Shown here: positions 1-64,000 of the stretch, piece by piece
Layout: every line of letters starts with the position of its first letter
Position numbering within the stretch: the stretch's first letter is position 1
Assembly (NCBI RefSeq): GCF_035594125.1
Contig: NC_087190.1
Span: 6,668,501-6,732,500 of the forward strand
Origin: Scylla paramamosain
Lineage: Eukaryota; Arthropoda; Malacostraca; Decapoda; Portunidae
DNA: 64,000 nucleotides
Direction: 5' to 3'
Translations under genes and position numbers: made by a program
Notes under the pieces: model-generated
Told to the model about the DNA's origin: nothing
What the model saw: only the letters and a program-made list of their open reading frames with translations
Database searches by the model: none

Positions 1-973
1 AAAGTCTTGTGCAGCGAGGCCGCGGAAGGAGGGGAGGCATGCAGTTAGCAAGATCAGAAGAGCAGTTAGCATGAAAATAGCGGTAGAAGACAGCTAGATA
101 TGCAACATTGCGGTGGTGACAGAGAGGCTGAAGACAGTCAGTTAGAGGAGAGGAGTTGATGAGACGAAAATATTTTGATTCCACACTGTCTAGAAGAGCA
201 GTATGAGTGGAACCCCCCCAGACATGTGAAGCATACTCTTGTACAGAGTTAGCAGCTGGGGGGGTGAGAAAAACTGGCGGAGACGTCTCAGAACACCTAA
301 CTTCATAGAAGCTGTTTGAGCTAGAGATGAGATGTGAAGTTTCCAGTTCAGATTATAGGTAAAGGACAGACCGAGGATGATCAATGTAGAAGAGGGGGAC
401 AGTTGAGTGTCATTGAAGAAGAGGGAATAGTTGTCTTGAAGGTTGTGTGGAGTTGATAGATGGAGGAATTGAGTTTTTGAGGCATTGAACAATACCAAGT
501 TTGCTCTGCCCCAATCAGAAATTTTAGAAAGATCAGAAGTCAAGCGTTCTGTGGCTTCCTTGCGTGAAATGTTTACTTTCTGAAGGGCTGGACGTCTATG
601 AAAAGACGTGGAAAAGTGATATCATCAGCGCAGGAGTGGATAGGACAAGAAGTTTGTTTTAAAAGATCATTAATGAATAATAATAAGCGAGTGGATGACA
701 GGACAGAACTCTGAGGAACACCACTGTTAATAGATTTAGGAGAAGAACAGTGACCGTCTACCACAGCAGTAATAGAACAGTCAGAAAGGAAACTTGAGTT
801 GAAATTACAGAAAGAAGGATAGAAACCGTAGGAGGGTAGTTTGGAAATCAAAGCTTTGTGCCAGACTCTATCAAAAGCTTTTGATATTTCCAAGGCAACA
901 GCAAAAGTTTCAACAAAATCTATAAAAGAGGATGACCAAGACAAGTAATAAAAGCCTGAAGATCACCAGTAGA
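1..973 (-). mobile_element. LINE-A fragment, reverse transcriptase 3' half
   Basis: Decayed fragment of a non-LTR retrotransposon (APE-type, Jockey/CR1-like group) read on the minus strand. It starts inside the reverse transcriptase near the block [20 protein letters not shown] (about 944-840) and runs to the thumb and C-terminal part. It continues off the left window edge. The YADD-type box is changed to CADD around 630-640. At least one frameshift lies near 560, because the two open pieces (944-573 and 543-190) are in different frames. At 973/974 it abuts a plus-strand copy of the same family that covers much of the same consensus. I read it as dead transposon DNA. Confidence 0.85.
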
Positions 974-1762
974 AAAACTCAATTCCTCCATCTATCAACT
1001 CGACACAACCTTCCAGAAAACTATCCCCTCTTCTTCAATGACACTCAACTGTCCCCCTCTTCTACACTGAACATCCTCGGTCTGTCCTTTACTTATAATC
1101 TGAACTGGAAACTTCACATCTCATCTCTAGCTAAAACAGCTTCTATGAAGTTAGGTGTTCTGAGACGTCTCTGCCAGTTTTTCTCACCACCCCCAGCTAC
1201 CAACTCTGTACAAGGGCCTTATCCGTCCATGTATGGAGTATGTTTCACATGTCTGGGGGGGGTTCCACTCATACTGCTCTTCTAGATAGGATAAAATCAA
1301 AAGCTTTTCGTCTCATCAACTCCTCTCCTCTAACTGACTGTCTTCAGCCTCTCTGTCACCGCCGCAATGTTGCATATCTAGCTGTCTTCTACCGCTATTT
1401 TCATGCTAACTGCTCTTTTGATCTTGCTAACTGCATGCCTCCCCTCCTTCCGCGGCCTCGCTGCACAAGACTTTCTTCTTTCTCTCACCCCTATTCTTCC
1501 ACCTCTCTAACGCAAGAGTTAACCAGTATTCTCAATCATTCATCCCTTTCTCTGGTAAACTCTGGAACTCCCTGCCTGCTTCTGTATTTCCACCTTCCTA
1601 TGACTTGAATTTCTTCAAGAGGGAGGTTTCAAGACACTTATTCATCAATTTTTGACCACTGCTTTGATCCTTTTATGGGACTGGCATTTCAGTGGGCATT
1701 TTTTTTTTATTAGATTGTTGTTGCCCTTGGCCAGTGCCCTTCCTACATAAAAAAAAAAAAAG
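974..1762 (+). mobile_element. LINE-A 3' fragment, head-to-head with the preceding one
   Basis: Plus-strand copy of the LINE-A 3' part. It starts abruptly at [20 protein letters not shown] and continues through the conserved block [20 protein letters not shown] to the element's 3' end. A short poly(A) at 1,749-1,762 follows the 3'-end sequence. Several frame changes (near 1,200 and 1,250) show it is not translatable. The 974-1,480 part is a near-mirror of 1-480, so the two pieces form an inverted repeat. No target-site duplication could be fixed, because the left partner leaves the window. Confidence 0.85.
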
Positions 1763-2606
1763 GTATAATGATGTTGTGTTCAGGTATATGACTTGATCAC
1801 TGTCGACAGTGACGATGTGCACAGTGCAATGGATGAGGTGAACACCCGTGTGAGTTTCAGTATCAAACAGGCTAAGTTTTTATAAGTCTGTTAATAGCGA
1901 ACTAATAGTGCATGACATTTACATAAAAAAAAACGTTAAAGTTAATGAATTGGAACGAGTGTCCTGGACAAGGTTACGTCTGTCTTCATACTCGTTGGCA
2001 GTTGAAAAGGGACGCTGGAATCGGCGAAGAAGGGGTCGTCTTCCCATAGAGGAAAGATTGTGTTCATGTGGTATGATTCAAACGGAGATACATGTTCTTG
2101 AAAATTGTCCTATTTCCAGTCACGTTAGAGAAAGAAATAATGTAACGACAGTTAGTAATTTATTTGTTGATAGATCTGATTATATAAATGTTTGTAGAAT
2201 TGTACATGAAGTATTGTCTTTATATTAATGTTGGATGTGTTTGCATAAAAGAAAAAAAAGGGGGTTTCTTTGGATAAATTCTTGTTTTTTTTATATAAAC
2301 ATATAGGATTACAATTTAGTCTTTACGCATGTCTTTTATGGGTTTTAAATATTTTCAATGAATTTCTTGTCTAATTATTTACATTCCGCTGTTTTATTTT
2401 TATAATGTGTCTTGTTTTTATTTGGTTGGTATGTCAGGTTTTTATGAGTTGTGTTTTGTTTTTATGCAACAGATTTTATTTTCGATGATATATTTTCAAT
2501 ATCGTAGTTGCAAAAATTTCCTCTGTATATTTGTAATTTGGACTATTTTTTAATGTGTTTATTGGTGTGTACTTCCCTATGGTCAATAAATAAATAAATA
2601 AATAAA
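1763..2606 (+). mobile_element. LINE-B 3' fragment with CCHC-like C-terminus
   Basis: The open stretch 1,908-2,228 (106 codons) ends with a basic segment and CSCGMIQTEIHVLENCP, a C-x-C-x7-H-x4-C pattern. That pattern is typical of the extreme C-terminus of several arthropod LINE polyproteins. It is followed by about 350 bp of AT-rich 3' UTR and a tail of (AAAT)n at 2,584-2,606. The upstream part (1,763-1,907) is too decayed to assign. It differs from LINE-A, so a separate family is inferred. The clade is not identified. Confidence 0.55.
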
Positions 2607-2611
2607 GCAAT

Positions 2612-2723
<112 letters not shown>

Positions 2724-2735
2724 TGTGCCATCCAG

Positions 2736-2897
2736 GCCATGTGAGGCAGGAGGACCGGCAATGGGTCACCATTCACCATGAATGCCTGGCACTGAGGCAG
2801 GAGTGGTGCCAGGGCCTCCACTGCACCCTGCTACCACCCCTGACACCACACCTGCCCTGCCACACCTGCAGGGGGGTGGTTAGTAGTGGGGAGACAG
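2736..2897 (+). CDS. candidate internal host exon, unknown protein (phase 1-1)
   Basis: A 162-bp stretch open in one frame and bounded by good splice signals. The acceptor side is a long CT tract ending CCATCCAG. The donor is ACAG/GTAATG at 2,898. If spliced there, 2 nt complete the first codon, 53 codons follow and 1 nt is left, so the exon is symmetric (phase 1-1). The peptide is Cys/His-rich, with IHHECLALRQEWCQGLHC and LPCHTCRG, and does not resemble any transposon nearby. I do not recognise the family. The local GC content is clearly higher than its surroundings, as expected for coding DNA. No partner exons were found in the window, so this could be chance or an unrecognised transposon. 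Confidence 0.35.
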
Positions 2898-3558
2898 GTA
2901 ATGAGGTGAAGTAGTTCATCTTTGTTATGAGTATTGTAAAGAAAATGGAGAATACATCTTTGCAAAATATATTATGTATGTGTCGTAACCCTCCTCCTTA
3001 CCTTTAAGGGAAGGCAGAGTTTACGCAGGAACTGCACTAATTCTTTATATAACAAACACTACAAGGTTTAAATCCAGGTAATCGAGAGTTAAGGCCTGGG
3101 TTCTCACAGTGGGGTAAGGCACAAACGCAGTTCAGAAACGTTAACACTATTTATTAACCAGTAGTTAACACATTCCACGATACTTGCAAGCAACGAAAGA
3201 CCAGAATTCCACCACATATTAAAACATATAATGACCTTTCGGTAAATCTTGACGTCACTATTCACTTTACTTTAACAAGATTTTATCGACCAACTCAGGT
3301 CATTCAGTAACTTATAACACATTAACATGTAAGGACACACATAACATACACATAAAAGAATAATCAAATGTAACATTAAAATATTAGCACTACATGCGAA
3401 GTGCCACAAAAGATATTAAAATCACTCATCAAGATTCAGCATTATATCAACACATGGAAAATGACATAAAATATATGGGGACCACAGTATACTGAAACAA
3501 CATTTTAAATCGAGACACACAAGGCACTTAGGAAAAAAATCTTCTAAGTATTACTTAC

Positions 3559-3594
3559 GACTAAGACGAGGCAGAGAACGATTAGGAGCTTCAT
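3559..3594 (-). CDS. candidate first exon encoding a secretion signal start
   Basis: An ATG at 3,594 opens MKLLIVLCLVLV, a lysine followed by a hydrophobic run as in a signal peptide. It is cut after exactly 12 codons by a consensus donor GTAAGT (3,558-3,553). Secreted and cuticle protein genes of arthropods commonly have such a short first exon behind a TATA/initiator promoter, which is what precedes it. No continuing exon (rigid, chitin-binding or other) was recognised downstream on minus. It sits inside a block that also looks like a solo LTR, so it may be a fortuitous reading frame of that element. Confidence 0.35.
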
Positions 3595-3660
3595 GGTGCT
3601 ATCGAGTGGGAGCACCTTCCAGGAACTTGTAACACTCCATTCTTGGAGTCTAGTTAGGTC

Positions 3661-3690
3661 TGAGAGAATCGTTCGCTACTTCGCCTTATA
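3661..3690 (-). promoter_or_regulatory. core promoter: TATA box and initiator
   Basis: On minus, TATAAGG (3,690-3,684) is followed 29 nt later by a TCAGAC initiator (A at 3,661), the usual arthropod spacing. A leader of about 67 nt leads to an ATG at 3,594. It may be the U3/R boundary of a solo LTR or a gene promoter. Confidence 0.5.
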
Positions 3691-4091
3691 TTCCATTTTG
3701 ACGACGGCAACGTCGACCTACGTACATTGCTATCTACTACTACACAAGGAGTTCTATGGTTAACCACCTTTACACGCAAACATACATGGTTTTTTTTTCT
3801 ATGTCCTTCTAGTTCGTGCATTACTGAAGTGTTTTGTGAAGTCAGCGACTGTAAGGTAACTTGATCACAAGATTGATTGCGAATAGGCTAGGTCCATTAA
3901 CTACATGGCCTTAGTCACCTTTACTCGGCGCTCGGGTGCCTCGTCATCAGGGCAGGCACTGTCTTGTTCGTGTGACCAGGGATGCCATAAGCTTCACGAG
4001 GGGTCACGGCGGTAACCAGTGACCTTTGGGGCAATGGGTGGCCAAGGTCTGGATGCCTTGGCGACAACACACTCTCGGCTTGGCTACGACA

Positions 4092-4239
4092 TATGTGTCT
4101 TATAAGATCATAAACAAATAAGACAAGCTGCAGGGAGCCATTAGGTTAGTTTAACACGTGGCAGTCCTTGTACCAAACACACCTACCTATTTCCACCTAT
4201 CATGACTGTCTAATCTTTTAATTATCTAATTTTATTTTT
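4092..4239. other. short AT-rich spacer, no gene
   Basis: Contains an interspersed-looking stretch (CAGGGAGCCAT... CACCTACCTATTTCCACC) of a type I associate with decapod repeats, then T-rich sequence leading into the BEL-like LTR. No open frame of note. Confidence 0.4.
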
Positions 4240-4420
4240 AATTGTCAAATTTTTTTAATTTGTCTAATTTCTTTTAATTGTCTATTTTTTTATTTTTTTT
4301 ATTTATTTATTTTATTTTTATTTTATTTTATTTTTTTGTAGCCACACCGGCAGGTCTTTATAAACTCTCAGATGATCCGTTTTACTGATCCCACCCATCA
4401 TCGTAGGGATGAGGAAAGGT

Positions 4421-4519
<99 letters not shown>

Positions 4520-4700
4520 ATTTATTAATGAGGTAGGCTTGACCATGAGAAGTGCGAACAAGTTTTCGGTCTCAATTTCTTATAAAATAATATTATATAC
4601 TGATATCATAAACTTTCAATACATTATAGTATTCATTAACAACACATGCAATCAACTTGGTAATATGACAATCAGTTCTTACTACAGAATTAAAGTATTA
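4240..4700 (-). repeat. BEL/Pao-like LTR, 3' copy, with internal (TC)n
   Basis: Part of a sequence present again at about 5,440-5,796 in the same orientation and at 25,880-26,285 in mirror orientation. Shared landmarks are a short CATCGTAGGG-bearing segment, a (TC)n tract (4,423-4,516 here) and TGACATTTATTAATGAGGTAGGC directly after it. The two direct copies flank BEL C-terminal and gag remnants, which is why they are called LTRs. Exact ends are uncertain because the outer sequence is T-rich and diverged. Confidence 0.55.
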
Positions 4701-4763
4701 GAGTAAGTTATATTAGTATGTACCTTAAAACTAGTATTAGCACATAACGTTTTTTGTTACACT

Positions 4764-5160
4764 GGCTACTCGGCGGGGATGCTCCGGTCTATATTATGCA
4801 TCACCCTGTAACAGCAATACTAGACTATGTATTGGTCTCTCTATGATGATCCTGTTAGCCTTTGTGCGTCTTCCCTGGTTTTCAAGATTACAGTCTGACA
4901 CCTGGACCTTAACCTCTCTTACTAGGCCATCATGATCAGGAGATGCTTCTGTTATTGTTCCCAATTTCCACTGGTTCCTTGCTACAATCTGATCCTTGAT
5001 GATAACTATGTCACCTGCACCGAGATTCCTTTGGTGTTGTCCATTTATTTCCAAGTTGATGAAATTGCACATACTCCTTTCTCCACCTGGATCAGGACTA
5101 GATATCCAGGTATTGTGATCTGTGCCCCCTCTTTATGCAATACAGGTCCTTCTTAATAAA
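4764..5160 (-). pseudogene. BEL/Pao polyprotein C-terminus (DUF5641-like)
   Basis: Minus-strand frame 5,072-4,794 reads LGAGDIVIIKDQIVARNQWK and then GTITEASPDHDGLVREVKVQV. This is the arrangement of the DUF5641 domain that follows the integrase in BEL/Pao elements (GDxVxIKD, WKLG, DGLVR). The upstream integrase catalytic core is missing. Within about 100 bp the sequence passes into the gag remnant, so the whole middle of the polyprotein has been lost. The frame is broken upstream of 5,090. Confidence 0.75.
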
Positions 5161-5189
5161 AATGCTTGGAGGTGGTAGCAGTACCTTTG

Positions 5190-5425
5190 TTTTCATAGTT
5201 AACAAATGAACTTTCTAGTGTATGCATCAGCTATGATACTTTTGTTTGTAAATCTCTACCTAACAATTTTCTTTGCCTGCCCATAGTCAGCATCAGTTAA
5301 GGTACGTAAACATTTTAATAGCATCCTTTGCTTCACCAGCTGTATACTTGTTTAAGTAGGCGAGTCTCTCAATACCACTAGAAGTTCTAGATTCTACATA
5401 AGATTTAAAGTTTATTTGTCTAATC
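5190..5425 (-). pseudogene. BEL/Pao gag remnant
   Basis: On minus it contains a RLAYLNKYTAGEAKDAIK-type block, characteristic of BEL/Pao gag (YL..YT.GEAK..I). A block with the DYGQAKK pattern follows. The same segment is present in mirror image at 26,290-26,745, where it is longer and easier to read. Short, with stops; not functional. Confidence 0.7.
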
Positions 5426-5439
5426 TTTTAATCTGTCTA

Positions 5440-5554
5440 TTTTTTTTTTATTTGTCTAATCTTCTTTGTAGTTGCATCGGCAAGTCTTCATTAGCTCTCA
5501 GGTGATCTGTTTTACTGATCACACCCATCATCGTAGGGTTGAGGAAAGTCAGCT

Positions 5555-5617
<63 letters not shown>

Positions 5618-5796
5618 ATTTATTAATGAGGTAGGCAAGAGCTTAACAACTGCGAACAAGTTCTCGGTCTCAATTTCTTATATGCATTATGTACTGACAT
5701 CAAACACTTTCAACACTACAGTATTTATTAACAACACATGCAATCAACTTGGCACTATGACAATCACTTTTTACTACAAAATTAAAGTATTTACTT
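5440..5796 (-). repeat. BEL/Pao-like LTR, 5' copy, with internal (TC)n
   Basis: Direct repeat of 4,240-4,700. Its (TC)n tract is 5,559-5,614, shorter than in the other copy. Similarity to the left copy ends around TTAAAGTATT. Similarity to the mirror copy at 25.88 kb continues past that point into the hAT-1 flank, so this is the outer (5') LTR edge. Confidence 0.55.
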
Positions 5797-5854
5797 CAGT
5801 CACCTTCCCACTCATCTTGTCATCTTGTCTGAGCGCAATTTGGCCGTGAGTGAC

Positions 5855-7262
5855 CAGCGATTCCACATTTGTCCCGAAATCTGGTAAAAATTATCATATT
5901 CGCCTGTCTACTTTTTGTCAGTTCTGCAGAATATCACAAAATATGCCACAGGAACACTAGACACCAATAAGTTTTTGTTAGGCATTTGATATAAGTTCTG
6001 AAAAGAATTGCATGTAACGAGATGTTACGTATACTCACCATTTTATAGGTCGATGGCTGAATCACCGTGGATTTCTGGAGAGTTTGGGTCACTTTCTATT
6101 ACTCTTTCTCGTTACTCTTTCAAGCACAGAAGCTCCTAAGTACACCTGTTCCAGCATATTCCATTCACGCTCATTTCTTGGTTCATTATTACCGAGCGGT
6201 TGCTTCATCACACTGTCAACAGTATATCCTTGTACAGACTACAAACTTGACTATGACGTGCATTTATCACAACTCTCACTTTGAAAATGAAGGTTAAAGT
6301 GGGTGAATCTGGGCAACACGGATTCAAGGAAGCAATAATTTAGTCTAACGAAAGGACTATGCAATAGTTCATAAGCATTCTTTAGTGCCTGTGAATAACT
6401 CTTACTCTGCTGATTGTGTAAGTCTGTGAAAAAGAGCTGCAGAGCACCCCATTGTTCCAGCATCCTCTTGATGACAGCACTGTAGGAGAGCCATTTTGTA
6501 CGTGATGGTGATAAAATTCTGCCTTTCTACTCCAGCGAACTCTTGAAATTCACAAAACTGTGCCATTCGTTTGGAAGAATGTTTCAGTGTATTGTTCACG
6601 TCATGTGCTAACTGCTCAATGCACTGTGGCAACTGTTTACACGCCTCAGAGGCACACGTGTGTGCTAAGTGACATATACATTTCATCATGTATATACCTG
6701 GGCAAGCAGCCTTAAGTCTGCTACTATCACAGTTTCTTTTGCAAAATCACTGAATGATTTCATTATGGGTGAAAAATTATATTGCTAGTGGCACCTTCAC
6801 TTGCAGCCTCTGTGTTATCACTGCTGAACACTGACACCAGGTCCTAAAACTTGCTAGCAGCACCATTTTCTTCTGCATGTTGTATCATTATACACAAGTT
6901 CTGAGATACTGAAATGTTCTTAGATTCATCCACTAGAATGCTGAACTTCCTTTTCCTCAGTTTATCTGCCAGGTCCTGCTTATGACATTTAGCCATAACA
7001 TTATTACACATGTTTTGACACTGTTCTTTTCATTTTAACCTCTAGCAATGTCTGAGTCAGGAAAACATTCTTTGATAACATCACATATAAATGATCAGCC
7101 ATTCTAAACCTTGTGTTATGTTCAACCATCATCACTGTTAGCTTGATTTCAGCAGCTTTAAGTGAATCTCCCTTGCTAGAGTGCCCTTGTGCACTGGCAA
7201 ACGCTTCTGCTATAGTTATTGTTGAATTATATGTTGCACACATATTGTGATCCTTCCCACTT
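5855..7262 (-). pseudogene. hAT-1 transposase, left copy (lacks dimerisation region)
   Basis: Decayed hAT-superfamily transposase read on minus. Recognisable blocks from 7,262 downward are MMVEHNTRFRMADHLYVMLS, KRKFSILVDESKNISVSQNL (the DES-type RNase H segment), MKCICHLAHTCASEACKQLP, SSKRMAQFCEFQEF and MLEQWGALQLFFTDLHNQQS. These match the order seen in SCAND3/ZBED-like hAT proteins. Frames change several times and stops interrupt. About 650 bp present in the mirror copy (about 24,900-25,560), including the C-terminal dimerisation region, is absent here near 6,100-6,130. The 3' end carries a degraded CAG...-type terminus at 5,855. The 5' part is cut by LINE-A at about 7,262-7,285. Confidence 0.8.
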
Positions 7263-7284
7263 TTCTCTCTCTCTCTCTTATTTT

Positions 7285-10200
7285 TTTTATATAGGAAGGA
7301 CACTTGCCAAGGGCAACAAAAATCTAATAAAAAAATATGCCCACTGAAATGCCAGTCCCATAAAAGAGTCAAAGCAGTGGTCAAAAATTGATGAATAAGT
7401 AATAATTAATAAGTAATAAGTAATAACCTCCCTCTTGAAGGAATTCAAGTCATAGGAAGGTGGAAATACAGAAGCAGGCAGGGAGTTCCAGAGTTTACCA
7501 GAGAAAGGGGTGAATGATTGAGAATACTGGTTAACTCTTGCGTTAGAGAGGTGGACAGAATAGGAGTGAGAGAAAGAAGAAAGTCTTGTGAAGCGAGGCC
7601 GCGGAAGGAGGGGAAGCATGCAATTAGCAAGATCAGAAGACCAGTTAGCATGAAAATAGCGGTAGATATGCAACATTGCGGCGGTGAGAGAGAGGCTGAA
7701 GACAGTCAGTTAGAGGAGAGGAGTTGATGAGACGAAAAGCTTTTGATTCCACCCTGTCTAGAAAAGCAGTATGAGTGGAACCCCCCAGACATGTGAAGCA
7801 TACTTCATACATGGACGGATAAGGCCCTTGTACAGAGTTAGCAGCTGGGGGGTGGGTGAGAAAAACTGGCGGAGACGTCTCAGAACACCTAACTTCATAG
7901 AAGCTGTTTTAGCTAGAGATAAGATGTGAAGTTTCCAGTTCAGATTATAAGTAAAGGACAGACCGAGGATGTTCAGTGTAGAAGAGGGGGACAGTTGAGT
8001 GTCATTGAAGAAGAGGGGATAGTTTTCTGGAAGGTTGTGTCGAGTTGATAGATGGAGGAATTGAGTTTTTGAGGCATTGAACAATACCAAGTTTGCTCTG
8101 CCCCAGTCAGAAATTTTAGAAAGATCAAAAGTCAGGCTTCCCTGCGTGATATGTTTACCTCTTGAAGGGTTGGACGTCTATGAAAAGACGTGGAAAAATG
8201 CAGGGTGGTATCATCAGCGTAGGAGTGGATAGGACAAGAAGTTTGGTTTAGAAGATCATTAATGAATAATAAGAAGAGAGTGGGTGACAGGACAGAAACC
8301 TGAGGAACACCACTGTTAATAGATTTAGGAGAAGAACAATGACCGTCTACCACAGCAGCAATAGAACGGTCAGAAAGGAAACTTGAGATGAAGTTACAGA
8401 GAGAAGGATAGAAACCACAGGAGGGTAGTTTGGAAATCAAAGCTTTGTGCCAGACTCTATCAAAAGCTTTTGATATGTCCAAGGCAACAGCAAAAGTTTC
8501 ACCAAAATCTCTAAAAGAGGATGACCGAGACTCAGTAAGGAAAGCCAGAAGATCACCAGTAGAGCGGCCTTGACGGAACCCATACTGGCGATCAGATAGA
8601 AGGTTGTGAAGTGATAGATGTTTAAGAATCTTCCTGTTGAGGATAGATTCAAAAACTTTAGATAGGCAGGAAATTAAGGCAATAGGACGGTAGTTTGAGG
8701 GATTAGAACTTTCACCCTTTTTAGGAACAGGTTGAATGTAGGCAAACTTCCAGCAAGATGGAAAGGTAGATGTTGAAAGACAGAGCTGAAAGAGTTTGAC
8801 TAGGCAAGGTGCAAGCACGGAGTCAAAGTTTCGGAGAACAATAGGAGGGACCCCATCAGGTCCATAAGGCTTCCTAGGGTTTAGGCCAGCGAGGGCATGG
8901 AAAACATCATTGCAAAGAATTTTAATAGGTGGCATGAAGTAGTCAGAGGGTGGAGGAGAGGGAGGAACAAGCCCAGAATCGTCCAAGGTAGTGTTTTTAG
9001 CAAAGATTTGAGCGAAGAGTTCAGCTTTAGAAATAGATGTGATAGCAGTGGTGCCATCTGGTTGAAAGAGAGGAGGGAAAGAAGAAGAAGCAAAGTTATT
9101 GTAAATATTTTTGGCTAGATGCCAGAAATCACGAGGGGAGTTAGATCTTGAAAAGTTTTGACATTTTCTGTTAATGAAGGAGTTTTTGGCTAGTTGGAGA
9201 ACAGACTTGGCATGGTTCCGGGCAGAAATATAAAGTGCATGAGATTCTGGTGATGGAAGGCTTAAGTACCTTTTGTGGGCCACCTCTCTATCATGTATAA
9301 CACGAGAACAAACTGTGTTAAACCAAGGTTTAGAAGGTTTAGGACGAGAAAAAGAGTGAGGAATGTACGGCTCCATGCCAGACACTATCACCTCTGTTAT
9401 GTGCTCAGCACACAAAGACGGGTCTCTGACACGGAAGCAGTAGTCATTCCAAGGAAAGTCAGCAAAATACCTCCTCAGGTTCCCCAAACTAGCAGAGGCA
9501 AAACGCCAGAGGCACCTTCGCTTAGGAGGGATTGGAGTGATAGGACAAGATAAAGATATGAGATTATGATCGGAGGAGCCCAACGAAGAAGAAAGGGTGA
9601 CAGCATAAGCAGAAGGATTAAAGGTCAGGAAAAGGTGAAGAATGTTGGGCGTATCTCCAAGACGGTCAGGAATACGAGTAAGGTGTTGCACCAATTCCTC
9701 TAGGTCATGGAGAATAGCAAAGTTGTAGGCTAGTTCACCAGGATGGTCAGTGAAGGGAGAGGAAAGCCAAAGCTGGTGGTGAACACTGAAGTCTCCAAGA
9801 ATGGAGATCTCTGCAAAAGGGAAGAGGGTCAGAATGTGCTCCACTTTGGAAGTTAAGTAGTCAAAAAATTTTTTATAGTCAGAGGAGTTAGGTGAGAGGT
9901 ATACAGCACAGATAAATTTAGTATGAGAGTGACTCTGTAGTCGTAGCCAGATGGTGGAAAACTGGGAGGATTCAAGAGCGTGGGCTCGAGAGCAGGTTAA
10001 GTCATTGCGCACATAAACGCAGCATCCAGCTTTGGATCGAAAATGAGGATAGAGAAAGTAGGAGGGAACAGAAAAGGGGCTACTGTCAGTTGCCTCAGAC
10101 ACCTGAGTTTCATTGAGGAAAAGAAGATGAGGTTTAGAAGAGGAGAGGTGGTGTTCTGCAGATTGAAAATTAGATCTTAGACCGCGAATGTTGCAGAAGT

Positions 10201-10328
10201 TAATGAAGAAAAAGTTGAGGGGCGGTGTCAAGACACTTATGGTCGTCGACAGAAAGGCAGTCCGACCTGGGAACATTTATGGTCCCCTCCCCAGATGGGG
10301 ACTCCGAGGCTGGTGTAGGAGTCGCCAT
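7285..10328 (-). pseudogene. LINE-A endonuclease/reverse transcriptase, nearly full length
   Basis: The longest LINE-A copy. A natural start is the ATG at 10,328 ([20 protein letters not shown]). A frameshift near 10,200 then puts the main frame at 10,276-8,132 (714 codons), and a further deletion near 8,130 shifts into 8,090-7,758 and 7,676-7,287. Domains in order are an APE-type endonuclease ([35 protein letters not shown]) and a reverse transcriptase ([58 protein letters not shown] intact). The endonuclease GDFN motif reads GDFS here, and a normally acidic residue in the NILDLFLT-like block is His, so endonuclease activity was probably lost. The 3' end has a short A-rich tail next to (AG)n inside hAT-1. 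Jockey/CR1-like grouping is from memory. Confidence 0.88.
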
Positions 10329-10905
10329 GATGATTTTAAATTTTTTGAGTGAAGGGTGTGTGTGTTATTAGGTGCTTGTAGTTTTGTGTGGAGGAAGAGT
10401 TGTCTTTAGAGGGCAGGCTGTGACTGCCCCCTTGTGTTATGAGACACAAAGGGAAACGTTCAGTGAGGTCACAGCTGAGTTTAATGATAAGTTCACAGCA
10501 TCACCTGAACAGTGCCTTAGACCTCACTAGGAGTAATTATCGTTTTGGCAGGTGTTTACTGCCTCCTCTATGAAGCTTTACTGTTGTTAACTGTGCAGTA
10601 ATTTCAACACCAGATTTTTTATACACTGCTTTACACGAGTCCCTCCTGAATAGTCTTAACCATGGAAATTCTTTTTCCCAGACTTCTCTGTACTTTTGTT
10701 AACGCCTTGCTTTATTCTTGTTTTTTTTTTTAATTGTGTTTTCACTATATTACGGCACTGCGTTTATCTGCCATTCTCTTTACTGTGAAATGTGCCAGAT
10801 TATAAGAATTTAGCCAGATAGAACAACACCTGCAACTGAGCTGCCTCCTGTCTGAGACTCCCGATGAAGACTAATCAGGCCTTCCCGCAGTCCCCCGGCA
10901 CCCCC
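10329..10905 (-). mobile_element. probable LINE-A 5' leader
   Basis: Non-coding stretch immediately upstream (on minus) of the LINE-A start, with no other recognised content. Assigned to the element by position only; its true 5' end is not determined. Confidence 0.4.
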
Positions 10906-10917
10906 CTCATAAACTAA

Positions 10918-11060
10918 ATACAGGAACAGATCGTGTAGTGTTTCCTCCCCTCCCCCTCACTCCGTCTGCAGCCACTCCCACTAAATACACGAACTGATTG
11001 TATAGTGTCCCTCCCCTCACTCCCTCCCTCCTGCAGCTAAACACCAACCACCCACTCCAC
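10918..11060. repeat. imperfect tandem pair, unit about 70 bp
   Basis: Two diverged copies beginning TAAATACAGGAACAG (10,916) and TAAATACACGAACTG (10,984). Each has a CCTCCCCTC-rich middle and CTGCAG at its end. Origin unknown, possibly part of LINE-C. Confidence 0.55.
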
Positions 11061-11099
11061 CCCTCCTCCCTCTTTCTCTCTTTCTCAAGAAGTATAGTT

Positions 11100-11275
11100 T
11101 CCTTCACAGAAGTGTGAACAAATGGGATGAACTCAGTGAAGACGTTGTGAATGCCGAAACTGTCCATGCTTTTAATACCAGACTGGATAGATAGACGGGA
11201 TACTATGAGATTACTCCCCTCCTGTAAACCACAGCTAGGTAAATACAACCAGGTAAATAAATACACACATGAAAA
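11100..11275 (+). mobile_element. LINE-C 3' end fragment (first)
   Basis: Plus strand encodes NKWDELSEDVVNAETVHAFN, the W-(D/N)-x-L-x-E-x-V-V...F motif at the extreme C-terminus of many CR1/Jockey-like LINE polyproteins. It is followed by a tail of AGGTAAATACAACC-type repeats. Only about 60 codons remain. Confidence 0.65.
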
Positions 11276-11394
11276 AATGCTGCTAAGAGAAGAGGGAAAT
11301 ACCAGATACAGACAAGGCCACAGCAAAGACTAATAAAAGGAAGATGCTTGAGTGACATAAAGAAATAAAATTTCCCACAGAGAAATATATAAGT

Positions 11395-11540
11395 TTGGAA
11401 CAAGCTCAGTGAGGAGGCAGTATTGGCAACGAGTGTGCACAACTTTGAGGAAAAGCTGGACATGTGTAGATATGGAGGCAGACCACACGAACGTAGCTCA
11501 AGCCTTGTAAATTACAACTAGGTAAACACACACACACATA
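11395..11540 (+). mobile_element. LINE-C 3' end fragment (second) with (AC)n
   Basis: Plus strand encodes VWNKLSEEAVLATSVHNFEE, the same terminal motif as the previous fragment but diverged, then ACTAGGTAAAC and a short (AC)n. The (AC)n marks the outer limit of homology between the two arms of the left inverted duplication; its mirror is the (GT)n at 24.44-24.50 kb. Confidence 0.6.
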
Positions 11541-11679
11541 TAAAAAGAAAATCCATAATCACACATAGGATAACAACAACAAAGAAACAATAATACAACA
11601 GAAATAATTAAAAAACATCCCCTTTTAATGATTTGCATGGAACCACCACCACCACCACCACCAGCACCAGCACATACAG

Positions 11680-11698
11680 CAGGGGTTCTCAAAGTGGT
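11680..11698 (+). repeat. hAT-2 terminal inverted repeat (left copy)
   Basis: CAGGGGTTCTCAAAGTGG is the classical hAT terminus (CAGGGGTTCTCAA). The preceding 8 bp ACATACAG would be the target-duplication side. The same terminus and flank appear in mirror image ending at 24,295, so the flank was co-duplicated. The opposite terminus is missing from both copies. Confidence 0.85.
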
Positions 11699-11717
11699 CA
11701 ATATCGATCCTCAGCGG

Positions 11718-11865
11718 TTGATGGGACCATCCAAGGGGTCAATGAATAATTAGGGGGTTGAAAGGGAGTCAATGAATAACAGAGGGGGTCAAAAGGGGGT
11801 CAATGAATAACCAGGGGTTTGAAGGGGGTCAATGAATAACCAAGGGATCGATGAATATTTACTGC
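11718..11865 (+). repeat. hAT-2 subterminal GGGGTCAATGAATAA repeats
   Basis: About five imperfect units of roughly 30 bp built on GGGGGTCAATGAATAAC lie just inside the terminus. The mirror copy has them at 24,050-24,245. Subterminal repeats are known transposase-binding arrangements in hAT elements; binding here is inferred. Confidence 0.75.
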
Positions 11866-12290
11866 TGGGGTTTAAGGGACCGTTGAAACCTCTGATTAGA
11901 AATTCTCAAAAATAATTTGCAAAAATCTGAAGAATACCAGGCATAATTATTACTATTATTTTTAATTATAATAATTTCTTGAATTCAAACAATAGGTCAA
12001 ATTGTCAGTGAATCTTCAGAAATTTCAGCAGTGCTGGCAACACTATCTTCAACCAATCCCTCCCCCTCATTGTGTCTCGCAGCTCTCCGGTCTGTACTAG
12101 GGTCTGTACACAATGCATTCTTGTCTCTGTCCCGTACTGAGCCAGTGAACGTATCCCACCACCCCACCCCACCCCGCCTATGTCTCTCTCGCTGTCTCGC
12201 ACACATTAGTTCAGCGCACGCTCAGCTCTCGTAAGTGTGGTCCGCGAACTGATTATTGTGACGCATTGAAAACTGTGCGTAACAAGCACA

Positions 12291-12775
12291 ATGGCTGTCG
12301 TTGCTGCTAAGAAGAAATGCCGTCAGTGTTCTCAGAAATATTTGAAATATGGATTCATTACTTCATTAACCAATGACACCATGCCATTGTGTCACTTGTG
12401 TGAAAAGACTTTCAGTAATAATGCCATGAAGCCTGCAAAGATGAAGCACCACCTTGAAACGGTTCACTGTGATAAGAAAAACAAAGACCTTGACTATTTC
12501 AAGACACTGAAAGAAAACTCAAAAGTCGATCAAATATCAAGACTCTTTTCAAAGCACCCGTCAGTGGTGATACTGAAGGAGGTTTAAGAGCTTCATATAA
12601 CATCTCCCTCATGAAAGCAAAGAAAGGAAAGGCACACACTATTGGTGAGGGTATCATAATCCCAGCTATTAAAGAAGTTATAGAAAGTGTTATGAAGAAA
12701 AATTCTCACTCTGTTCTTAAAGATTTGCCATTAAGTAACAGTACAGTGCAAAGAAGAATTGATGAAGTGAGTGAC
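12291..12775 (+). pseudogene. hAT-2 transposase N-terminus, left copy
   Basis: Starts at MAVVAAKKKCRQCSQKYLKY and carries a BED-like zinc finger: LCHLCEKTFSNNAMKPAKMK followed by HHLETVHCDKK (C-x2-C ... H-x4-H). This layout is typical of ZBED5/SCAND3/FAM200-type hAT proteins. After a frame change near 12,520-12,585 it resumes with KAKKGKAHTIGEGIIIPAIK and DLPLSNSTVQRRIDEVSD. It is then cut by the minisatellite, so the whole RNase H-like catalytic domain is missing. The mirror copy at 23.2-23.6 kb is open across the place where this one shifts frame. Confidence 0.85.
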
Positions 12776-15775
12776 TGTGAATGGCTGGGAATGGATGGGA
12801 GAGGAGTGGCTGTGAATGGCTGGAAAAGGAGTGGCTGTGAATGGCTGGGAAAGGAGTAGCTGGGAATAGCTGGGAGAGGAGTGGCTTGGAAAGGGATGGC
12901 TAGGAATGGCTGGGCGAGGAGTGGCTGGCAATGGCAGGGAGAGGCTGGGATGGGAGTGGCTAGGAATGGTTGGGGGAAAAGTGACTGTGAATGGCAGGGA
13001 AAGGAGTGGCTGGGAATGGCTAGAAGAGGAGAGGCTAAAAATGGCTGCGAGAAGAGTGACTGGAAGTGGCTGGGAGAGGAGCAATTCCTCTCCAAGACAT
13101 TCGTATAACCACTCCTCTCCTACCCATTCCTAGCCACTCCACTCCCAGTCACTCCCAACCATTCCATTCACAACCAATCCTCCCCCAGCCATTCCCAGAC
13201 ACAGCCCTCCCAGCCATTACCAGCCATTCCTCTCTCAACCATTACCAGTTACTCCTCTCCCAGTCAATTCCAGACACTCCCCTAACAGCCATTCCCAGCC
13301 ACTCCTCTCCCAGCCATTCCTAACCAATGCCCTCACAGTCTCTCCCATCCCCATCTCCCCCAGCCATTTCCACCCACTGCCCTCCCTGCCTCTCAAAGCC
13401 ACTCCTACCCCGGACACACAAAGGTGATCCTGCCCATCAATTTTCAACCACACCCCTCCCAGCCTCTCCCAGCCATACAAAGCCATTCACAGCCACTTCT
13501 CTCCCAGCCTCTTCTCCCCCCACCCATTTCCAGGCTCTCCCAGCCATTCCCAGCCTCTCCTAGCCACTCCCAGCTTCTTTCCCAGCTATTCCCAGCCATT
13601 CCCTTCTCAGCCATTCCCAGCCACTCCAGATTCAGCTATTCCCAGTCACTCCTCTCCCAGACATTCCCAGCCACACCTCTTTCAGCTATTCCCAGGTACT
13701 AATCTCCCAGCCATTTTCAGCCCCTCCTTTCCCAGCCATTCCTCGCCACTCCTTTCCCAGTCATTCCGAGCCACTCTTCTCCCAACTATTTCCAGCCATT
13801 CACACCCACTCCTCTCCCGGTCTATCCCAGCTACTTCTCCCCCAGCCATTTTCAGCTAGTCCCCTCCCAGCCTCTCCTCCCCCAGCCATCCCCAGCCGCT
13901 CCATTCCCAGCCACTCCTCCCACAGCCATTCCCAGCCTCTCCCAGTCGCTCCTCTCCCAGCCATTCCTTGTTACTCCTCTTCCAGCCAATGCCAGCCATT
14001 CCTCTCACAGCCATTCACAGCCACTCCTCTCCCAGCCATTGCTAACCACTCCTCTCCCAGACACTTCTACTCCAGCCATTCCCAGCCACTCCCCTCCCTG
14101 CCCCTCCCAGCCATTCTTCCCCCAACCATTCCCAGCCTCTCTTAGCCACTCCTCTCCCAACCATTCCCAGCCACTCCTTTCCCAGCCATTCATAGCCAAT
14201 CCCAGCCACTACTTTCCCAGCCATTCCCAGTTACATATCTCCCCGGCAGTCCTCTCCCATGCAGTCATTCCCAGCAACACATCTCCCAGCCTCTTCGAGC
14301 CAATCCCAGCCATTCCCAGCCACTCCTCTCCCAGCCATTCCTCTCCCAGCTATTGCCAGCCATCCCTCTACTAGCCATTCCTCTTTCAGCTATTCGCTGT
14401 TACACCTGTCCCAGCTATTCCCAGCATTCCTAGCTGCTCCTCCTCCAGCCATTCCCAGACTCTGCTCCCTCAGCCATTCCCAGCCACTCCTCTCCCAGTC
14501 GTTCCCAGCCATTCACAGCCACTCGTCTCAAATCCATTTCCAGCCACTTCTCTCAGAGCCATTCACAGCCATTCCTCTCCCAGTCATTTCCACCCACTCC
14601 TCCCACAGCTAGACCCCTCCTAGCCTCTCCCAGCCAATGCCAACCAATACTCTCCCAGCCATTTCCAGCCATTTCTCTCCCAGCCATTCCCAGCCATTCT
14701 CCACTCTCCCAGCCACTCCCCTTCCAGCTAATCCTCTCCTAGCCATTCCCAGCAATTCCCAATTACTCCCCTCCCAGCCATTCCCAGCCACTCCTCTCCC
14801 AGCCATTCCCAGCCGCTACTCTCCCAGCCACTCCTCTCTCAGCTATTCCCAGCCACTCCTCTCCCAGCTACCCCTCTCCTAGCCATTCCTCTCCCAGCCA
14901 TTACTAGCTAACCTTCTCCTAGCCACTCCTCTTCCAGTCATTCCCAGCCACTCCTCTCTCAGCTATTCCCAGCCACTCCTCTCCCAGCCATTCACAGACA
15001 CTTCTATCCCAACCATTCTTAGCCACTCGCAGCTACTCCTCTCCCTGCCATTCCCAGCCACCCTTCTCTTAGCCACTCCTCTCTCAGCCATTCCCGGCCA
15101 CTCTTCTTTCAACCATTCCCAGTTACTCCTCTCCCAGCCATTCTCAGCCTCTCCTCTCATAGCCATTGATAAACACTCCTCGCCCAGTCTCTCCCAGCCA
15201 CTCCTCCCCCAGCCATTCCAGCCTCTCCCAGCCAATCCCTGCCACTCCTCTCCCAGTTTCTCCCAGGCACTCCAGCTTCTCCCAGCCGAACCCAACCATT
15301 CCTCTCTCAATCTCTTCCAGCCATTCCAAGCTACACCCCTCCCAGCCACTCCTCTCGCGGCCATTTTCAGCCGCTCCTATCCCAGCCATTCCCAGCTACT
15401 CCTCTCCTAGACACTTCTCTCCCAGCTATTCCCAGCCACTCTTCTCACAGCCACTTCTCTCCTAGCTACTCCTCTCCCACCCATTCCCAGCCAATCCCAG
15501 CCACTTCTCTCCCAGCAGTTCCCAGTCATTCCTCTCCCAGCCATTCCCAGCCACTCCTCTCTTAACCATTCTCAGCCATTCATAACCACTCCTCTCCCAG
15601 CCTCTCCCAGCCACCTCTCCCCCAGCCATTCCTAGCCCATCTTCTCCTTCTCCCAGCCATTCCCAATTACTCCTCTCCCAGCCGTTCCCAGCCTCTCCTC
15701 TCCTAGCCAATCCCAGACAGTCCTCTGCATTCCAATCCCAGCCTCTCCTCTCCCATCGAATCCCAGCCACTCCTA
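12776..15775. repeat. minisatellite, 25-bp CAGCCATTCC/CAGCCACTCC/TCTCC units, left array
   Basis: About 3 kb of imperfect units composed of two near-identical decamers and a TCTCC pentamer. Orientation switches once: 12,776-13,088 is G-rich on plus (GAATGGCTGGGAGAGGAGTG) and 13,089-15,775 is C-rich. It begins inside the hAT-2 transposase frame. Because 25 is not a multiple of 3 and the unit lacks stops, long spurious open frames appear on both strands. A CACAAAGGTGATCC-bearing interruption near 13,420-13,440 recurs in the right array and ties the two arrays together. Confidence 0.95.
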
Positions 15776-16107
15776 TCCTATTCTATGGTAACCTTTCCTA
15801 CTCCTAACCTACTTGAGTGAGTCCGTTTGGTGATCTTTGTAGTTTACAGGGTGGGACAACGGGTGGGGATGGCAGTTCCCCCCTGGGCAGCTCCTTCACC
15901 ATACTGTGTGTTTTGTACCCACGCTTCCCTCACGCAATCTTAAAGTTCATCACGAGCACCCAACACATTTGTTGGTAAACTTGGTCTACTTCCGCATCTT
16001 CTGGTTACGTTAATTCATATTAAACATTTATCATAATATAATATATATTATTTTTTTATGGCGTCCAATAATATTTATTAATATTATATTAAGTATATTC
16101 TTAGCAG
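15776..16107. other. AT-rich unique DNA, nothing recognised
   Basis: No open frame, RNA gene or known repeat could be supported. The last 100 bp are AT-rich with TATTA runs. Confidence 0.5.
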
Positions 16108-16232
16108 ATAATTTCATTTATTTATTTATTTATTTATTTTTTTTTTTAAGTTCTTAAGAGGGATTTGAACGCTTGCGTCCAACACTCAAGGTCCTCCAGA
16201 CCGTCACTCTGTCCACTGGGCCATGGGAACCT
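16108..16232 (-). mobile_element. tRNA-derived SINE
   Basis: On minus the head reads GTTCCCATGGCCCAGTGGAC near 16,230. TGGCCCAGTGG fits the RNA polymerase III A box (TRGCNNAGYGG). About 45 nt later GTTCAAATCCC fits the B box. An A-rich then (AAAT)n tail follows at 16,150-16,113. This order (tRNA-like head, simple tail) defines a SINE. The family is not named, and a cloverleaf was not computed. Confidence 0.75.
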
Positions 16233-16775
16233 AAACACACCTCAGGGTAAAGAAGATATATTTGAACACAGTATTTCCCTCCCTGTGTTCATGCCGTACC
16301 AAAAGTTCAATAAGAATAACTCCTGTCGATTTTAATGTAAACATTTACATTCACAACGATAATAAGATAAAATTAAGTATTGTGGACTGTTGTGGGAGTA
16401 GCAATCATGGCGTGCAAACAGCAGTAGATGAGATTAAAGAGCTTGTGTGTGGAGCCGCCTGTGGGAACCCTCCCCTGTGTTGCGTGGTGACTGGCACACG
16501 TGCTTCACCACTACCACCACCACCACAACACACCACTACACCCTTAAAGCACTCGCTTGTTATTCACGCAGGATTTACCTACCAGCAGAAAGAAAGCTTC
16601 CGGCGGGGAGGGAGGGCGGCGGGGGAGGCGTTAAAGAGGAGGGGGTAGGGGGACCAGGGGAGGCCGAGGACGTGTGTGTGCTTTCATTTTTTTTTTTTTT
16701 CACACGTCAAACAAATATCGTTGTAAGTCACCGCCCAGCAAACCACCCCTTACAAATTCACCATCCTAGCGACAG

Positions 16776-16814
<39 letters not shown>

Positions 16815-16946
16815 CAGCGGGCATTGATAATATAAATCATTATAAATACAGCGGCAGTCTGTGGCAACCTCACTCATCCCTGCCGTTCTCCTCTTTCTCC
16901 TTCCTTTTGTCGCTTTTCATTCTATCTCTCCCTCCTGTACATATCT

Positions 16947-17013
<67 letters not shown>

Positions 17014-17741
17014 AAAAAATTTCGTTCAGTTTGTGTCCATTCTAAGTATTATTGTTATTCTTATTAATATCATAACTACTAAAATAATAAATGTAAGAAG
17101 AATAATAATCATTATCATAAAGTGCATTGTTCTTTTTTATACCTGCAATACAATCAAGATCCAGCGAGTCTGGTTGGATCTTGCCTACAATAATTCATCA
17201 AACACACACACGCCCTCGGCCGCCCCTGGCCCCCCTACTCCCTTCTCTTTAACTCTTTCCCCGCCACATCTTCCTCCCGGTCAGAAGCTTTCACCCTGCC
17301 GATAATTAAATCTCATGTGTAGAACAAGTGAGTGGTGGAAGGGCATTCAGCTGCCAAGAGACTGTCACCAACTTTTTTTTTAGGTGACTGTACGAGCTGG
17401 CAAGACTCGCTCCTGCGGCGCATTCAGCAGTCATTAGTTCCACCTTGACATAGTGGTGGTGTACCTCGCCCGTATCAGCACCTAGCTCTGTGTGCAGCGC
17501 GGGGAAAGGTTGAAGACCGCTGGGATAAAACAAGACGCAAGGTAAACTTCATTAAGATATGATAACCAGGATCATAAGTTTTTTTCTTTTATTTTCTTTC
17601 ACATTTCAAACTATAAAAGTCTCATTCACGAAAAACTGCTCTTCACAAAGGACTGTATTCTGAAACACTTCCGCTCCGCACCTCCACTACTTTCAAAAGA
17701 CTCGAGGCAGATGAAGGCACACTGGTTTTTGAGTGTTTATA
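16233..17741. other. low-copy DNA with (GT)n and (GA)n tracts, no gene supported
   Basis: Contains (GT)n at about 16,779-16,810 and (GA)n at about 16,948-17,009, then AT-rich sequence with ATAATAAT runs. Short open frames are present but have no recognisable domain, and several are created by the microsatellites. Confidence 0.5.
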
Positions 17742-18018
17742 CAGTGCTAGTGACAGATTAACAAGATTTCTACATTATTATTAAGAGAAACAGTCTTGAG
17801 AAACCGGCTAATCATCTCTGTGGCCTTTAAAAATAGTCATGATGAGAGAGTAGAGTGTTTCTGAATATGGGCGTATTTGGTAAGTTACACGGGTTTTTAA
17901 AGATGTAGTTATGGTTCTAGTGATAGATTAACAAGATTTCTACATTATCATTAAGAGAACCCGGCTAATTATTTATGTGGCTTTTAAAAATAGTTGTGTT
18001 GAGAGAGCTGAATGCGGG
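17742..18018. repeat. diverged direct repeat pair
   Basis: TAGTGACAGATTAACAAGAT near 17,748 recurs as TAGTGATAGATTAACAAGAT near 17,918, each followed by a shared ACCCGGCTAAT / TTTAAAAATAGT landscape. Function unknown. Confidence 0.65.
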
Positions 18019-18660
18019 CCAGACACGCACAGCTTAACTACAGCGAGTCAGGAAGGAAAACAAGCTTAAAACCACGAAACAGCTGGGGAAACAAGCACCA
18101 CGCCCCAAATGTCTCAAAGTAAAGACAGACACATCAGGATTCACGAAAGGAAACTGCATTTCACACAGCCACGGACAGGCAAAGTTAACAAAACTGAGAT
18201 AGGAAGTAAAACAAGCTTAAAATCATGAAACAGCTGAGGACACAAGCACCACGCCCCAAATGCCTCATGGTAAAGGCAACATTCTCCATTGATAGGCAGA
18301 AAAACCGCTCTTCAGGCAGACACGCACCTCTAAATTTAAACAAACTCAGGAAAGAAAACAAGCTTGAAAAAAAAAAAAAATGACAGTGAGGAACATAAGC
18401 ACCACACCTTAAATACTTCAAAATAAATTGAACATTCTCAACTGAGAGACAGAAAAAATAAATAAATAAATAAATAAATAAATAAAAAAAATAATAATAA
18501 AAAAAACCCTGCTCTTTACAGACACGTACAGGTAAACTTAACTAAGGCGAGTCAGAAAGTAAAACAAGCTTAAAGAATCATATAACAGAGCCGGGGACAG
18601 AAGCACCTCACCCAAAATGCTTCAAGACAAAGGCAACATTCTCCCTTGATAGACAAACAG
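18019..18660. repeat. four diverged tandem units of 150-200 bp
   Basis: Units begin near 18,019, 18,168, 18,317 and 18,519. Each carries an ACAGGCAAA or GCACAGC start, AAACAAGCTTAAA, an AAGCACCACRCC core and an ACATTCTC-like end. The third unit is expanded by (AAAT)n at about 18,455-18,500. Not recognised; it may be a local duplication rather than a dispersed family. Confidence 0.65.
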
Positions 18661-19924
18661 CCTCGTCCCAACGATTCATCTAAGGATCTGTTTGTGACGC
18701 TAAATTCTCCATAGCTTTGAGTACTCCCTTCAGGACCCGCATGAGACTGGAAAAACTATCCCTCTCCATCTCTGGAACATCTTGGAGAGACGGAAGAACC
18801 ATATAAACAGCCTGGAGTAAGCGGTAGCAAGTCCACACCACCACAGGCACCGCGTTGAGTTCTTTTTTAAGTCTCCCTTCGTCTAGACCTCATTTTTTTC
18901 TTTTCTCTAAACTGCGTGTGTTTGAAGGAGAGACTATCCTGTGTGTTCCTGAAGCTGGCGTTGATGTTAGTGGTTATTCTTTTCAATACTGAGACCACTT
19001 CCAGTTCAGATTTGGGTCGGTGAAGGACTTGGAAGGTTATATTTTGGATTTTTGCTATCAATTCCGTGGTTTTTGTTAATGGGAGGGTGGTGTGCGTGCG
19101 TGAAAGAGGTGGGTAATTTAGATTTTCTCTTATTTTGGGTTTATCTTCATCGTTTTCGGTCCTTTCACTTCCTTCATTTCCACTCCATTGTCACTATTCA
19201 CCTATTGATCAGTTCTTCCTTTATTCCCCTTCCTATCTCCCACCTCCACGTCACTCTTGCCTTTCACCTCTTCCGCTCTCTCACACAGTCTATCCATCTC
19301 TTCCACCAACACCTCCACCTGTTTCTCCTACTCCACATAATCCATCTCGCTTCTCTCCACTCTCTTCCACTCCTTCCACCCGCCCAGGAGGGAGGTGGAA
19401 GAGAGGAGGGCCTCGTGGAGGAGAGAAGTAGGGTGGTAGTGACTCCTGTATCCACTTATCCACCTTCTAAGAACCTGTAATGCATTTTCTGTCTCCTGCG
19501 ATAGGCGAGTGGATGAGAGAAGAGGTGGATGAGGAAGAATAGGATGTTTTATACTTTCCATACCCTTATTGGAACTCTCAAACGCTATCTTCTTTTTGTG
19601 TTTATCGTCCTTTATTTCTGCCTCTTCTGTTTCATCAGCATCGTCTTTTCTTGTTCCTATTTGGGATTGACATATGATTATGACGATGATAATAATAATA
19701 GTAATAATAATAATAGTAGTAGTAGTAATCCAGTGCCCAGTGCCTGCAGGAGGGGGTGAAGGTGGTGCTGATCAGAAAGGGATCAAGGAGTAACTGCAGA
19801 AGGAGGTGGTGTAGGTGGTGGTGGTGGTGTATAAAGGAAGAGATGAAGGGTAACTGCAGGAGGTAGTGACTGGAAAGGGATGGTGTGTTCTGGTGACATC
19901 AAGAAACACAGCTGCCCACACTGA
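18661..19924. other. low-copy DNA with trinucleotide runs, nothing recognised
   Basis: Pyrimidine-rich 19,200-19,400, then (AAT/AGT)n at about 19,685-19,730 and (GGT)n near 19,815-19,830. Open frames of up to 142 codons exist but are low-complexity and lack recognisable domains. Confidence 0.45.
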
Positions 19925-20210
19925 ACTACAGACATCTGGAATGACTTAAGTGAAGATGTGCTTATGATGTTGTGCTAATTTGCTGCCAGATGACAATACT
20001 CCGTAAGTGCAAAATAGTGAAATGAAAGCTTTAAAACATACTCCAGAGCTAGGTGAAGACAACCAGGCAAACACAAAACAGGCAAACACAAAACAGGCAG
20101 ACACAACCAGGCAGACACAACCAGGCAAATACAGCAAGGCAAACACAGCAAGGCAAACACAGCAAGGCAAACACAACCAGGCAAACACAACCAGGCAAGC
20201 ACAACTAGGG
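19925..20210 (+). mobile_element. LINE-C 3' end with decamer-like tail array
   Basis: Plus strand encodes TTDIWNDLSEDV, the LINE-C terminal motif. It is followed from 20,053 by a tandem tail of AGGCAAACACAACC and AGGCAAACACAGCA units up to 20,205. The tail is the amplified version of the AGGTAAAC repeats seen at 11.2 and 11.5 kb. Confidence 0.65.
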
Positions 20211-20217
20211 TCATTCT

Positions 20218-21273
20218 ACCATTACGGTCGTTTCGCTCGGAGGTAACTTACGGGTGTACTCTTACCTCTTATCTATATCTCTACGTTCTGTTGCTGCTGT
20301 GGTAGACTGTCACCGTTCTTCTCCTAAATCTATTAACAGTGGTGTTCCTCAAGGTTCTGTCTTGTCACCCACTCTCTTCTTATTATTCATTAATGATCTT
20401 CTAAACCAAACTTCTTGTCCTATCCACTCCTATGCTGATGATACCACCCTGCACTTTTCCACGTCTTTTCATAGACGTCCAACCCTTCAGGAGGTAAACA
20501 TATCACGCAGGGAAACCACAGAACGCCTGACTTCTGATCTTTCTAAAATTTCTGATTGGGGCAGAGCAAACTTGGTATTGTTCAATGCCTCAAAAACTCA
20601 ATTCCTCCATCTATCAACTCGACACAATCTTCCAGACAACTATCCCCTCTTCTTCAATGACACTCAACTGTCCCCCTCTTCTACACTGAACATCCTCGGT
20701 CTGTCCTTTACTTATAATCTGAACTGGAAACTTCACATCTCATCTCTAGCTAAAACAGCTTCTATGAAGTTAGGTGTTCTGAGACGTCTCCGCCAGTTTT
20801 TCTCACCCCCCCAGCTGCTAACTCTGTACAAGGGCCTTATCCGTCCATGTATGGAGTATGCTTCACATGTCTGGGGGGGTTCCACTCATACTGCTCTTCT
20901 AGACAGGGTGGAATCAAAAGCTTTTCGTCTCATCAACTCCTCTCCTCTAACTGACTGTCTTCAGCCCCTCTCTCACCGCCGCAATGTTGCATATCTAGCT
21001 GTCTTCTACCGCTATTTACATGCCAACTGCTGTAATGTTGCATCTTTAGCTGTCTTCTACCACTATTTTCATGCTAACTACTCTTCTGATCTTACTAACT
21101 ACATGCCTCCCTTCCTCCCGCGGCCTCGCTGCAAGAAACTCTTCTTTCTCTCATCCCTGTTTTGTCCACCTCTAATGCAAGAGTTAACCAGCATTCTCAA
21201 TTATTCATCCCTTTCTCTGGTAAACTCTGGAACTCCCTGCCTGCTTCTGTATTTTCACCTTCCCATGACTTGA
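20218..21273 (+). pseudogene. LINE-A reverse transcriptase C-terminal half
   Basis: A continuous frame (20,254-21,273, 339 codons) from [20 protein letters not shown] through [12 protein letters not shown] (YADD intact) to the element's C-terminus. It is 5'-truncated, so it lacks the endonuclease and the fingers. The block YLAVFYRYLHANC is followed by a second ASLAVFYHYFHANY copy: a 51-bp in-frame tandem duplication (units starting 20,983 and 21,034). The best preserved LINE-A reading frame in this part, but with no 5' half. It abuts a BEL fragment at about 21,274. Confidence 0.85.
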
Positions 21274-22034
21274 ATTCTGTTCTTTGGAAGCTTGATATTA
21301 TCATCTTTAAGAGGAAGGGTTAACTCATAATGCCCATCCTTCAGCAAATGTACTCCTTCTTCCATCTTACTCACAAACCTTTTATCTTCATATGATAATG
21401 GAGTGTCACCTGACTTTCCATCACCGAAGTCAAATTCAAACATATCCCTCACATGAGAAGGATTAATCTATTCTGGTTTTAGTTGGAACCACTAAGAAAT
21501 TAATGCTCTTTTCTTCATTAATTTCTACTTCTTGTGTCACTGTTCTGCAGACTACCATTGTATCCTCCACTGGACTTGCATAAGGAGAGATTCTATCAAT
21601 GATCCCCCAACCTAGCTCTGTTCTACATGCATAGGGATGCTTCTTACTATCACCTGCTATTTGCTCTTCTGCCATAATGGCTTCTGCACAATCAAGAACA
21701 ATGAGGAGTCCTATGTCAACATTTGGGTCATATTTCATTAGTTTGTCAGAGATCGCCTTCAAGTGGGGCCAGTTACAAGCAGTCTTGGGCCTTGGCATCT
21801 GACTTTATCTAGCTGAAATGTTTTCTGTTGAATATGCTGAAGGGATTGATATTTCCACTTCTTCATTATAACCTCTCACTTTAAGTCCATGAACTTTGAT
21901 AGAATCAGTGATTTGTTTTTCACTTATTGTGTGAATGTTAAGTGACATTGGTGGGCTGCTGACTTCCAATTTATCCAGAGTACTTTCCTTGATGAATGAT
22001 GCATCAGACTGCTTATCCAGCAGTCCATGCAGTA
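21274..22034 (-). pseudogene. BEL/Pao protease region (DUF1758-like)
   Basis: On minus, from 22,034: LLDKQSDASFIKESTLDKLE fits the BEL protease motif, where LLDxQSDxxFI is normal in DUF1758. Next comes KVHGLKVRGYNEEVEISIP, then 21,798-21,463 with DPNVDIGLLIVLDCAEAIMA and ACRTELGWGIIDR (GLLIG...RTxLGWGI block). Finally 21,452-21,255 with LSYEDKRFVSKMEEGV (start of the A17/RT linker). Frame breaks occur between these parts. Both ends are abrupt: minisatellite at 22,034 and LINE-A at 21,274. Confidence 0.85.
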
Positions 22035-23130
22035 CTGGAATAGCTGGGAGAGAAGCTGGGAGTGGCTAAGAGAGGCTGGGAATGGCTGGGAGAGCCTGGT
22101 AATGGGTGGGGGAGAAGAGGCTGGGAGAGAAGTGGCTGTGAATGGCTTTGTATGGCTGGGAGAGGCTGGGAGGGGTGTGGTTGAAAATTGATGGGGAGGA
22201 TCACCTTTGTGTGTCCGGGGTAGGAGTGGCTTTGAGAGGCAGGGAGGGCAGTGGGTGGAAATGGCTGGGGGAGATGGGGATGGGAGAGACTGTGAGGGCA
22301 TTGGTTAGGAATGGCTGGGAGAGGAGTTGCTGGGAATGGCTGTTAGGGGAGTGTCTGGAATTGGCTGCGAAAGGAGTATCTGGTAATGGTTGGGAGAGGA
22401 ATGGTTGGTAACGGCTGGGAGGACAGTGTCTGGGAATGGCTGGCGGAGGAGTGGCTGGGAGAGAAGTGGCTGGGAAAGGAATGGCTGGGAATGACTGGGG
22501 GATGAGTAGCTGGGAATGACTGGGGGATTAGTGGCTGGGAGAGAAGTGGCTGGGAAAGGAGTGGCTGGGAATGACTAGGGAAGGAGTTGCTTGGAATGGC
22601 TGAGGGAGAAGTAGCTGGGAGAGACTGGGAGAGGAGTGGCTGGGAATGCCTGGGAGAGAAGTGGCTTGGAATTGCTGGGAGAAGAGAGGCTAGGAATGGC
22701 TAGGAGAGGAGAGGAGAGGAGTGGCTGTGAATTGCTTGGAGAAAAGAGGCTAGGAATCCTGGGAGAGGAGTGGCTGGGAATGACTGGGAGAGGAGTGGCT
22801 AGGAATGGGTGGGAGAGGAATGGTTATAGGAATGGCTTGGAGAGGAATGGCTCCTCTCCCAGCCATTTCCAGTCACTCTTCTCACAGCCATTTTTAGCCT
22901 CTCCTCTTCCAGCAATTCCCAGCCACTCCTTTCTCTGCCATTCACAGTCACTTCTCTCCCATCCATTTCCAGCCTCTCCCAGCCATTGCCAGCCACTCCT
23001 CCTCCTGCCATTACTAGCCACTCCTCTCTAACCCACTCCTTTCCCAGCTATTCTCAGCAACTCCTTTCCCATCTATTCCCAACCACTCCTTTTCCAGCCA
23101 TTCACAGCCACTCCTCTCCCATCCATTCCC
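22035..23130. repeat. minisatellite, right array (mirror of the left)
   Basis: Same 25-bp unit. G-rich on plus at 22,035-22,849 and C-rich at 22,850-23,130, so the single orientation switch of the left array is reproduced in mirror order. The CACCTTTGTGTGTCCGGGG interruption at 22,201-22,220 corresponds to the one near 13,420. About 1.1 kb against 3 kb on the left: the right array is cut by the BEL fragment at 22,034. Confidence 0.93.
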
Positions 23131-23620
23131 AGCCATTCAACAGTCACTCACTTCATCAATTCTTCTTAATTCTACTCAATGGCAAATCTTTAAGAACAGA
23201 GTGAAAATCTTTCTTCATAACACTTTCTATAACTTCTTTAATGGCTGGGATTATGATACCCTCACCAATAGTGTGTACCTTTCCTTTCTTTGCTTTCATG
23301 AGGGAGATGTTATATGAAGCTCTTAAACCTCCTTCAGTATCACCACTGACGGGTGCTTTGAAAAGAGTCTTGATATTTGATCGACTTTTGAGTTTTTCTT
23401 TCAGTGTCTTGAAATAGTCAAGGTCTTTGTTTTTCTTATCACAGTGAACCGTTTCAAGGTGGTGCTTCATCTTTGCAGGCTTCATGGCATCATTACTGAA
23501 AGTCTTTTCACACAAGTGACACAATGGCATGGTGTCATTGGTTAATGAAGTAATGAATCCATATTTCAAATATTTCTGAGAACACTGACGCCATTTCTTC
23601 TTAGCAGCAACGACAGCCAT
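23131..23620 (-). pseudogene. hAT-2 transposase N-terminus, right copy
   Basis: Minus frame 23,620-23,156 (154 codons) carries the same MAVVAAKKKWRQCSQKYLKY start, BED-like finger (LCHLCEKTFSNDAMKPAKMK) and KAKKGKVHTIGEGIIIPAIK block as the left copy. It stays open through the region where the left copy is shifted. The distal RRIDEVSD part is altered by a small deletion just before the minisatellite (AGTCACTCACTTCATCAATT region). The catalytic domain is absent. Confidence 0.85.
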
Positions 23621-24295
23621 TGTGCTTGTTACGCACAGTTTTCAATGCGTCACAATAATCAGTTCACGGACCACACTTACGGGAGCTGAGCGTGCGCTGA
23701 ACTAATGTGTGCGAGACAGAGAGAGAGACGTAGGCGGAGTGGGGTGGGGTGGGGTGGGGTAGGGATACGTTCACTGGCTCAGTACGAGACAGAGACAAGA
23801 ATGCATTATGTACAGACCCTTGTACAGACCGGAGAGATGCGAGACACAATGAGGGGGAGGGATTGGTTGAAGGTAGTGTTGCCAGCACTGCTGAAATTTC
23901 TGAAGATTCACTGACAATTTGACCTATTGTTTGAATTCAAGAAATTATTATAATTAAAAATAATAGTGATAATTATGTCTGGTAATAGATTTTTGCAAAT
24001 TATTTTTGAGAATTTCTAATCAGAGGTTTCAACGGTCCCTTAGACCCCAGCAGTAAATATTCATCGATCCCTTGGTTATTCATTGACCTCTTTTTGACCC
24101 CCTAATTATTCATTGACCCCATTTTGACCCACTGATTATTCATTGACCCTCTCCAAACCCCCTGGTTATTCATTGACCCCCTTTTGACCCCCTTGGTTAT
24201 TCGTTGACCCCCTTTCAATCCCCTAATTATTCATTGACCCCTTGGATGGTCCCATCAACCCCTGAGGATCGATATTGACCACTTTGAGAACCCCT
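23621..24295 (-). mobile_element. hAT-2 5' end, right copy, with subterminal repeats and terminus
   Basis: Mirror of 11,680-12,290. Subterminal TTATTCATTGACCCCC units lie at 24,050-24,245 and the terminus ...GAGAACCCCTG ends at 24,295. The flank CTGTATGT (24,296-24,303) is the reverse complement of the left flank, so target-side DNA was duplicated together with the element. Confidence 0.85.
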
Positions 24296-24430
24296 GCTGT
24301 ATGTGCTGGTGCTGGTGGTGGTGGTGGTGGTTCCCTGCAAATCATTAAAAGGGGATGGTTTTTTTACTTATTTCTGTTGTTTTATTGTTTCTTTGTTGTT
24401 GTTATCCTATGTGTGATTATGGATTTTCTT

Positions 24431-24496
<66 letters not shown>
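24296..24496. repeat. co-duplicated flank and (GT)n
   Basis: 24,296-24,436 is the mirror of 11,540-11,679, including a (GGT)n run. (GT)n occupies 24,437-24,496 with one CG interruption. Beyond it lies hAT-1, whereas on the left LINE-C follows the (AC)n. Confidence 0.85.
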
Positions 24497-24499
<3 letters not shown>

Positions 24500-25833
24500 G
24501 GCTCTCCTACAGTGCTGTCATCAAGAGGATGCTGGAACAATGGGGTGCTCTGCAGCTCTTTTTCACAGACTTACACAATCAGCAGAGTAAGAGCTATTCA
24601 CACGCACTAAAGAATGCTTATGAACTATTGCATAGTCCTTTTGTTAGACTATATTATTGCTTCTTTGAATCAGTGTTGCCCAGATTCACCCACTTTAACC
24701 TTCATTTTCAAAGTGAAAGAGTTGTGAAAAATGCACGTCATAGTCAAGTTTGTAGTCTGTACAAGGATATACTGTTGACGTTCATGAAGAGAGACAGTGT
24801 GATGAAGCAACCGCTCGGTAATAATGAACCAAGAAATGAGCGTGAATGGAATATGCTGAAACAGGTGTACTTAGGAGCTTCGGTGCCTGAAAGAGTAACG
24901 AGTACTCTTGATCTGTATAAGGATAGAGACGAAATGACTGAATTCCAGAAGAGATACAGATCTTTCCTTGTCACAGCTGCAGAACAGATCAAGAAGAGAC
25001 TTGATTTTGAGGACCCAGTTCTCTCAATACTGTCTATCTTGGAGCCAGCCTACGTCCTGGGTAAGAAAGAAGTAAACGAATCTAGTCTGGTTACTTAGGC
25101 AGTTCATCTTCCACACATAATTGGTGGAGATGATGCCACACTGCAGCAACTGGATGACGAATGGAGGAAGGTTGAGTTTGAAGATCTCCCAGAAAACATC
25201 ATGAGTGGGGGGAAGGAAATGGAAAAATAAAAGATAAAGCTCCTGATTTGTTTTGGGGTGAGATAAGGCTGATTCTGGATAGTGAGGGATGCTCTAAGTG
25301 CAAGTGTGTGTCTGCCTTTGCGCTAGCATGCCTTTCATTGCCCCATGTAAATGCAGATTGGAAAAGATGTTTTTGGGACATAAACAGAATGAGAACTGAA
25401 GACAGAAACAAACTCAAAACAGAATCAGTAAGAGACATTTTTTTAGCAAAACAATCTGTAACAAGCAAAGGAAACCGTAACTGGACCTCATCCCAGCCAT
25501 CCAGGAGCATGATAAGGAGCATCACTTCCCAAGGGCTATATCCAACTGGTGTAGAAAGTGACCCAAACTCTCCAAAAATCCACGGTGACTCAGCCATTCA
25601 CCTACAAAATGGTGAGTATATGATAGCGTCTCGTAACATGCAATGCTTCTCAGAACTTATATCAAATGCCTAACAAAAAACTTTTTGGTGTCTAGTGTTT
25701 CAATGGTATATTTTGTGATATTTTGCAGAACTGACAAAAAAATAGGTGAATCTTGGTGTATGATAATCTAGCACAAAATACGATAATTTTTATGGGTGTG
25801 TACGATAATTTCGGGACAAATCTGGGAACACTG
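24497..25833 (+). pseudogene. hAT-1 transposase C-terminal half, right copy
   Basis: Plus strand. 24,497-25,096 encodes the block IKRMLEQWGALQLFF to SVPERVTSTLDLYKDRDE and SILEPAYVLGKKEVNESSLV. It ends at an in-frame TAG at 25,096, followed by readable AVHLPHIIGGDDATLQQLDD. After a shift, 25,250-25,673 carries the hAT dimerisation region ALACLSLPHVNADWKRCFW and RNKLKTESVRDIFLAKQSV (hAT C-terminal pattern SLPHSNADxERxFS). A CAGTG-like terminus lies at 25,826-25,833 on minus. The N-terminal half is missing; it survives in part at 6.5-7.26 kb in the mirror copy. Confidence 0.82.
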
Positions 25834-25879
25834 GTCATTCACGGCCAAGTTGCGCTCAGACAAAGATGAGCAGGAAGGT

Positions 25880-26069
25880 AACCGAGGTAAATACTTTAAT
25901 TTTGTAGTAAAAATTGATTGTCATATTGCCAAGTTGATTGCATGTATTGTTAATGAATACTGTAATATGTTGAAAATTTCATATCAGTACATAATGTTAT
26001 TTTATAGGAAATTTAGACTAAGAACTTGTTCGCATTTGTTACAGTCATGCCTACCTCATCAATAAATGT

Positions 26070-26150
<81 letters not shown>

Positions 26151-26285
26151 GCAGCTGCCTTTCCTCGACCCTATGATGATGTGTGTGATCAGTAAAATTG
26201 ATTACCTAAGAGCTAATGAAGACCTGCTGGTGTAGCTACAAAGATTAGACAAATACAAGAAATTAGACAAATTAAAATATTAGAC
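25880..26285 (+). repeat. BEL/Pao-like LTR, right-arm copy, with (GA)n
   Basis: Mirror of 5,440-5,796. Shows TGCCTACCTCATCAATAAATGT, then (GA)n at 26,072-26,148, then the CCTATGATGATG-bearing segment. Homology with the left arm continues on both sides, so the LTR insertion predates the inverted duplication. Confidence 0.6.
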
Positions 26286-26742
26286 AAATAAACATTGAAA
26301 CTTATGTAGAATCTAGAACTTCTAGTAATATTGATAGACTCGCCTACTTAAACAAGTATACAACTGGTGAAGCAAAGGATGCTATTAAAATGTTAATGTA
26401 CCTTAACTGATGCTGACTATGGGCAGGCAAAGAAAACTTTTAGGGAGAGATTTGGAAACAAAAGTATCATAGCTGATGCTTACACAAGAAAGTTAATGAA
26501 TTGGCCACCAGTCTCTAAGCATAATGGTCTGGCCTTAACAGTATTCTTGGATTTTTTAAAGTGCTGTCTAGCTGCAATAAAACACTCTTCTCACTTGTAA
26601 TTTCTGGACGACCCTAGGGAGCAGAGAAAGGTACTAACAAAACTCCCTGATCATATGGTTTATGACTGGAGAAAACAAGTGATGACATATCTCGACACTA
26701 ACAGTAACAGCAGCACTCCTAGTAGTGATGATGAGTTTTGGT
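26286..26742 (+). pseudogene. BEL/Pao gag remnant, right-arm copy
   Basis: Plus strand encodes RLAYLNKYTTGEAKDAIK, then after a shift DADYGQAKKTFRERFGNKSI and KLMNWPPVSKHNGLALTVFL, and lastly FLDDPREQRKVLTKLPDHMV. This is the expected succession of BEL/Pao gag motifs. Stops and shifts interrupt it. It ends where the 96-bp satellite begins (TTTTGGTACTTCACACGC at about 26,743). Confidence 0.75.
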
Positions 26743-28872
26743 ACTTCACACGCTTAAAATCAATGAAATATTACTTTTCTAATAATGTCGTTTAATTTTA
26801 ATATATAGGATGGTTTTCATGCATTTTGACGTTTTGGTACCTAACAAGCTTAAAAAGGGTCAAATTACATTGGTCGTGTTTCTTCATACCTTACAAGGTA
26901 CCTAACAAGATAAACAAAACAAAATGAAAATACACGTTTTTTATAATGTTCTGTTACTCCAGTTAGAGTGCTATTCACGCGTTTTAACGTTTTAGCTCAA
27001 AACACACACCTTTCTGGTAATATCGTTTCTTTCCCCCCAAATAACGTACTTTACGTGGATTTTGGTGTTTTGGTACCTCTCACGGTCAAAAACATTCAAA
27101 TTACATTATTTTGGTAATGTTATTATGAATCTTTATATAGGGTTTTTTGCAAGTATTTCTGCGTGTTGGTACGTAAAAATCCAGGACATAACATGGCGAA
27201 AAAAAAAACTTTCAAAATAAATGTTTTTGGTAAGATTGTTCGTTTTCTCCATATCAGGTGCTATTCACACGTTTTAGTTTTTTTTGTATCTAAGAAGCTC
27301 AAGAAAACTTTTAATACACGTTTCTGGTTATATCGTTTCGTTTCTCCATATAGGGTAATTTCCATGCATTTCGACGTTTTGGTATCTCACTCCGTAAAAA
27401 AAAAAAAAAAAAACAATGAAATTAAACGTTTTGGTATGGTTATTATGTTTCTTAATATAGGTCGTTTTGTATGCATTTTATTGGTTTTCGTATATAGAAG
27501 AACAAATGACACGTGTTTGGCACTGTTATTTTGTTTTCCAATATATGGTGTTTCCCATGTTTTCAGCGTCTTTGTGCATAAAACACTCAAAAACACAAAA
27601 AAAAACACGATTCTATTAATGTCGTTTCATTTCCTTATATTTGATAGTTTGCGTGCATTTGTTGCTTTTTGGTACCTAACAATCTTAATAACAGACAAAA
27701 TTACACGTTTCTGGTCATGCTCTTCTGTTTCTTCATAAAGGTGCTTTGCATGCTTTTTGACGTTTTGGAATCTACCAAGGTGAAAAATACTTACTATACA
27801 CATTCATCGTAATGTTCTGTTTCTCCATAATGAGTGCTATTATAACGTTTTAGCGTTTTGGTAGCTAAGAAGCTCAAAAACACTTACAAAGTACGTTTCT
27901 GGTAAAAATCTCTTCGTTTCTTCATATAGGGTATTTTGTATGAATTTTGGTGTTTGGGTTCCTCACACTCAAATTATATGTTTTTGGGAATATTATTCAT
28001 TTCTTCATATACGCTGTTTTTCATGTATTTTCTTTTTTTTTTCGTATTGGCACATGAGTCTGAATTCCCTCTATAAGGTGGCTTCCATGGAATTTGGCGT
28101 TTTAGCTTAAAAACAATCATAATACAATTTTTGGTGATGTTGAGTTATTTCATAATGAGGGATTTCATGAATTTTTGCGTTTGGTACCTAAAAAGGTAAA
28201 AAAAACACTCAAAATAACGTTTTCGTTATTTACACGTGCTATTTACACGTTTTAGCGGTACCTAAAATCCTGGAAAACATTCCTAACACCAGTTTATGGT
28301 AATATCGTTTTGTTTCCCCATATAGGGTATTTTGCATGCATTTTTGCGTTTTGGTTCCTTACATCGTCATAAACACTCAAATTACACCTTATTGGTAATG
28401 TTGTTTCTTTATATAGTGTGTTTTGCATACTTTTTAGCGTTTTTATACGAATCTCAAAAACCCTCAAAAGAAATGTGTTTGGTAATGTTATTTTGTCTTC
28501 GTTTCCAAATTTGCAAGCATTTTGACGTGTTGGTACCTAATAAACTTAAAAACAGTAAAATTACACTTTTTTTTGGTCATGCTCTATTTTTTTGTATAGG
28601 GTGCTTGACATACATTTTGGCATTTCGATATATGGTGAAAACACTAAAAATACACGTTTTTGGCAAAGTTGTTCTGTTTCTTAATATAGAGTGCTACACG
28701 CACATTTTAGTGTCTTGGTACCTAACAATCTCAAAAACTTTCATAGGACACGTTTCTGGTAATATCATTTCGTTTATCCATATAGGGTACTTTACATGCA
28801 TTTTGGAGTTTTGGTATCTCACACGGTATCTCAACACGGTTGGTAAAGTTATTTTCTTTCTTTATATAGGGT
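26743..28872 (+). repeat. 96-bp satellite array, plus orientation (left arm of small palindrome)
   Basis: Degenerate monomers of about 86-105 bp, mostly 95-96, with landmarks GTTTTGGTACCTAA, CTCAAAAACACTCA, ACACGTTT, a CATATAGGGT box and GCATGCATTTTGGCG. 26,743-28,440 is nearly the same as 52,967-54,512 in direct orientation and is mirrored at 58,6xx-56,905. Open frames up to 215 codons arise because monomers near 96 bp keep frame; stops in many monomers argue against coding. Confidence 0.92.
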
Positions 28873-31180
28873 GTTTTCCATCGCTAAAAAGCATGGAAGT
28901 CATCCTAAATGGAATACAAAACATTACAAAAAACGTGTATTTTGAGTGTTTTAGAACTTCTTACGTACCAAAACGGTAAAACGCATGCAAAACACTTTAT
29001 GGAGAAAATATTCAATTTACCAAAAAACAAGTATTTTGAGTGTTTTTGAGCTTCATATGTAGGAAAACCTTACTTTATATTGTACAGTATATGGTGAAAC
29101 GAAAAGACATTACAAAAAAACGTGTATTATGAGTGTTTTTGAGTTATGAGGTACCAAAACTAGAAAAACGCGTCAGAAACACTTTATATGGAAAAACGAA
29201 AAAAAAAGCGTGTATTTTGATTGTTTTCACACTGTTACATACCGACTCGCCAAAATGACTGCAGTCTCTTATATTAGAAAACGAAATGACATTATAAGGA
29301 ACATATCTTTTGAATGTTTTATGCGTATTAGGAACTAAAACGCTTAAAAGCATGGAAAGCACCCTATGTAATAGTGAAAAAAAAAAGCGTGTCTTTTGAG
29401 TGTTTTCAGGTTCTTACGCAACAGACCGCTGAAACGCATGGAAAACTTGGAGAAAAGAATACTATTACTAAAAACAAGGATGTTAAGTGTTCTGAGCTTG
29501 TTAGGCAGAAAACGCCAATATGCATGGAAGACACCATATATGGGGAAAGGAAAAAACATTACGAAAAACTTGCATTATAAATGTCTTTGAGCTTCTTAGA
29601 TATAATAACGTGAAAACACTTTAATAACACTCTATATGAAGAAACAGAATAACATTACCAAAAAAACGCGTATTTTGTGTGTTTTTTTGGAAAAGAAACG
29701 ACATTTCCAAGACGGTGTCTTTTGAGTGTTTATGCAACCAAAGTACGTTATATGTAGAATAAAAAAAGATATTACCTGAAAAGTGAATTTTGAGTGTTTT
29801 TGAGATTCTTTGGTGCCAAAACGCTAAAATGTATGAATAACACTCTATGTTTTTGGTGTAAGTTATCATAACGCCAAAAGGCATGCAAAGCACCCTATCT
29901 GGGGAAAGAAAACGAGATTTCCAGAAACGTGCCTTTTTAATGCTTATGAATGTACTAGGAACTAAAACACTGGAAAGCATGGAAAACAACCTGTATGGGA
30001 ATTAAAAACATTACAAAAAATGTATTTTTTTAGTGTTTTTCAGCTTTTTATGTACCATAATGATAAAACACATGCAAAACACCTTTTATGTAGAAACATT
30101 GATATTATAAAAAAAAAAAAGGTACTTTGAATGTTTTTGAGTTTGTTACGTAGAAAAATGCCAAATAAAAAAAGCATACAAAGTACTCTATATGTAGAAA
30201 CGAAAAACATTACAAGAAACGTGTATTATGAGCTTTTGAGCTTCATAAGTAATAACACACTAGAACGCATGAATAGCACTTTATATAGAAAAAAAACTGA
30301 AAAACATTACCATATGTAGAAACGAAAAACATTACAAGAAACGTGTATTATGAGTTTTTGAGCTTTATAAGTAATAACACGCTAGAACGCATGAATAGCA
30401 CTTTATATAGATAAATAGAACAACATTACCAAAAACAAGTATTTATGAGTGTTTCTAAGATTATGTAAAAAAAAAAAACGCCAAAATGCATGCAAAGATC
30501 CCTATATGAGGTAATGAAAAAAATTACGAGAAACGTGTATTATGAGTGTTTTTCTTTTTAGTTTCTTAGTTAACAACACGCTAGAACGCATGAAGAGCAC
30601 TCTATATAGAGAAACGGAATAACACAAAACGTGTATTTTGAGTGTATTTCACATTGTTAGGTGCCATAATGCCAACATGCATGCATAATACATTATATTA
30701 AAAACCAAAACAATATTTCAAGACGGTTGTTTTGAGTGTTTATGAGTGTCTTCAGCACCAAACCGCTAAAAAGCATGGAAATGGCATTGGAAAAGCATTG
30801 GAAAAACTCTAAAGAGTATGCAAAACACCCTATATAAAGAAACATAACATTACCAATAAGGTGTAGTTTGAGTGTTTATGACGATGTAAGGAACCAAAAC
30901 GCAAAAATGCATGCAAAGTACCCTATATGGGGAAAAAAAAAACGATATTACCATAAACTGGTGTTATGAGTGTTTTCCAGGATTTTAGGTACCAAACCGC
31001 TAAAACGTGTAAATAGCACGTGTAAATAACGAAAACGTTATTTTGAGTGTTTTTTTTATATTTTTTTTATTAAGGTACCAAACGCCAAAATTCATGCATA
31101 TCCCCCATTATGAAATAACTAAACATCACCAAAACTTGTATCATGAATGTTTTTAAGCTAAAACGCCAAATTCCATGGAA
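28873..31180 (-). repeat. 96-bp satellite array, minus orientation (spacer and truncated right arm)
   Basis: Orientation flips at about 28,872, where GTTTTCCATCGCTAAAAAGC forms the join. 28,441-30,830 corresponds to the spacer of the large palindrome, inverted relative to the arms. 30,831-31,180 is the mirror of 28,440-28,080, the only retained part of the right arm. Confidence 0.88.
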
Positions 31181-34100
31181 GCCATAATGTCTTTTCATCT
31201 CTACATATTAAGTACTTTTATTGCATTTTGGCGTTTTTCTACGTAACAATCCCCAAAACATTCGAAACACACGTGTTTCGAACACATAATTTTCTTTTTC
31301 TCTTTATAAGGTGTTTTACATACGTTGAATGGTTTTCTTACGCAAGTAGCTGAAAAACACTCAAAAAGACAATTTTTTGGTACTGTTGTTTGTTATACCC
31401 CATTGGGTGCTTTCCATGATTTTTAACGTTTTGGTGCCTAACACGTTCATAAGCACTAAAAAGTTACGTTTCTGAAAATGTTTCCTTTTCAAATTGTTTC
31501 CCATGTATAATTCTTTTTTTTTTTTTTTTTGGTACCAGTCAATGTGTTACCAGTCAGGGTGTTTTTGCGTTTTGTTTCTTTAGAAGCTCAAAAACACTCA
31601 TAATACACGTTTCTCGTTATGTCCTTTCGTTTCGCAATATAGGGAACTTTCAATTCATTTTCTGCTTTTTTATGTAAGAAGCTCAAAAAAAAAAAAAAAC
31701 TCAAAATACACGTATCAGTCAGTGTTACTCTGTTCCTACATAAAGGGAGTTTTGCATATGTTTTAGCGTTTTAGTACATAAAAAAAATAAAATACACTTA
31801 AAAGACACGTTTTGGTAGTTTTTTTTTCTATTACCACATAGAGTTATTTCCATGCTTTTTACTGTTTTGGTATCTAACATGCACAAAAACACTCAAAAGA
31901 CACGTTGCTTGCAATATCGTTTTGTTTGTTCACATGGAGTGACTTTTCGGTACCTATCAAGGCAAAAAACACTGAAAAAATCCGTTTTTGGTAATGTGTG
32001 ATATATTTCTCCAAAAAAAAAAAAAATGTTAATCACGCGTTTTAGCAATTTGGTAAGTAATAAAAACAAAAACACTCATAATACACGTTTCTCATAATAT
32101 CTTTTCATTTCCTCATTTAGGGTGCTTTCCATGCATTTTGGCGTCCTTGTAAGTAATAAGCTAAGATAAAAAAACAGAAAATATATCTCTTTGGTAATAT
32201 TTCTTATCAAATACTATTCACGCGTTTTAGGATTTTGGTACCTAAAAACCTCAAAAAAATATCATAATAAACATTTTTCGAAATGTCCCTTCGTTTCCCC
32301 ATGTGGTTTTATTTTCAAGGCATCTTAACGTTTTTGTACGTAACAAGCTCAAAAACACTCAAAATACACGTTGTCATTAAAGTTATTCTGTCTCTCAATA
32401 AAATGTGTTTTGTATGGATCTTAGTGTCTCGGTAAGTAAGCTCAAAAACAATAAAAAGAAACATTTATGACAATGTTGTTTTGTTTTCCCATAAAGGGTG
32501 CTTTCCATGCATTTTAGCGATTTGGTGCCTTAAACATTCATAAACATTCAAAAGACGCTTTTTTTTCTGGAAATGTCATTTTGTTTTCCTCATATAGATT
32601 GTTTATCATTGATTTTGGCATTTTCATACCTAACAATGTGAAATACACTGAAAATACACGTGTTCGATAATGATAATTTATTTCTTGATATAGAGAGCTA
32701 TTCATGCCTATAAGCTATTTTGCTACCTAATAATCTGAAAAACTCTCATAATACACGTTTCTCGTAATGCTTATTACTTTCCCCATATAGAGTACTTTTA
32801 ATGCATTTTGACATTTGTTAAATTACAATCTCATAATACACGTTTTTTTTTTTCGTAAAGTTATACTGTTTCTCCTTTTTTTTTTGTATGCGTTTCAGTG
32901 TTTTGGTACGTACCTAGCCCCGAAAAAAGATAAAAAAAACATGAACGAAGATGTTTTTTTGGTAAAGTTATCTTGTTTTCTCATACAGAGTGCTTTCCAT
33001 GCTTTCTTTTTAAGCGATTTGTTGCCTTACACCCTCATAAACACTCAAAGAACACGTTTCTGGAAAACTCGTTTCCTTTCCCTATATATGGTGCTTTGTA
33101 TGTATTTTCCCATTTTATTACCCAACAATATGAAATACACTCAAGATACACGTTTTTGTAATGTACATTTTTTTTTTTTTCCAAATAGAATGCTATTCAT
33201 GCGTTTTAGCGTTTGTAACCAAGAAGCTTAAAACACTCAATACACGTTTCTCGTATTTTTTTTTTCTTTTTTTCATTTGTCCATATTGGGTGTTTTGTAT
33301 GTATTTTAACGGTTTTTTTTTTCTACGTAACATGCTCAAAACACTCAAAATACTTGTTTTTGGTAATGTTGTTATGTTTCTCTATAATGGGTGTTTCGTA
33401 TGCGTTTTAGCGTTTTGTTAGATAAGTAGCTCAAAACACTGAAATCCGACGTTTTTGTTGATATTGTTTTCTAGTACAATATATGGTGCTCTCCATTCTT
33501 TTTAGCGTTGTGGTGCCAAACTACTTAAGAAAAAAAAAATGCATTTCTTGTAATGTAATTTCGTTCCTTAACAGAAGGGGCTATGCATGCACTTCGCCTT
33601 TTTGATATTTTACAATGTAAAAAAAAAATCAAAATACACGTTTTTGCTAATGTTGTTCTGTTTCTGCTTATAGAGTGCTATTCGTGCGTTTTGTCGTTTT
33701 GGTATCTAAAAATCTCAAAAACATTCAAAATATAGTTTCTTGTAAAGTCTTTTCGTTTCCTCATATAAGGTATTTTGCATGCATTTTGGCGTTTTTCCAT
33801 GTGAAATACACTCAAAACACACATCTTTTATTATGTTGTTCTGTTTCTAAATATCAAGTGCTATTCTCGCGTTTAAGCGTTTTATTTCCTAAGAAGCTCA
33901 AAAAACACTCTTAATACCCGTTTTACGCAATGTATTCTTTCGCAATGTAGGGTACTTTTAATGTATTTTGGCGTTTATCTATGTAACACGCTTAAAAACG
34001 TAAAAAAAAAATAAATAAATTTTTGGGGTAAATTTGTAATGTTTTCTCCTTAAAGTGATTTTTGTAAGCGTTTTAGGATTTTGGTACATAAGTAGCTGAA

Positions 34101-37100
34101 AACACTGAATAGAGACGCTTTTGGCAATGTTGTTTTGTTTTCCCATATATGGTGCTTTCCATGCTTTTTAGCGCTTTGGTGCCCGGCACGCTCATAAATA
34201 CTAAAAAGAAATGTTTCTGGAAATGTCATTTCGTTTTACTTTAGAGGGGACTCTGCATACATTTTGGGCTTTGGGTACCTAACAAGGTGAAAAACTCTCA
34301 AAATACGTTGTTCTGTTTCTCTATATAGAGTGTTATTTATATCTTTTATCATTTTGGTACCTAAGAAGCTCAAAAACAATCGTAATACACGTTTCTCTTA
34401 ATGTTTTTCGTTTCTCCAAATAGGTTCTTTCCATGGATTTTGGTGTTTTTTTTTTTTTTTTGCTTAAGCTTAAAATACTCAAAACACTTTTTTTTTCCTT
34501 TTAATTTTATTGTTTTATTCATAAATGGCGTTTTGCATGCGTTTTTGCGTGTTTGTAAATAATTAGTGCAGAGACTAAAAAGACATTTTTCGAAACGTTA
34601 TTTGATTTTTACATAGAGGGTGTCTTTCATGCTTTTTAACGTTTTGGTACCAATCACGATCATAAACACTCAAAAACATATTTCTGGAAATGTTTTCTTT
34701 CCCCATATCGGGTGCTTTGCATGCATTTTGGCCTTTTGGCATCTTTTTTTGCTTATGATCTTTTCTATATATACCGTGTTTTTTTATGCGTTTTAGCGTT
34801 TTGGCACGTAAGAAGCTCAAAAACACTCATAATACACGTTTGTCGCAATGTCCTTTTCATCCATATAAGGTACATGGCGTTCTTGTATGTAAGAAGCTGT
34901 AAAACACTCAAAATATTTGTTTTAGTAGGTTATTTTTTTCCTTGTAAAGAGTATTTTCCATGCGTTTTAGCGTTCTGGTTCGTAAGTAGCGCAAAAACAG
35001 TTGAAAGACACGATTTTGATGATGATGTTTTGTTTTCGCATATAGTGTGTTTTCCTTATTTTTAGCATTTTATTTCCTATCACGCTCATAAACACTAAAG
35101 ACACGTTTCGGCAAATGTCGTTTCTTTTCCCAATATGGATTGTTTTGTATGCATTTTGGCATTTGGTTATCTGACAATATGAAAAAGACTCAAAACACAT
35201 GTTTTTATAATGTTCTTTTTCTCCAAATAGAGTTATTAAATTGTTTTTTGCGTTTTTGTTACATAAAGAGATAAAAAAAAACACGTTTATCTCATTGTCT
35301 TTTCGTTTTCCCATATAGAGAACTTTGCATGCATTTTGGCGTTTTTCTATGTAACAAGCTCAACACCTTCCCACAGGCACCTTCGCTTAGGGGGATCCTA
35401 AGGAGGGATTGGAGTGATAGGACAAGATAAAGATATGAGATTGTGATCGGAGCCCAACGGAGAAGAAAGGGTGACAGCATAAGCAAAAGAATCAAATAAA
35501 ATAAAATAAAATAAAATAAAATAAAATAAAAATAAAAATATGAATTTGCGTTTCTTGTAATGTCATTTCCTTTCCACACATAAGAGCCTTTGCAAGCATT
35601 TTGACGTTTTGATATCTAAAAATGTGAAAGACACTCAAAATGCACGTTTTTGGTAATGATCTGTTACTCCAAATAGAATACTATTAACGTGTTTTTTTTT
35701 GCATTTTGGTACCTAAGAAGCTCGAAAACATTAATAATACACGTATCTCGTAATGTCTTTTCGTTTCCCCATGTAGGCATGCATGCATTTATGTGTTTTC
35801 TACGTTACAAGCTAGAAAACACTCAAAATACATATATTTGTTAATGTCTTTTGGATTCTCCTTAAAGCGAGTTATGCATGCGTTTTATGTGTTTTGCAAA
35901 GCTTTTTCGCGATTTGGTACCTAAGAAGATTAAAAACACTCTTAATACACTTTTCTCGTAAATTTTCTTTAGTTTTCCAATATAGGATATTTTACATGCA
36001 TGTTGGTGTTTTTGCACGTTACAAATTCAAAAACACTCAAAATACTTGTTTTTTGTAATGTTATTCTGCTTCTCCATTAAGGGTGTTTTGCATGCGCTTA
36101 AGCGTTTTGGTACGTAACTAGCTTAAAAATAATAGAAAGAGACGTTTTTGGTAATGTTGTTTTGTTTTCCCATACAGGTTACCTTCAATGTTTTTCATAA
36201 TTTTAGTGGCTAACACGCCAATAAACACTCGAAGGACATGGTTATTGAAATATCGTTTCGTTTCACCATAGCTGGTGCTTTGCATGCATTTTGCTGTATT
36301 GGTACTAACAGTGTGAAAAACATTCAAATCACAGATGTTGTTTTGTTTCTCCATATACAATGCTATTCATGCGTTTTACCGTTTTTGTAGCTGAGAAACT
36401 CTAAAACACTGAAAATTCGCCTGTCGTGATATTCTTGTTTCCCCATATCGTATACTTTCCATACATTTTGGTGGTTATGAACGTAACAAGTTGAAAAACT
36501 CTCAAAATACACGTTTTAGGAAAATTTATTCTTGTTTCTGTATAAAAGATGTTTTACATGCGTTTTAGAGTTTTGGTACGTAAATAACTAAAAAAAAAAA
36601 AGCACTCAAAAGACACGTTTTTGATAACTATTTTTCCCCATATAGTGTCCTTTTCATGCTTTTATTTTTTTTTTTTACGATTTAATTCCTAACACGCCCA
36701 CAGAGACTCAAAAGACATGTTTCTGGAAATGTGGTTTCGTTTCAAAATACACGCTTTAAAAGATACTAAAAAGGCATGTTTCTGGATATGGGATAATGTT
36801 CTTTCGTTACCCCACATAGGGTATTTTCCATGCATTTTGCCATTTATTTGCGTAACAAGAATAAAATCTCTCAAAATACTTCTCTTTGATAATTTTATTC
36901 TTGCTCCATAAAAAGTGTTTTTGCATGCACTGTAGGGTTTGGTACGTAAGAAACTCAAAACACTCAAACGACACGTTTTTCGTAATGTTTGATTTTTCCC
37001 ATATTGTGTTTTGGTGCCTAAGATGCTCATAAACATTCAAAACACAAGCTTTTGGAAATGATCGTTTCTGAGTAAAAGTTCCCTTACATGCATTTAGGCA

Positions 37101-37350
37101 TTTTGGTACCTAGCAATAAAAAAAAAAAAAAAAGAAAAGAAAAAAAAATCAATATACACGTTTATGGTAATGTTGTTCCGTCCCTCCATACAGAGTGCTA
37201 GGTTTTTGCGTTTTGGTACCTAAGAAGCTCAAAAACATTTATGATAAATGTTTCTTATAATGTCTTTTCGTTATTCCATGCAGGGTACTTTGAATGGATT
37301 TTGGCGTTTTTGTACCTAACAGTGTGAACAACACTCAAAATACACATTTG
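31181..37350 (+). repeat. 96-bp satellite array, plus orientation
   Basis: About 60 further monomers, more diverged, with several homopolymer A/T expansions (for example 37,110-37,135). Spot comparison shows 35,760-37,350 mirrored by 62,760-64,000. Interrupted by a small LINE-A-derived insert at 35,372-35,535. Confidence 0.9.
35372..35535 (+). mobile_element. LINE-A-derived micro-insert with (AAAAT)n tail
   Basis: About 118 bp matching the plus (antisense) strand of LINE-A at 9,510-9,625, for example GGATTGGAGTGATAGGACAA and GGGTGACAGCATAAGC, followed directly by (AAAAT)n. An A-rich tail on the antisense strand of the LINE is unexpected. A small internal GGGGGATCCTAAGGA rearrangement lies near its start. 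Confidence 0.8.
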
Positions 37351-37386
37351 TTCTTGTTCTCTCTGCGGTGTTGGTGGTGAGAATGA

Positions 37387-37390
<4 letters not shown>
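37351..37390 (-). mobile_element. Penelope-like leader stub left of LINE-D
   Basis: TTCTTGTTCTCTCTGCGGTG and the following GTGGTGAGAATGAAGTT mirror 62,722-62,760. This is the piece of the Penelope-like terminal region separated from the rest (48,890-49,172) by the LINE-D insertion. It includes one copy of the TGAAGTT target duplication (37,384-37,390). Confidence 0.8.
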
Positions 37391-37420
<30 letters not shown>

Positions 37421-37572
37421 CAAATAGAGAGGGTTAGGATCGTAGTTGGAAGATAAAAGAGAGAAAGTGAAAATAGTAGGAGAAAGAAAGTTGGTGGCCT
37501 GCCCACCTTGGTGTGTTGTTAGTAAGTGTTAAATGTTTTGTGTTTGGTGGGTGTTGGGGTGCTTGTATATAT

Positions 37573-38171
37573 TGTTACGTGTGAGCATACACTGAACTCT
37601 AGGGGATGGACCATGAAGGGGTGTTGCTCACACTAACAATGGAAGGGTTAAAAGAAAAGAGAAAAGGAGACATTTTAACTGCTATTTAATATCTTAAAGT
37701 TAAATTAAGTAACAATACAAAATTGAAGATTATTTAAGTAAGTAAAAGTAAGTAACAAGGAGTGGCAATCTGAACTGGACTGAATAACTTAAAAGACTGG
37801 TTCAGTTAATAACTTAAGCCAAGTTAGTAAATGCATATATATACAAATTACAAAAATAAACACCTTTACATATACATAATAGAAAATAAATATAAATGTG
37901 TTTGTGTGTGTGTGTGTGGGTGTGTAACACTGGTGTAACTCTTACCACCGCTCTCGAGTGTATATGAGGCTCCCAGCGTATGCCAAGGCGACCTCAGAGC
38001 TGTAGCGACCCTTGGAGGAGACTGAAGCTCGATGGAACTCCACCCCTTGTTATCGGCTTGGTAGCCTGCTAGAGGTCACGTATCCAGTATGCCTCAAGCT
38101 ATACACGTGGCAGCGCCACGAGTTGAGAGGCAGGCACCTGGTTCCGTGGTAGAGTAGTCACGTGTGTGACA
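37573..38171 (-). repeat. 3' LTR (599 bp)
   Basis: TGTTACGTGT...GTGTGTGACA as written on plus. Compared by eye with the other LTR: substitutions at about 37,588 (A for G) and about 37,688 (C for T), a 7-bp and a 6-bp length difference, and a shorter (TG)n. Such closeness indicates a recent insertion. Confidence 0.95.
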
Positions 38172-39690
38172 TTCCCCCCTTCTTAGGATGACGCAGAAGG
38201 AATGACTCTGCGTCATTAGAGAAGTGAGGTGGTTCCTGTCCCGTGAAGGTTGATTCCACCAGAACGTGTGTAGTCTGGGGCCCGGTAGATGGTTCTTCTG
38301 GCAGTGCTCGGCCCTCGGCTGCCTCCATCGACCGGTTCACAAGGCACGACTGCATCCCCGGCAACAGGATCCTAGGGTCCTCAGGGTCGCGACAGGTAGT
38401 GATGCTAGGCGTAGTGGGAAGGCGAGACAAAGTGTCAGCAAGGCAGTTGTCCAGTCCCTTAATATGGTGCATTTCAATGTGGTAAGGCTGGAGCTGTAGA
38501 GACCACCGTAGCAGACGTTGGTTAGTGAAGCGGTTCCTGTTGAGAAAAGTCAAAGGGTTGTGGTCAGTGTAGATTTGGAGTGGCTGGGTGTTGGACTGAA
38601 GATAGTACTCAAATTTCTTGATGGCAGAGATAATGGCTAAAAGTTCTTTCTCGATAGTGCTGTAATTCTTCTGATGGATGTTGAACTTCTCGGAGTGGTA
38701 GGCGACTGGGTGAAAGATTCCGTCAGATTCTTGCAGGAGGGCGGCACCCGAAGCGTGATCACTGGCGTCAGTATGTATGATGAAGGGTTTACTGAAGTCG
38801 GCCGCACGCAAAACCGGTTCCCGAGCAAGCAAGTTCTTAAGTTGATTGAAGGCATGTTGGCAGGCAGGGGTCCATTCGTACGCCACATTCCCACTAGTTA
38901 GTCTAGTAAGTGGCCCAGCTGCGTCTGCGAAGTATGGACAGAAACGCCGGTAGAACCCCGCCATGCCCAGGAAGCGGCGGAGCTCGCGTCGAGTAGTGGG
39001 AGTTGGGTACTTCAGTACTGCGTCGACGTTAGCGGTCTTGGGCCGGACGGAGCCTTGTCCAATCTGATGTCCTAGGTAGGAGACGGTGGCAGCTCCGAAC
39101 GTAGATTTCGCCAGCTTCACGGTGAGGTTCGCTTCCTGCAGACGGCTGAGCACATTCTGGATCTGGTACAGGTGGTCATCCCAGTCATGTGAAAAAATAA
39201 GAATATCATCTAAGTAAACCAGCACTCCTTTTAATCCCTGCATTACCTTGTTCATTGCCCTCTGGAAAGTAGCGGGGCAATTCCTCATGCCAAATGGGGC
39301 TACTACATACTGGAAAAGTCCAAAAGGGGTGATGAAGGCAGAGACTATCTGAGCTCTTTCAGTAAGGGCTATTTGATAATACCCTTTTAATAGGTCCAGC
39401 TTAGTAACAAATTTGGCTTGACCTACTTCATCTATCAGGTCGTCTACCCGAGGCAGAGGATAGGCGTCAGGAATGGTGACGGCGTTGACCCGTCGGTAAT
39501 CCGTGCAGAATCGCAGTTGTCCGTCCTCCTTGGGTACTAGGAGGCAGGGTGATGCCCATGGGGAGCTGCTGGGTATAGCCAAGCCCTGCTCTAATAAGTA
39601 CTGGACCTCCTTCTGCATCTGTTCTCGTTTCCGGGGGTTGACTCTGTAGGGAGACTGCTTGATAGGGAAGGTCCCTGGAAGCAGGAAGCA
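38158..39690 (-). pseudogene. pol 3' part: reverse transcriptase and RNase H
   Basis: Frame 39,618-38,158, extending upstream to about 39,690. The reverse transcriptase shows FCTDYRRVNAVTIPDAYPLP, KLDLLKGYYQIALTE, FGMRNCPATFQRAMN and VLVYLDDILIFSHD (YLDD about residue 134 of the visible frame). RNase H follows with IIHTDASDHASGAALLQ, TIEKELLAIISAIKKFEYYL and IYTDHNPLTFLN (Asp, Glu, Asp present). It ends shortly after the 3' LTR begins. It is out of frame with the upstream gag-protease-integrase by an indel that looks like a 7-bp tandem duplication (GGAAGCAGGAAG region, 39,677-39,688). A programmed shift is less likely because the shift lies inside the conserved start of the reverse transcriptase domain. 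Confidence 0.9.
38172..38184 (-). promoter_or_regulatory. polypurine tract
   Basis: On minus AAGAAGGGGGGAA directly precedes TGTCACAC of the 3' LTR, the expected plus-strand primer site. Confidence 0.85.
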
Positions 39691-42600
39691 CCTTCACATC
39701 ATGGCGGAGGACATTACAGATTTTAGGATGGTCACCGAACACGTCATACTGAGAGATCAATCTTGAGATATCCAGTGCTCGAGAGGATGAAAGATGACGG
39801 AGCTGACCATCTAAGTGTTGGATAATGTAGGTGTTGTTTTGCGTGTCCTTGGGATGTATGGTGTTTGTGTCAATCTCAGTGGTAATACATTTATCATACA
39901 TCAATGAACACACAGAGGCAGGTTTTAACTCTGAGTCAGCCTCCTGGGGTTCAATGATACCACAGGAAGCTACTCTAGGGGTTGGTTGGGCGCCAGTCAC
40001 AGGGGTTCTACATTTATACATTTTTAGGAGATTAACGTGTATTAACTGTGTTGCCTTTCGGCGGTCTGGAGTGTTTATGATGTAGTTGTTATCTCCTACC
40101 TTTTCCACTACCTCATAGGGACCATGATACTTTACTTGTAATGGGTGTTTAGGTGTGGGTATGAATGCAAGGACTTGATCACCTCTATCAAATACTCTAA
40201 CTCTGGCCTTCTGATCAAAGTGTTTCTTCATGGTGTTTTGAGATTTGTGTAAGTTGTTATCAGCAAAGGTGCGAACTTTAGTGAGTGTGGCTTTAAGGTT
40301 GTTCAAGTATTTAGTTACAGAGACAAGTTTGTGGGTAGTGGAATCTAACAATTTGTCTTTAATAATCCTTAATGGTCCCCTCACTTTCCTACCGAACAGG
40401 AGCTCGAATGGGGAAACTCCTGTACTCTCGTTAGGTGCTTCCCTGATGGCAAAAAGCATGTAGGGGAGTGCGTCATCCCATTCGCTCTCCTGCTCTTGAC
40501 AGAATTTGCGTAGAAGTCCTTTCAGTGTCTGATGAAATCTTTCTAGAGCGCCCTGTGACTGCGGGTGATAGGCAGAAGACAAGGTTTGTGCGATAACAAG
40601 CTCTTTTAACACCTCTGTGAAGAGAACGCTAGTGAAATTAGTTCCTCGGTCACTCTGAATGGTTTGAGGAATCCCGAAGGTAGTAAAGAAGTGGTTTAGC
40701 TTGGACACAATAGTGTTGGTGTTGATTTTACGTATCGGAAAGGCTCCGGGATACCTAGTTGTTGGGTCAAGAATTGTTAGGATATACTCATTACCTTTCT
40801 TGGTTTTTGGAAGTGGCCCCACAATGTCAATTATTATTTTATGAAATGGTTCTGAGGGAACAGCAATAGGTTGGAGAGGATAGGGTGGGATAGTTACGTT
40901 AGGTTTACCCGCTATCTGGCAGAGATGACAAGTACTGACGTAATTCTTCACATCCTCCCTTAATCCTGGCCAGTAAAAGTCAGCGAGGATCTTCTCACAT
41001 GTCTTCTTGATGCCCAAGTGACCAGCAAAACTTTCATGAGCGATCTCTAGTATGGAATGTCTGAGTATGGTAGGCACAACCACTTGGTGGGCTTCTGCCC
41101 AAGCAGCAGCATCTGGGACCTTAGAGGGCCGGAACACTCTCATGAGAACTCCATCCTGTTTGTAAAAGGCAGGGTAATGAGTAATTTGATCTGGAGGGAT
41201 AACCTTGTCATGAAATTGAGTCAAAGTAGTGTCTTCCTGTTGAGCCTCAGTGAGAAGTTTTTCAGAAAATATTTGATTGAGTTCAAGTGGGGATGGGCTC
41301 CTCTTTGGAAGCGAGAAAGACTGATCAGATTTCCTTGCTTGTGCACGAGTAGTAACATAAACAGGGAATAAGCCTGGTTGTTGCTCTTCTAACTGTACAG
41401 TGGGGTTATCCATCAGCATTGTGTCACTAATTACCAAAGGGGGAGTCACCTTACTGCCAGCTAGGTCATTAGCGAGGAGTAGTTGAGCATTAGGGATGGG
41501 TAAGGCTGGTTCTTCACTAACTCCTATTATCACTTCACCTCTTACTAGTGGGCTATCAAGATGTACTTTAGCTAATGCAATGGGGAAGGGGTCATGGAAG
41601 TCTTTTAAATATACCTTTTCACCTGTGTAACACTGTTCAATACCAGGGACTGCTGACTTCAGCACTAGGGACTGAGCTGAACAGGTGTCTCTGACAATCT
41701 TAACTGGGTGATCCTTGTTATCAATGCTGATGGTGCCTACAGACCTGAAAGGCTCAAATAAGTCTTTAGGTACAGGGAAGGAGGGAAGAGCTTGTATGGA
41801 AGCAACTGGCTTGGTAGGATATGTTTGAGCTACCTTGCACTTGGGATTAGGACAGTTCTTTATGAGGTGCCCCGGCTGTTTACAAAAAGCACAAAATAGA
41901 GGTGGTCGAGTACTACTGCCGGTCATTTTACCAACCCCTGAGTTACCTGAGTTTATCTTACCACTAGGAGTCTCGGTCAGCTTGTCTGAGGTTGCCTTGC
42001 GATTCACCAGGGAGAAAAGGTCCGCTAACTGAGCGGCTTTGAGAAGATCTGTTTCTTCTTTGTTGGTGATGTGTAACATTACTGAGTAAGGGAGCTTACG
42101 CATGAACTCTTCTAAGGCTAAGAGATTTACTAATTCGTCGTACGTGGTTATCGCGGCTGACTTAAGCCAACGCTTGAGAGCCCTCAGTTTCTCTGAGGCA
42201 AACTCTAGATAGGTTTGTTGCGGAGTTTTGAACATTTTTCGAAAAGACTGACGGTATCCTTCTGTGGTAATGGAGTACGCCGCTAGGATGCCCTGTTTGA
42301 CACAGTCGTAATCCGTGTTGTTTTCGAGGCCGTTCAAAATAGTTAAAGCCTTTTGGCTGAGTTTGGGTTTAAGAAGCCAAGGCCAGTCTTCTCGGGGCAG
42401 TTCAAAATGTACTGCTGTGTCCTCGAACTGTCCAAAGAAAGTTTCGGGGTCTTTGTCAGAGAACTGAGGGAGTAGTGAGAGATATTTAGTTAACTTTTGT
42501 TTGAGGTCAGCTGTGGTGGTTGATCGAGATTTTAATTGTGCGAGTTGGGTCTCGTGGATTCTTTCTTTTTCTCTCTCCTCTCTTTCTTTTTCTCTCTCCT

Positions 42601-43027
42601 CTCTTTCTTTTTCCTCCTTTTCTTTTACATATGCCAGATCTCTTTCCGCTTTTTCTTTTTGAAAAGCTAGTTCTTCTCGCCTTAGTTCTCTCTCTTCTCT
42701 CTCTCTTTCTCTTGCTGCCTCTCTCTCTTCTCTCTCTCTTTCTCTTGCTGCCATTAGTTTCAGCTTTTCGAGTTCGAGCATTAAACTGGCGTCGTGCTGT
42801 GAAGTAGCACTAGTGGCTTCACCTCCAAGGTGAACTAGGATTTGAGTTCGGAGTTCTTCCTTCCGAATGTCAGACGGATATGAGAGATCAAACTGTCGGG
42901 CTATGTACTTTAAATCATTCTTTGTCACTTTGGCAGTTTGTAGCTCCGCCACAGAAGGATTACTGCAAAATGCGTCCAAGTTTAACTCATGCGACATGAT
43001 TAATGAGCGTGAGGTCAATTGAACCAA
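39467..43027 (-). CDS. gag-protease-integrase polyprotein
   Basis: 1,186 codons; an internal MSHELNLDAF start is equally possible. Residues about 90-170: charged coiled coil (EREREEREAA repeats). About 175-330: capsid-like. Zinc knuckle CAFCKQPGHLIKNC near 380. Protease-like IVRDTCSAQSLVL near 445, where the usual DTG is DTC. Integrase zinc part H-x4-H (HESFAGH near 665) with CHLC. DDE core IIIDIVGPLPKTKK, IQSDRGTNFTS and GALERFHQTLKG (about 730-830). GPY/F module VKYHGPYEVVEKV near 970. The last 60-70 residues are out-of-frame sequence over the reverse transcriptase start. Its place before the reverse transcriptase is the unusual point. Confidence 0.9.
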   Translation of the reverse strand: MVQLTSRSLIMSHELNLDAFCSNPSVAELQTAKVTKNDLKYIARQFDLSYPSDIRKEELRTQILVHLGGEATSATSQHDASLMLELEKLKLMAAREREREEREAAREREREERELRREELAFQKEKAERDLAYVKEKEEKEREEREKEREEREKERIHETQLAQLKSRSTTTADLKQKLTKYLSLLPQFSDKDPETFFGQFEDTAVHFELPREDWPWLLKPKLSQKALTILNGLENNTDYDCVKQGILAAYSITTEGYRQSFRKMFKTPQQTYLEFASEKLRALKRWLKSAAITTYDELVNLLALEEFMRKLPYSVMLHITNKEETDLLKAAQLADLFSLVNRKATSDKLTETPSGKINSGNSGVGKMTGSSTRPPLFCAFCKQPGHLIKNCPNPKCKVAQTYPTKPVASIQALPSFPVPKDLFEPFRSVGTISIDNKDHPVKIVRDTCSAQSLVLKSAVPGIEQCYTGEKVYLKDFHDPFPIALAKVHLDSPLVRGEVIIGVSEEPALPIPNAQLLLANDLAGSKVTPPLVISDTMLMDNPTVQLEEQQPGLFPVYVTTRAQARKSDQSFSLPKRSPSPLELNQIFSEKLLTEAQQEDTTLTQFHDKVIPPDQITHYPAFYKQDGVLMRVFRPSKVPDAAAWAEAHQVVVPTILRHSILEIAHESFAGHLGIKKTCEKILADFYWPGLREDVKNYVSTCHLCQIAGKPNVTIPPYPLQPIAVPSEPFHKIIIDIVGPLPKTKKGNEYILTILDPTTRYPGAFPIRKINTNTIVSKLNHFFTTFGIPQTIQSDRGTNFTSVLFTEVLKELVIAQTLSSAYHPQSQGALERFHQTLKGLLRKFCQEQESEWDDALPYMLFAIREAPNESTGVSPFELLFGRKVRGPLRIIKDKLLDSTTHKLVSVTKYLNNLKATLTKVRTFADNNLHKSQNTMKKHFDQKARVRVFDRGDQVLAFIPTPKHPLQVKYHGPYEVVEKVGDNNYIINTPDRRKATQLIHVNLLKMYKCRTPVTGAQPTPRVASCGIIEPQEADSELKPASVCSLMYDKCITTEIDTNTIHPKDTQNNTYIIQHLDGQLRHLSSSRALDISRLISQYDVFGDHPKICNVLRHDVKVLPASRDLPYQAVSLQSQPPETRTDAEGGPVLIRAGLGYTQQLPMGITLPPSTQGGRTTAILHGLPTGQRRHHS

Positions 43028-43602
43028 ATCAAGTGTGTCTGAGCCCTACACTGAAACCTGATCCAAGACCTAGGTTCGCCACCACGAGTCGGAAGGACCC
43101 GCGTGAACGACAGGTTCGAAACCACGAGTCGGAGGGAAATGAGTTGACCCGCGTGCATCGACAGAGACTCGTTTTTGAGTCTAGTTGAGTCAAGGTTAGC
43201 AACGCCTTAACTGTGCTTCTGAAGAGGCAACGAATCGAAGAAGTGTAGCGATAATCACTGCCCCAAAATGACTACCATAGAACTAACACTTAAGCACTTG
43301 TAATGGCTTGCCGTATTCGCTGCTTTCAAGCAAAGAGTGGAACGCAAGTTCCCAAGTTTTAAGGAGTCTCGGAGTTCGGGGTGAAGGTCACTACTAGGGG
43401 GAATCGAACCGACACTAAAGCAACACTGAGGAAATCAATTGTTAGGTTTTTAACGCTTTTATGAATAGACGCCGGTACCTCGCGTACTTTTAAAGCGGAA
43501 AAACGCAAAAATTCACCAACAAAGAAATAAGCACAACTTCATATACACTCGAGAGCAGGAAAGGAACTAGTGTAGTTATATGTATGTGTAAACATGTGTA
43601 AT
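43028..43602 (-). other. LTR-element 5' untranslated leader
   Basis: Non-coding on minus between the primer site and gag; contains a short direct repeat of CACGAGTCGGA (43,084 and 43,122 on plus). No other feature seen. Confidence 0.6.
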
Positions 43603-43620
43603 ATCCCGGACGGGCCCCCA
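43603..43620 (-). promoter_or_regulatory. primer-binding site, tRNA-Pro type
   Basis: On minus TGGGGGCCCGTCCGGGAT begins 2 nt after the 5' LTR. It differs by one base from the well-known tRNA-Pro primer site TGGGGGCTCGTCCGGGAT. The last 18 nt of host tRNA-Pro would prime here. Confidence 0.85.
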
Positions 43621-43622
43621 AT

Positions 43623-44258
43623 TGTTACGTGTGAGCATACGCTGAACTCTAGGGGATGGACCATGAAGGGGTGTTGCTCACACTAACAATGGAAGGGTTA
43701 AAAGAAAAGAGAAAAGGAGACATTTTAACTGTTATTTAATATCTTAAAGTTAACCCTTAAATTAAGTAACAATACAAAATTGAAGATTATTTAAGTAAGT
43801 AAAAGTAAGTAACAAGGAGTGGCAATCTGAACTGGACTGAATAACTTAAAAGACTGGTTCAGTTAATAACTTAAGCCAAGTTAGTAAATGCATATATATA
43901 TATATACAAATTACAAAAATAAACACCTTTACATATACATAATAGAAAATAAATATAAATGTGTTTGTGTGTGTGTGTGTGTGTGTTTATGTGTGTGTGT
44001 GTGTGGGTGTGTAACACTGGTGTAACTCTTACCACCGCTCTCGAGTGTATATGAGGCTCCCAGCGTATGCCAAGGCGACCTCAGAGCTGTAGCGACCCTT
44101 GGAGGAGACTGAAGCTCGATGGAACTCCACCCCTTGTTATCGGCTTGGTAGCCTGCTAGAGGTCACGTATCCAGTATGCCTCAAGCTATACACGTGGCAG
44201 CGCCACGAGTTGAGAGGCAGGCACCTGGTTCCGTGGTAGAGTAGTCACGTGTGTGACA
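43623..44258 (-). repeat. 5' LTR (636 bp)
   Basis: Same ends as the other LTR. Longer by about 37 bp: an extra AACCCTT-type 7 bp near 43,752, TA dinucleotides near 43,895 and an expanded (TG)n at 43,961-44,006. Confidence 0.95.
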
Positions 44259-44304
44259 TTATGTTGTTTATCTAGCTAGCTAATTTGTCTTAGTGACTTT
44301 TTGT

Positions 44305-47053
44305 TTATGTGAAGAGCGGATTGGGTTCATGAATGATTGTAGTTAAACTGCTTGGGTAATTTCTGTTATATCTTTGAATGTGATTTGCTTGTTGTATTAG
44401 TGCTTCGTATGTTTCATTATTGCTTAGTTTTAGTGTGGTCCATATTTTTACTGCGTGTTTGTGTAGGCGTATGTTTAGTGGTGCTGTGTCTGTGGCTTCG
44501 TGTATTTGTCTTGTAGTGAGTGTGTATGGGTATGTCTGTTTTGTGGCCCATCGGAGCGCCTTGTTCTGTGTTCTCTGTAATTTTCTTAGTTGTGTGTTAC
44601 TGAGTGCATGTGTTGGAATTGGAGGGTAGTCTAGTGTGGGAATGACAATTACTTTTACAAGATGTATTTTCATAGGAATTGGGAGGTGTCTGAATCTGTA
44701 CAGCTTCTTCAGTGCAGCTTCTCCTTGTTGTTTTCTTTCGTGCACATGCCTCTTGTAACCTGTGTTTATAATATGGAAGCCTAAAGATTTCCCATGGTTT
44801 TGGAATTCTGTTTCCTCCCCATTGATGGTAAGAGGAGGGTTCCGCCTGCTTCCAAGGGCAAGAGGGGTAAACTTACTTACATTTGTCTTTATGTTCCATT
44901 TTGTTTCAAAATTATTTACTATATTGATTTCTCTTTCTGTGCGGGCGTTGATCATGTGTTTAGACTTGCCAGGGTATCCTATGATTTGGGTGATGTCATC
45001 GGCGTAAGAGATGTTTAGGCCATGTCTTGGAGGTGGGATGTCTTGAGTGTATATGACAAAAAGGGTCGGGGACAGCACACTGCCCTGTGGGACCCCACAG
45101 CCCAGGGGAAAGGGGACACCTCGGAACTGATCTATTTTAATGCTTGCTTCCCTATCCTCTAGAAAATCGCATAAAAATTATTCTATGACATCCCAGGTGA
45201 AGGAGTCCCAGGTGAAGAAGCTTATATTTTAGCCCGAGATGCCACACCTTATCGAGAGCCTTTGTGATGTCCCTCAAGACAACGTGACATTGTCCTCCGT
45301 CGGCTTTGTTTTGAGCTATTTTTTCAGTGATTATCGCGAGAGCTTGGGTAGTACCTCTGTCTTGTCTGAAGCCAAATTGTGTTGGGTTATATTGGTTGGT
45401 ATATTCTAGGTGAGAGCGTAATCTATAATTGATAATACGTTCCAGAATCTTGCCGGGGACCTCCAAGAGTGAGATTGGTCGGTAATTTAAGGGATGAGCG
45501 GGGGATTTACTTGGCTTGGGTATTAGTTTTATTATTGCTTTTTTCCAGATGTCTGGGAAGTAGCCTGCTGATATAGTGGCATTATAGATGTTCTTTAAGT
45601 TTTGTATGGCATTATGAGGTAGATGTTGGAGGATTGTTTTGTTGAAACCACTGCTACCCGGGCAAATCTTTTTCGTGTGTTTGATGATGTTTGTGATTTC
45701 TTCTGTTGTTACTGGAGTGGTGAGTACTGGGTCGGAATCGAGGCGTGATGGGTCTGCGTTGTTGTGTGGTGTTGTTCTGTGTATGTGTTCTCGTAGGTGT
45801 TGTGTTACCATGTGTTCTGTTTCTTCGTGCATGTCTTCATCTTCAGTGTATATTTGTCTCCAGATGTTCTGATGGAGGGCTTCTTGAGCTTCTGGGGTGT
45901 AGTGTCTCATGTTTGCGTTGTCTATGAGATAATGCGTTGGTGGTGTGGTGTTTCCTGAGAGCTGATTGAGTTTTCTCCAAAAATCGGGTGGGTGTTTGTA
46001 AAGTGTTGCCAGGGTTGCAATTGCCTGTTGCCAGTGCTGACTGGATTCTTCTATGAGTGCTTCTTGTATTAGTGTCCTAAGCTCCCTGTATCTATTGTAG
46101 TGTGCTCTCGTCCAGCCGTTGGCGAAAGAGTGTGCTCTGAGTGCATTGAATTGTTGCATAAGTGTTTGTATATATTGGGTGTGTGGAGTGTGTGGTAAAG
46201 TTCTGTGATGTGTGTTGGGTATGTGTCTACTTTTGGCGTCACTGATAGTAGCGTACCAGTTTTCTATTTCTTCATCAATTTCCTCTAAAGTCGCGTTTTC
46301 CACCTCGGTGTTGTCTACCATGTTCTGGGAGATGTAATCTTGGAACTGCTCCCAGTTTGCCCTCGCGAAGCATGGTCGTGGTGGTATCGGTGTTTGTATT
46401 GGAGAAGAGGATAATTTCATCAGGATGGGAATGTGGTCGCTGCTGGTGAGAGGACCCTGCGTGATGTGAATGTTGTGGTGTGTTCTATAGTTTGTGAGAA
46501 TTATGTCTGGTGTTGTGTCTGCGTTGTGTGCGTAGTATGTAGCAAAGTGTGGGCCGATGTGGTGTAGTGTTCTATGTCTGATCAAGTGTGCTAATTGTTT
46601 TCCTTTGGTATTTCTACCCCTGTGGCCCAGTAGTGGATGACGTGCATTTAGATCTGCGATCATGTATACTGGGGTGTGTTGTCGGAACAGTTGTGTGAAA
46701 TCGGGGATGGGGAGATAATCTCTTGTGGGTGGCTGGTATAGGGTGGCAAGGATTATTGGGCCAGTGGTTGTTTCTATTTCAACTGCTAGCAAGTCTGATA
46801 TGTAAGTGTCGTGTATTTTATGTGGGATGGTGTTTTTGACTGCAATCCCTGTGCCGTCGTGCAGTCTGCCTGTGAGGTTTTTGGTGTGTGTATTGTAGCC
46901 CTAAAGTTTGAGTGGTTAATATTCTGTTGTTCCGTGGCTGTTGATAAGTATGACATCTGCCTGTAGGTTTCTATATATGTTTGAAAGACCAGTACTTCTG
47001 CCCCTCCAGTTTAGAACATTATGTTGCACAATGTTTAATGTCGTTTGGTCCAT
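44305..47053 (-). pseudogene. LINE-D ORF2, endonuclease/reverse transcriptase, broken
   Basis: Starts MDQTTLNIVQHNVLNWRGRS at 47,053. Two in-frame stops (TAA and TAG) fall near 46,905-46,925, about 45 codons in. It is open again from 46,792 to 45,152: LNARHPLLGHRGRNTKGKQL and TSSDHIPILMKL belong to the APE endonuclease, then NYRPISLLEVPGKILERIIN, FGFRQDRGTTQALAI and DITKALDKVWHLGL to the reverse transcriptase. A frame change near 45,150-45,230, beside a 15-bp tandem duplication (CTTCACCTGGGACTC-type), moves to 45,078-44,305 with ISYADDITQI (YADD intact) and the thumb. Functional only if complemented; as it stands a pseudogene. Confidence 0.88.
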
Positions 47054-48396
47054 TTTGGTTCGGGTTGTCTAGTTTTTCTCAGCTGATTTTTTCTTTGCTT
47101 GACTGAGGGTGTTGTTTGGGCTATCTCGTTGTCGGTGTTGTTTGTGGCGTGTGGTGTCTGTGATGTTTGTTTGTGATTGTGTTGCCTTGTAACTGTATGT
47201 GTTGAAGTGCTTTCAGTAAGTTTGGGAAGTGGTGGTGGTTGTCGAAGTGTTTCTTGCTGTGTTGTCTCTTCTGGTAGCCCTGTATCTTCTTCCTCATCTG
47301 TTTCTTGTTCCTCTTCAGAGTCAGACGAGAGTTCAAGGTCTGCTTCAGCAACTGATGTTGTCGTGGCTAGGTTGGTTGTTACTGATTCCATAATTTGTGG
47401 TGTCTCTGATGGCAACATATTCTGGATTATTTGCTGGGAGGGAGGATTGTTGGGGAGGATCACCGTTGGGAGATTATTTTCTTGTAGTATATCAATGAGG
47501 GTCTTTTGGAAGGTGCCCGGGTTGACCATGTTCATTGCATGCGCGTGGAGGTAGCAGATCATCATTTTTGATGTTTGGTTGTTGTTTAGTGCCGTAGCTG
47601 ATGTAGGGAACGTGTTGGCGTTGTTGTGGTGATTGGCAGCTTGAGAGTAGCTCTGTGACTTCACTCGTTTTTCTTCTTCTTGTTTTTCTGTGACTTTCTC
47701 CTTCCTTTTCTGGCATTTGTACGCCATTGTCTTGTGCGCTTGTCCACAGTTTATACATTTCACTGATTCTTTTGGACAGGTTTTCCAGATGTGGTCATGG
47801 CTTGAGCATTCTGAACACACTTGGTACCCTGCTGGTTTGGGGCATTGTTTGGTGGAGTGCTTCTCGATTGCATAACATTTCATGCAGTAGGAAATTGGTG
47901 TGTATTTCTCTTTGGTGATTTGGTATGGTGCTATGGATACGTTGAAGAGGCGTAGGCCCTGTTTCGTTGCCTTATCTGCCATGCTGATGGTCTCGAACTG
48001 GATCTTGAGTCTATTTCCGCTGGTATTGTTTCTGTTGTTTGGGAACTTGTAGGCATCTTGAATCTTTGCCCATTCCTGTTTGTTTTCAATTTCATCAGCT
48101 ATGTTATTTTTGGTGTTTTCAAAGGCCGTCTGTTCCACCTTGTGACAGATGATGGTGCGTCGTGCTTTTATTTCAGGGGGAAGGATGGGGTAGAAGCCAT
48201 GACTTTGCAGAGTCTGGGTTGCTGCCGACTCCAAAACTGTGTCGACTTCCTTTTCACTGGCATTGATGATGTATCCACCGTTGGCTTCGTAGAGAGCATT
48301 GGCGTACACATCAGCCGGAGCGAGGATCTCTAGAAGTTTTAGTTTGATTCGTCTGTCTTTGGGGTCTCCATCACACGTGATCTTTAGTCTTGGCAT
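47035..48396 (-). CDS. LINE-D ORF1, gag-like RNA-binding protein
   Basis: An intact 453-codon frame beginning MPRLKITCDGDPKDRRIKLK. In LINEs this product coats the element RNA. The N-terminal half is an RRM-like/gag-like fold by family analogy. Residues about 175-235 carry three zinc knuckles: CMKCYAIEKHSTKQC, CSECSSHDHIWKTC and CINCGQAHKTMAYKC. The C-terminal third is acidic (SSDSEEEQETDEEED) and then Gln/Thr/Pro-rich. Its stop at 47,035 overlaps the ORF2 start (ATG at 47,053) by 19 nt in another frame, consistent with reinitiation or coupled translation. The best preserved gene of the window apart from the nested element's gag. Confidence 0.88.
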   Translation of the reverse strand: MPRLKITCDGDPKDRRIKLKLLEILAPADVYANALYEANGGYIINASEKEVDTVLESAATQTLQSHGFYPILPPEIKARRTIICHKVEQTAFENTKNNIADEIENKQEWAKIQDAYKFPNNRNNTSGNRLKIQFETISMADKATKQGLRLFNVSIAPYQITKEKYTPISYCMKCYAIEKHSTKQCPKPAGYQVCSECSSHDHIWKTCPKESVKCINCGQAHKTMAYKCQKRKEKVTEKQEEEKRVKSQSYSQAANHHNNANTFPTSATALNNNQTSKMMICYLHAHAMNMVNPGTFQKTLIDILQENNLPTVILPNNPPSQQIIQNMLPSETPQIMESVTTNLATTTSVAEADLELSSDSEEEQETDEEEDTGLPEETTQQETLRQPPPLPKLTESTSTHTVTRQHNHKQTSQTPHATNNTDNEIAQTTPSVKQRKNQLRKTRQPEPKWTKRH

Positions 48397-48889
48397 GTTT
48401 ACATCCTATTAGGGGCCGTGGCCCGACTGTACGCCACAACTAGGGAGAGAGAATGGAAGGAGCCTGCCTATGCAAAACGGTTTGATGACCCCGTTTCTAA
48501 AAACAGTCGTAGCCACCCCGATCCGCGCCTACACCTATCAGAGTTTTTGCCCGACCTTAACCGGTGAGTTTAAGGCAGCATGCTAAATGCCCCCCTTGTG
48601 CAGGCCGCGGGGTTCACCTTCACTTACCGGTGGACGCTAGGGCGAAAGGAAATATAGTGGGAGATGAAAGGAGGAACTGCACAGGAGCGGGCTCTCAACC
48701 AAGCGGGAGAGCCCCGGTACACAAGTGCAGGGAGAGGCCTTGATAATGGATGTTGTGGTAGTAGTAGTAGTAGTAGTAGTTGTTGTTGTTGTTGGTGATA
48801 AATGAGGAGCGCGAGTACTCTAACCTCGTCATTAGCTCTGCGAGCAAGTGGTCTGAGGTGTGCCTGTGAGTCTTGTGAGTCTGGTGTGC
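48397..48889 (-). other. LINE-D 5' leader
   Basis: Non-coding leader with a stem-loop GGGCTCTC/GAGAGCCC at about 48,688-48,715 and a (TAG)n(TTG)n run at 48,752-48,800. LINE-D begins GCACACCAGACTCACAAGAC (minus) directly after the target duplication. Confidence 0.7.
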
Positions 48890-49172
48890 TGAAGTTGTCT
48901 GCCCTCTGCTCGCCTTATATGCAGCCCGCACGGGATCAGAACGAGCTACGCACTATGGGCGGAGCCGCTGATTGGCTGCTTTGTCGCGTGGCTCGGTGAG
49001 TTGCCGCTTCGTTTTTCTTTCTTGATTTCTTCATGTTTGGTAGGGCTTGAAGATCTTCTGACTGAGTATTTAACTTCAGATTATTTTCTTTTATGTGGAG
49101 GGCTTCTAATATGCTTAAGAGTCGTACATCGTTGCATCCATCGATTACTTCTGTGAAATAATCGATGGATGC
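48890..49172 (-). mobile_element. Penelope-like element 3' coding end and promoter-like region, left arm
   Basis: On minus, IDYFTEVIDGCNDVRLLSIL then EALHIKENNLKLNTQSEDLQ and ALPNMKKSRKKNEAAT is the C-terminal (GIY-YIG side) ending of Penelope-like polyproteins. It is followed by a CCAAT box, CTCCGCCC, and CATATAAGGC about 28 nt before the LINE-D junction. Mirror of 62,444-62,727. The rest of the element is absent. Confidence 0.75.
49134..49172. repeat. hairpin GCATCCATCGATTA...TAATCGATGGATGC, left
   Basis: 14-bp perfect stem with an 11-nt loop at the satellite/Penelope junction. The right-arm counterpart (62,444-62,482) has a longer stem. Confidence 0.85.
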
Positions 49173-51835
49173 GTCTTAGCGTTTTGGTACGTAAGACGAT
49201 CGAAAGTACTCATAATACCCATTTTTAGTAATATTCTTTCGTTACCCTATATAGGGTACTTTCCATGCATTTTGTCGTTTTTTATACATAACAAACTCAA
49301 AAATACTCATAATACTTGTTTTTCGTAATGTTATTCTTTCTTCATAAAAAGTGTTTCCTATGCGTTTTAGCGTTTTAGTACGTAAGAAGCTAGAAACACT
49401 CAAAATATAGGTTTTGTGTAATGTTGTTTGGTATTCCCATATAGGGTGATCTCCATGCATTTTACCGTTTTGGTGCATAACATGCTTATAAACACTCCAA
49501 AGGGATGTTTCTTGAAATATCATTTTTTTTTCCTAATATAGGGTGCTTTGCATGTATTTTGGCAGTTTAGTACCTAAAAATAAAAAAAAAACACCCAAAT
49601 ACATATTTTTAGTAATGTTGTCCTTTCTCCATATATAATGCTATTGAAGCGTTTTTGCGTTTTGGACTCTAAGAAGCTCAAAAACACTCATAACACACTT
49701 TTCTCTTAATGTCTTTTCGTTATTAAATATCGGATATTTTACATGAATGTACGCATTTTCGTACATAATAATATGAATATCACTCATAACACTCGCTTAT
49801 GGTTGTGTTGCTCTTTTTCTATATAAAGAGAGCTATTGAGCGTTTTGTTACTTAAGAGGGTCAATAACATCCATAATACACGTTTCTGGTAATATTGTTA
49901 TGTTCACCATATGGGGTACATTGCATGGATTTTGCTATTTTTGTACTTAACGAACTCAAAAACACTCAAAATGGTAATGTTATTCTGTTTCTTCTTAATG
50001 GGTGTTTTGTATGAATTTTAACGTTTAGGTACGTAAGAAGCTCAAGACACAAAAGACATCTTTTTGGTAATGTTGTTTTGTATCGAAAATATGGAACTTA
50101 TGCATTTTAGCGTTTTGATGCATAAATCGCTCAAAAACACTAAAGAGACACGTTTCTGGTAATGTCGCTTCATTTCCCTATGTAGAGTGCTTCGCATGCA
50201 TTTTACCGTTTTGGTACCTAACAATATAAAAACACTCAAAATGCACGTTTTCTTTTTTATAATGCTGTTCTGTTTTTCTATATAGAGTACTTTTCAACGC
50301 GTTTTCGTGTTTTGGTACCTAACAAGCTCAAAAACACTCTTAATACACGTTTCTTGTAAAGCTCTTTCATTAGGTACTATGGTAATATCATTTCGTTTCC
50401 CCTATTGGAAAATTTCCATGCATTTTGGCGTCATAGTCAAAAACACTCAAATTACACATTTTTGGTAATGTTATTATGTTTCCTTATATAGGGTATTTTT
50501 GATGCATTTTAGCGCTTTAGTACGTAATAAGCCCAAAACCACACAAATGACACGTGTTTAGTAATGTTATTCTATGTTTCATTATATGGTGTTTCCATGG
50601 CTTTTTGTATCTTTGCGCATAAAACGCTTCAAAACCCACAAAAGACACGTTTTTCTTAATGTCGTTTCGTTTCCATATATAGAAAATATTACATGTTTTT
50701 TTGGTATTTTATTACCTAACAAGTTTAAAAACAGCTATAATACATGTTTTTCATCATGCCATACTGTATCTTCATTTAAGGTGAAAATACAATAAACACA
50801 TTTTTGGTAATATTATTCTGTTTCTCCACATATAGTTCTATTAAAACGTTTTAGCATTTTTAGTGATTAAGAAGCTTTAAAATACTCATAATTCATGTTT
50901 CTGGTAATTTTGTTTCTTTTTCCTTATATAGAGTACTTTACATGCATTTTCACGTTTTTGGTATTTCACTCGGTCAAAAATCCTCAAATTATAATTATGG
51001 CTTTGATGATTTTAATATTTTCTTCATATACGGTGTTTTTTTTTTAAGCATTTTAGCGTTTTGGTACATAAGAATCTGAAAAACAGTCTGGTAATGTTAT
51101 TTTTTTTTTTCAATATACGGTGCTTTCTATGTTTTTTTTTAGCGTCTTTGTACATAAAAAAAATATTAAAAAAAAACACTCCAAAGACACGCTTTTGGTA
51201 ATGTTTAGTTATCATGCAATTTGGTGTTTTGGTAATTAAAGATCTTAAAAAGCAGTCATAATAAACATTTCTGGTGATCTTCATATAAGGTGCTTTGTGC
51301 GCATTTTGTCGTTTTGTTATTTAACAAAATAGAAACAGTAAAAAATAATTTTATGCTGCTATTATATATTGATTGGTTTTAGCGTTTTGGTAGCAACGAA
51401 GTTCAAAAACACTTATAAGAAACGTTTCCAGTGATATCGTTTTGTTTCCTCATATAGGGGTAATTTACATGAATTCTGGCATTTTGGTTCATCATGATTT
51501 TATGAACGCTCAAATTACACATTTTTGTTATAATTATTGCTTCTTTATATACGTTGTTTTACATGCATTTTTGTGTTTTTGTACGTAAGAATCTCAAAAA
51601 CAATGAAATGGCAATTGTTTGGAAATATTATTTTGTTTTCCAAAATAGGGTGCTTTCTATGCTTTTTAGCGTCTCTCTGCATAAAACGATAAAAAATACT
51701 GAAAACAAACGTTCATGGTATTATTTAGTTTCCCTATATATGGTGGTTTCCATGCATTTTGGCATGCTGGTAACTAACAATCTTTAAAAAGCCATAATAC
51801 ACGTTTCTGGTGATATTGTTCTTTTGTTGTCATAG
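49173..51835 (+). repeat. 96-bp satellite array, left arm outer part
   Basis: Plus-oriented monomers; mirror of 59,763-62,443. Ends where the orphan-gene relic starts. Confidence 0.9.
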
Positions 51836-52893
51836 GTAATGTGAAGCTTACAAAGCATATTTTGCTGTGCCAGTTGGGAACCAAGATAAGACCAGGGCAC
51901 CTCATTTTACTTGTGAGGATTGTGAGAGAACATTAGAAGGCAAAATAGCTGTTAGTTTTTCAAGAGTAATATTCAATAAAAAATTAAGAAAAATTAAAAC
52001 ATAAGTTAAACAAACTTATACTGCTGTTCTTTTACAAGGTGGTATAGAGGGGAAAAGAGAACCATGAAATTTGCTATACCTAGAATATAGCGTGAACCTA
52101 CTGATCACTCAAGTGACCGCTTTTTTCTGCATGGTGGATCCTTCCAAACGCCGATCTGGGAAAAATGCACCTGTCTGTTAATCCAGACATTCTATCCATT
52201 TCATTGCACCAGTACCACATAGTGCTGATCTGCTGATTCTCCAGAAAGAAATCAACTATCAAAAGAAAGCAGCAAGTCAGAAGATGAGCCAAACAGAGAG
52301 AAAGACTGTGAATTCACAGATACAGTTGTAGTTGGAAGGAATCCTTACTACCCAAATCAAAGAGACCTCATTGATCTCATCAGAGATCTTGGTTTGACAA
52401 AGTCAAATGGTGAGCTTTTGATTTCAAGGCTGAAGGAATGGGACTTACTTGATGAAAGTGTGCAAGTGACCAGCCAAAGAAAACGTACTTGAAGGTCCAT
52501 ATCCTAGATTGTCATCTCGACAGCTTCAAGAGAATAAGGGAGCATATTCAGAGGAACAAGGGGAGTCCCTCCACCAAGATATAACGAACTTTGAACAGAG
52601 ATATCAGGGATCTTTCAATGAAAAACATGATGGGAGACTACATTTAGGGGCTCATACATGAAAGTTATTTGTTGTATTCAAGCAAATCAAGAAGAAAAAA
52701 AAGTTTTAAAATTAATTTTGGAGTCATTTGAATTATTTTTCTTTCCAAAAATGGTAAAAATGGTGAAATTTAGCTATTTTCAGGCAAAAATCATTCTAAA
52801 AGCCACAAAAGCTGTTTGACAGGAATAATTGACATTTTCTATTGTTTTGAAATGAAAAGAGTTAGAAAATAGACAAAAATCGTGTTAGAGACT
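51836..52893 (+). pseudogene. relic of a widespread arthropod orphan gene, left arm
   Basis: Readable pieces in order: AYKAYFAVPVGNQDKTRAPH and FTCEDCERTLEG; an AT-rich insert of about 95 bp ending TTTTACAAG; GWYRGEKRTMKFAIPRI with a TAG, REPTDHSSD, FFCMVDPSKRRSGKNAPVC; later DLIRDLGLTKSNGELLISRL and KEWDLLDESVQVTSQRKR. Then abruptly HILDCHLDSFKRI, GAYSEEQGESLHQDI and FEQRYQGSFNE. I recognise these as segments of a multi-copy arthropod protein family of unknown function. The long central region between QRKR and HILD is missing. The AT-rich insert looks like an unspliced intron. Stops and shifts make it dead. The mirror copy shares the deletion. Confidence 0.75.
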
Positions 52894-55800
52894 GATAATA
52901 CACATTTCTGGTAATACCTTTTCGTTTCCCCATATCGGGTACTTTGCATATATTTTGATGTTTTGGTACTTCACACGCTTAAAATCAATGAAATATTACT
53001 TTTCTAATAATGTCGTTTCATTTTAATATATAGGATGGTTTTCATGCATTTTGGCGTTTTGGTACCTAACAAGTTTAAAAAGAGTCAAATTACATTGGTC
53101 ATGATGTACTGTTTCTTCATACCTTACAAGGTACCTAACAAGGTAAACAAAACAAAATGAAAATACACGTTTTTAGTAATGTTCTGTTTCTCCAGTTAGA
53201 GTGCTATTCACGCGTTTTAACGTTTTAGCTCAAAACACACACCTTTCTGGTAATATCGTTTCTTTTCCCCCAAATAACGTACTTACGTGGATTTTGGCGT
53301 TTTGCTATCTCACACGGTCAAAAACATTCAAATTACATTATTTTGGTAATGTAATTATGAATCTTTATATAGGGTGTTTTGCAAGTATTTCTGCGTGTTG
53401 GTACGTAAAAATCCAGGACATAACATGGCGAAAAAAAAAAAACATTCAAAATAAATGTTTTCGGTAAGGGTAAAAACAATGAAATTAAACATTTTGGTAT
53501 GGTTATTATGTTTCTTAATATAGGTCGTTTTGTATGCATTTTATTAATTTTTGTATGTAAGAAGAACAAATGACACGTGTTTGGCACTGTTATTTTGTTT
53601 TCCAATAAATGGTGTTTTCCATGTTTTTTAGCGTCTTTGTGCATATAACACTCAAAAACACTTAAAAAACACGATTCTATTAATGTCGTTTCATTTCTTT
53701 ACATTTGATAGTTTTCGTGCATTTGTTGGTTTTTGGTACCTAACAATCTTAAAAACAGACAAAATTACACGTTTCTGGTCATGCTCTTCTGTTTCTTCAT
53801 AAAGGTGCTTTGCATGCTTCTTGGCGTTTTGGAATCTACCAAGGTGAAAAATACTTACCATACACATTCATCGTAATGTTCTGTTTCTCCATATAGAGTG
53901 CTATTAGAACATTTTAGCGTTTTGGTAGCTAAGAAGCTAGAAAACAATTACAAAACACGTTTCTGGTAAAAATCTTTTTGTTTCTTCATATACGGTATTT
54001 TGTATGAATTTTGGTGTTTGGTTTCCTCACACTCAAATTATATGTTTTTGGGAATATTATTAATTTCTTCATATACGGTGTTTTTCATGTATTTTTTTTT
54101 TTTTTTTTTACGTATTGGCACATAAGAGTCTGAATTCCCTCTATAGGGCGGCTTCCATGGAATTTGGCGTTTCAGCTTAAAAACAGTCATAATACAAGTT
54201 TTAGTGATGTTGAGTTATTTCATAATGTGGGATTTCATGATTTTTTTGCGTTTGGTACCTAAAAAGGTAAAAAAATCAAATTAACGTTTTCGTTATTTAC
54301 ACGTGCTATTTATACATTTTAGCGGTTTAGTACGTAAAATCCTGGAAAACACTCCTAACACCAGTTTATGGTAATATCGTTTTGTTTCCCCATATAGAGT
54401 GCTTTCCATGCATTTTTGCGATTTGGTTCCTTACATCATCATAAACACTCAAATTACACCTTATTGGTAATGTTATGTTTCTTTATATAGGGTGTTTTGC
54501 ATACTTTTTATCGTTTTTCCAATGCTTTTCCAATGTCATTTCCATGCTTTTTAGCGTTTTGGTGCTGAAGATGCTTATAAACACTCAAAAGAACCGTTTC
54601 TTGAAATATTATTTTGGTTTTTAATATAATGTTTTCTGCATGCATGTTGGCATTATGGCACCTAACAATGTGAAATACACTCAAAATACACGTTTTAGGT
54701 AGTGTTATTCCGTTTCTCTATATAGAGTGCTCTTCATGCGTTCTAGAGTGTTGTTAACTAAGAAACTAAAAAGAAAAACACTCATAATACACGTTTCTCG
54801 TAATCTTTTCATTACCTCATATAGGGTTCTTTGCATGCACTTTGGTGTTTTTTTTTTTTTTTGCATAATCTTAGAAACACTCATAAATACTTGTTTTTGG
54901 TAATGTTCTGTTTATCTATATAAAGTGCTATTCATGCGTTCTAGTGTGTTATTACTTATAAAGCTCAAAAACTCATAATACACGTACGTTTCTTGTAATG
55001 TTTTTCGTTTCTACATATGGTAATGTTGTTCTGTTTTTCTATATAAAGTGCTATTTATGCGTTCTAGCGTGTTATTCCTTATGAAGCTCAAAACTCATAA
55101 TACACGTTTCTTGTAATGTTTTTCGTTTCTACATATAGAGTAATTTGTATGCTTTTTTTTGGCATTTTTCTACGTAACAAACTCAAAAACATTTAAAGTA
55201 CCTTTTTTTTATAATATAAGTTTCTACCTAAAAGGTGTTTTGCATGTGTTTTATCATTATGGTACAAAAAAAGCTGAAAAACACTCAAAAGATATATTTT
55301 TTTGTAATGTTTTTAATTCCCATACAGGGTGTTTTCCATGCTTTTCAGTGTTTTAGTTCCTTGTACATTTATAACCATTAAAAAGGCACGTTTCTGGAAA
55401 TCTCGTTTTCTTTCCCCAGATAGAGTGCTTTGCATGCCTTTTGGCGTTATGATAACTTACATCAAAAACATACGTGATAATGTTGTTCTGTTTCTGCACA
55501 TAGAGTGTTATTCATATATTTTAGCGTTTTGGCTCCAAAAAATATCAAAAACACTCAAAATTCACTTTTCATGTAATGTCTTTTTTTATTCTACATATAA
55601 CGTACTTTGTTTGCATAAACACTCAAAAGACACCGTCTTGGAAATGTCGTTTCTTTTCCCAAAAACACACAAAATACGCGTTTTTTTTTTTTGGTAGTTA
55701 TTCTTTTTCTTCATATAGAGTGTTATTAAAGTGTTTTCACGTTATTATATCTAAGACGCTCAAAAACATTTATAATGCAAGTTTTTTCGTAATGTTTTTT

Positions 55801-56464
55801 CCTTTCCCAAATATGGTGTCTTCCATGCATATTGGCGTTTTCTGCCTAACAAGCTCAGAACACTTGACATGCTTGTTTTTAGTAATAGTATTCTTTTCTC
55901 CAAGTTTTCCATGCGTTTCAGCGGTTTGGTGCGTAAGAACCTGAAAACACTCAGAAGACACGCTTTTTTTCACTATTACATAGGGTGCTTTCCATGCTTT
56001 TAAGTGTTTTAGTTCCTAATACGCATAAAACATTCAAAAGATATGTTCCTTATAATGTCATTTCGTTTTCTCATATAAGAGACTGCAGTCATTTTGGCGA
56101 GTCGGTATGTAACAGTGTGAAAACAATCAAAATACACGCTTTTTTTTTCGTTTTTCCATATAAAGTGTTTCTGACGCGTTTTTCTAGTTTTGGTACCTCA
56201 AACTCAAAAACACTCATAATACACGTTTTTTTTGTAATGTCTTTTCGTTTCACCATATACTGTACAATATAAAGTAAGGTTTTTCTACATATCAAGCTCA
56301 AAAACACTCAAAATACTTGTTTTTTGGTTAATTGAATATTTTCTCCATAAAGTGTTTTGCATGCGTTTTACCGTTTTGGTACGTAAGAAGTTCTAAAACA
56401 CTCAAAATACACGTTTTTCGTAATGTTTTGTATTCCATTTAGGATGACTTCCATGCTTTTTAGC
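52894..56464 (+). repeat. 96-bp satellite array, inner left arm and most of the spacer
   Basis: 52,967-54,512 is the inner left arm (same as 26,743-28,440). 54,513-56,464 is spacer, the mirror of about 30,830-28,880. A deletion of about 190 bp near 53,467 relative to 27,235-27,410 and to the right arm is visible. Confidence 0.9.
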
Positions 56465-58693
56465 GATGGAAAACACCCTATATAAAGAAAGAAAATAACT
56501 TTACCAACCGTGTTGAGATACCGTGTGAGATACCAAAACTCCAAAATGCATGTAAAGTATCCTATATGGATAAACGAAATGATATTACCAGAAACGTGTC
56601 CTATAAAAGTTTTTGAGATTGTTAGGTACCAAGACACTAAAATGTGCGTGTAGCACTCTATATTAAGAAACAGAACAACTTTACCAAAAACGTGTATTTT
56701 TAGTGTTTTCACCATATATCGAAATGCCAAAATGTATGTCAAGCACCCTATACAAAGAAATAGAGCATGACCAAAAAAAGTGTAATTTTACTGTTTTTAA
56801 GTTTATTAGGTACCAACACGTCAAAATGCTTGCAAATTTGGAAACGAAGACAAAATAACATTACCAAACACATTTCTTTTGAGGGTTTTTGAGATTCGTA
56901 CAAAAACGCTAAAAAGTATGCAAAACACCCTATATAAAGAAAAATAACATTACCAATAAGGTGTAATTTGAGTGTTTATGACGATATAAGGAACCAAAAC
57001 GCAAAAATGCATGCAAAGTACCCTATATGGGGAAACAAAACGATATTACCATAAACTGGTGTTAGGAATGTTTTCCAGGATTTTAGGTACCGCTAAAACG
57101 TGTAAACACCACATGTAAAAAACAAAATCGTTATTTTGAGTGTTTTTTTTTTTTTTTTTTTACCTTTTTAGGTACCAAACGCAAAAATTCATAAAATTTC
57201 CCATTATGAAATAACTCAACATCACCAAAACTTGTATTATGACTGTTTTTAAGCTAAAACGCCAAATTCCATGGAAGCCACCCTATAGAGGGAATTCAAA
57301 CCCTTATGTGCCAATACGGAAAAAAAAAAATACATGAAAAACACCGTATATGAAGAAATGAATAATATTCCCGAAAACATATAATTTGAGTGTGAGGAAC
57401 CCAAACACCAAAATTCATACAAAATATCCTATATGAAGAAACGAAGAGATTTTTACCAGAAACGTGCTTTGTAAGTGTTTTTGAGCTTCTTAGCTACCAA
57501 AACGCTAAAACGTTTTAATAGCACTCTATATGGAGAAACAGAACATTACGATGAATGTGTATGGTAAGTATTTTTCACCTTGGTAGATTCCAAAACGCCA
57601 AAATGCATGCAAAGCATCCTTATGAAGAAACAGAAGAACATGACCAGAAACGTGTAATTTTGTCTGTTTTTAAGATTGTTAGATACCAAAAACCAACAAA
57701 TGCACGCAAACTATCAAATATAAGGAAATGAAACGACATTAATAGAATCGTGTTTTTTGAGTGTTTTTGAGTGTTTTATGCACAAAGACGCTAAAAAACA
57801 TGCAAAACACCATATATTGGAAAACAAAATAACAGTGCCAAACACGTGTCATTTGTTCTTACAGACGAAAACTAATAACATGCATAGAAAACGACCAATA
57901 TTAAGAAACATAATAACCATACCAAAAAGTTTAATTTTTTTTTTTTTTTTCTATTACAGTGTGAGATACCAAAACGTCGAAATGCATGCAAATTACCCTA
58001 TATGGAGAAACGAAACGATATAACCAGAAACGTGTATTAAAAGTTTTCTTCAGCTTCTTAGATAAAAAAAAACTAAAACGTGTGAATAGCACCTGATATG
58101 GAGAAAACCAACAACCTTACCAAAAACATTTATTTAGAATGTTTTTTTTTTTTTTCGCTATGTTATGTCCTGGATTTTTACGTACCAACACGCAGAAATA
58201 CGTGCAAAACACACTATATAAAGATTCATAATAACATTACCAAAATAATGTAATTTGAATATTTTTGACTGTGTGAGGTACCAAAACACCAAAATCCACG
58301 TAAAGTACGTTATTTGCGGGAAAAGAAACGATATTACCAGAAAGGTGTGTGTTTAGAGCTAAAACGTTAAAACGCGTGCATAGCACTCTTAACTGGAGAA
58401 ACAGAACATTACCAAAAACGTGTATTTTCATTTTGTTTTGTTTACCTTGTTAGGTACCTTGTAAGGTATGAAGAAACAGAACACCATGACCAATGTAATT
58501 TGACTCTTTTTAAGCTTGTTAGGTAAAAAAACGCCAAAATGCATGAAAACCATCCTATATATTAAAATGAAACGACATTGTTAGAAAAGTAATTTTTCAT
58601 TCATTTTAAGCGTGTGAAGTACCAAAACATCAAAATACATGCAAAGTACCTGATATGGGGAAACGAAAAGGTATTAACAGAAATGTGTATTAT
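56465..58693 (-). repeat. 96-bp satellite array, spacer end and inner right arm
   Basis: Orientation flips at about 56,464 (TTTTTAGCGATGGAAAACACC). 56,905-58,693 mirrors 54,512-52,894. Confidence 0.9.
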
Positions 58694-59762
58694 CACTAAC
58701 ACGATTTTTGTCTTTATTTTCTAACTCTTTTCATTTCAAAACAATAGAAAATATCAATTATTCCTGTCAAACTTAGCTTTTGTGGCTTTTAGAATGATTT
58801 TCGTCCCAAAATAGCTAAATTTCACCATTTTTACCATTTTTGGAAAGAAAAAAAATTCAAATGACACCAAAATTAATTTTAAAACTTTTTTTTTCTTCTT
58901 GATTTGCTTGAATACAACAAATAACTTTCATGTATGAGCCCCTAAATGTAGTCTCCCATCATGTTTTTCATTGAAGGATCCCTGATATCTCTGTTCAAAG
59001 TTCGTTATATCTTGGTGGAGGGACTCCCCTTGTTCCTCTGAATATGCTCCCTTATTCTCTTGAAGCTGTCGAGATGACAATCTAGGATATGGACCTTCAA
59101 GTACGTTTTCTTTGGCTGGTCACTTGCACACTTTCATCAAGTAAGTCCCATTCCTTCAGCCTTGAAATCAAAAGCTCACCATTTGACTTTGTCAAACCAA
59201 GATCTCTGATGAGATCACTGAGGTCTCTTTGATTTGGGTAGTAAGGATTCCTTCCAACTACAACTGTATCTGTGAATTCACAGTCTTCCTCTCTGTTTGG
59301 CTCATCTTCTGACTTGCTGCTTTCTTTTGATAGTTGATTTCTTTCTGGAGGATCAGCATATCAGCACTATGTGGTACTGGTGCATTGGAATGGATAGAAT
59401 GTCTGGATTAACAGACAGGTGCATTTTTCCCAGATCGGCGTTTGGAAGGATCCACCATGCAGAAAAAAGCGGTCACTTGAGTGATCAGTAGGTTCACGCT
59501 ATATTCTAGGTATAGCAAATTTCATGGTTCTCTTTTCCCCTCTATACCACCTTGTAAAAGAACAGCAGTATAAGTTTGTTAAACTTATTTTTATTTTTTC
59601 TTAATTTTTTTATTGAATATTACTCTTGAAAAACTAACAGCTATTTTGCCTTCTAATGTTCTCTCACAATGCTCACAAGTAAAATGAGGTGCCCTGGTCT
59701 TGTCTTGGTTCCCAACTGGCACAGCAAAATATGCTTTGTAAGCTTCACATTACCTATGACAA
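58694..59762 (-). pseudogene. relic of the same orphan gene, right arm
   Basis: Mirror image of 51,836-52,893 with the same internal junction, the same AT-rich insert and the same TAG after IPRI. The common lesions show that both descend from one already dead copy. Small private differences exist, for example AGGATCAGCATATCAGCAC at 59,349. Confidence 0.78.
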
Positions 59763-62443
59763 CAAAAGAACAATATCACCAGAAACGTGTATTATGGCTT
59801 TTTAAAGATTGTTAGTTACCAGCATGCCAAAATGCATGGAAACCACCATATATAGGGAAACGAAACAATACCATAAACGTTTGTTTTCAGTATTTTTGAG
59901 CGTTTTATACACAGAGACGCTAAAAAGCATAGAAAGCACCCTATTTTGGAAAACAAAATAATATTTCCAAACAATTGCCATTTCATTGTTTTTGAGATTC
60001 TTACGTACAAAAACACAAAAATGCAGGCAAAACACCCTATATAAAGAAGCAATAATTATAACAAAAAAGTGTAATTTGAGCGTTCATAAAATCATGATGA
60101 ACCAAAATGCCAGAATTCATGTAAATTACCCCTATATGAGGAAACAAAACGATATCACTGGTAACGTTTCTTATAAGTGTTTTTGAACTTCGTTGCTACC
60201 AAAACGCTAAAACCAATCAATATGTAATAGCAGCATAAAATTATTTTTTACTGTTTCTATTTTGTTAAATAACAAAACGATAAAATGCAGACAAAGCACC
60301 TTATATGAAGATCACCAGAAATGTTTATTATGACTGCTTTTTAAGATTTTTAATTACCAAAACGCCAAATTGCATGATAACCAAACATTACCAAAAGCGT
60401 GTCTTTTTTTATGTACAAAGACGCTAAAAAATCATAGAAAGCACCCTATATTGAAAAATAAATAACATTACCAGACTGTTTTTCAGATTCTTATGTACTT
60501 AAACGCTAAAATGCTTAAAAAAAAACACCGTGTATGAAGAAAATATTAAAATCATAAAAGCCATATAATTTGAGGATTTTTGACCGAGTGAAATACCAAA
60601 AACGTCAAAATGCATGTAAAGTACTCTATATAAGGAAAAAGAAACAAAATTACCAGAAACGTGAATTATGAGTATTTTAAAGCTTCTTAATTACTAAAAA
60701 TGCTAAAACGTTTTAATAGAACTATATGTGGAGAAACAAAATAACATTACCAAAAATGTGTTTATTGTATTTTCACCTTATATGAAGATACAGTATGGCA
60801 TGATCAAAAACATGTATTATAACTGTTTTTAAACTTGTTAGGTAATAAAATACCAAAAAGCATGTAATTTTTTCTATATATGGAAACGAAACGACATTAA
60901 GAAAAACGTGTCTTTTTGTGGGTTTTGAAGCGTTTTATGCGCAAAGATACAAAAAGCCATAGAAAACACCATATAATGAAACATAGAATAACATTACTAA
61001 ACACGTGTCATTTGTGTGGTTTTGGGCTTATTACGTACTAAAGCGCTAAAATGCATCGAAAATACCCTATATAAAGAAACATAATAACATTGCCAAAAAT
61101 GTGTAATTTGAGTGTTTTTGACTATGACGTCAAAATGCATGGAAATTACCCAATAGGGTAAACGAAATGATATTACCATAGTACCTAATGAAAGAGCATT
61201 ACGAGAAACGTGTATTAAAAGTGTTTTTGAGCTTGTTAGGTACCAAAACACGAAAACGCGTTGAATAGCTCTCTATATGGAAAAACAGAACAGCATTATA
61301 AAAAAAAAAAACGTTTATTTTGAGTGTTTTTATATTGTTAGGTACCAAAACGGTAAAATGCATGCGAAGCACTCTACATAGGGAAATGAGGCGACATTAC
61401 CAAAAACGTGTCTTTTTAGTGTTTTTTGAGCGATTTATGCACCAAAACGCTAAAATGCACAAGTTCCATATTTTCGATACAAATCAACATCACCAAAAAG
61501 GTGTCTTTTGTGTTTTGAGCTTCTTACGTACCAAAACGCTAAGATTCATACAATTAAGAAGAAACATTAAGAAGAATCAGAATAACATTACCATTAAGAA
61601 GAAACAGAATAACATTACCAAAAAAATTGCATTTTGAGTGTTTTTAAGCTCGTTAGGTACAGAAACAGCAAAATCCATGCAATGTACCCTATATGGTGAA
61701 CATAACAATATTTCCAGAAACGTGTATTATGGATGTTATTGACCCTCTTAAGTAACAAAACGCTCAATAGCTCTCTACTCGTATATATAGAAAAAGAGCA
61801 ACACAACCATAAACGTGTGTTATGAGTGATATTCATATTATAATGTACGAAAATGCGTACATTCATGTAAAATAACCGATATTTAATAACGAAAAGACAT
61901 TAAGAGAAATGTGTGTTATGAGTGTTTTTGAGCTTCTTAGTGCCCAAAACGCAAAAACGCTTCAATAGCATTATATATGGAGAAAGGACAACATTACTAA
62001 AAATGTGTATTTGGGTGTTTTTTTCATTGTTAGGTACCAAACTGCCAAAATGCATGCAAAGTACCCTATATTGGGAAAAGAAATGATATTTCAAGAAACA
62101 TATCTTTGGAGTGTTTATAAGCATGTTATGCACCAAAACGGTAAAATGCATGGAAATCACCCTATATGGGAATACCAAGCAACATTACACAAAACGTATA
62201 TTTTGAGTGTTTCTAGCTTCTTACGTACTAAAACGCTAAAACGCATAGGAAACACTTTTTATGAAGAAAGAATAACATTACGAAAAACAAGTATTATGAG
62301 TATTTTTGAGTTTGTTATGTATAAAAAACGATAAAAAACGACAAATTGCATGGAAAGTACCCTATATAGGGTAACGAAAGAACATTAATAAAAATGGGTA
62401 TTATGAGTACTTTCGATCGTCTTACGTACCAAAACGCTAAGAC
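59763..62443 (-). repeat. 96-bp satellite array, outer right arm
   Basis: Minus-oriented monomers mirroring 49,173-51,835, up to the Penelope hairpin. Confidence 0.9.
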
Positions 62444-62482
62444 GCATCCATCGATTATTTCACAGAAATAATCGATGGATGC
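62444..62482. repeat. hairpin GCATCCATCGATTATTT/AAATAATCGATGGATGC, right
   Basis: 17-18-bp stem with a loop of about 4 nt at the truncated start of the Penelope fragment. The left half may be a fold-back copy of the element's first bases. Confidence 0.88.
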
Positions 62483-62696
62483 AACGATGGACGACGCCTA
62501 AGCATATTAGAAGCCCTCCACATAAAAGAAAATAATCTGAAGTTAAATACTCAGTCAGAAGACCTTCAAGCCCTACCAAACATGAAGAAATCAAGAAAGA
62601 AAAACGAAGCGGCAACCTCACCGAGCCACGCGACAAAGCAGCCAATAAGCGGCTCCGCCCATAGTGCGTAGCTCGTTCTGATCCCGTGCGGGCAGC

Positions 62697-62729
62697 ATAT
62701 AAGGCACGCAGAGGGCAGAGAACTTCATT
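62697..62729 (+). promoter_or_regulatory. TATA box and initiator of the Penelope-like promoter
   Basis: CATATAAGGC followed at normal spacing by TTCATTC, with a CCAAT box and a GC box 35-75 bp upstream. Would direct transcription into the satellite at 62,761 onward. Activity is not known. Confidence 0.5.
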
Positions 62730-62760
62730 CTCACCACCAACACCGCAGAGAGAACAAGAA

Positions 62761-64000
62761 CAAATGTGTATTTTGAGTGTTGTTCACACTGTTAGGTACA
62801 AAAACGCCAAAATCCATTCAAAGTACCCTGCATGGAATAACGAAAAGACATTATAAGAAACATTTATCATCAATGTTTTTGAGCTTCTTAGGTACCAAAA
62901 CGCAAAAAACCTAGCACTCTGTATGGAGAGACGGAACATTACCATAAACGTGTATATTGATTTTTTTCTTTTTTATTTTATTTATTTTTTTTATTGCTAG
63001 GTACCAAAATGCCTAAATGCATTTTTTAGTATCTTTTAAAGCGTGTATTTTGAGTCTCTATGGGCGTTTTAGGAACTAAAACGTTAAAAAAAGCATGAAA
63101 AGGACACTATATGGGGAAAAATAGTTATCAAAAACGTGTCTTGAGTTTTTTTTTTTTTTTGTTATTTACGTACCAAAACTCTAAAACGCATGCAAAACAT
63201 CTTTTATAGAGAAACAAGAATAAGTTTTCCTAAAACGTGTATTTTGAGAGTTTTTCAACTTGTTACGTTCATAACCACCAAAATGTATGGAAAGTATACG
63301 ATATGGGGAAACAAGAATATCACGACAGGCGAATTTTCAGTGCTTTAGAGTTTCTCAGCTACAAAAACGGTAAAACGCATGAATAGCATTGTATAAGAAG
63401 AAACAGAACAACATATGTGCTTTGAATGTTTTTCACACTGTTAGTACCAATACAGCAAAATGCATGCAAAGCACCCGCTATGGTGAAACGAAACGATATT
63501 TCAATAACCATGTCCTTCGAGTGTTTGTTTATTGGCGTGTTAGCCACTAAAATTATGAAAAACATTGAATGTAACCTGTATGGGAAAACAAAACAACATT
63601 ACCAAAAACGTCTCTTCCTATTATTTTTAAGCTAGTTACGTACCAAAACGCTTAAGCGCATGCAAAACACCCTTAATGGAGAAGCAGAATAACATTACAA
63701 AAAACAAGTATTTTGAGTGTTTTTGAATTTGTTACGTGCAAAAACACCAACATGCATGTAAAATATCTTATATGGAAAAACGAAAGAAAATTACGAGAAA
63801 CGTGTATTAAGAGTGTTTTCAATCTTCTTAGGTACCAAATCTCGAAAAAGCTTTGCAAAACGCATAAAACGCATGCAAAACTCGCTTTAAGGAGAATCCA
63901 AATGACATTAACAAATATATGTATTTTAAGTGTTTTCTAGCTTGTAACGTAGAAAAACACTTAAATGCATGCATGCCTACATGGGGAAACGTAAAGACAT
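62761..64000 (-). repeat. 96-bp satellite array continuing off the right edge
   Basis: Mirrors 37,350 back to about 35,760, for example AGCTTTGCAAAACGCATAAA at 63,848 against the same in reverse at 35,893-35,912. The array leaves the window. Confidence 0.88.

Follow-up and report, generated by a model that had tools for sequence, protein, structure and literature searches.

A long inverted repeat of 96-bp satellite DNA with an unmirrored centre, and a candidate unfolded copy of that centre, in Scylla paramamosain

Results

A satellite array with mirrored arms

The window, by which we mean the whole 64,000-nucleotide stretch of Scylla paramamosain contig NC_087190.1 that was analysed, contains an array of a single 96-bp satellite family whose monomers cover 85-92% of each of five array stretches; no other long array is listed in the array region. 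No exact match to the satellite patterns turned up in viral contigs or in prokaryote genome contigs, Rfam gave 0 matches, and a literature search found no paper on 96 bp satellite DNA in Brachyura. The features are as follows.

26,733-26,735: left-hand limit of the satellite array within the window (first HMM match at 26,733; similarity between copies from 26,735)
26,735-31,183, minus strand: third copy (c1), the reverse complement of 54,150-58,628 at 93.2% identity
28,079-28,444 and 30,802-31,184: short inverted repeats of the third copy (91.1% identity)
31,184/31,185: junction J2, minus to plus, found at the third copy only
31,185-35,752: block Y, which follows J2
35,753-37,389, plus strand: outer left arm, 96-bp satellite (BLAST 94.6%; collinear to 37,389 with gaps of 34 and 315 bp; HMM orientation)
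37,390-48,889, minus strand: LINE insertion with an LTR retrotransposon nested inside, left arm only
37,571-38,173 and 43,621-44,260: LTRs of the nested element
48,890-54,515, plus strand: inner left arm, comprising a putative Penelope-like scrap, satellite, a non-satellite relic and satellite (BLAST, alignment, HMM)
48,890-49,165: the putative Penelope-like scrap of the left arm (named after the preliminary description and by eye)
51,803-52,904, plus strand: non-satellite relic of the left arm, with a mirror copy at about 58,684-59,786
54,150-54,515, plus strand: copy c2L of the short inverted repeat, which closes the left arm on its inner side and is the link that makes the long palindrome, present once in the window
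54,516-56,466, plus strand: satellite block T, unmirrored
56,466: junction J1, plus to minus (TTCCAT, 11-nt loop, ATGGAA), with the same junction at 28,881
56,467-56,904, minus strand: satellite block Q', unmirrored, running on into the right arm
56,905-64,000, minus strand: right arm, comprising satellite, relic and putative Penelope-like scrap, ending at the window edge (BLAST, alignment, HMM)

Global alignment found 35,753-54,515, without the insert at 37,390-48,889, to be collinear throughout with the reverse complement of 56,905-64,000, with 273 mismatches in 6,836 compared columns (4.0%, insert excluded). Self-BLAST paired 48,890-53,469 with the reverse complement of 58,115-62,727 at 94.2% identity including gaps and with coordinate sums of 111,584-111,617, and 35,753-36,717 with the reverse complement of 63,044-64,000 at 94.6%. 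These results bear out a preliminary description of the locus, which had proposed a long inverted repeat of satellite with an unmirrored centre, near-constant coordinate sums, arms of at least 7 kb (about 7.3 kb on the left and 7.1 kb on the right within the window) and a mirrored order of satellite, Penelope-like fragment, satellite, relic and satellite, and which had named arm-to-arm identity as a check. Among indels of 20 bp or more, segments of 34, 315 and 23 bp are missing from the right arm and segments of 32 and 165 bp from the left. An initial placement of the left arm's end at 54,851, from an 82.7% segment of the first BLAST, was rejected as an extension into background satellite; the true end lies at about 54,515.

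The 96-bp satellite forms the bulk of both arms. It differs between them at 212 of 5,064 positions, versus 25 of 1,098 in the relic, so that satellite and non-satellite passenger diverge at different rates between paired arms. Searched as three pieces, the relic matched no Pfam family above its cut-off. The similarity of the arms stands out from the satellite background: among 302 reverse-complement BLAST matches within 26,733-64,000 (E ≤ 1e-10, aligned length at least 300), the top six belong to the inverted duplication or the third copy, and the median identity of the remaining 296 is 66.6%.

A nested retroelement in the left arm

The left arm is interrupted by a LINE, for which the protein search returned 376 relatives. 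The insertion has a 7-bp target duplication (TGAAGTT) and a T30 run at its edge at 37,389, and the empty site is kept in the right arm near 62,724. The preliminary description was correct in calling a LINE here and in expecting the mirror to be restored on its removal, but the insert is not a LINE alone, as an LTR retrotransposon is nested inside it. Over 603 aligned bases the two LTRs show 2 mismatches, with a further 37 positions being gaps, and the Pfam domains of the whole insert are RVT_1, Exo_endo_phos_2, rve, RT_RNaseH and SCAN.

The centre of the palindrome and a third copy

The unmirrored spacer extends over 2,389 bp (54,516-56,904), in agreement with the 2.4 kb first estimated; it is not unique DNA but satellite with an orientation switch inside it. 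Alignment, HMM and the BLAST background revealed no mirroring of the spacer beyond that of satellite in general. The array is in plus orientation up to 56,466 and in minus orientation from there to 64,000, and the flip is thus displaced from the geometric centre at about 55,710. According to the 96-bp HMM, such switches are rare: there are three (28,881, 31,184 and 56,466) versus 238 neighbour pairs in the same orientation, and all three fall in two copies of one centre.

The second of these copies, at 26,735-31,183, was missing from the preliminary description. It carries the same centre flanked by short inverted repeats only (about 0.38 kb, about 91% identical, 2.36 kb apart), beyond which lies different satellite. 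The unmirrored centre of the palindrome is bounded by exactly these inverted repeats of about 380 bp. The two copies of the centre have in common both J1 and the point where block T meets the short repeat, and the blocks bearing J1 differ at 79 of 2,330 positions.

The four copies of the short repeat are 92-95% alike, with pairwise differences of 3.3-8.7% in both halves of the repeat. In its inner half, the left arm and the outer repeat of the third copy share a short indel (54,325) and a substitution (54,352). Between the arms the short repeat differs at 26 of 360 positions, versus 212 of 5,064 in satellite (p = 0.011). This excess might suggest that the repeat is older than the palindrome, but it is not decisive, since the two repeats within the third copy differ by only about 5%. 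We also considered 28,079-31,184 as a transposon with 380-bp terminal repeats and rejected this on the grounds that satellite monomer matches span the ends (one crosses each repeat end at 28,079, 54,150 and 57,280) and that there is no target duplication, the bases outside the third copy's two ends having no common direct repeat.

The window shows the 54,150-54,515 link a single time, so a misjoin is conceivable at that point. An assembly misjoin at the 0.37-kb repeat, connecting truly inverted but separate segments of the array, or a chimeric-read fold, could take advantage of the close similarity among the four repeat copies. We consider either improbable. A chimeric read should yield nearly identical arms, and the arms at this locus are 4% apart and carry indels, only one of them holds a LINE with its target duplication, and J1 occurs twice in blocks that have diverged from each other. 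For the same reasons (4% divergence with indels, a clean retroelement in one arm, and J1 twice in diverged blocks), a fold-back artefact from one molecule is disfavoured.

Monomer register is off by more than 12 bp in 42 of the 238 neighbour pairs, the step near 54,518 among them; the idea that register breaks only at the joins was therefore dropped. In all three copies, a further register step falls about 14-21 bp beyond the short repeat. A suggestion of microhomology at the left border, 26,735, was also dropped because the flank's original continuation is not known.

Divergence among the three copies

In 1,160 flank columns, the odd-one-out sites number 27 for the third copy, 25 for the left arm and 32 for the right arm; the sub-region counts (third copy, left, right) are 11, 6, 14 and 15, 18, 18. 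The arms are no closer to each other than to the third copy, and no arm-to-arm homogenisation is therefore visible. The possibility of homogenised arms was rejected on these counts, and to judge from the sequences the arms appear to have drifted independently, without detectable homogenisation.

Discussion

Origin of the inverted repeat

Our preferred interpretation, to which we give an even chance, is an inverted duplication by fold-back or template switching at short repeats, following closely in time on a tandem duplication of 14.7 kb. Read directly from the DNA are the two arms, the junctions at which orientation changes, the third copy and the insertions that came later; from these we infer a break, a fold-back and copying. 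The starting strand would have carried the tandem-duplicated 14.7-kb unit within an old 96-bp array, including a pair of 0.38-kb inverted repeats with 2.36 kb between them. It would have broken or stalled just past the second short repeat. The repeats would then have paired by fold-back, or the template would have been switched at that point, and the remainder of the array would have been copied in the reverse direction. The intervening 2.4 kb would have stayed as an unmirrored loop, and the copy at 26,735-31,183 would have kept the unfolded arrangement. Afterwards the arms would have drifted independently and gained indels, and the left arm alone would have received the LINE and then the LTR retrotransposon. 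The structure needs no selected function, and proneness to inversion and breakage would be a likely by-product.

The fold-back interpretation is favoured by the collinearity of the arms at 4.0% mismatch, by a centre bounded exactly by the inverted repeats of the third copy, and by orientation switches that are rare and confined to the two copies of that centre. The indel and substitution shared by the left arm and the third copy's outer repeat are also what a hybrid repeat would show, although these are two events only and the pairwise distances give no separation. At 21 of the 21 sequenced junctions reported for human fold-back duplications there is a spacer, of 766-70,466 bp (median, 3,428); 3 of the 21 carry homologous LINEs or SINEs at its edges, in one case Alus that are 90% identical over 296 bp (PMC3907307). 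Yeast inverted repeats separated by 30 kb are described as still rearranging in single-stranded DNA, suppression being noted only for heterology beyond 25% (PMC10164571). The interpretation is weakened by short repeats that are no older than the rest (3.3-8.7% apart, and about 5% within the third copy) and by a monomer register that does not single out the joins (42 of 238). An early split of the third copy, before the fold-back, is unsupported because the third copy is not the odd one out (27 versus 25 and 32).

Since the three copies are equally diverged, the sequence of events is not fixed, and a history in which the palindrome came first fits as well. Two tandem satellite units would have fused head-to-head at J1, by breakage-fusion or U-type exchange, and the copy at 26,735-31,183 would be a later truncated duplicate that gained block Y at J2. 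We regard this history as rather unlikely. It accommodates the star-like divergence and the presence in both copies of J1 and of the boundary of block T with the short repeat, and it too expects the split of c1L and c2R versus c1R and c2L. However, it requires a truncation falling 380 bp outside the centre, and it predicts the left arm to be the odd one out, for which there is no excess (25 versus 27 and 32), a count that does not favour fold-back either.

It is also improbable, in our estimation, that a single complex replication event gave rise to tandem and inverted copies at once, either by serial template switching or by ODIRA, which uses short inverted repeats. Block T would then be a templated insert between two switches, and the roughly equal divergence of all copies would be expected. 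Against this, a second, outer inverted-repeat junction should exist and would fall beyond 64,000, and the step in register where block T begins, being 1 of 42 such steps, is weak evidence of a switch. ODIRA has been proposed to yield inverted triplications with palindromic junctions (PMC10766186; PMC4689423).

Implications

We put forward, tentatively and as a doubtful rather than a probable reading, that one satellite segment is present in the window in both its unfolded and its folded form, a fossil intermediate in the origin of a macro-dyad whose arms would mirror each other back to 26,735. If so, one template switch (J1) would have created a short inverted repeat, which in turn led to fold-back duplication of tens of kilobases; the mirror would continue past 64,000 back to 26,735, so that each arm would measure about 16 kb, the insert not counted; and dyads would be expected from satellite arrays in general rather than from those of Tribolium alone. 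With junctions defined at base level and a paralogue that is a candidate for the unfolded state, the locus allows a mutational origin to be tested against a selected one.

Comparison with known systems

The preliminary description had compared the locus with the palindromes of sex chromosomes, and this comparison does not hold. Sex-chromosome ampliconic palindromes share with it a long inverted repeat and a small spacer, but their arms are nearly identical through gene conversion, whereas here the arms are 4% apart, the third copy is equally close to each arm and there is no signal of homogenisation.

The locus shares with the human fold-back duplications a direct copy, an unmirrored kilobase-scale spacer and a collinear inverted copy of the flank, as well as inverted sequences at the spacer edge (PMC3907307). 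The human cases have a known reference state, whereas the event here is old (4%) and its unfolded state is inferred from a paralogue.

Judged from its sequence, the locus resembles the satellite macro-dyad symmetries of Tribolium, described in 2026, which the authors call documented exclusively in that genus; the part of their report concerned with function proposes a role in (peri)centromeric chromatin and states no origin (PMC13081366). Both systems consist of a short-unit satellite (about 110 bp there, 96 bp here) in arrays that flip orientation, and both have palindrome-like inverted subarrays of several kilobases with abrupt, recurring inversion sites (PMC13081366). The Tribolium arrays are described as multi-megabase, likely (peri)centromeric and built of two intermingled satellites with highly conserved inversion sites (PMC13081366), whereas the crab locus occupies one window and has one 96-bp family, with old monomers (66.6% median background identity) and three switches, two of them copies of one another. 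Its multi-kilobase subarrays of one satellite in opposite orientation are of the Tribolium type.

Mirror-image arms of a 96-bp satellite

A sequence profile derived from the window itself identified a satellite with a 96-bp monomer, and every one of its 263 matches falls between 26,733 and 64,000. Removal of weaker overlapping matches left 247 monomers (154 on the plus strand and 93 on the minus strand), which span 85 to 92% of each of five array stretches. Orientation switches exactly 3 times among kept neighbors, versus 238 same-orientation pairs. Register alone is no marker of joins because slips are frequent (off by >12 bp in 42 of 238 neighbor pairs).

Orientation switches and central blocks of the array
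28,881, plus to minus, junction J1 in the third copy
31,184, minus to plus, junction J2
56,466, plus to minus, J1 within the unmirrored part of the palindrome (TTCCAT, 11 nt, ATGGAA)
54,516-56,466, plus strand, block T, satellite
56,467-56,904, minus strand, block Q', satellite

Self-comparison of the window (64,000 bp; GC content, 39.2%; no N) pairs positions 48,890-53,469 of the left arm with the reverse complement of 58,115-62,727, and 35,753-36,717 with that of 63,044-64,000. In a global alignment excluding 37,390-48,889, the arms are collinear from 35,753/64,000 to approximately 54,515/56,905, with 273 mismatches in 6,836 compared columns summed over six named segments (43/1,228, 10/314, 102/2,601, 25/1,098, 67/1,235, and 26/360). 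Both analyses bear out the mirror-image arms claimed in the preliminary description; that they reflect a misjoin is improbable. Counting gaps of at least 20 bp, the right arm lacks stretches of 34, 315, and 23 bp, whereas the left arm lacks 32 and 165 bp. Among 302 reverse-complement BLAST matches inside 26,733-64,000 (aligned length, at least 300), the best 6 all come from this duplication or the third copy, and the remaining 296 represent satellite background (median identity, 66.6%). The 2.4-kb center had been described as a spacer. It is unmirrored, and the three switches and the monomer coverage indicate that it is also satellite, consisting of blocks T and Q'.

Third copy and order of events

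At 26,735-31,183 lies the third copy, which aligns to the reverse complement of 54,150-58,628 at 93.2% identity, with the same J1 (28,881) and the same join between block T and the short repeat that flanks the center. Inverted repeats around its own center are each only 0.38 kb long (28,079-28,444 and 30,802-31,184; 91.1%), and past 31,184 there is another change of orientation (J2), into different satellite sequence, block Y. Its flank at 26,735-27,234 is a direct copy of 52,960-53,468 (94.3%), so that the tandem copies are offset by 26.2 kb, which becomes 14.7 kb once the insert in the left arm is discounted. Recombination between the 4.45-kb inverted pair (26,735-31,183 and 54,150-58,628) could invert the segment between them.

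The layout comprises a direct flank, the short repeat, an unmirrored kilobase-scale loop, the partner repeat, and an inverted flank, as in fold-back inverted duplications. A human study gives spacers of 766 to 70,466 bp (median, 3,428) for such duplications and places some junctions within pairs of inverted Alu or LINE elements (PMC3907307). In yeast, inverted repeats separated by 30 kb undergo fold-back rearrangement in single-stranded DNA (PMC10164571). Our preferred origin for the inverted duplication, at even odds, is a fold-back or a switch of template at the short repeat.

Over 1,160 ungapped columns of the shared outer flank, the third copy is the odd one out at 27 sites, the left arm at 25, and the right arm at 32, and all three differ at 4; odd-one-out indels number 8, 6, and 5, respectively. 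The two arms therefore resemble the third copy as much as they resemble one another, and this three-way comparison revealed no sign of arm-to-arm conversion. The counts favor neither a third copy that separated ahead of the fold-back nor one cut from the finished palindrome; that the palindrome came first, with the third copy as its truncated derivative, is on balance unlikely. Judged from sequence, the duplications are probably close together in time, and a single complex replication event, e.g., ODIRA (PMC10766186), is improbable.

Within the short repeat, the inner half of the left-arm copy has two changes in common with the outer repeat of the third copy, a short indel at 54,325 and a substitution at 54,352; no such site is common to them in the outer half. 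These sites fit, if thinly, a hybrid repeat from pairing of the two repeats, and distances do not separate the cases. The short repeat is more diverged between arms than the satellite (26/360 versus 212/5,064; p = 0.011), and a non-satellite passenger (51,803-52,904, mirrored at ∼58,684-59,786) is about half as diverged as the surrounding satellite (25/1,098 versus 212/5,064; p = 0.002), with only 9 mismatches across 52,029-52,777. Either constraint or faster satellite change may explain the latter. Three pieces of this passenger matched no Pfam family above the cut-off; "Penelope-like" and "orphan-gene relic" are preliminary labels and readings by eye.

Insert in the left arm

The insert (37,390-48,889) is flanked by two TGAAGTT copies, adjoins a run of 30 T, and carries LINE reading frames (RVT_1 and Exo_endo_phos_2), with 376 LINE relatives at an E value of ≤0.001 among 7,698 candidates. 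Nested inside is an LTR retrotransposon; over 603 aligned bases its two LTRs show 2 differences, plus 37 gap positions. The "LINE-D" of the preliminary description is this nested pair. The LINE and LTR elements suggest a eukaryotic source. The right arm has a single TGAAGTT and no insert; both elements therefore postdate the duplication. Within 38,158-43,027 (minus strand), the integrase domains of the nested element precede those for reverse transcriptase and RNase H. The usual Ty3/gypsy order is the reverse, and Gmr1-like elements have integrase upstream of reverse transcriptase/RNase H.

Neighboring sequence

A second, apparently older inverted duplication (5,206-13,967 and 22,037-26,497) adjoins the array, and LINE sequence separates its left-side pieces.

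Paired segments of the second inverted duplication
11,526-13,967 versus 22,037-24,449, 81.9%
6,108-6,494 versus 24,498-24,902, 93.1%
5,206-6,098 versus 25,552-26,497, 82.0%

A 25-bp minisatellite, GGAATGGCTGGGAGAGGAGTGGCTG, distinct from the 96-bp satellite, occupies 12,778-15,761 and 22,037-23,117 and switches from plus to minus twice (13,063-13,118 and 22,829-22,857); orientation flips of tandem repeats thus recur within the window. Frames at 23,156-23,620 and 24,355-25,098, adjoining the array, resemble by eye a BED-finger/hAT-type transposase remnant, and Pfam returned no family for either.

Comparison with known systems

The nearest described pattern, in the part of the literature covered, is the macro-dyad symmetry of Tribolium satellite arrays, which its authors call exclusive to Tribolium (PMC13081366). 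Macro-dyads as set out there have a likely (peri)centromeric place and widely conserved inversion sites and involve two intermingled satellites; this locus does not show the two-satellite arrangement; orientation switches and multikilobase opposed subarrays are common to both. Known here from one 64-kb window, the locus would not be classed as a macro-dyad, but it looks like one.
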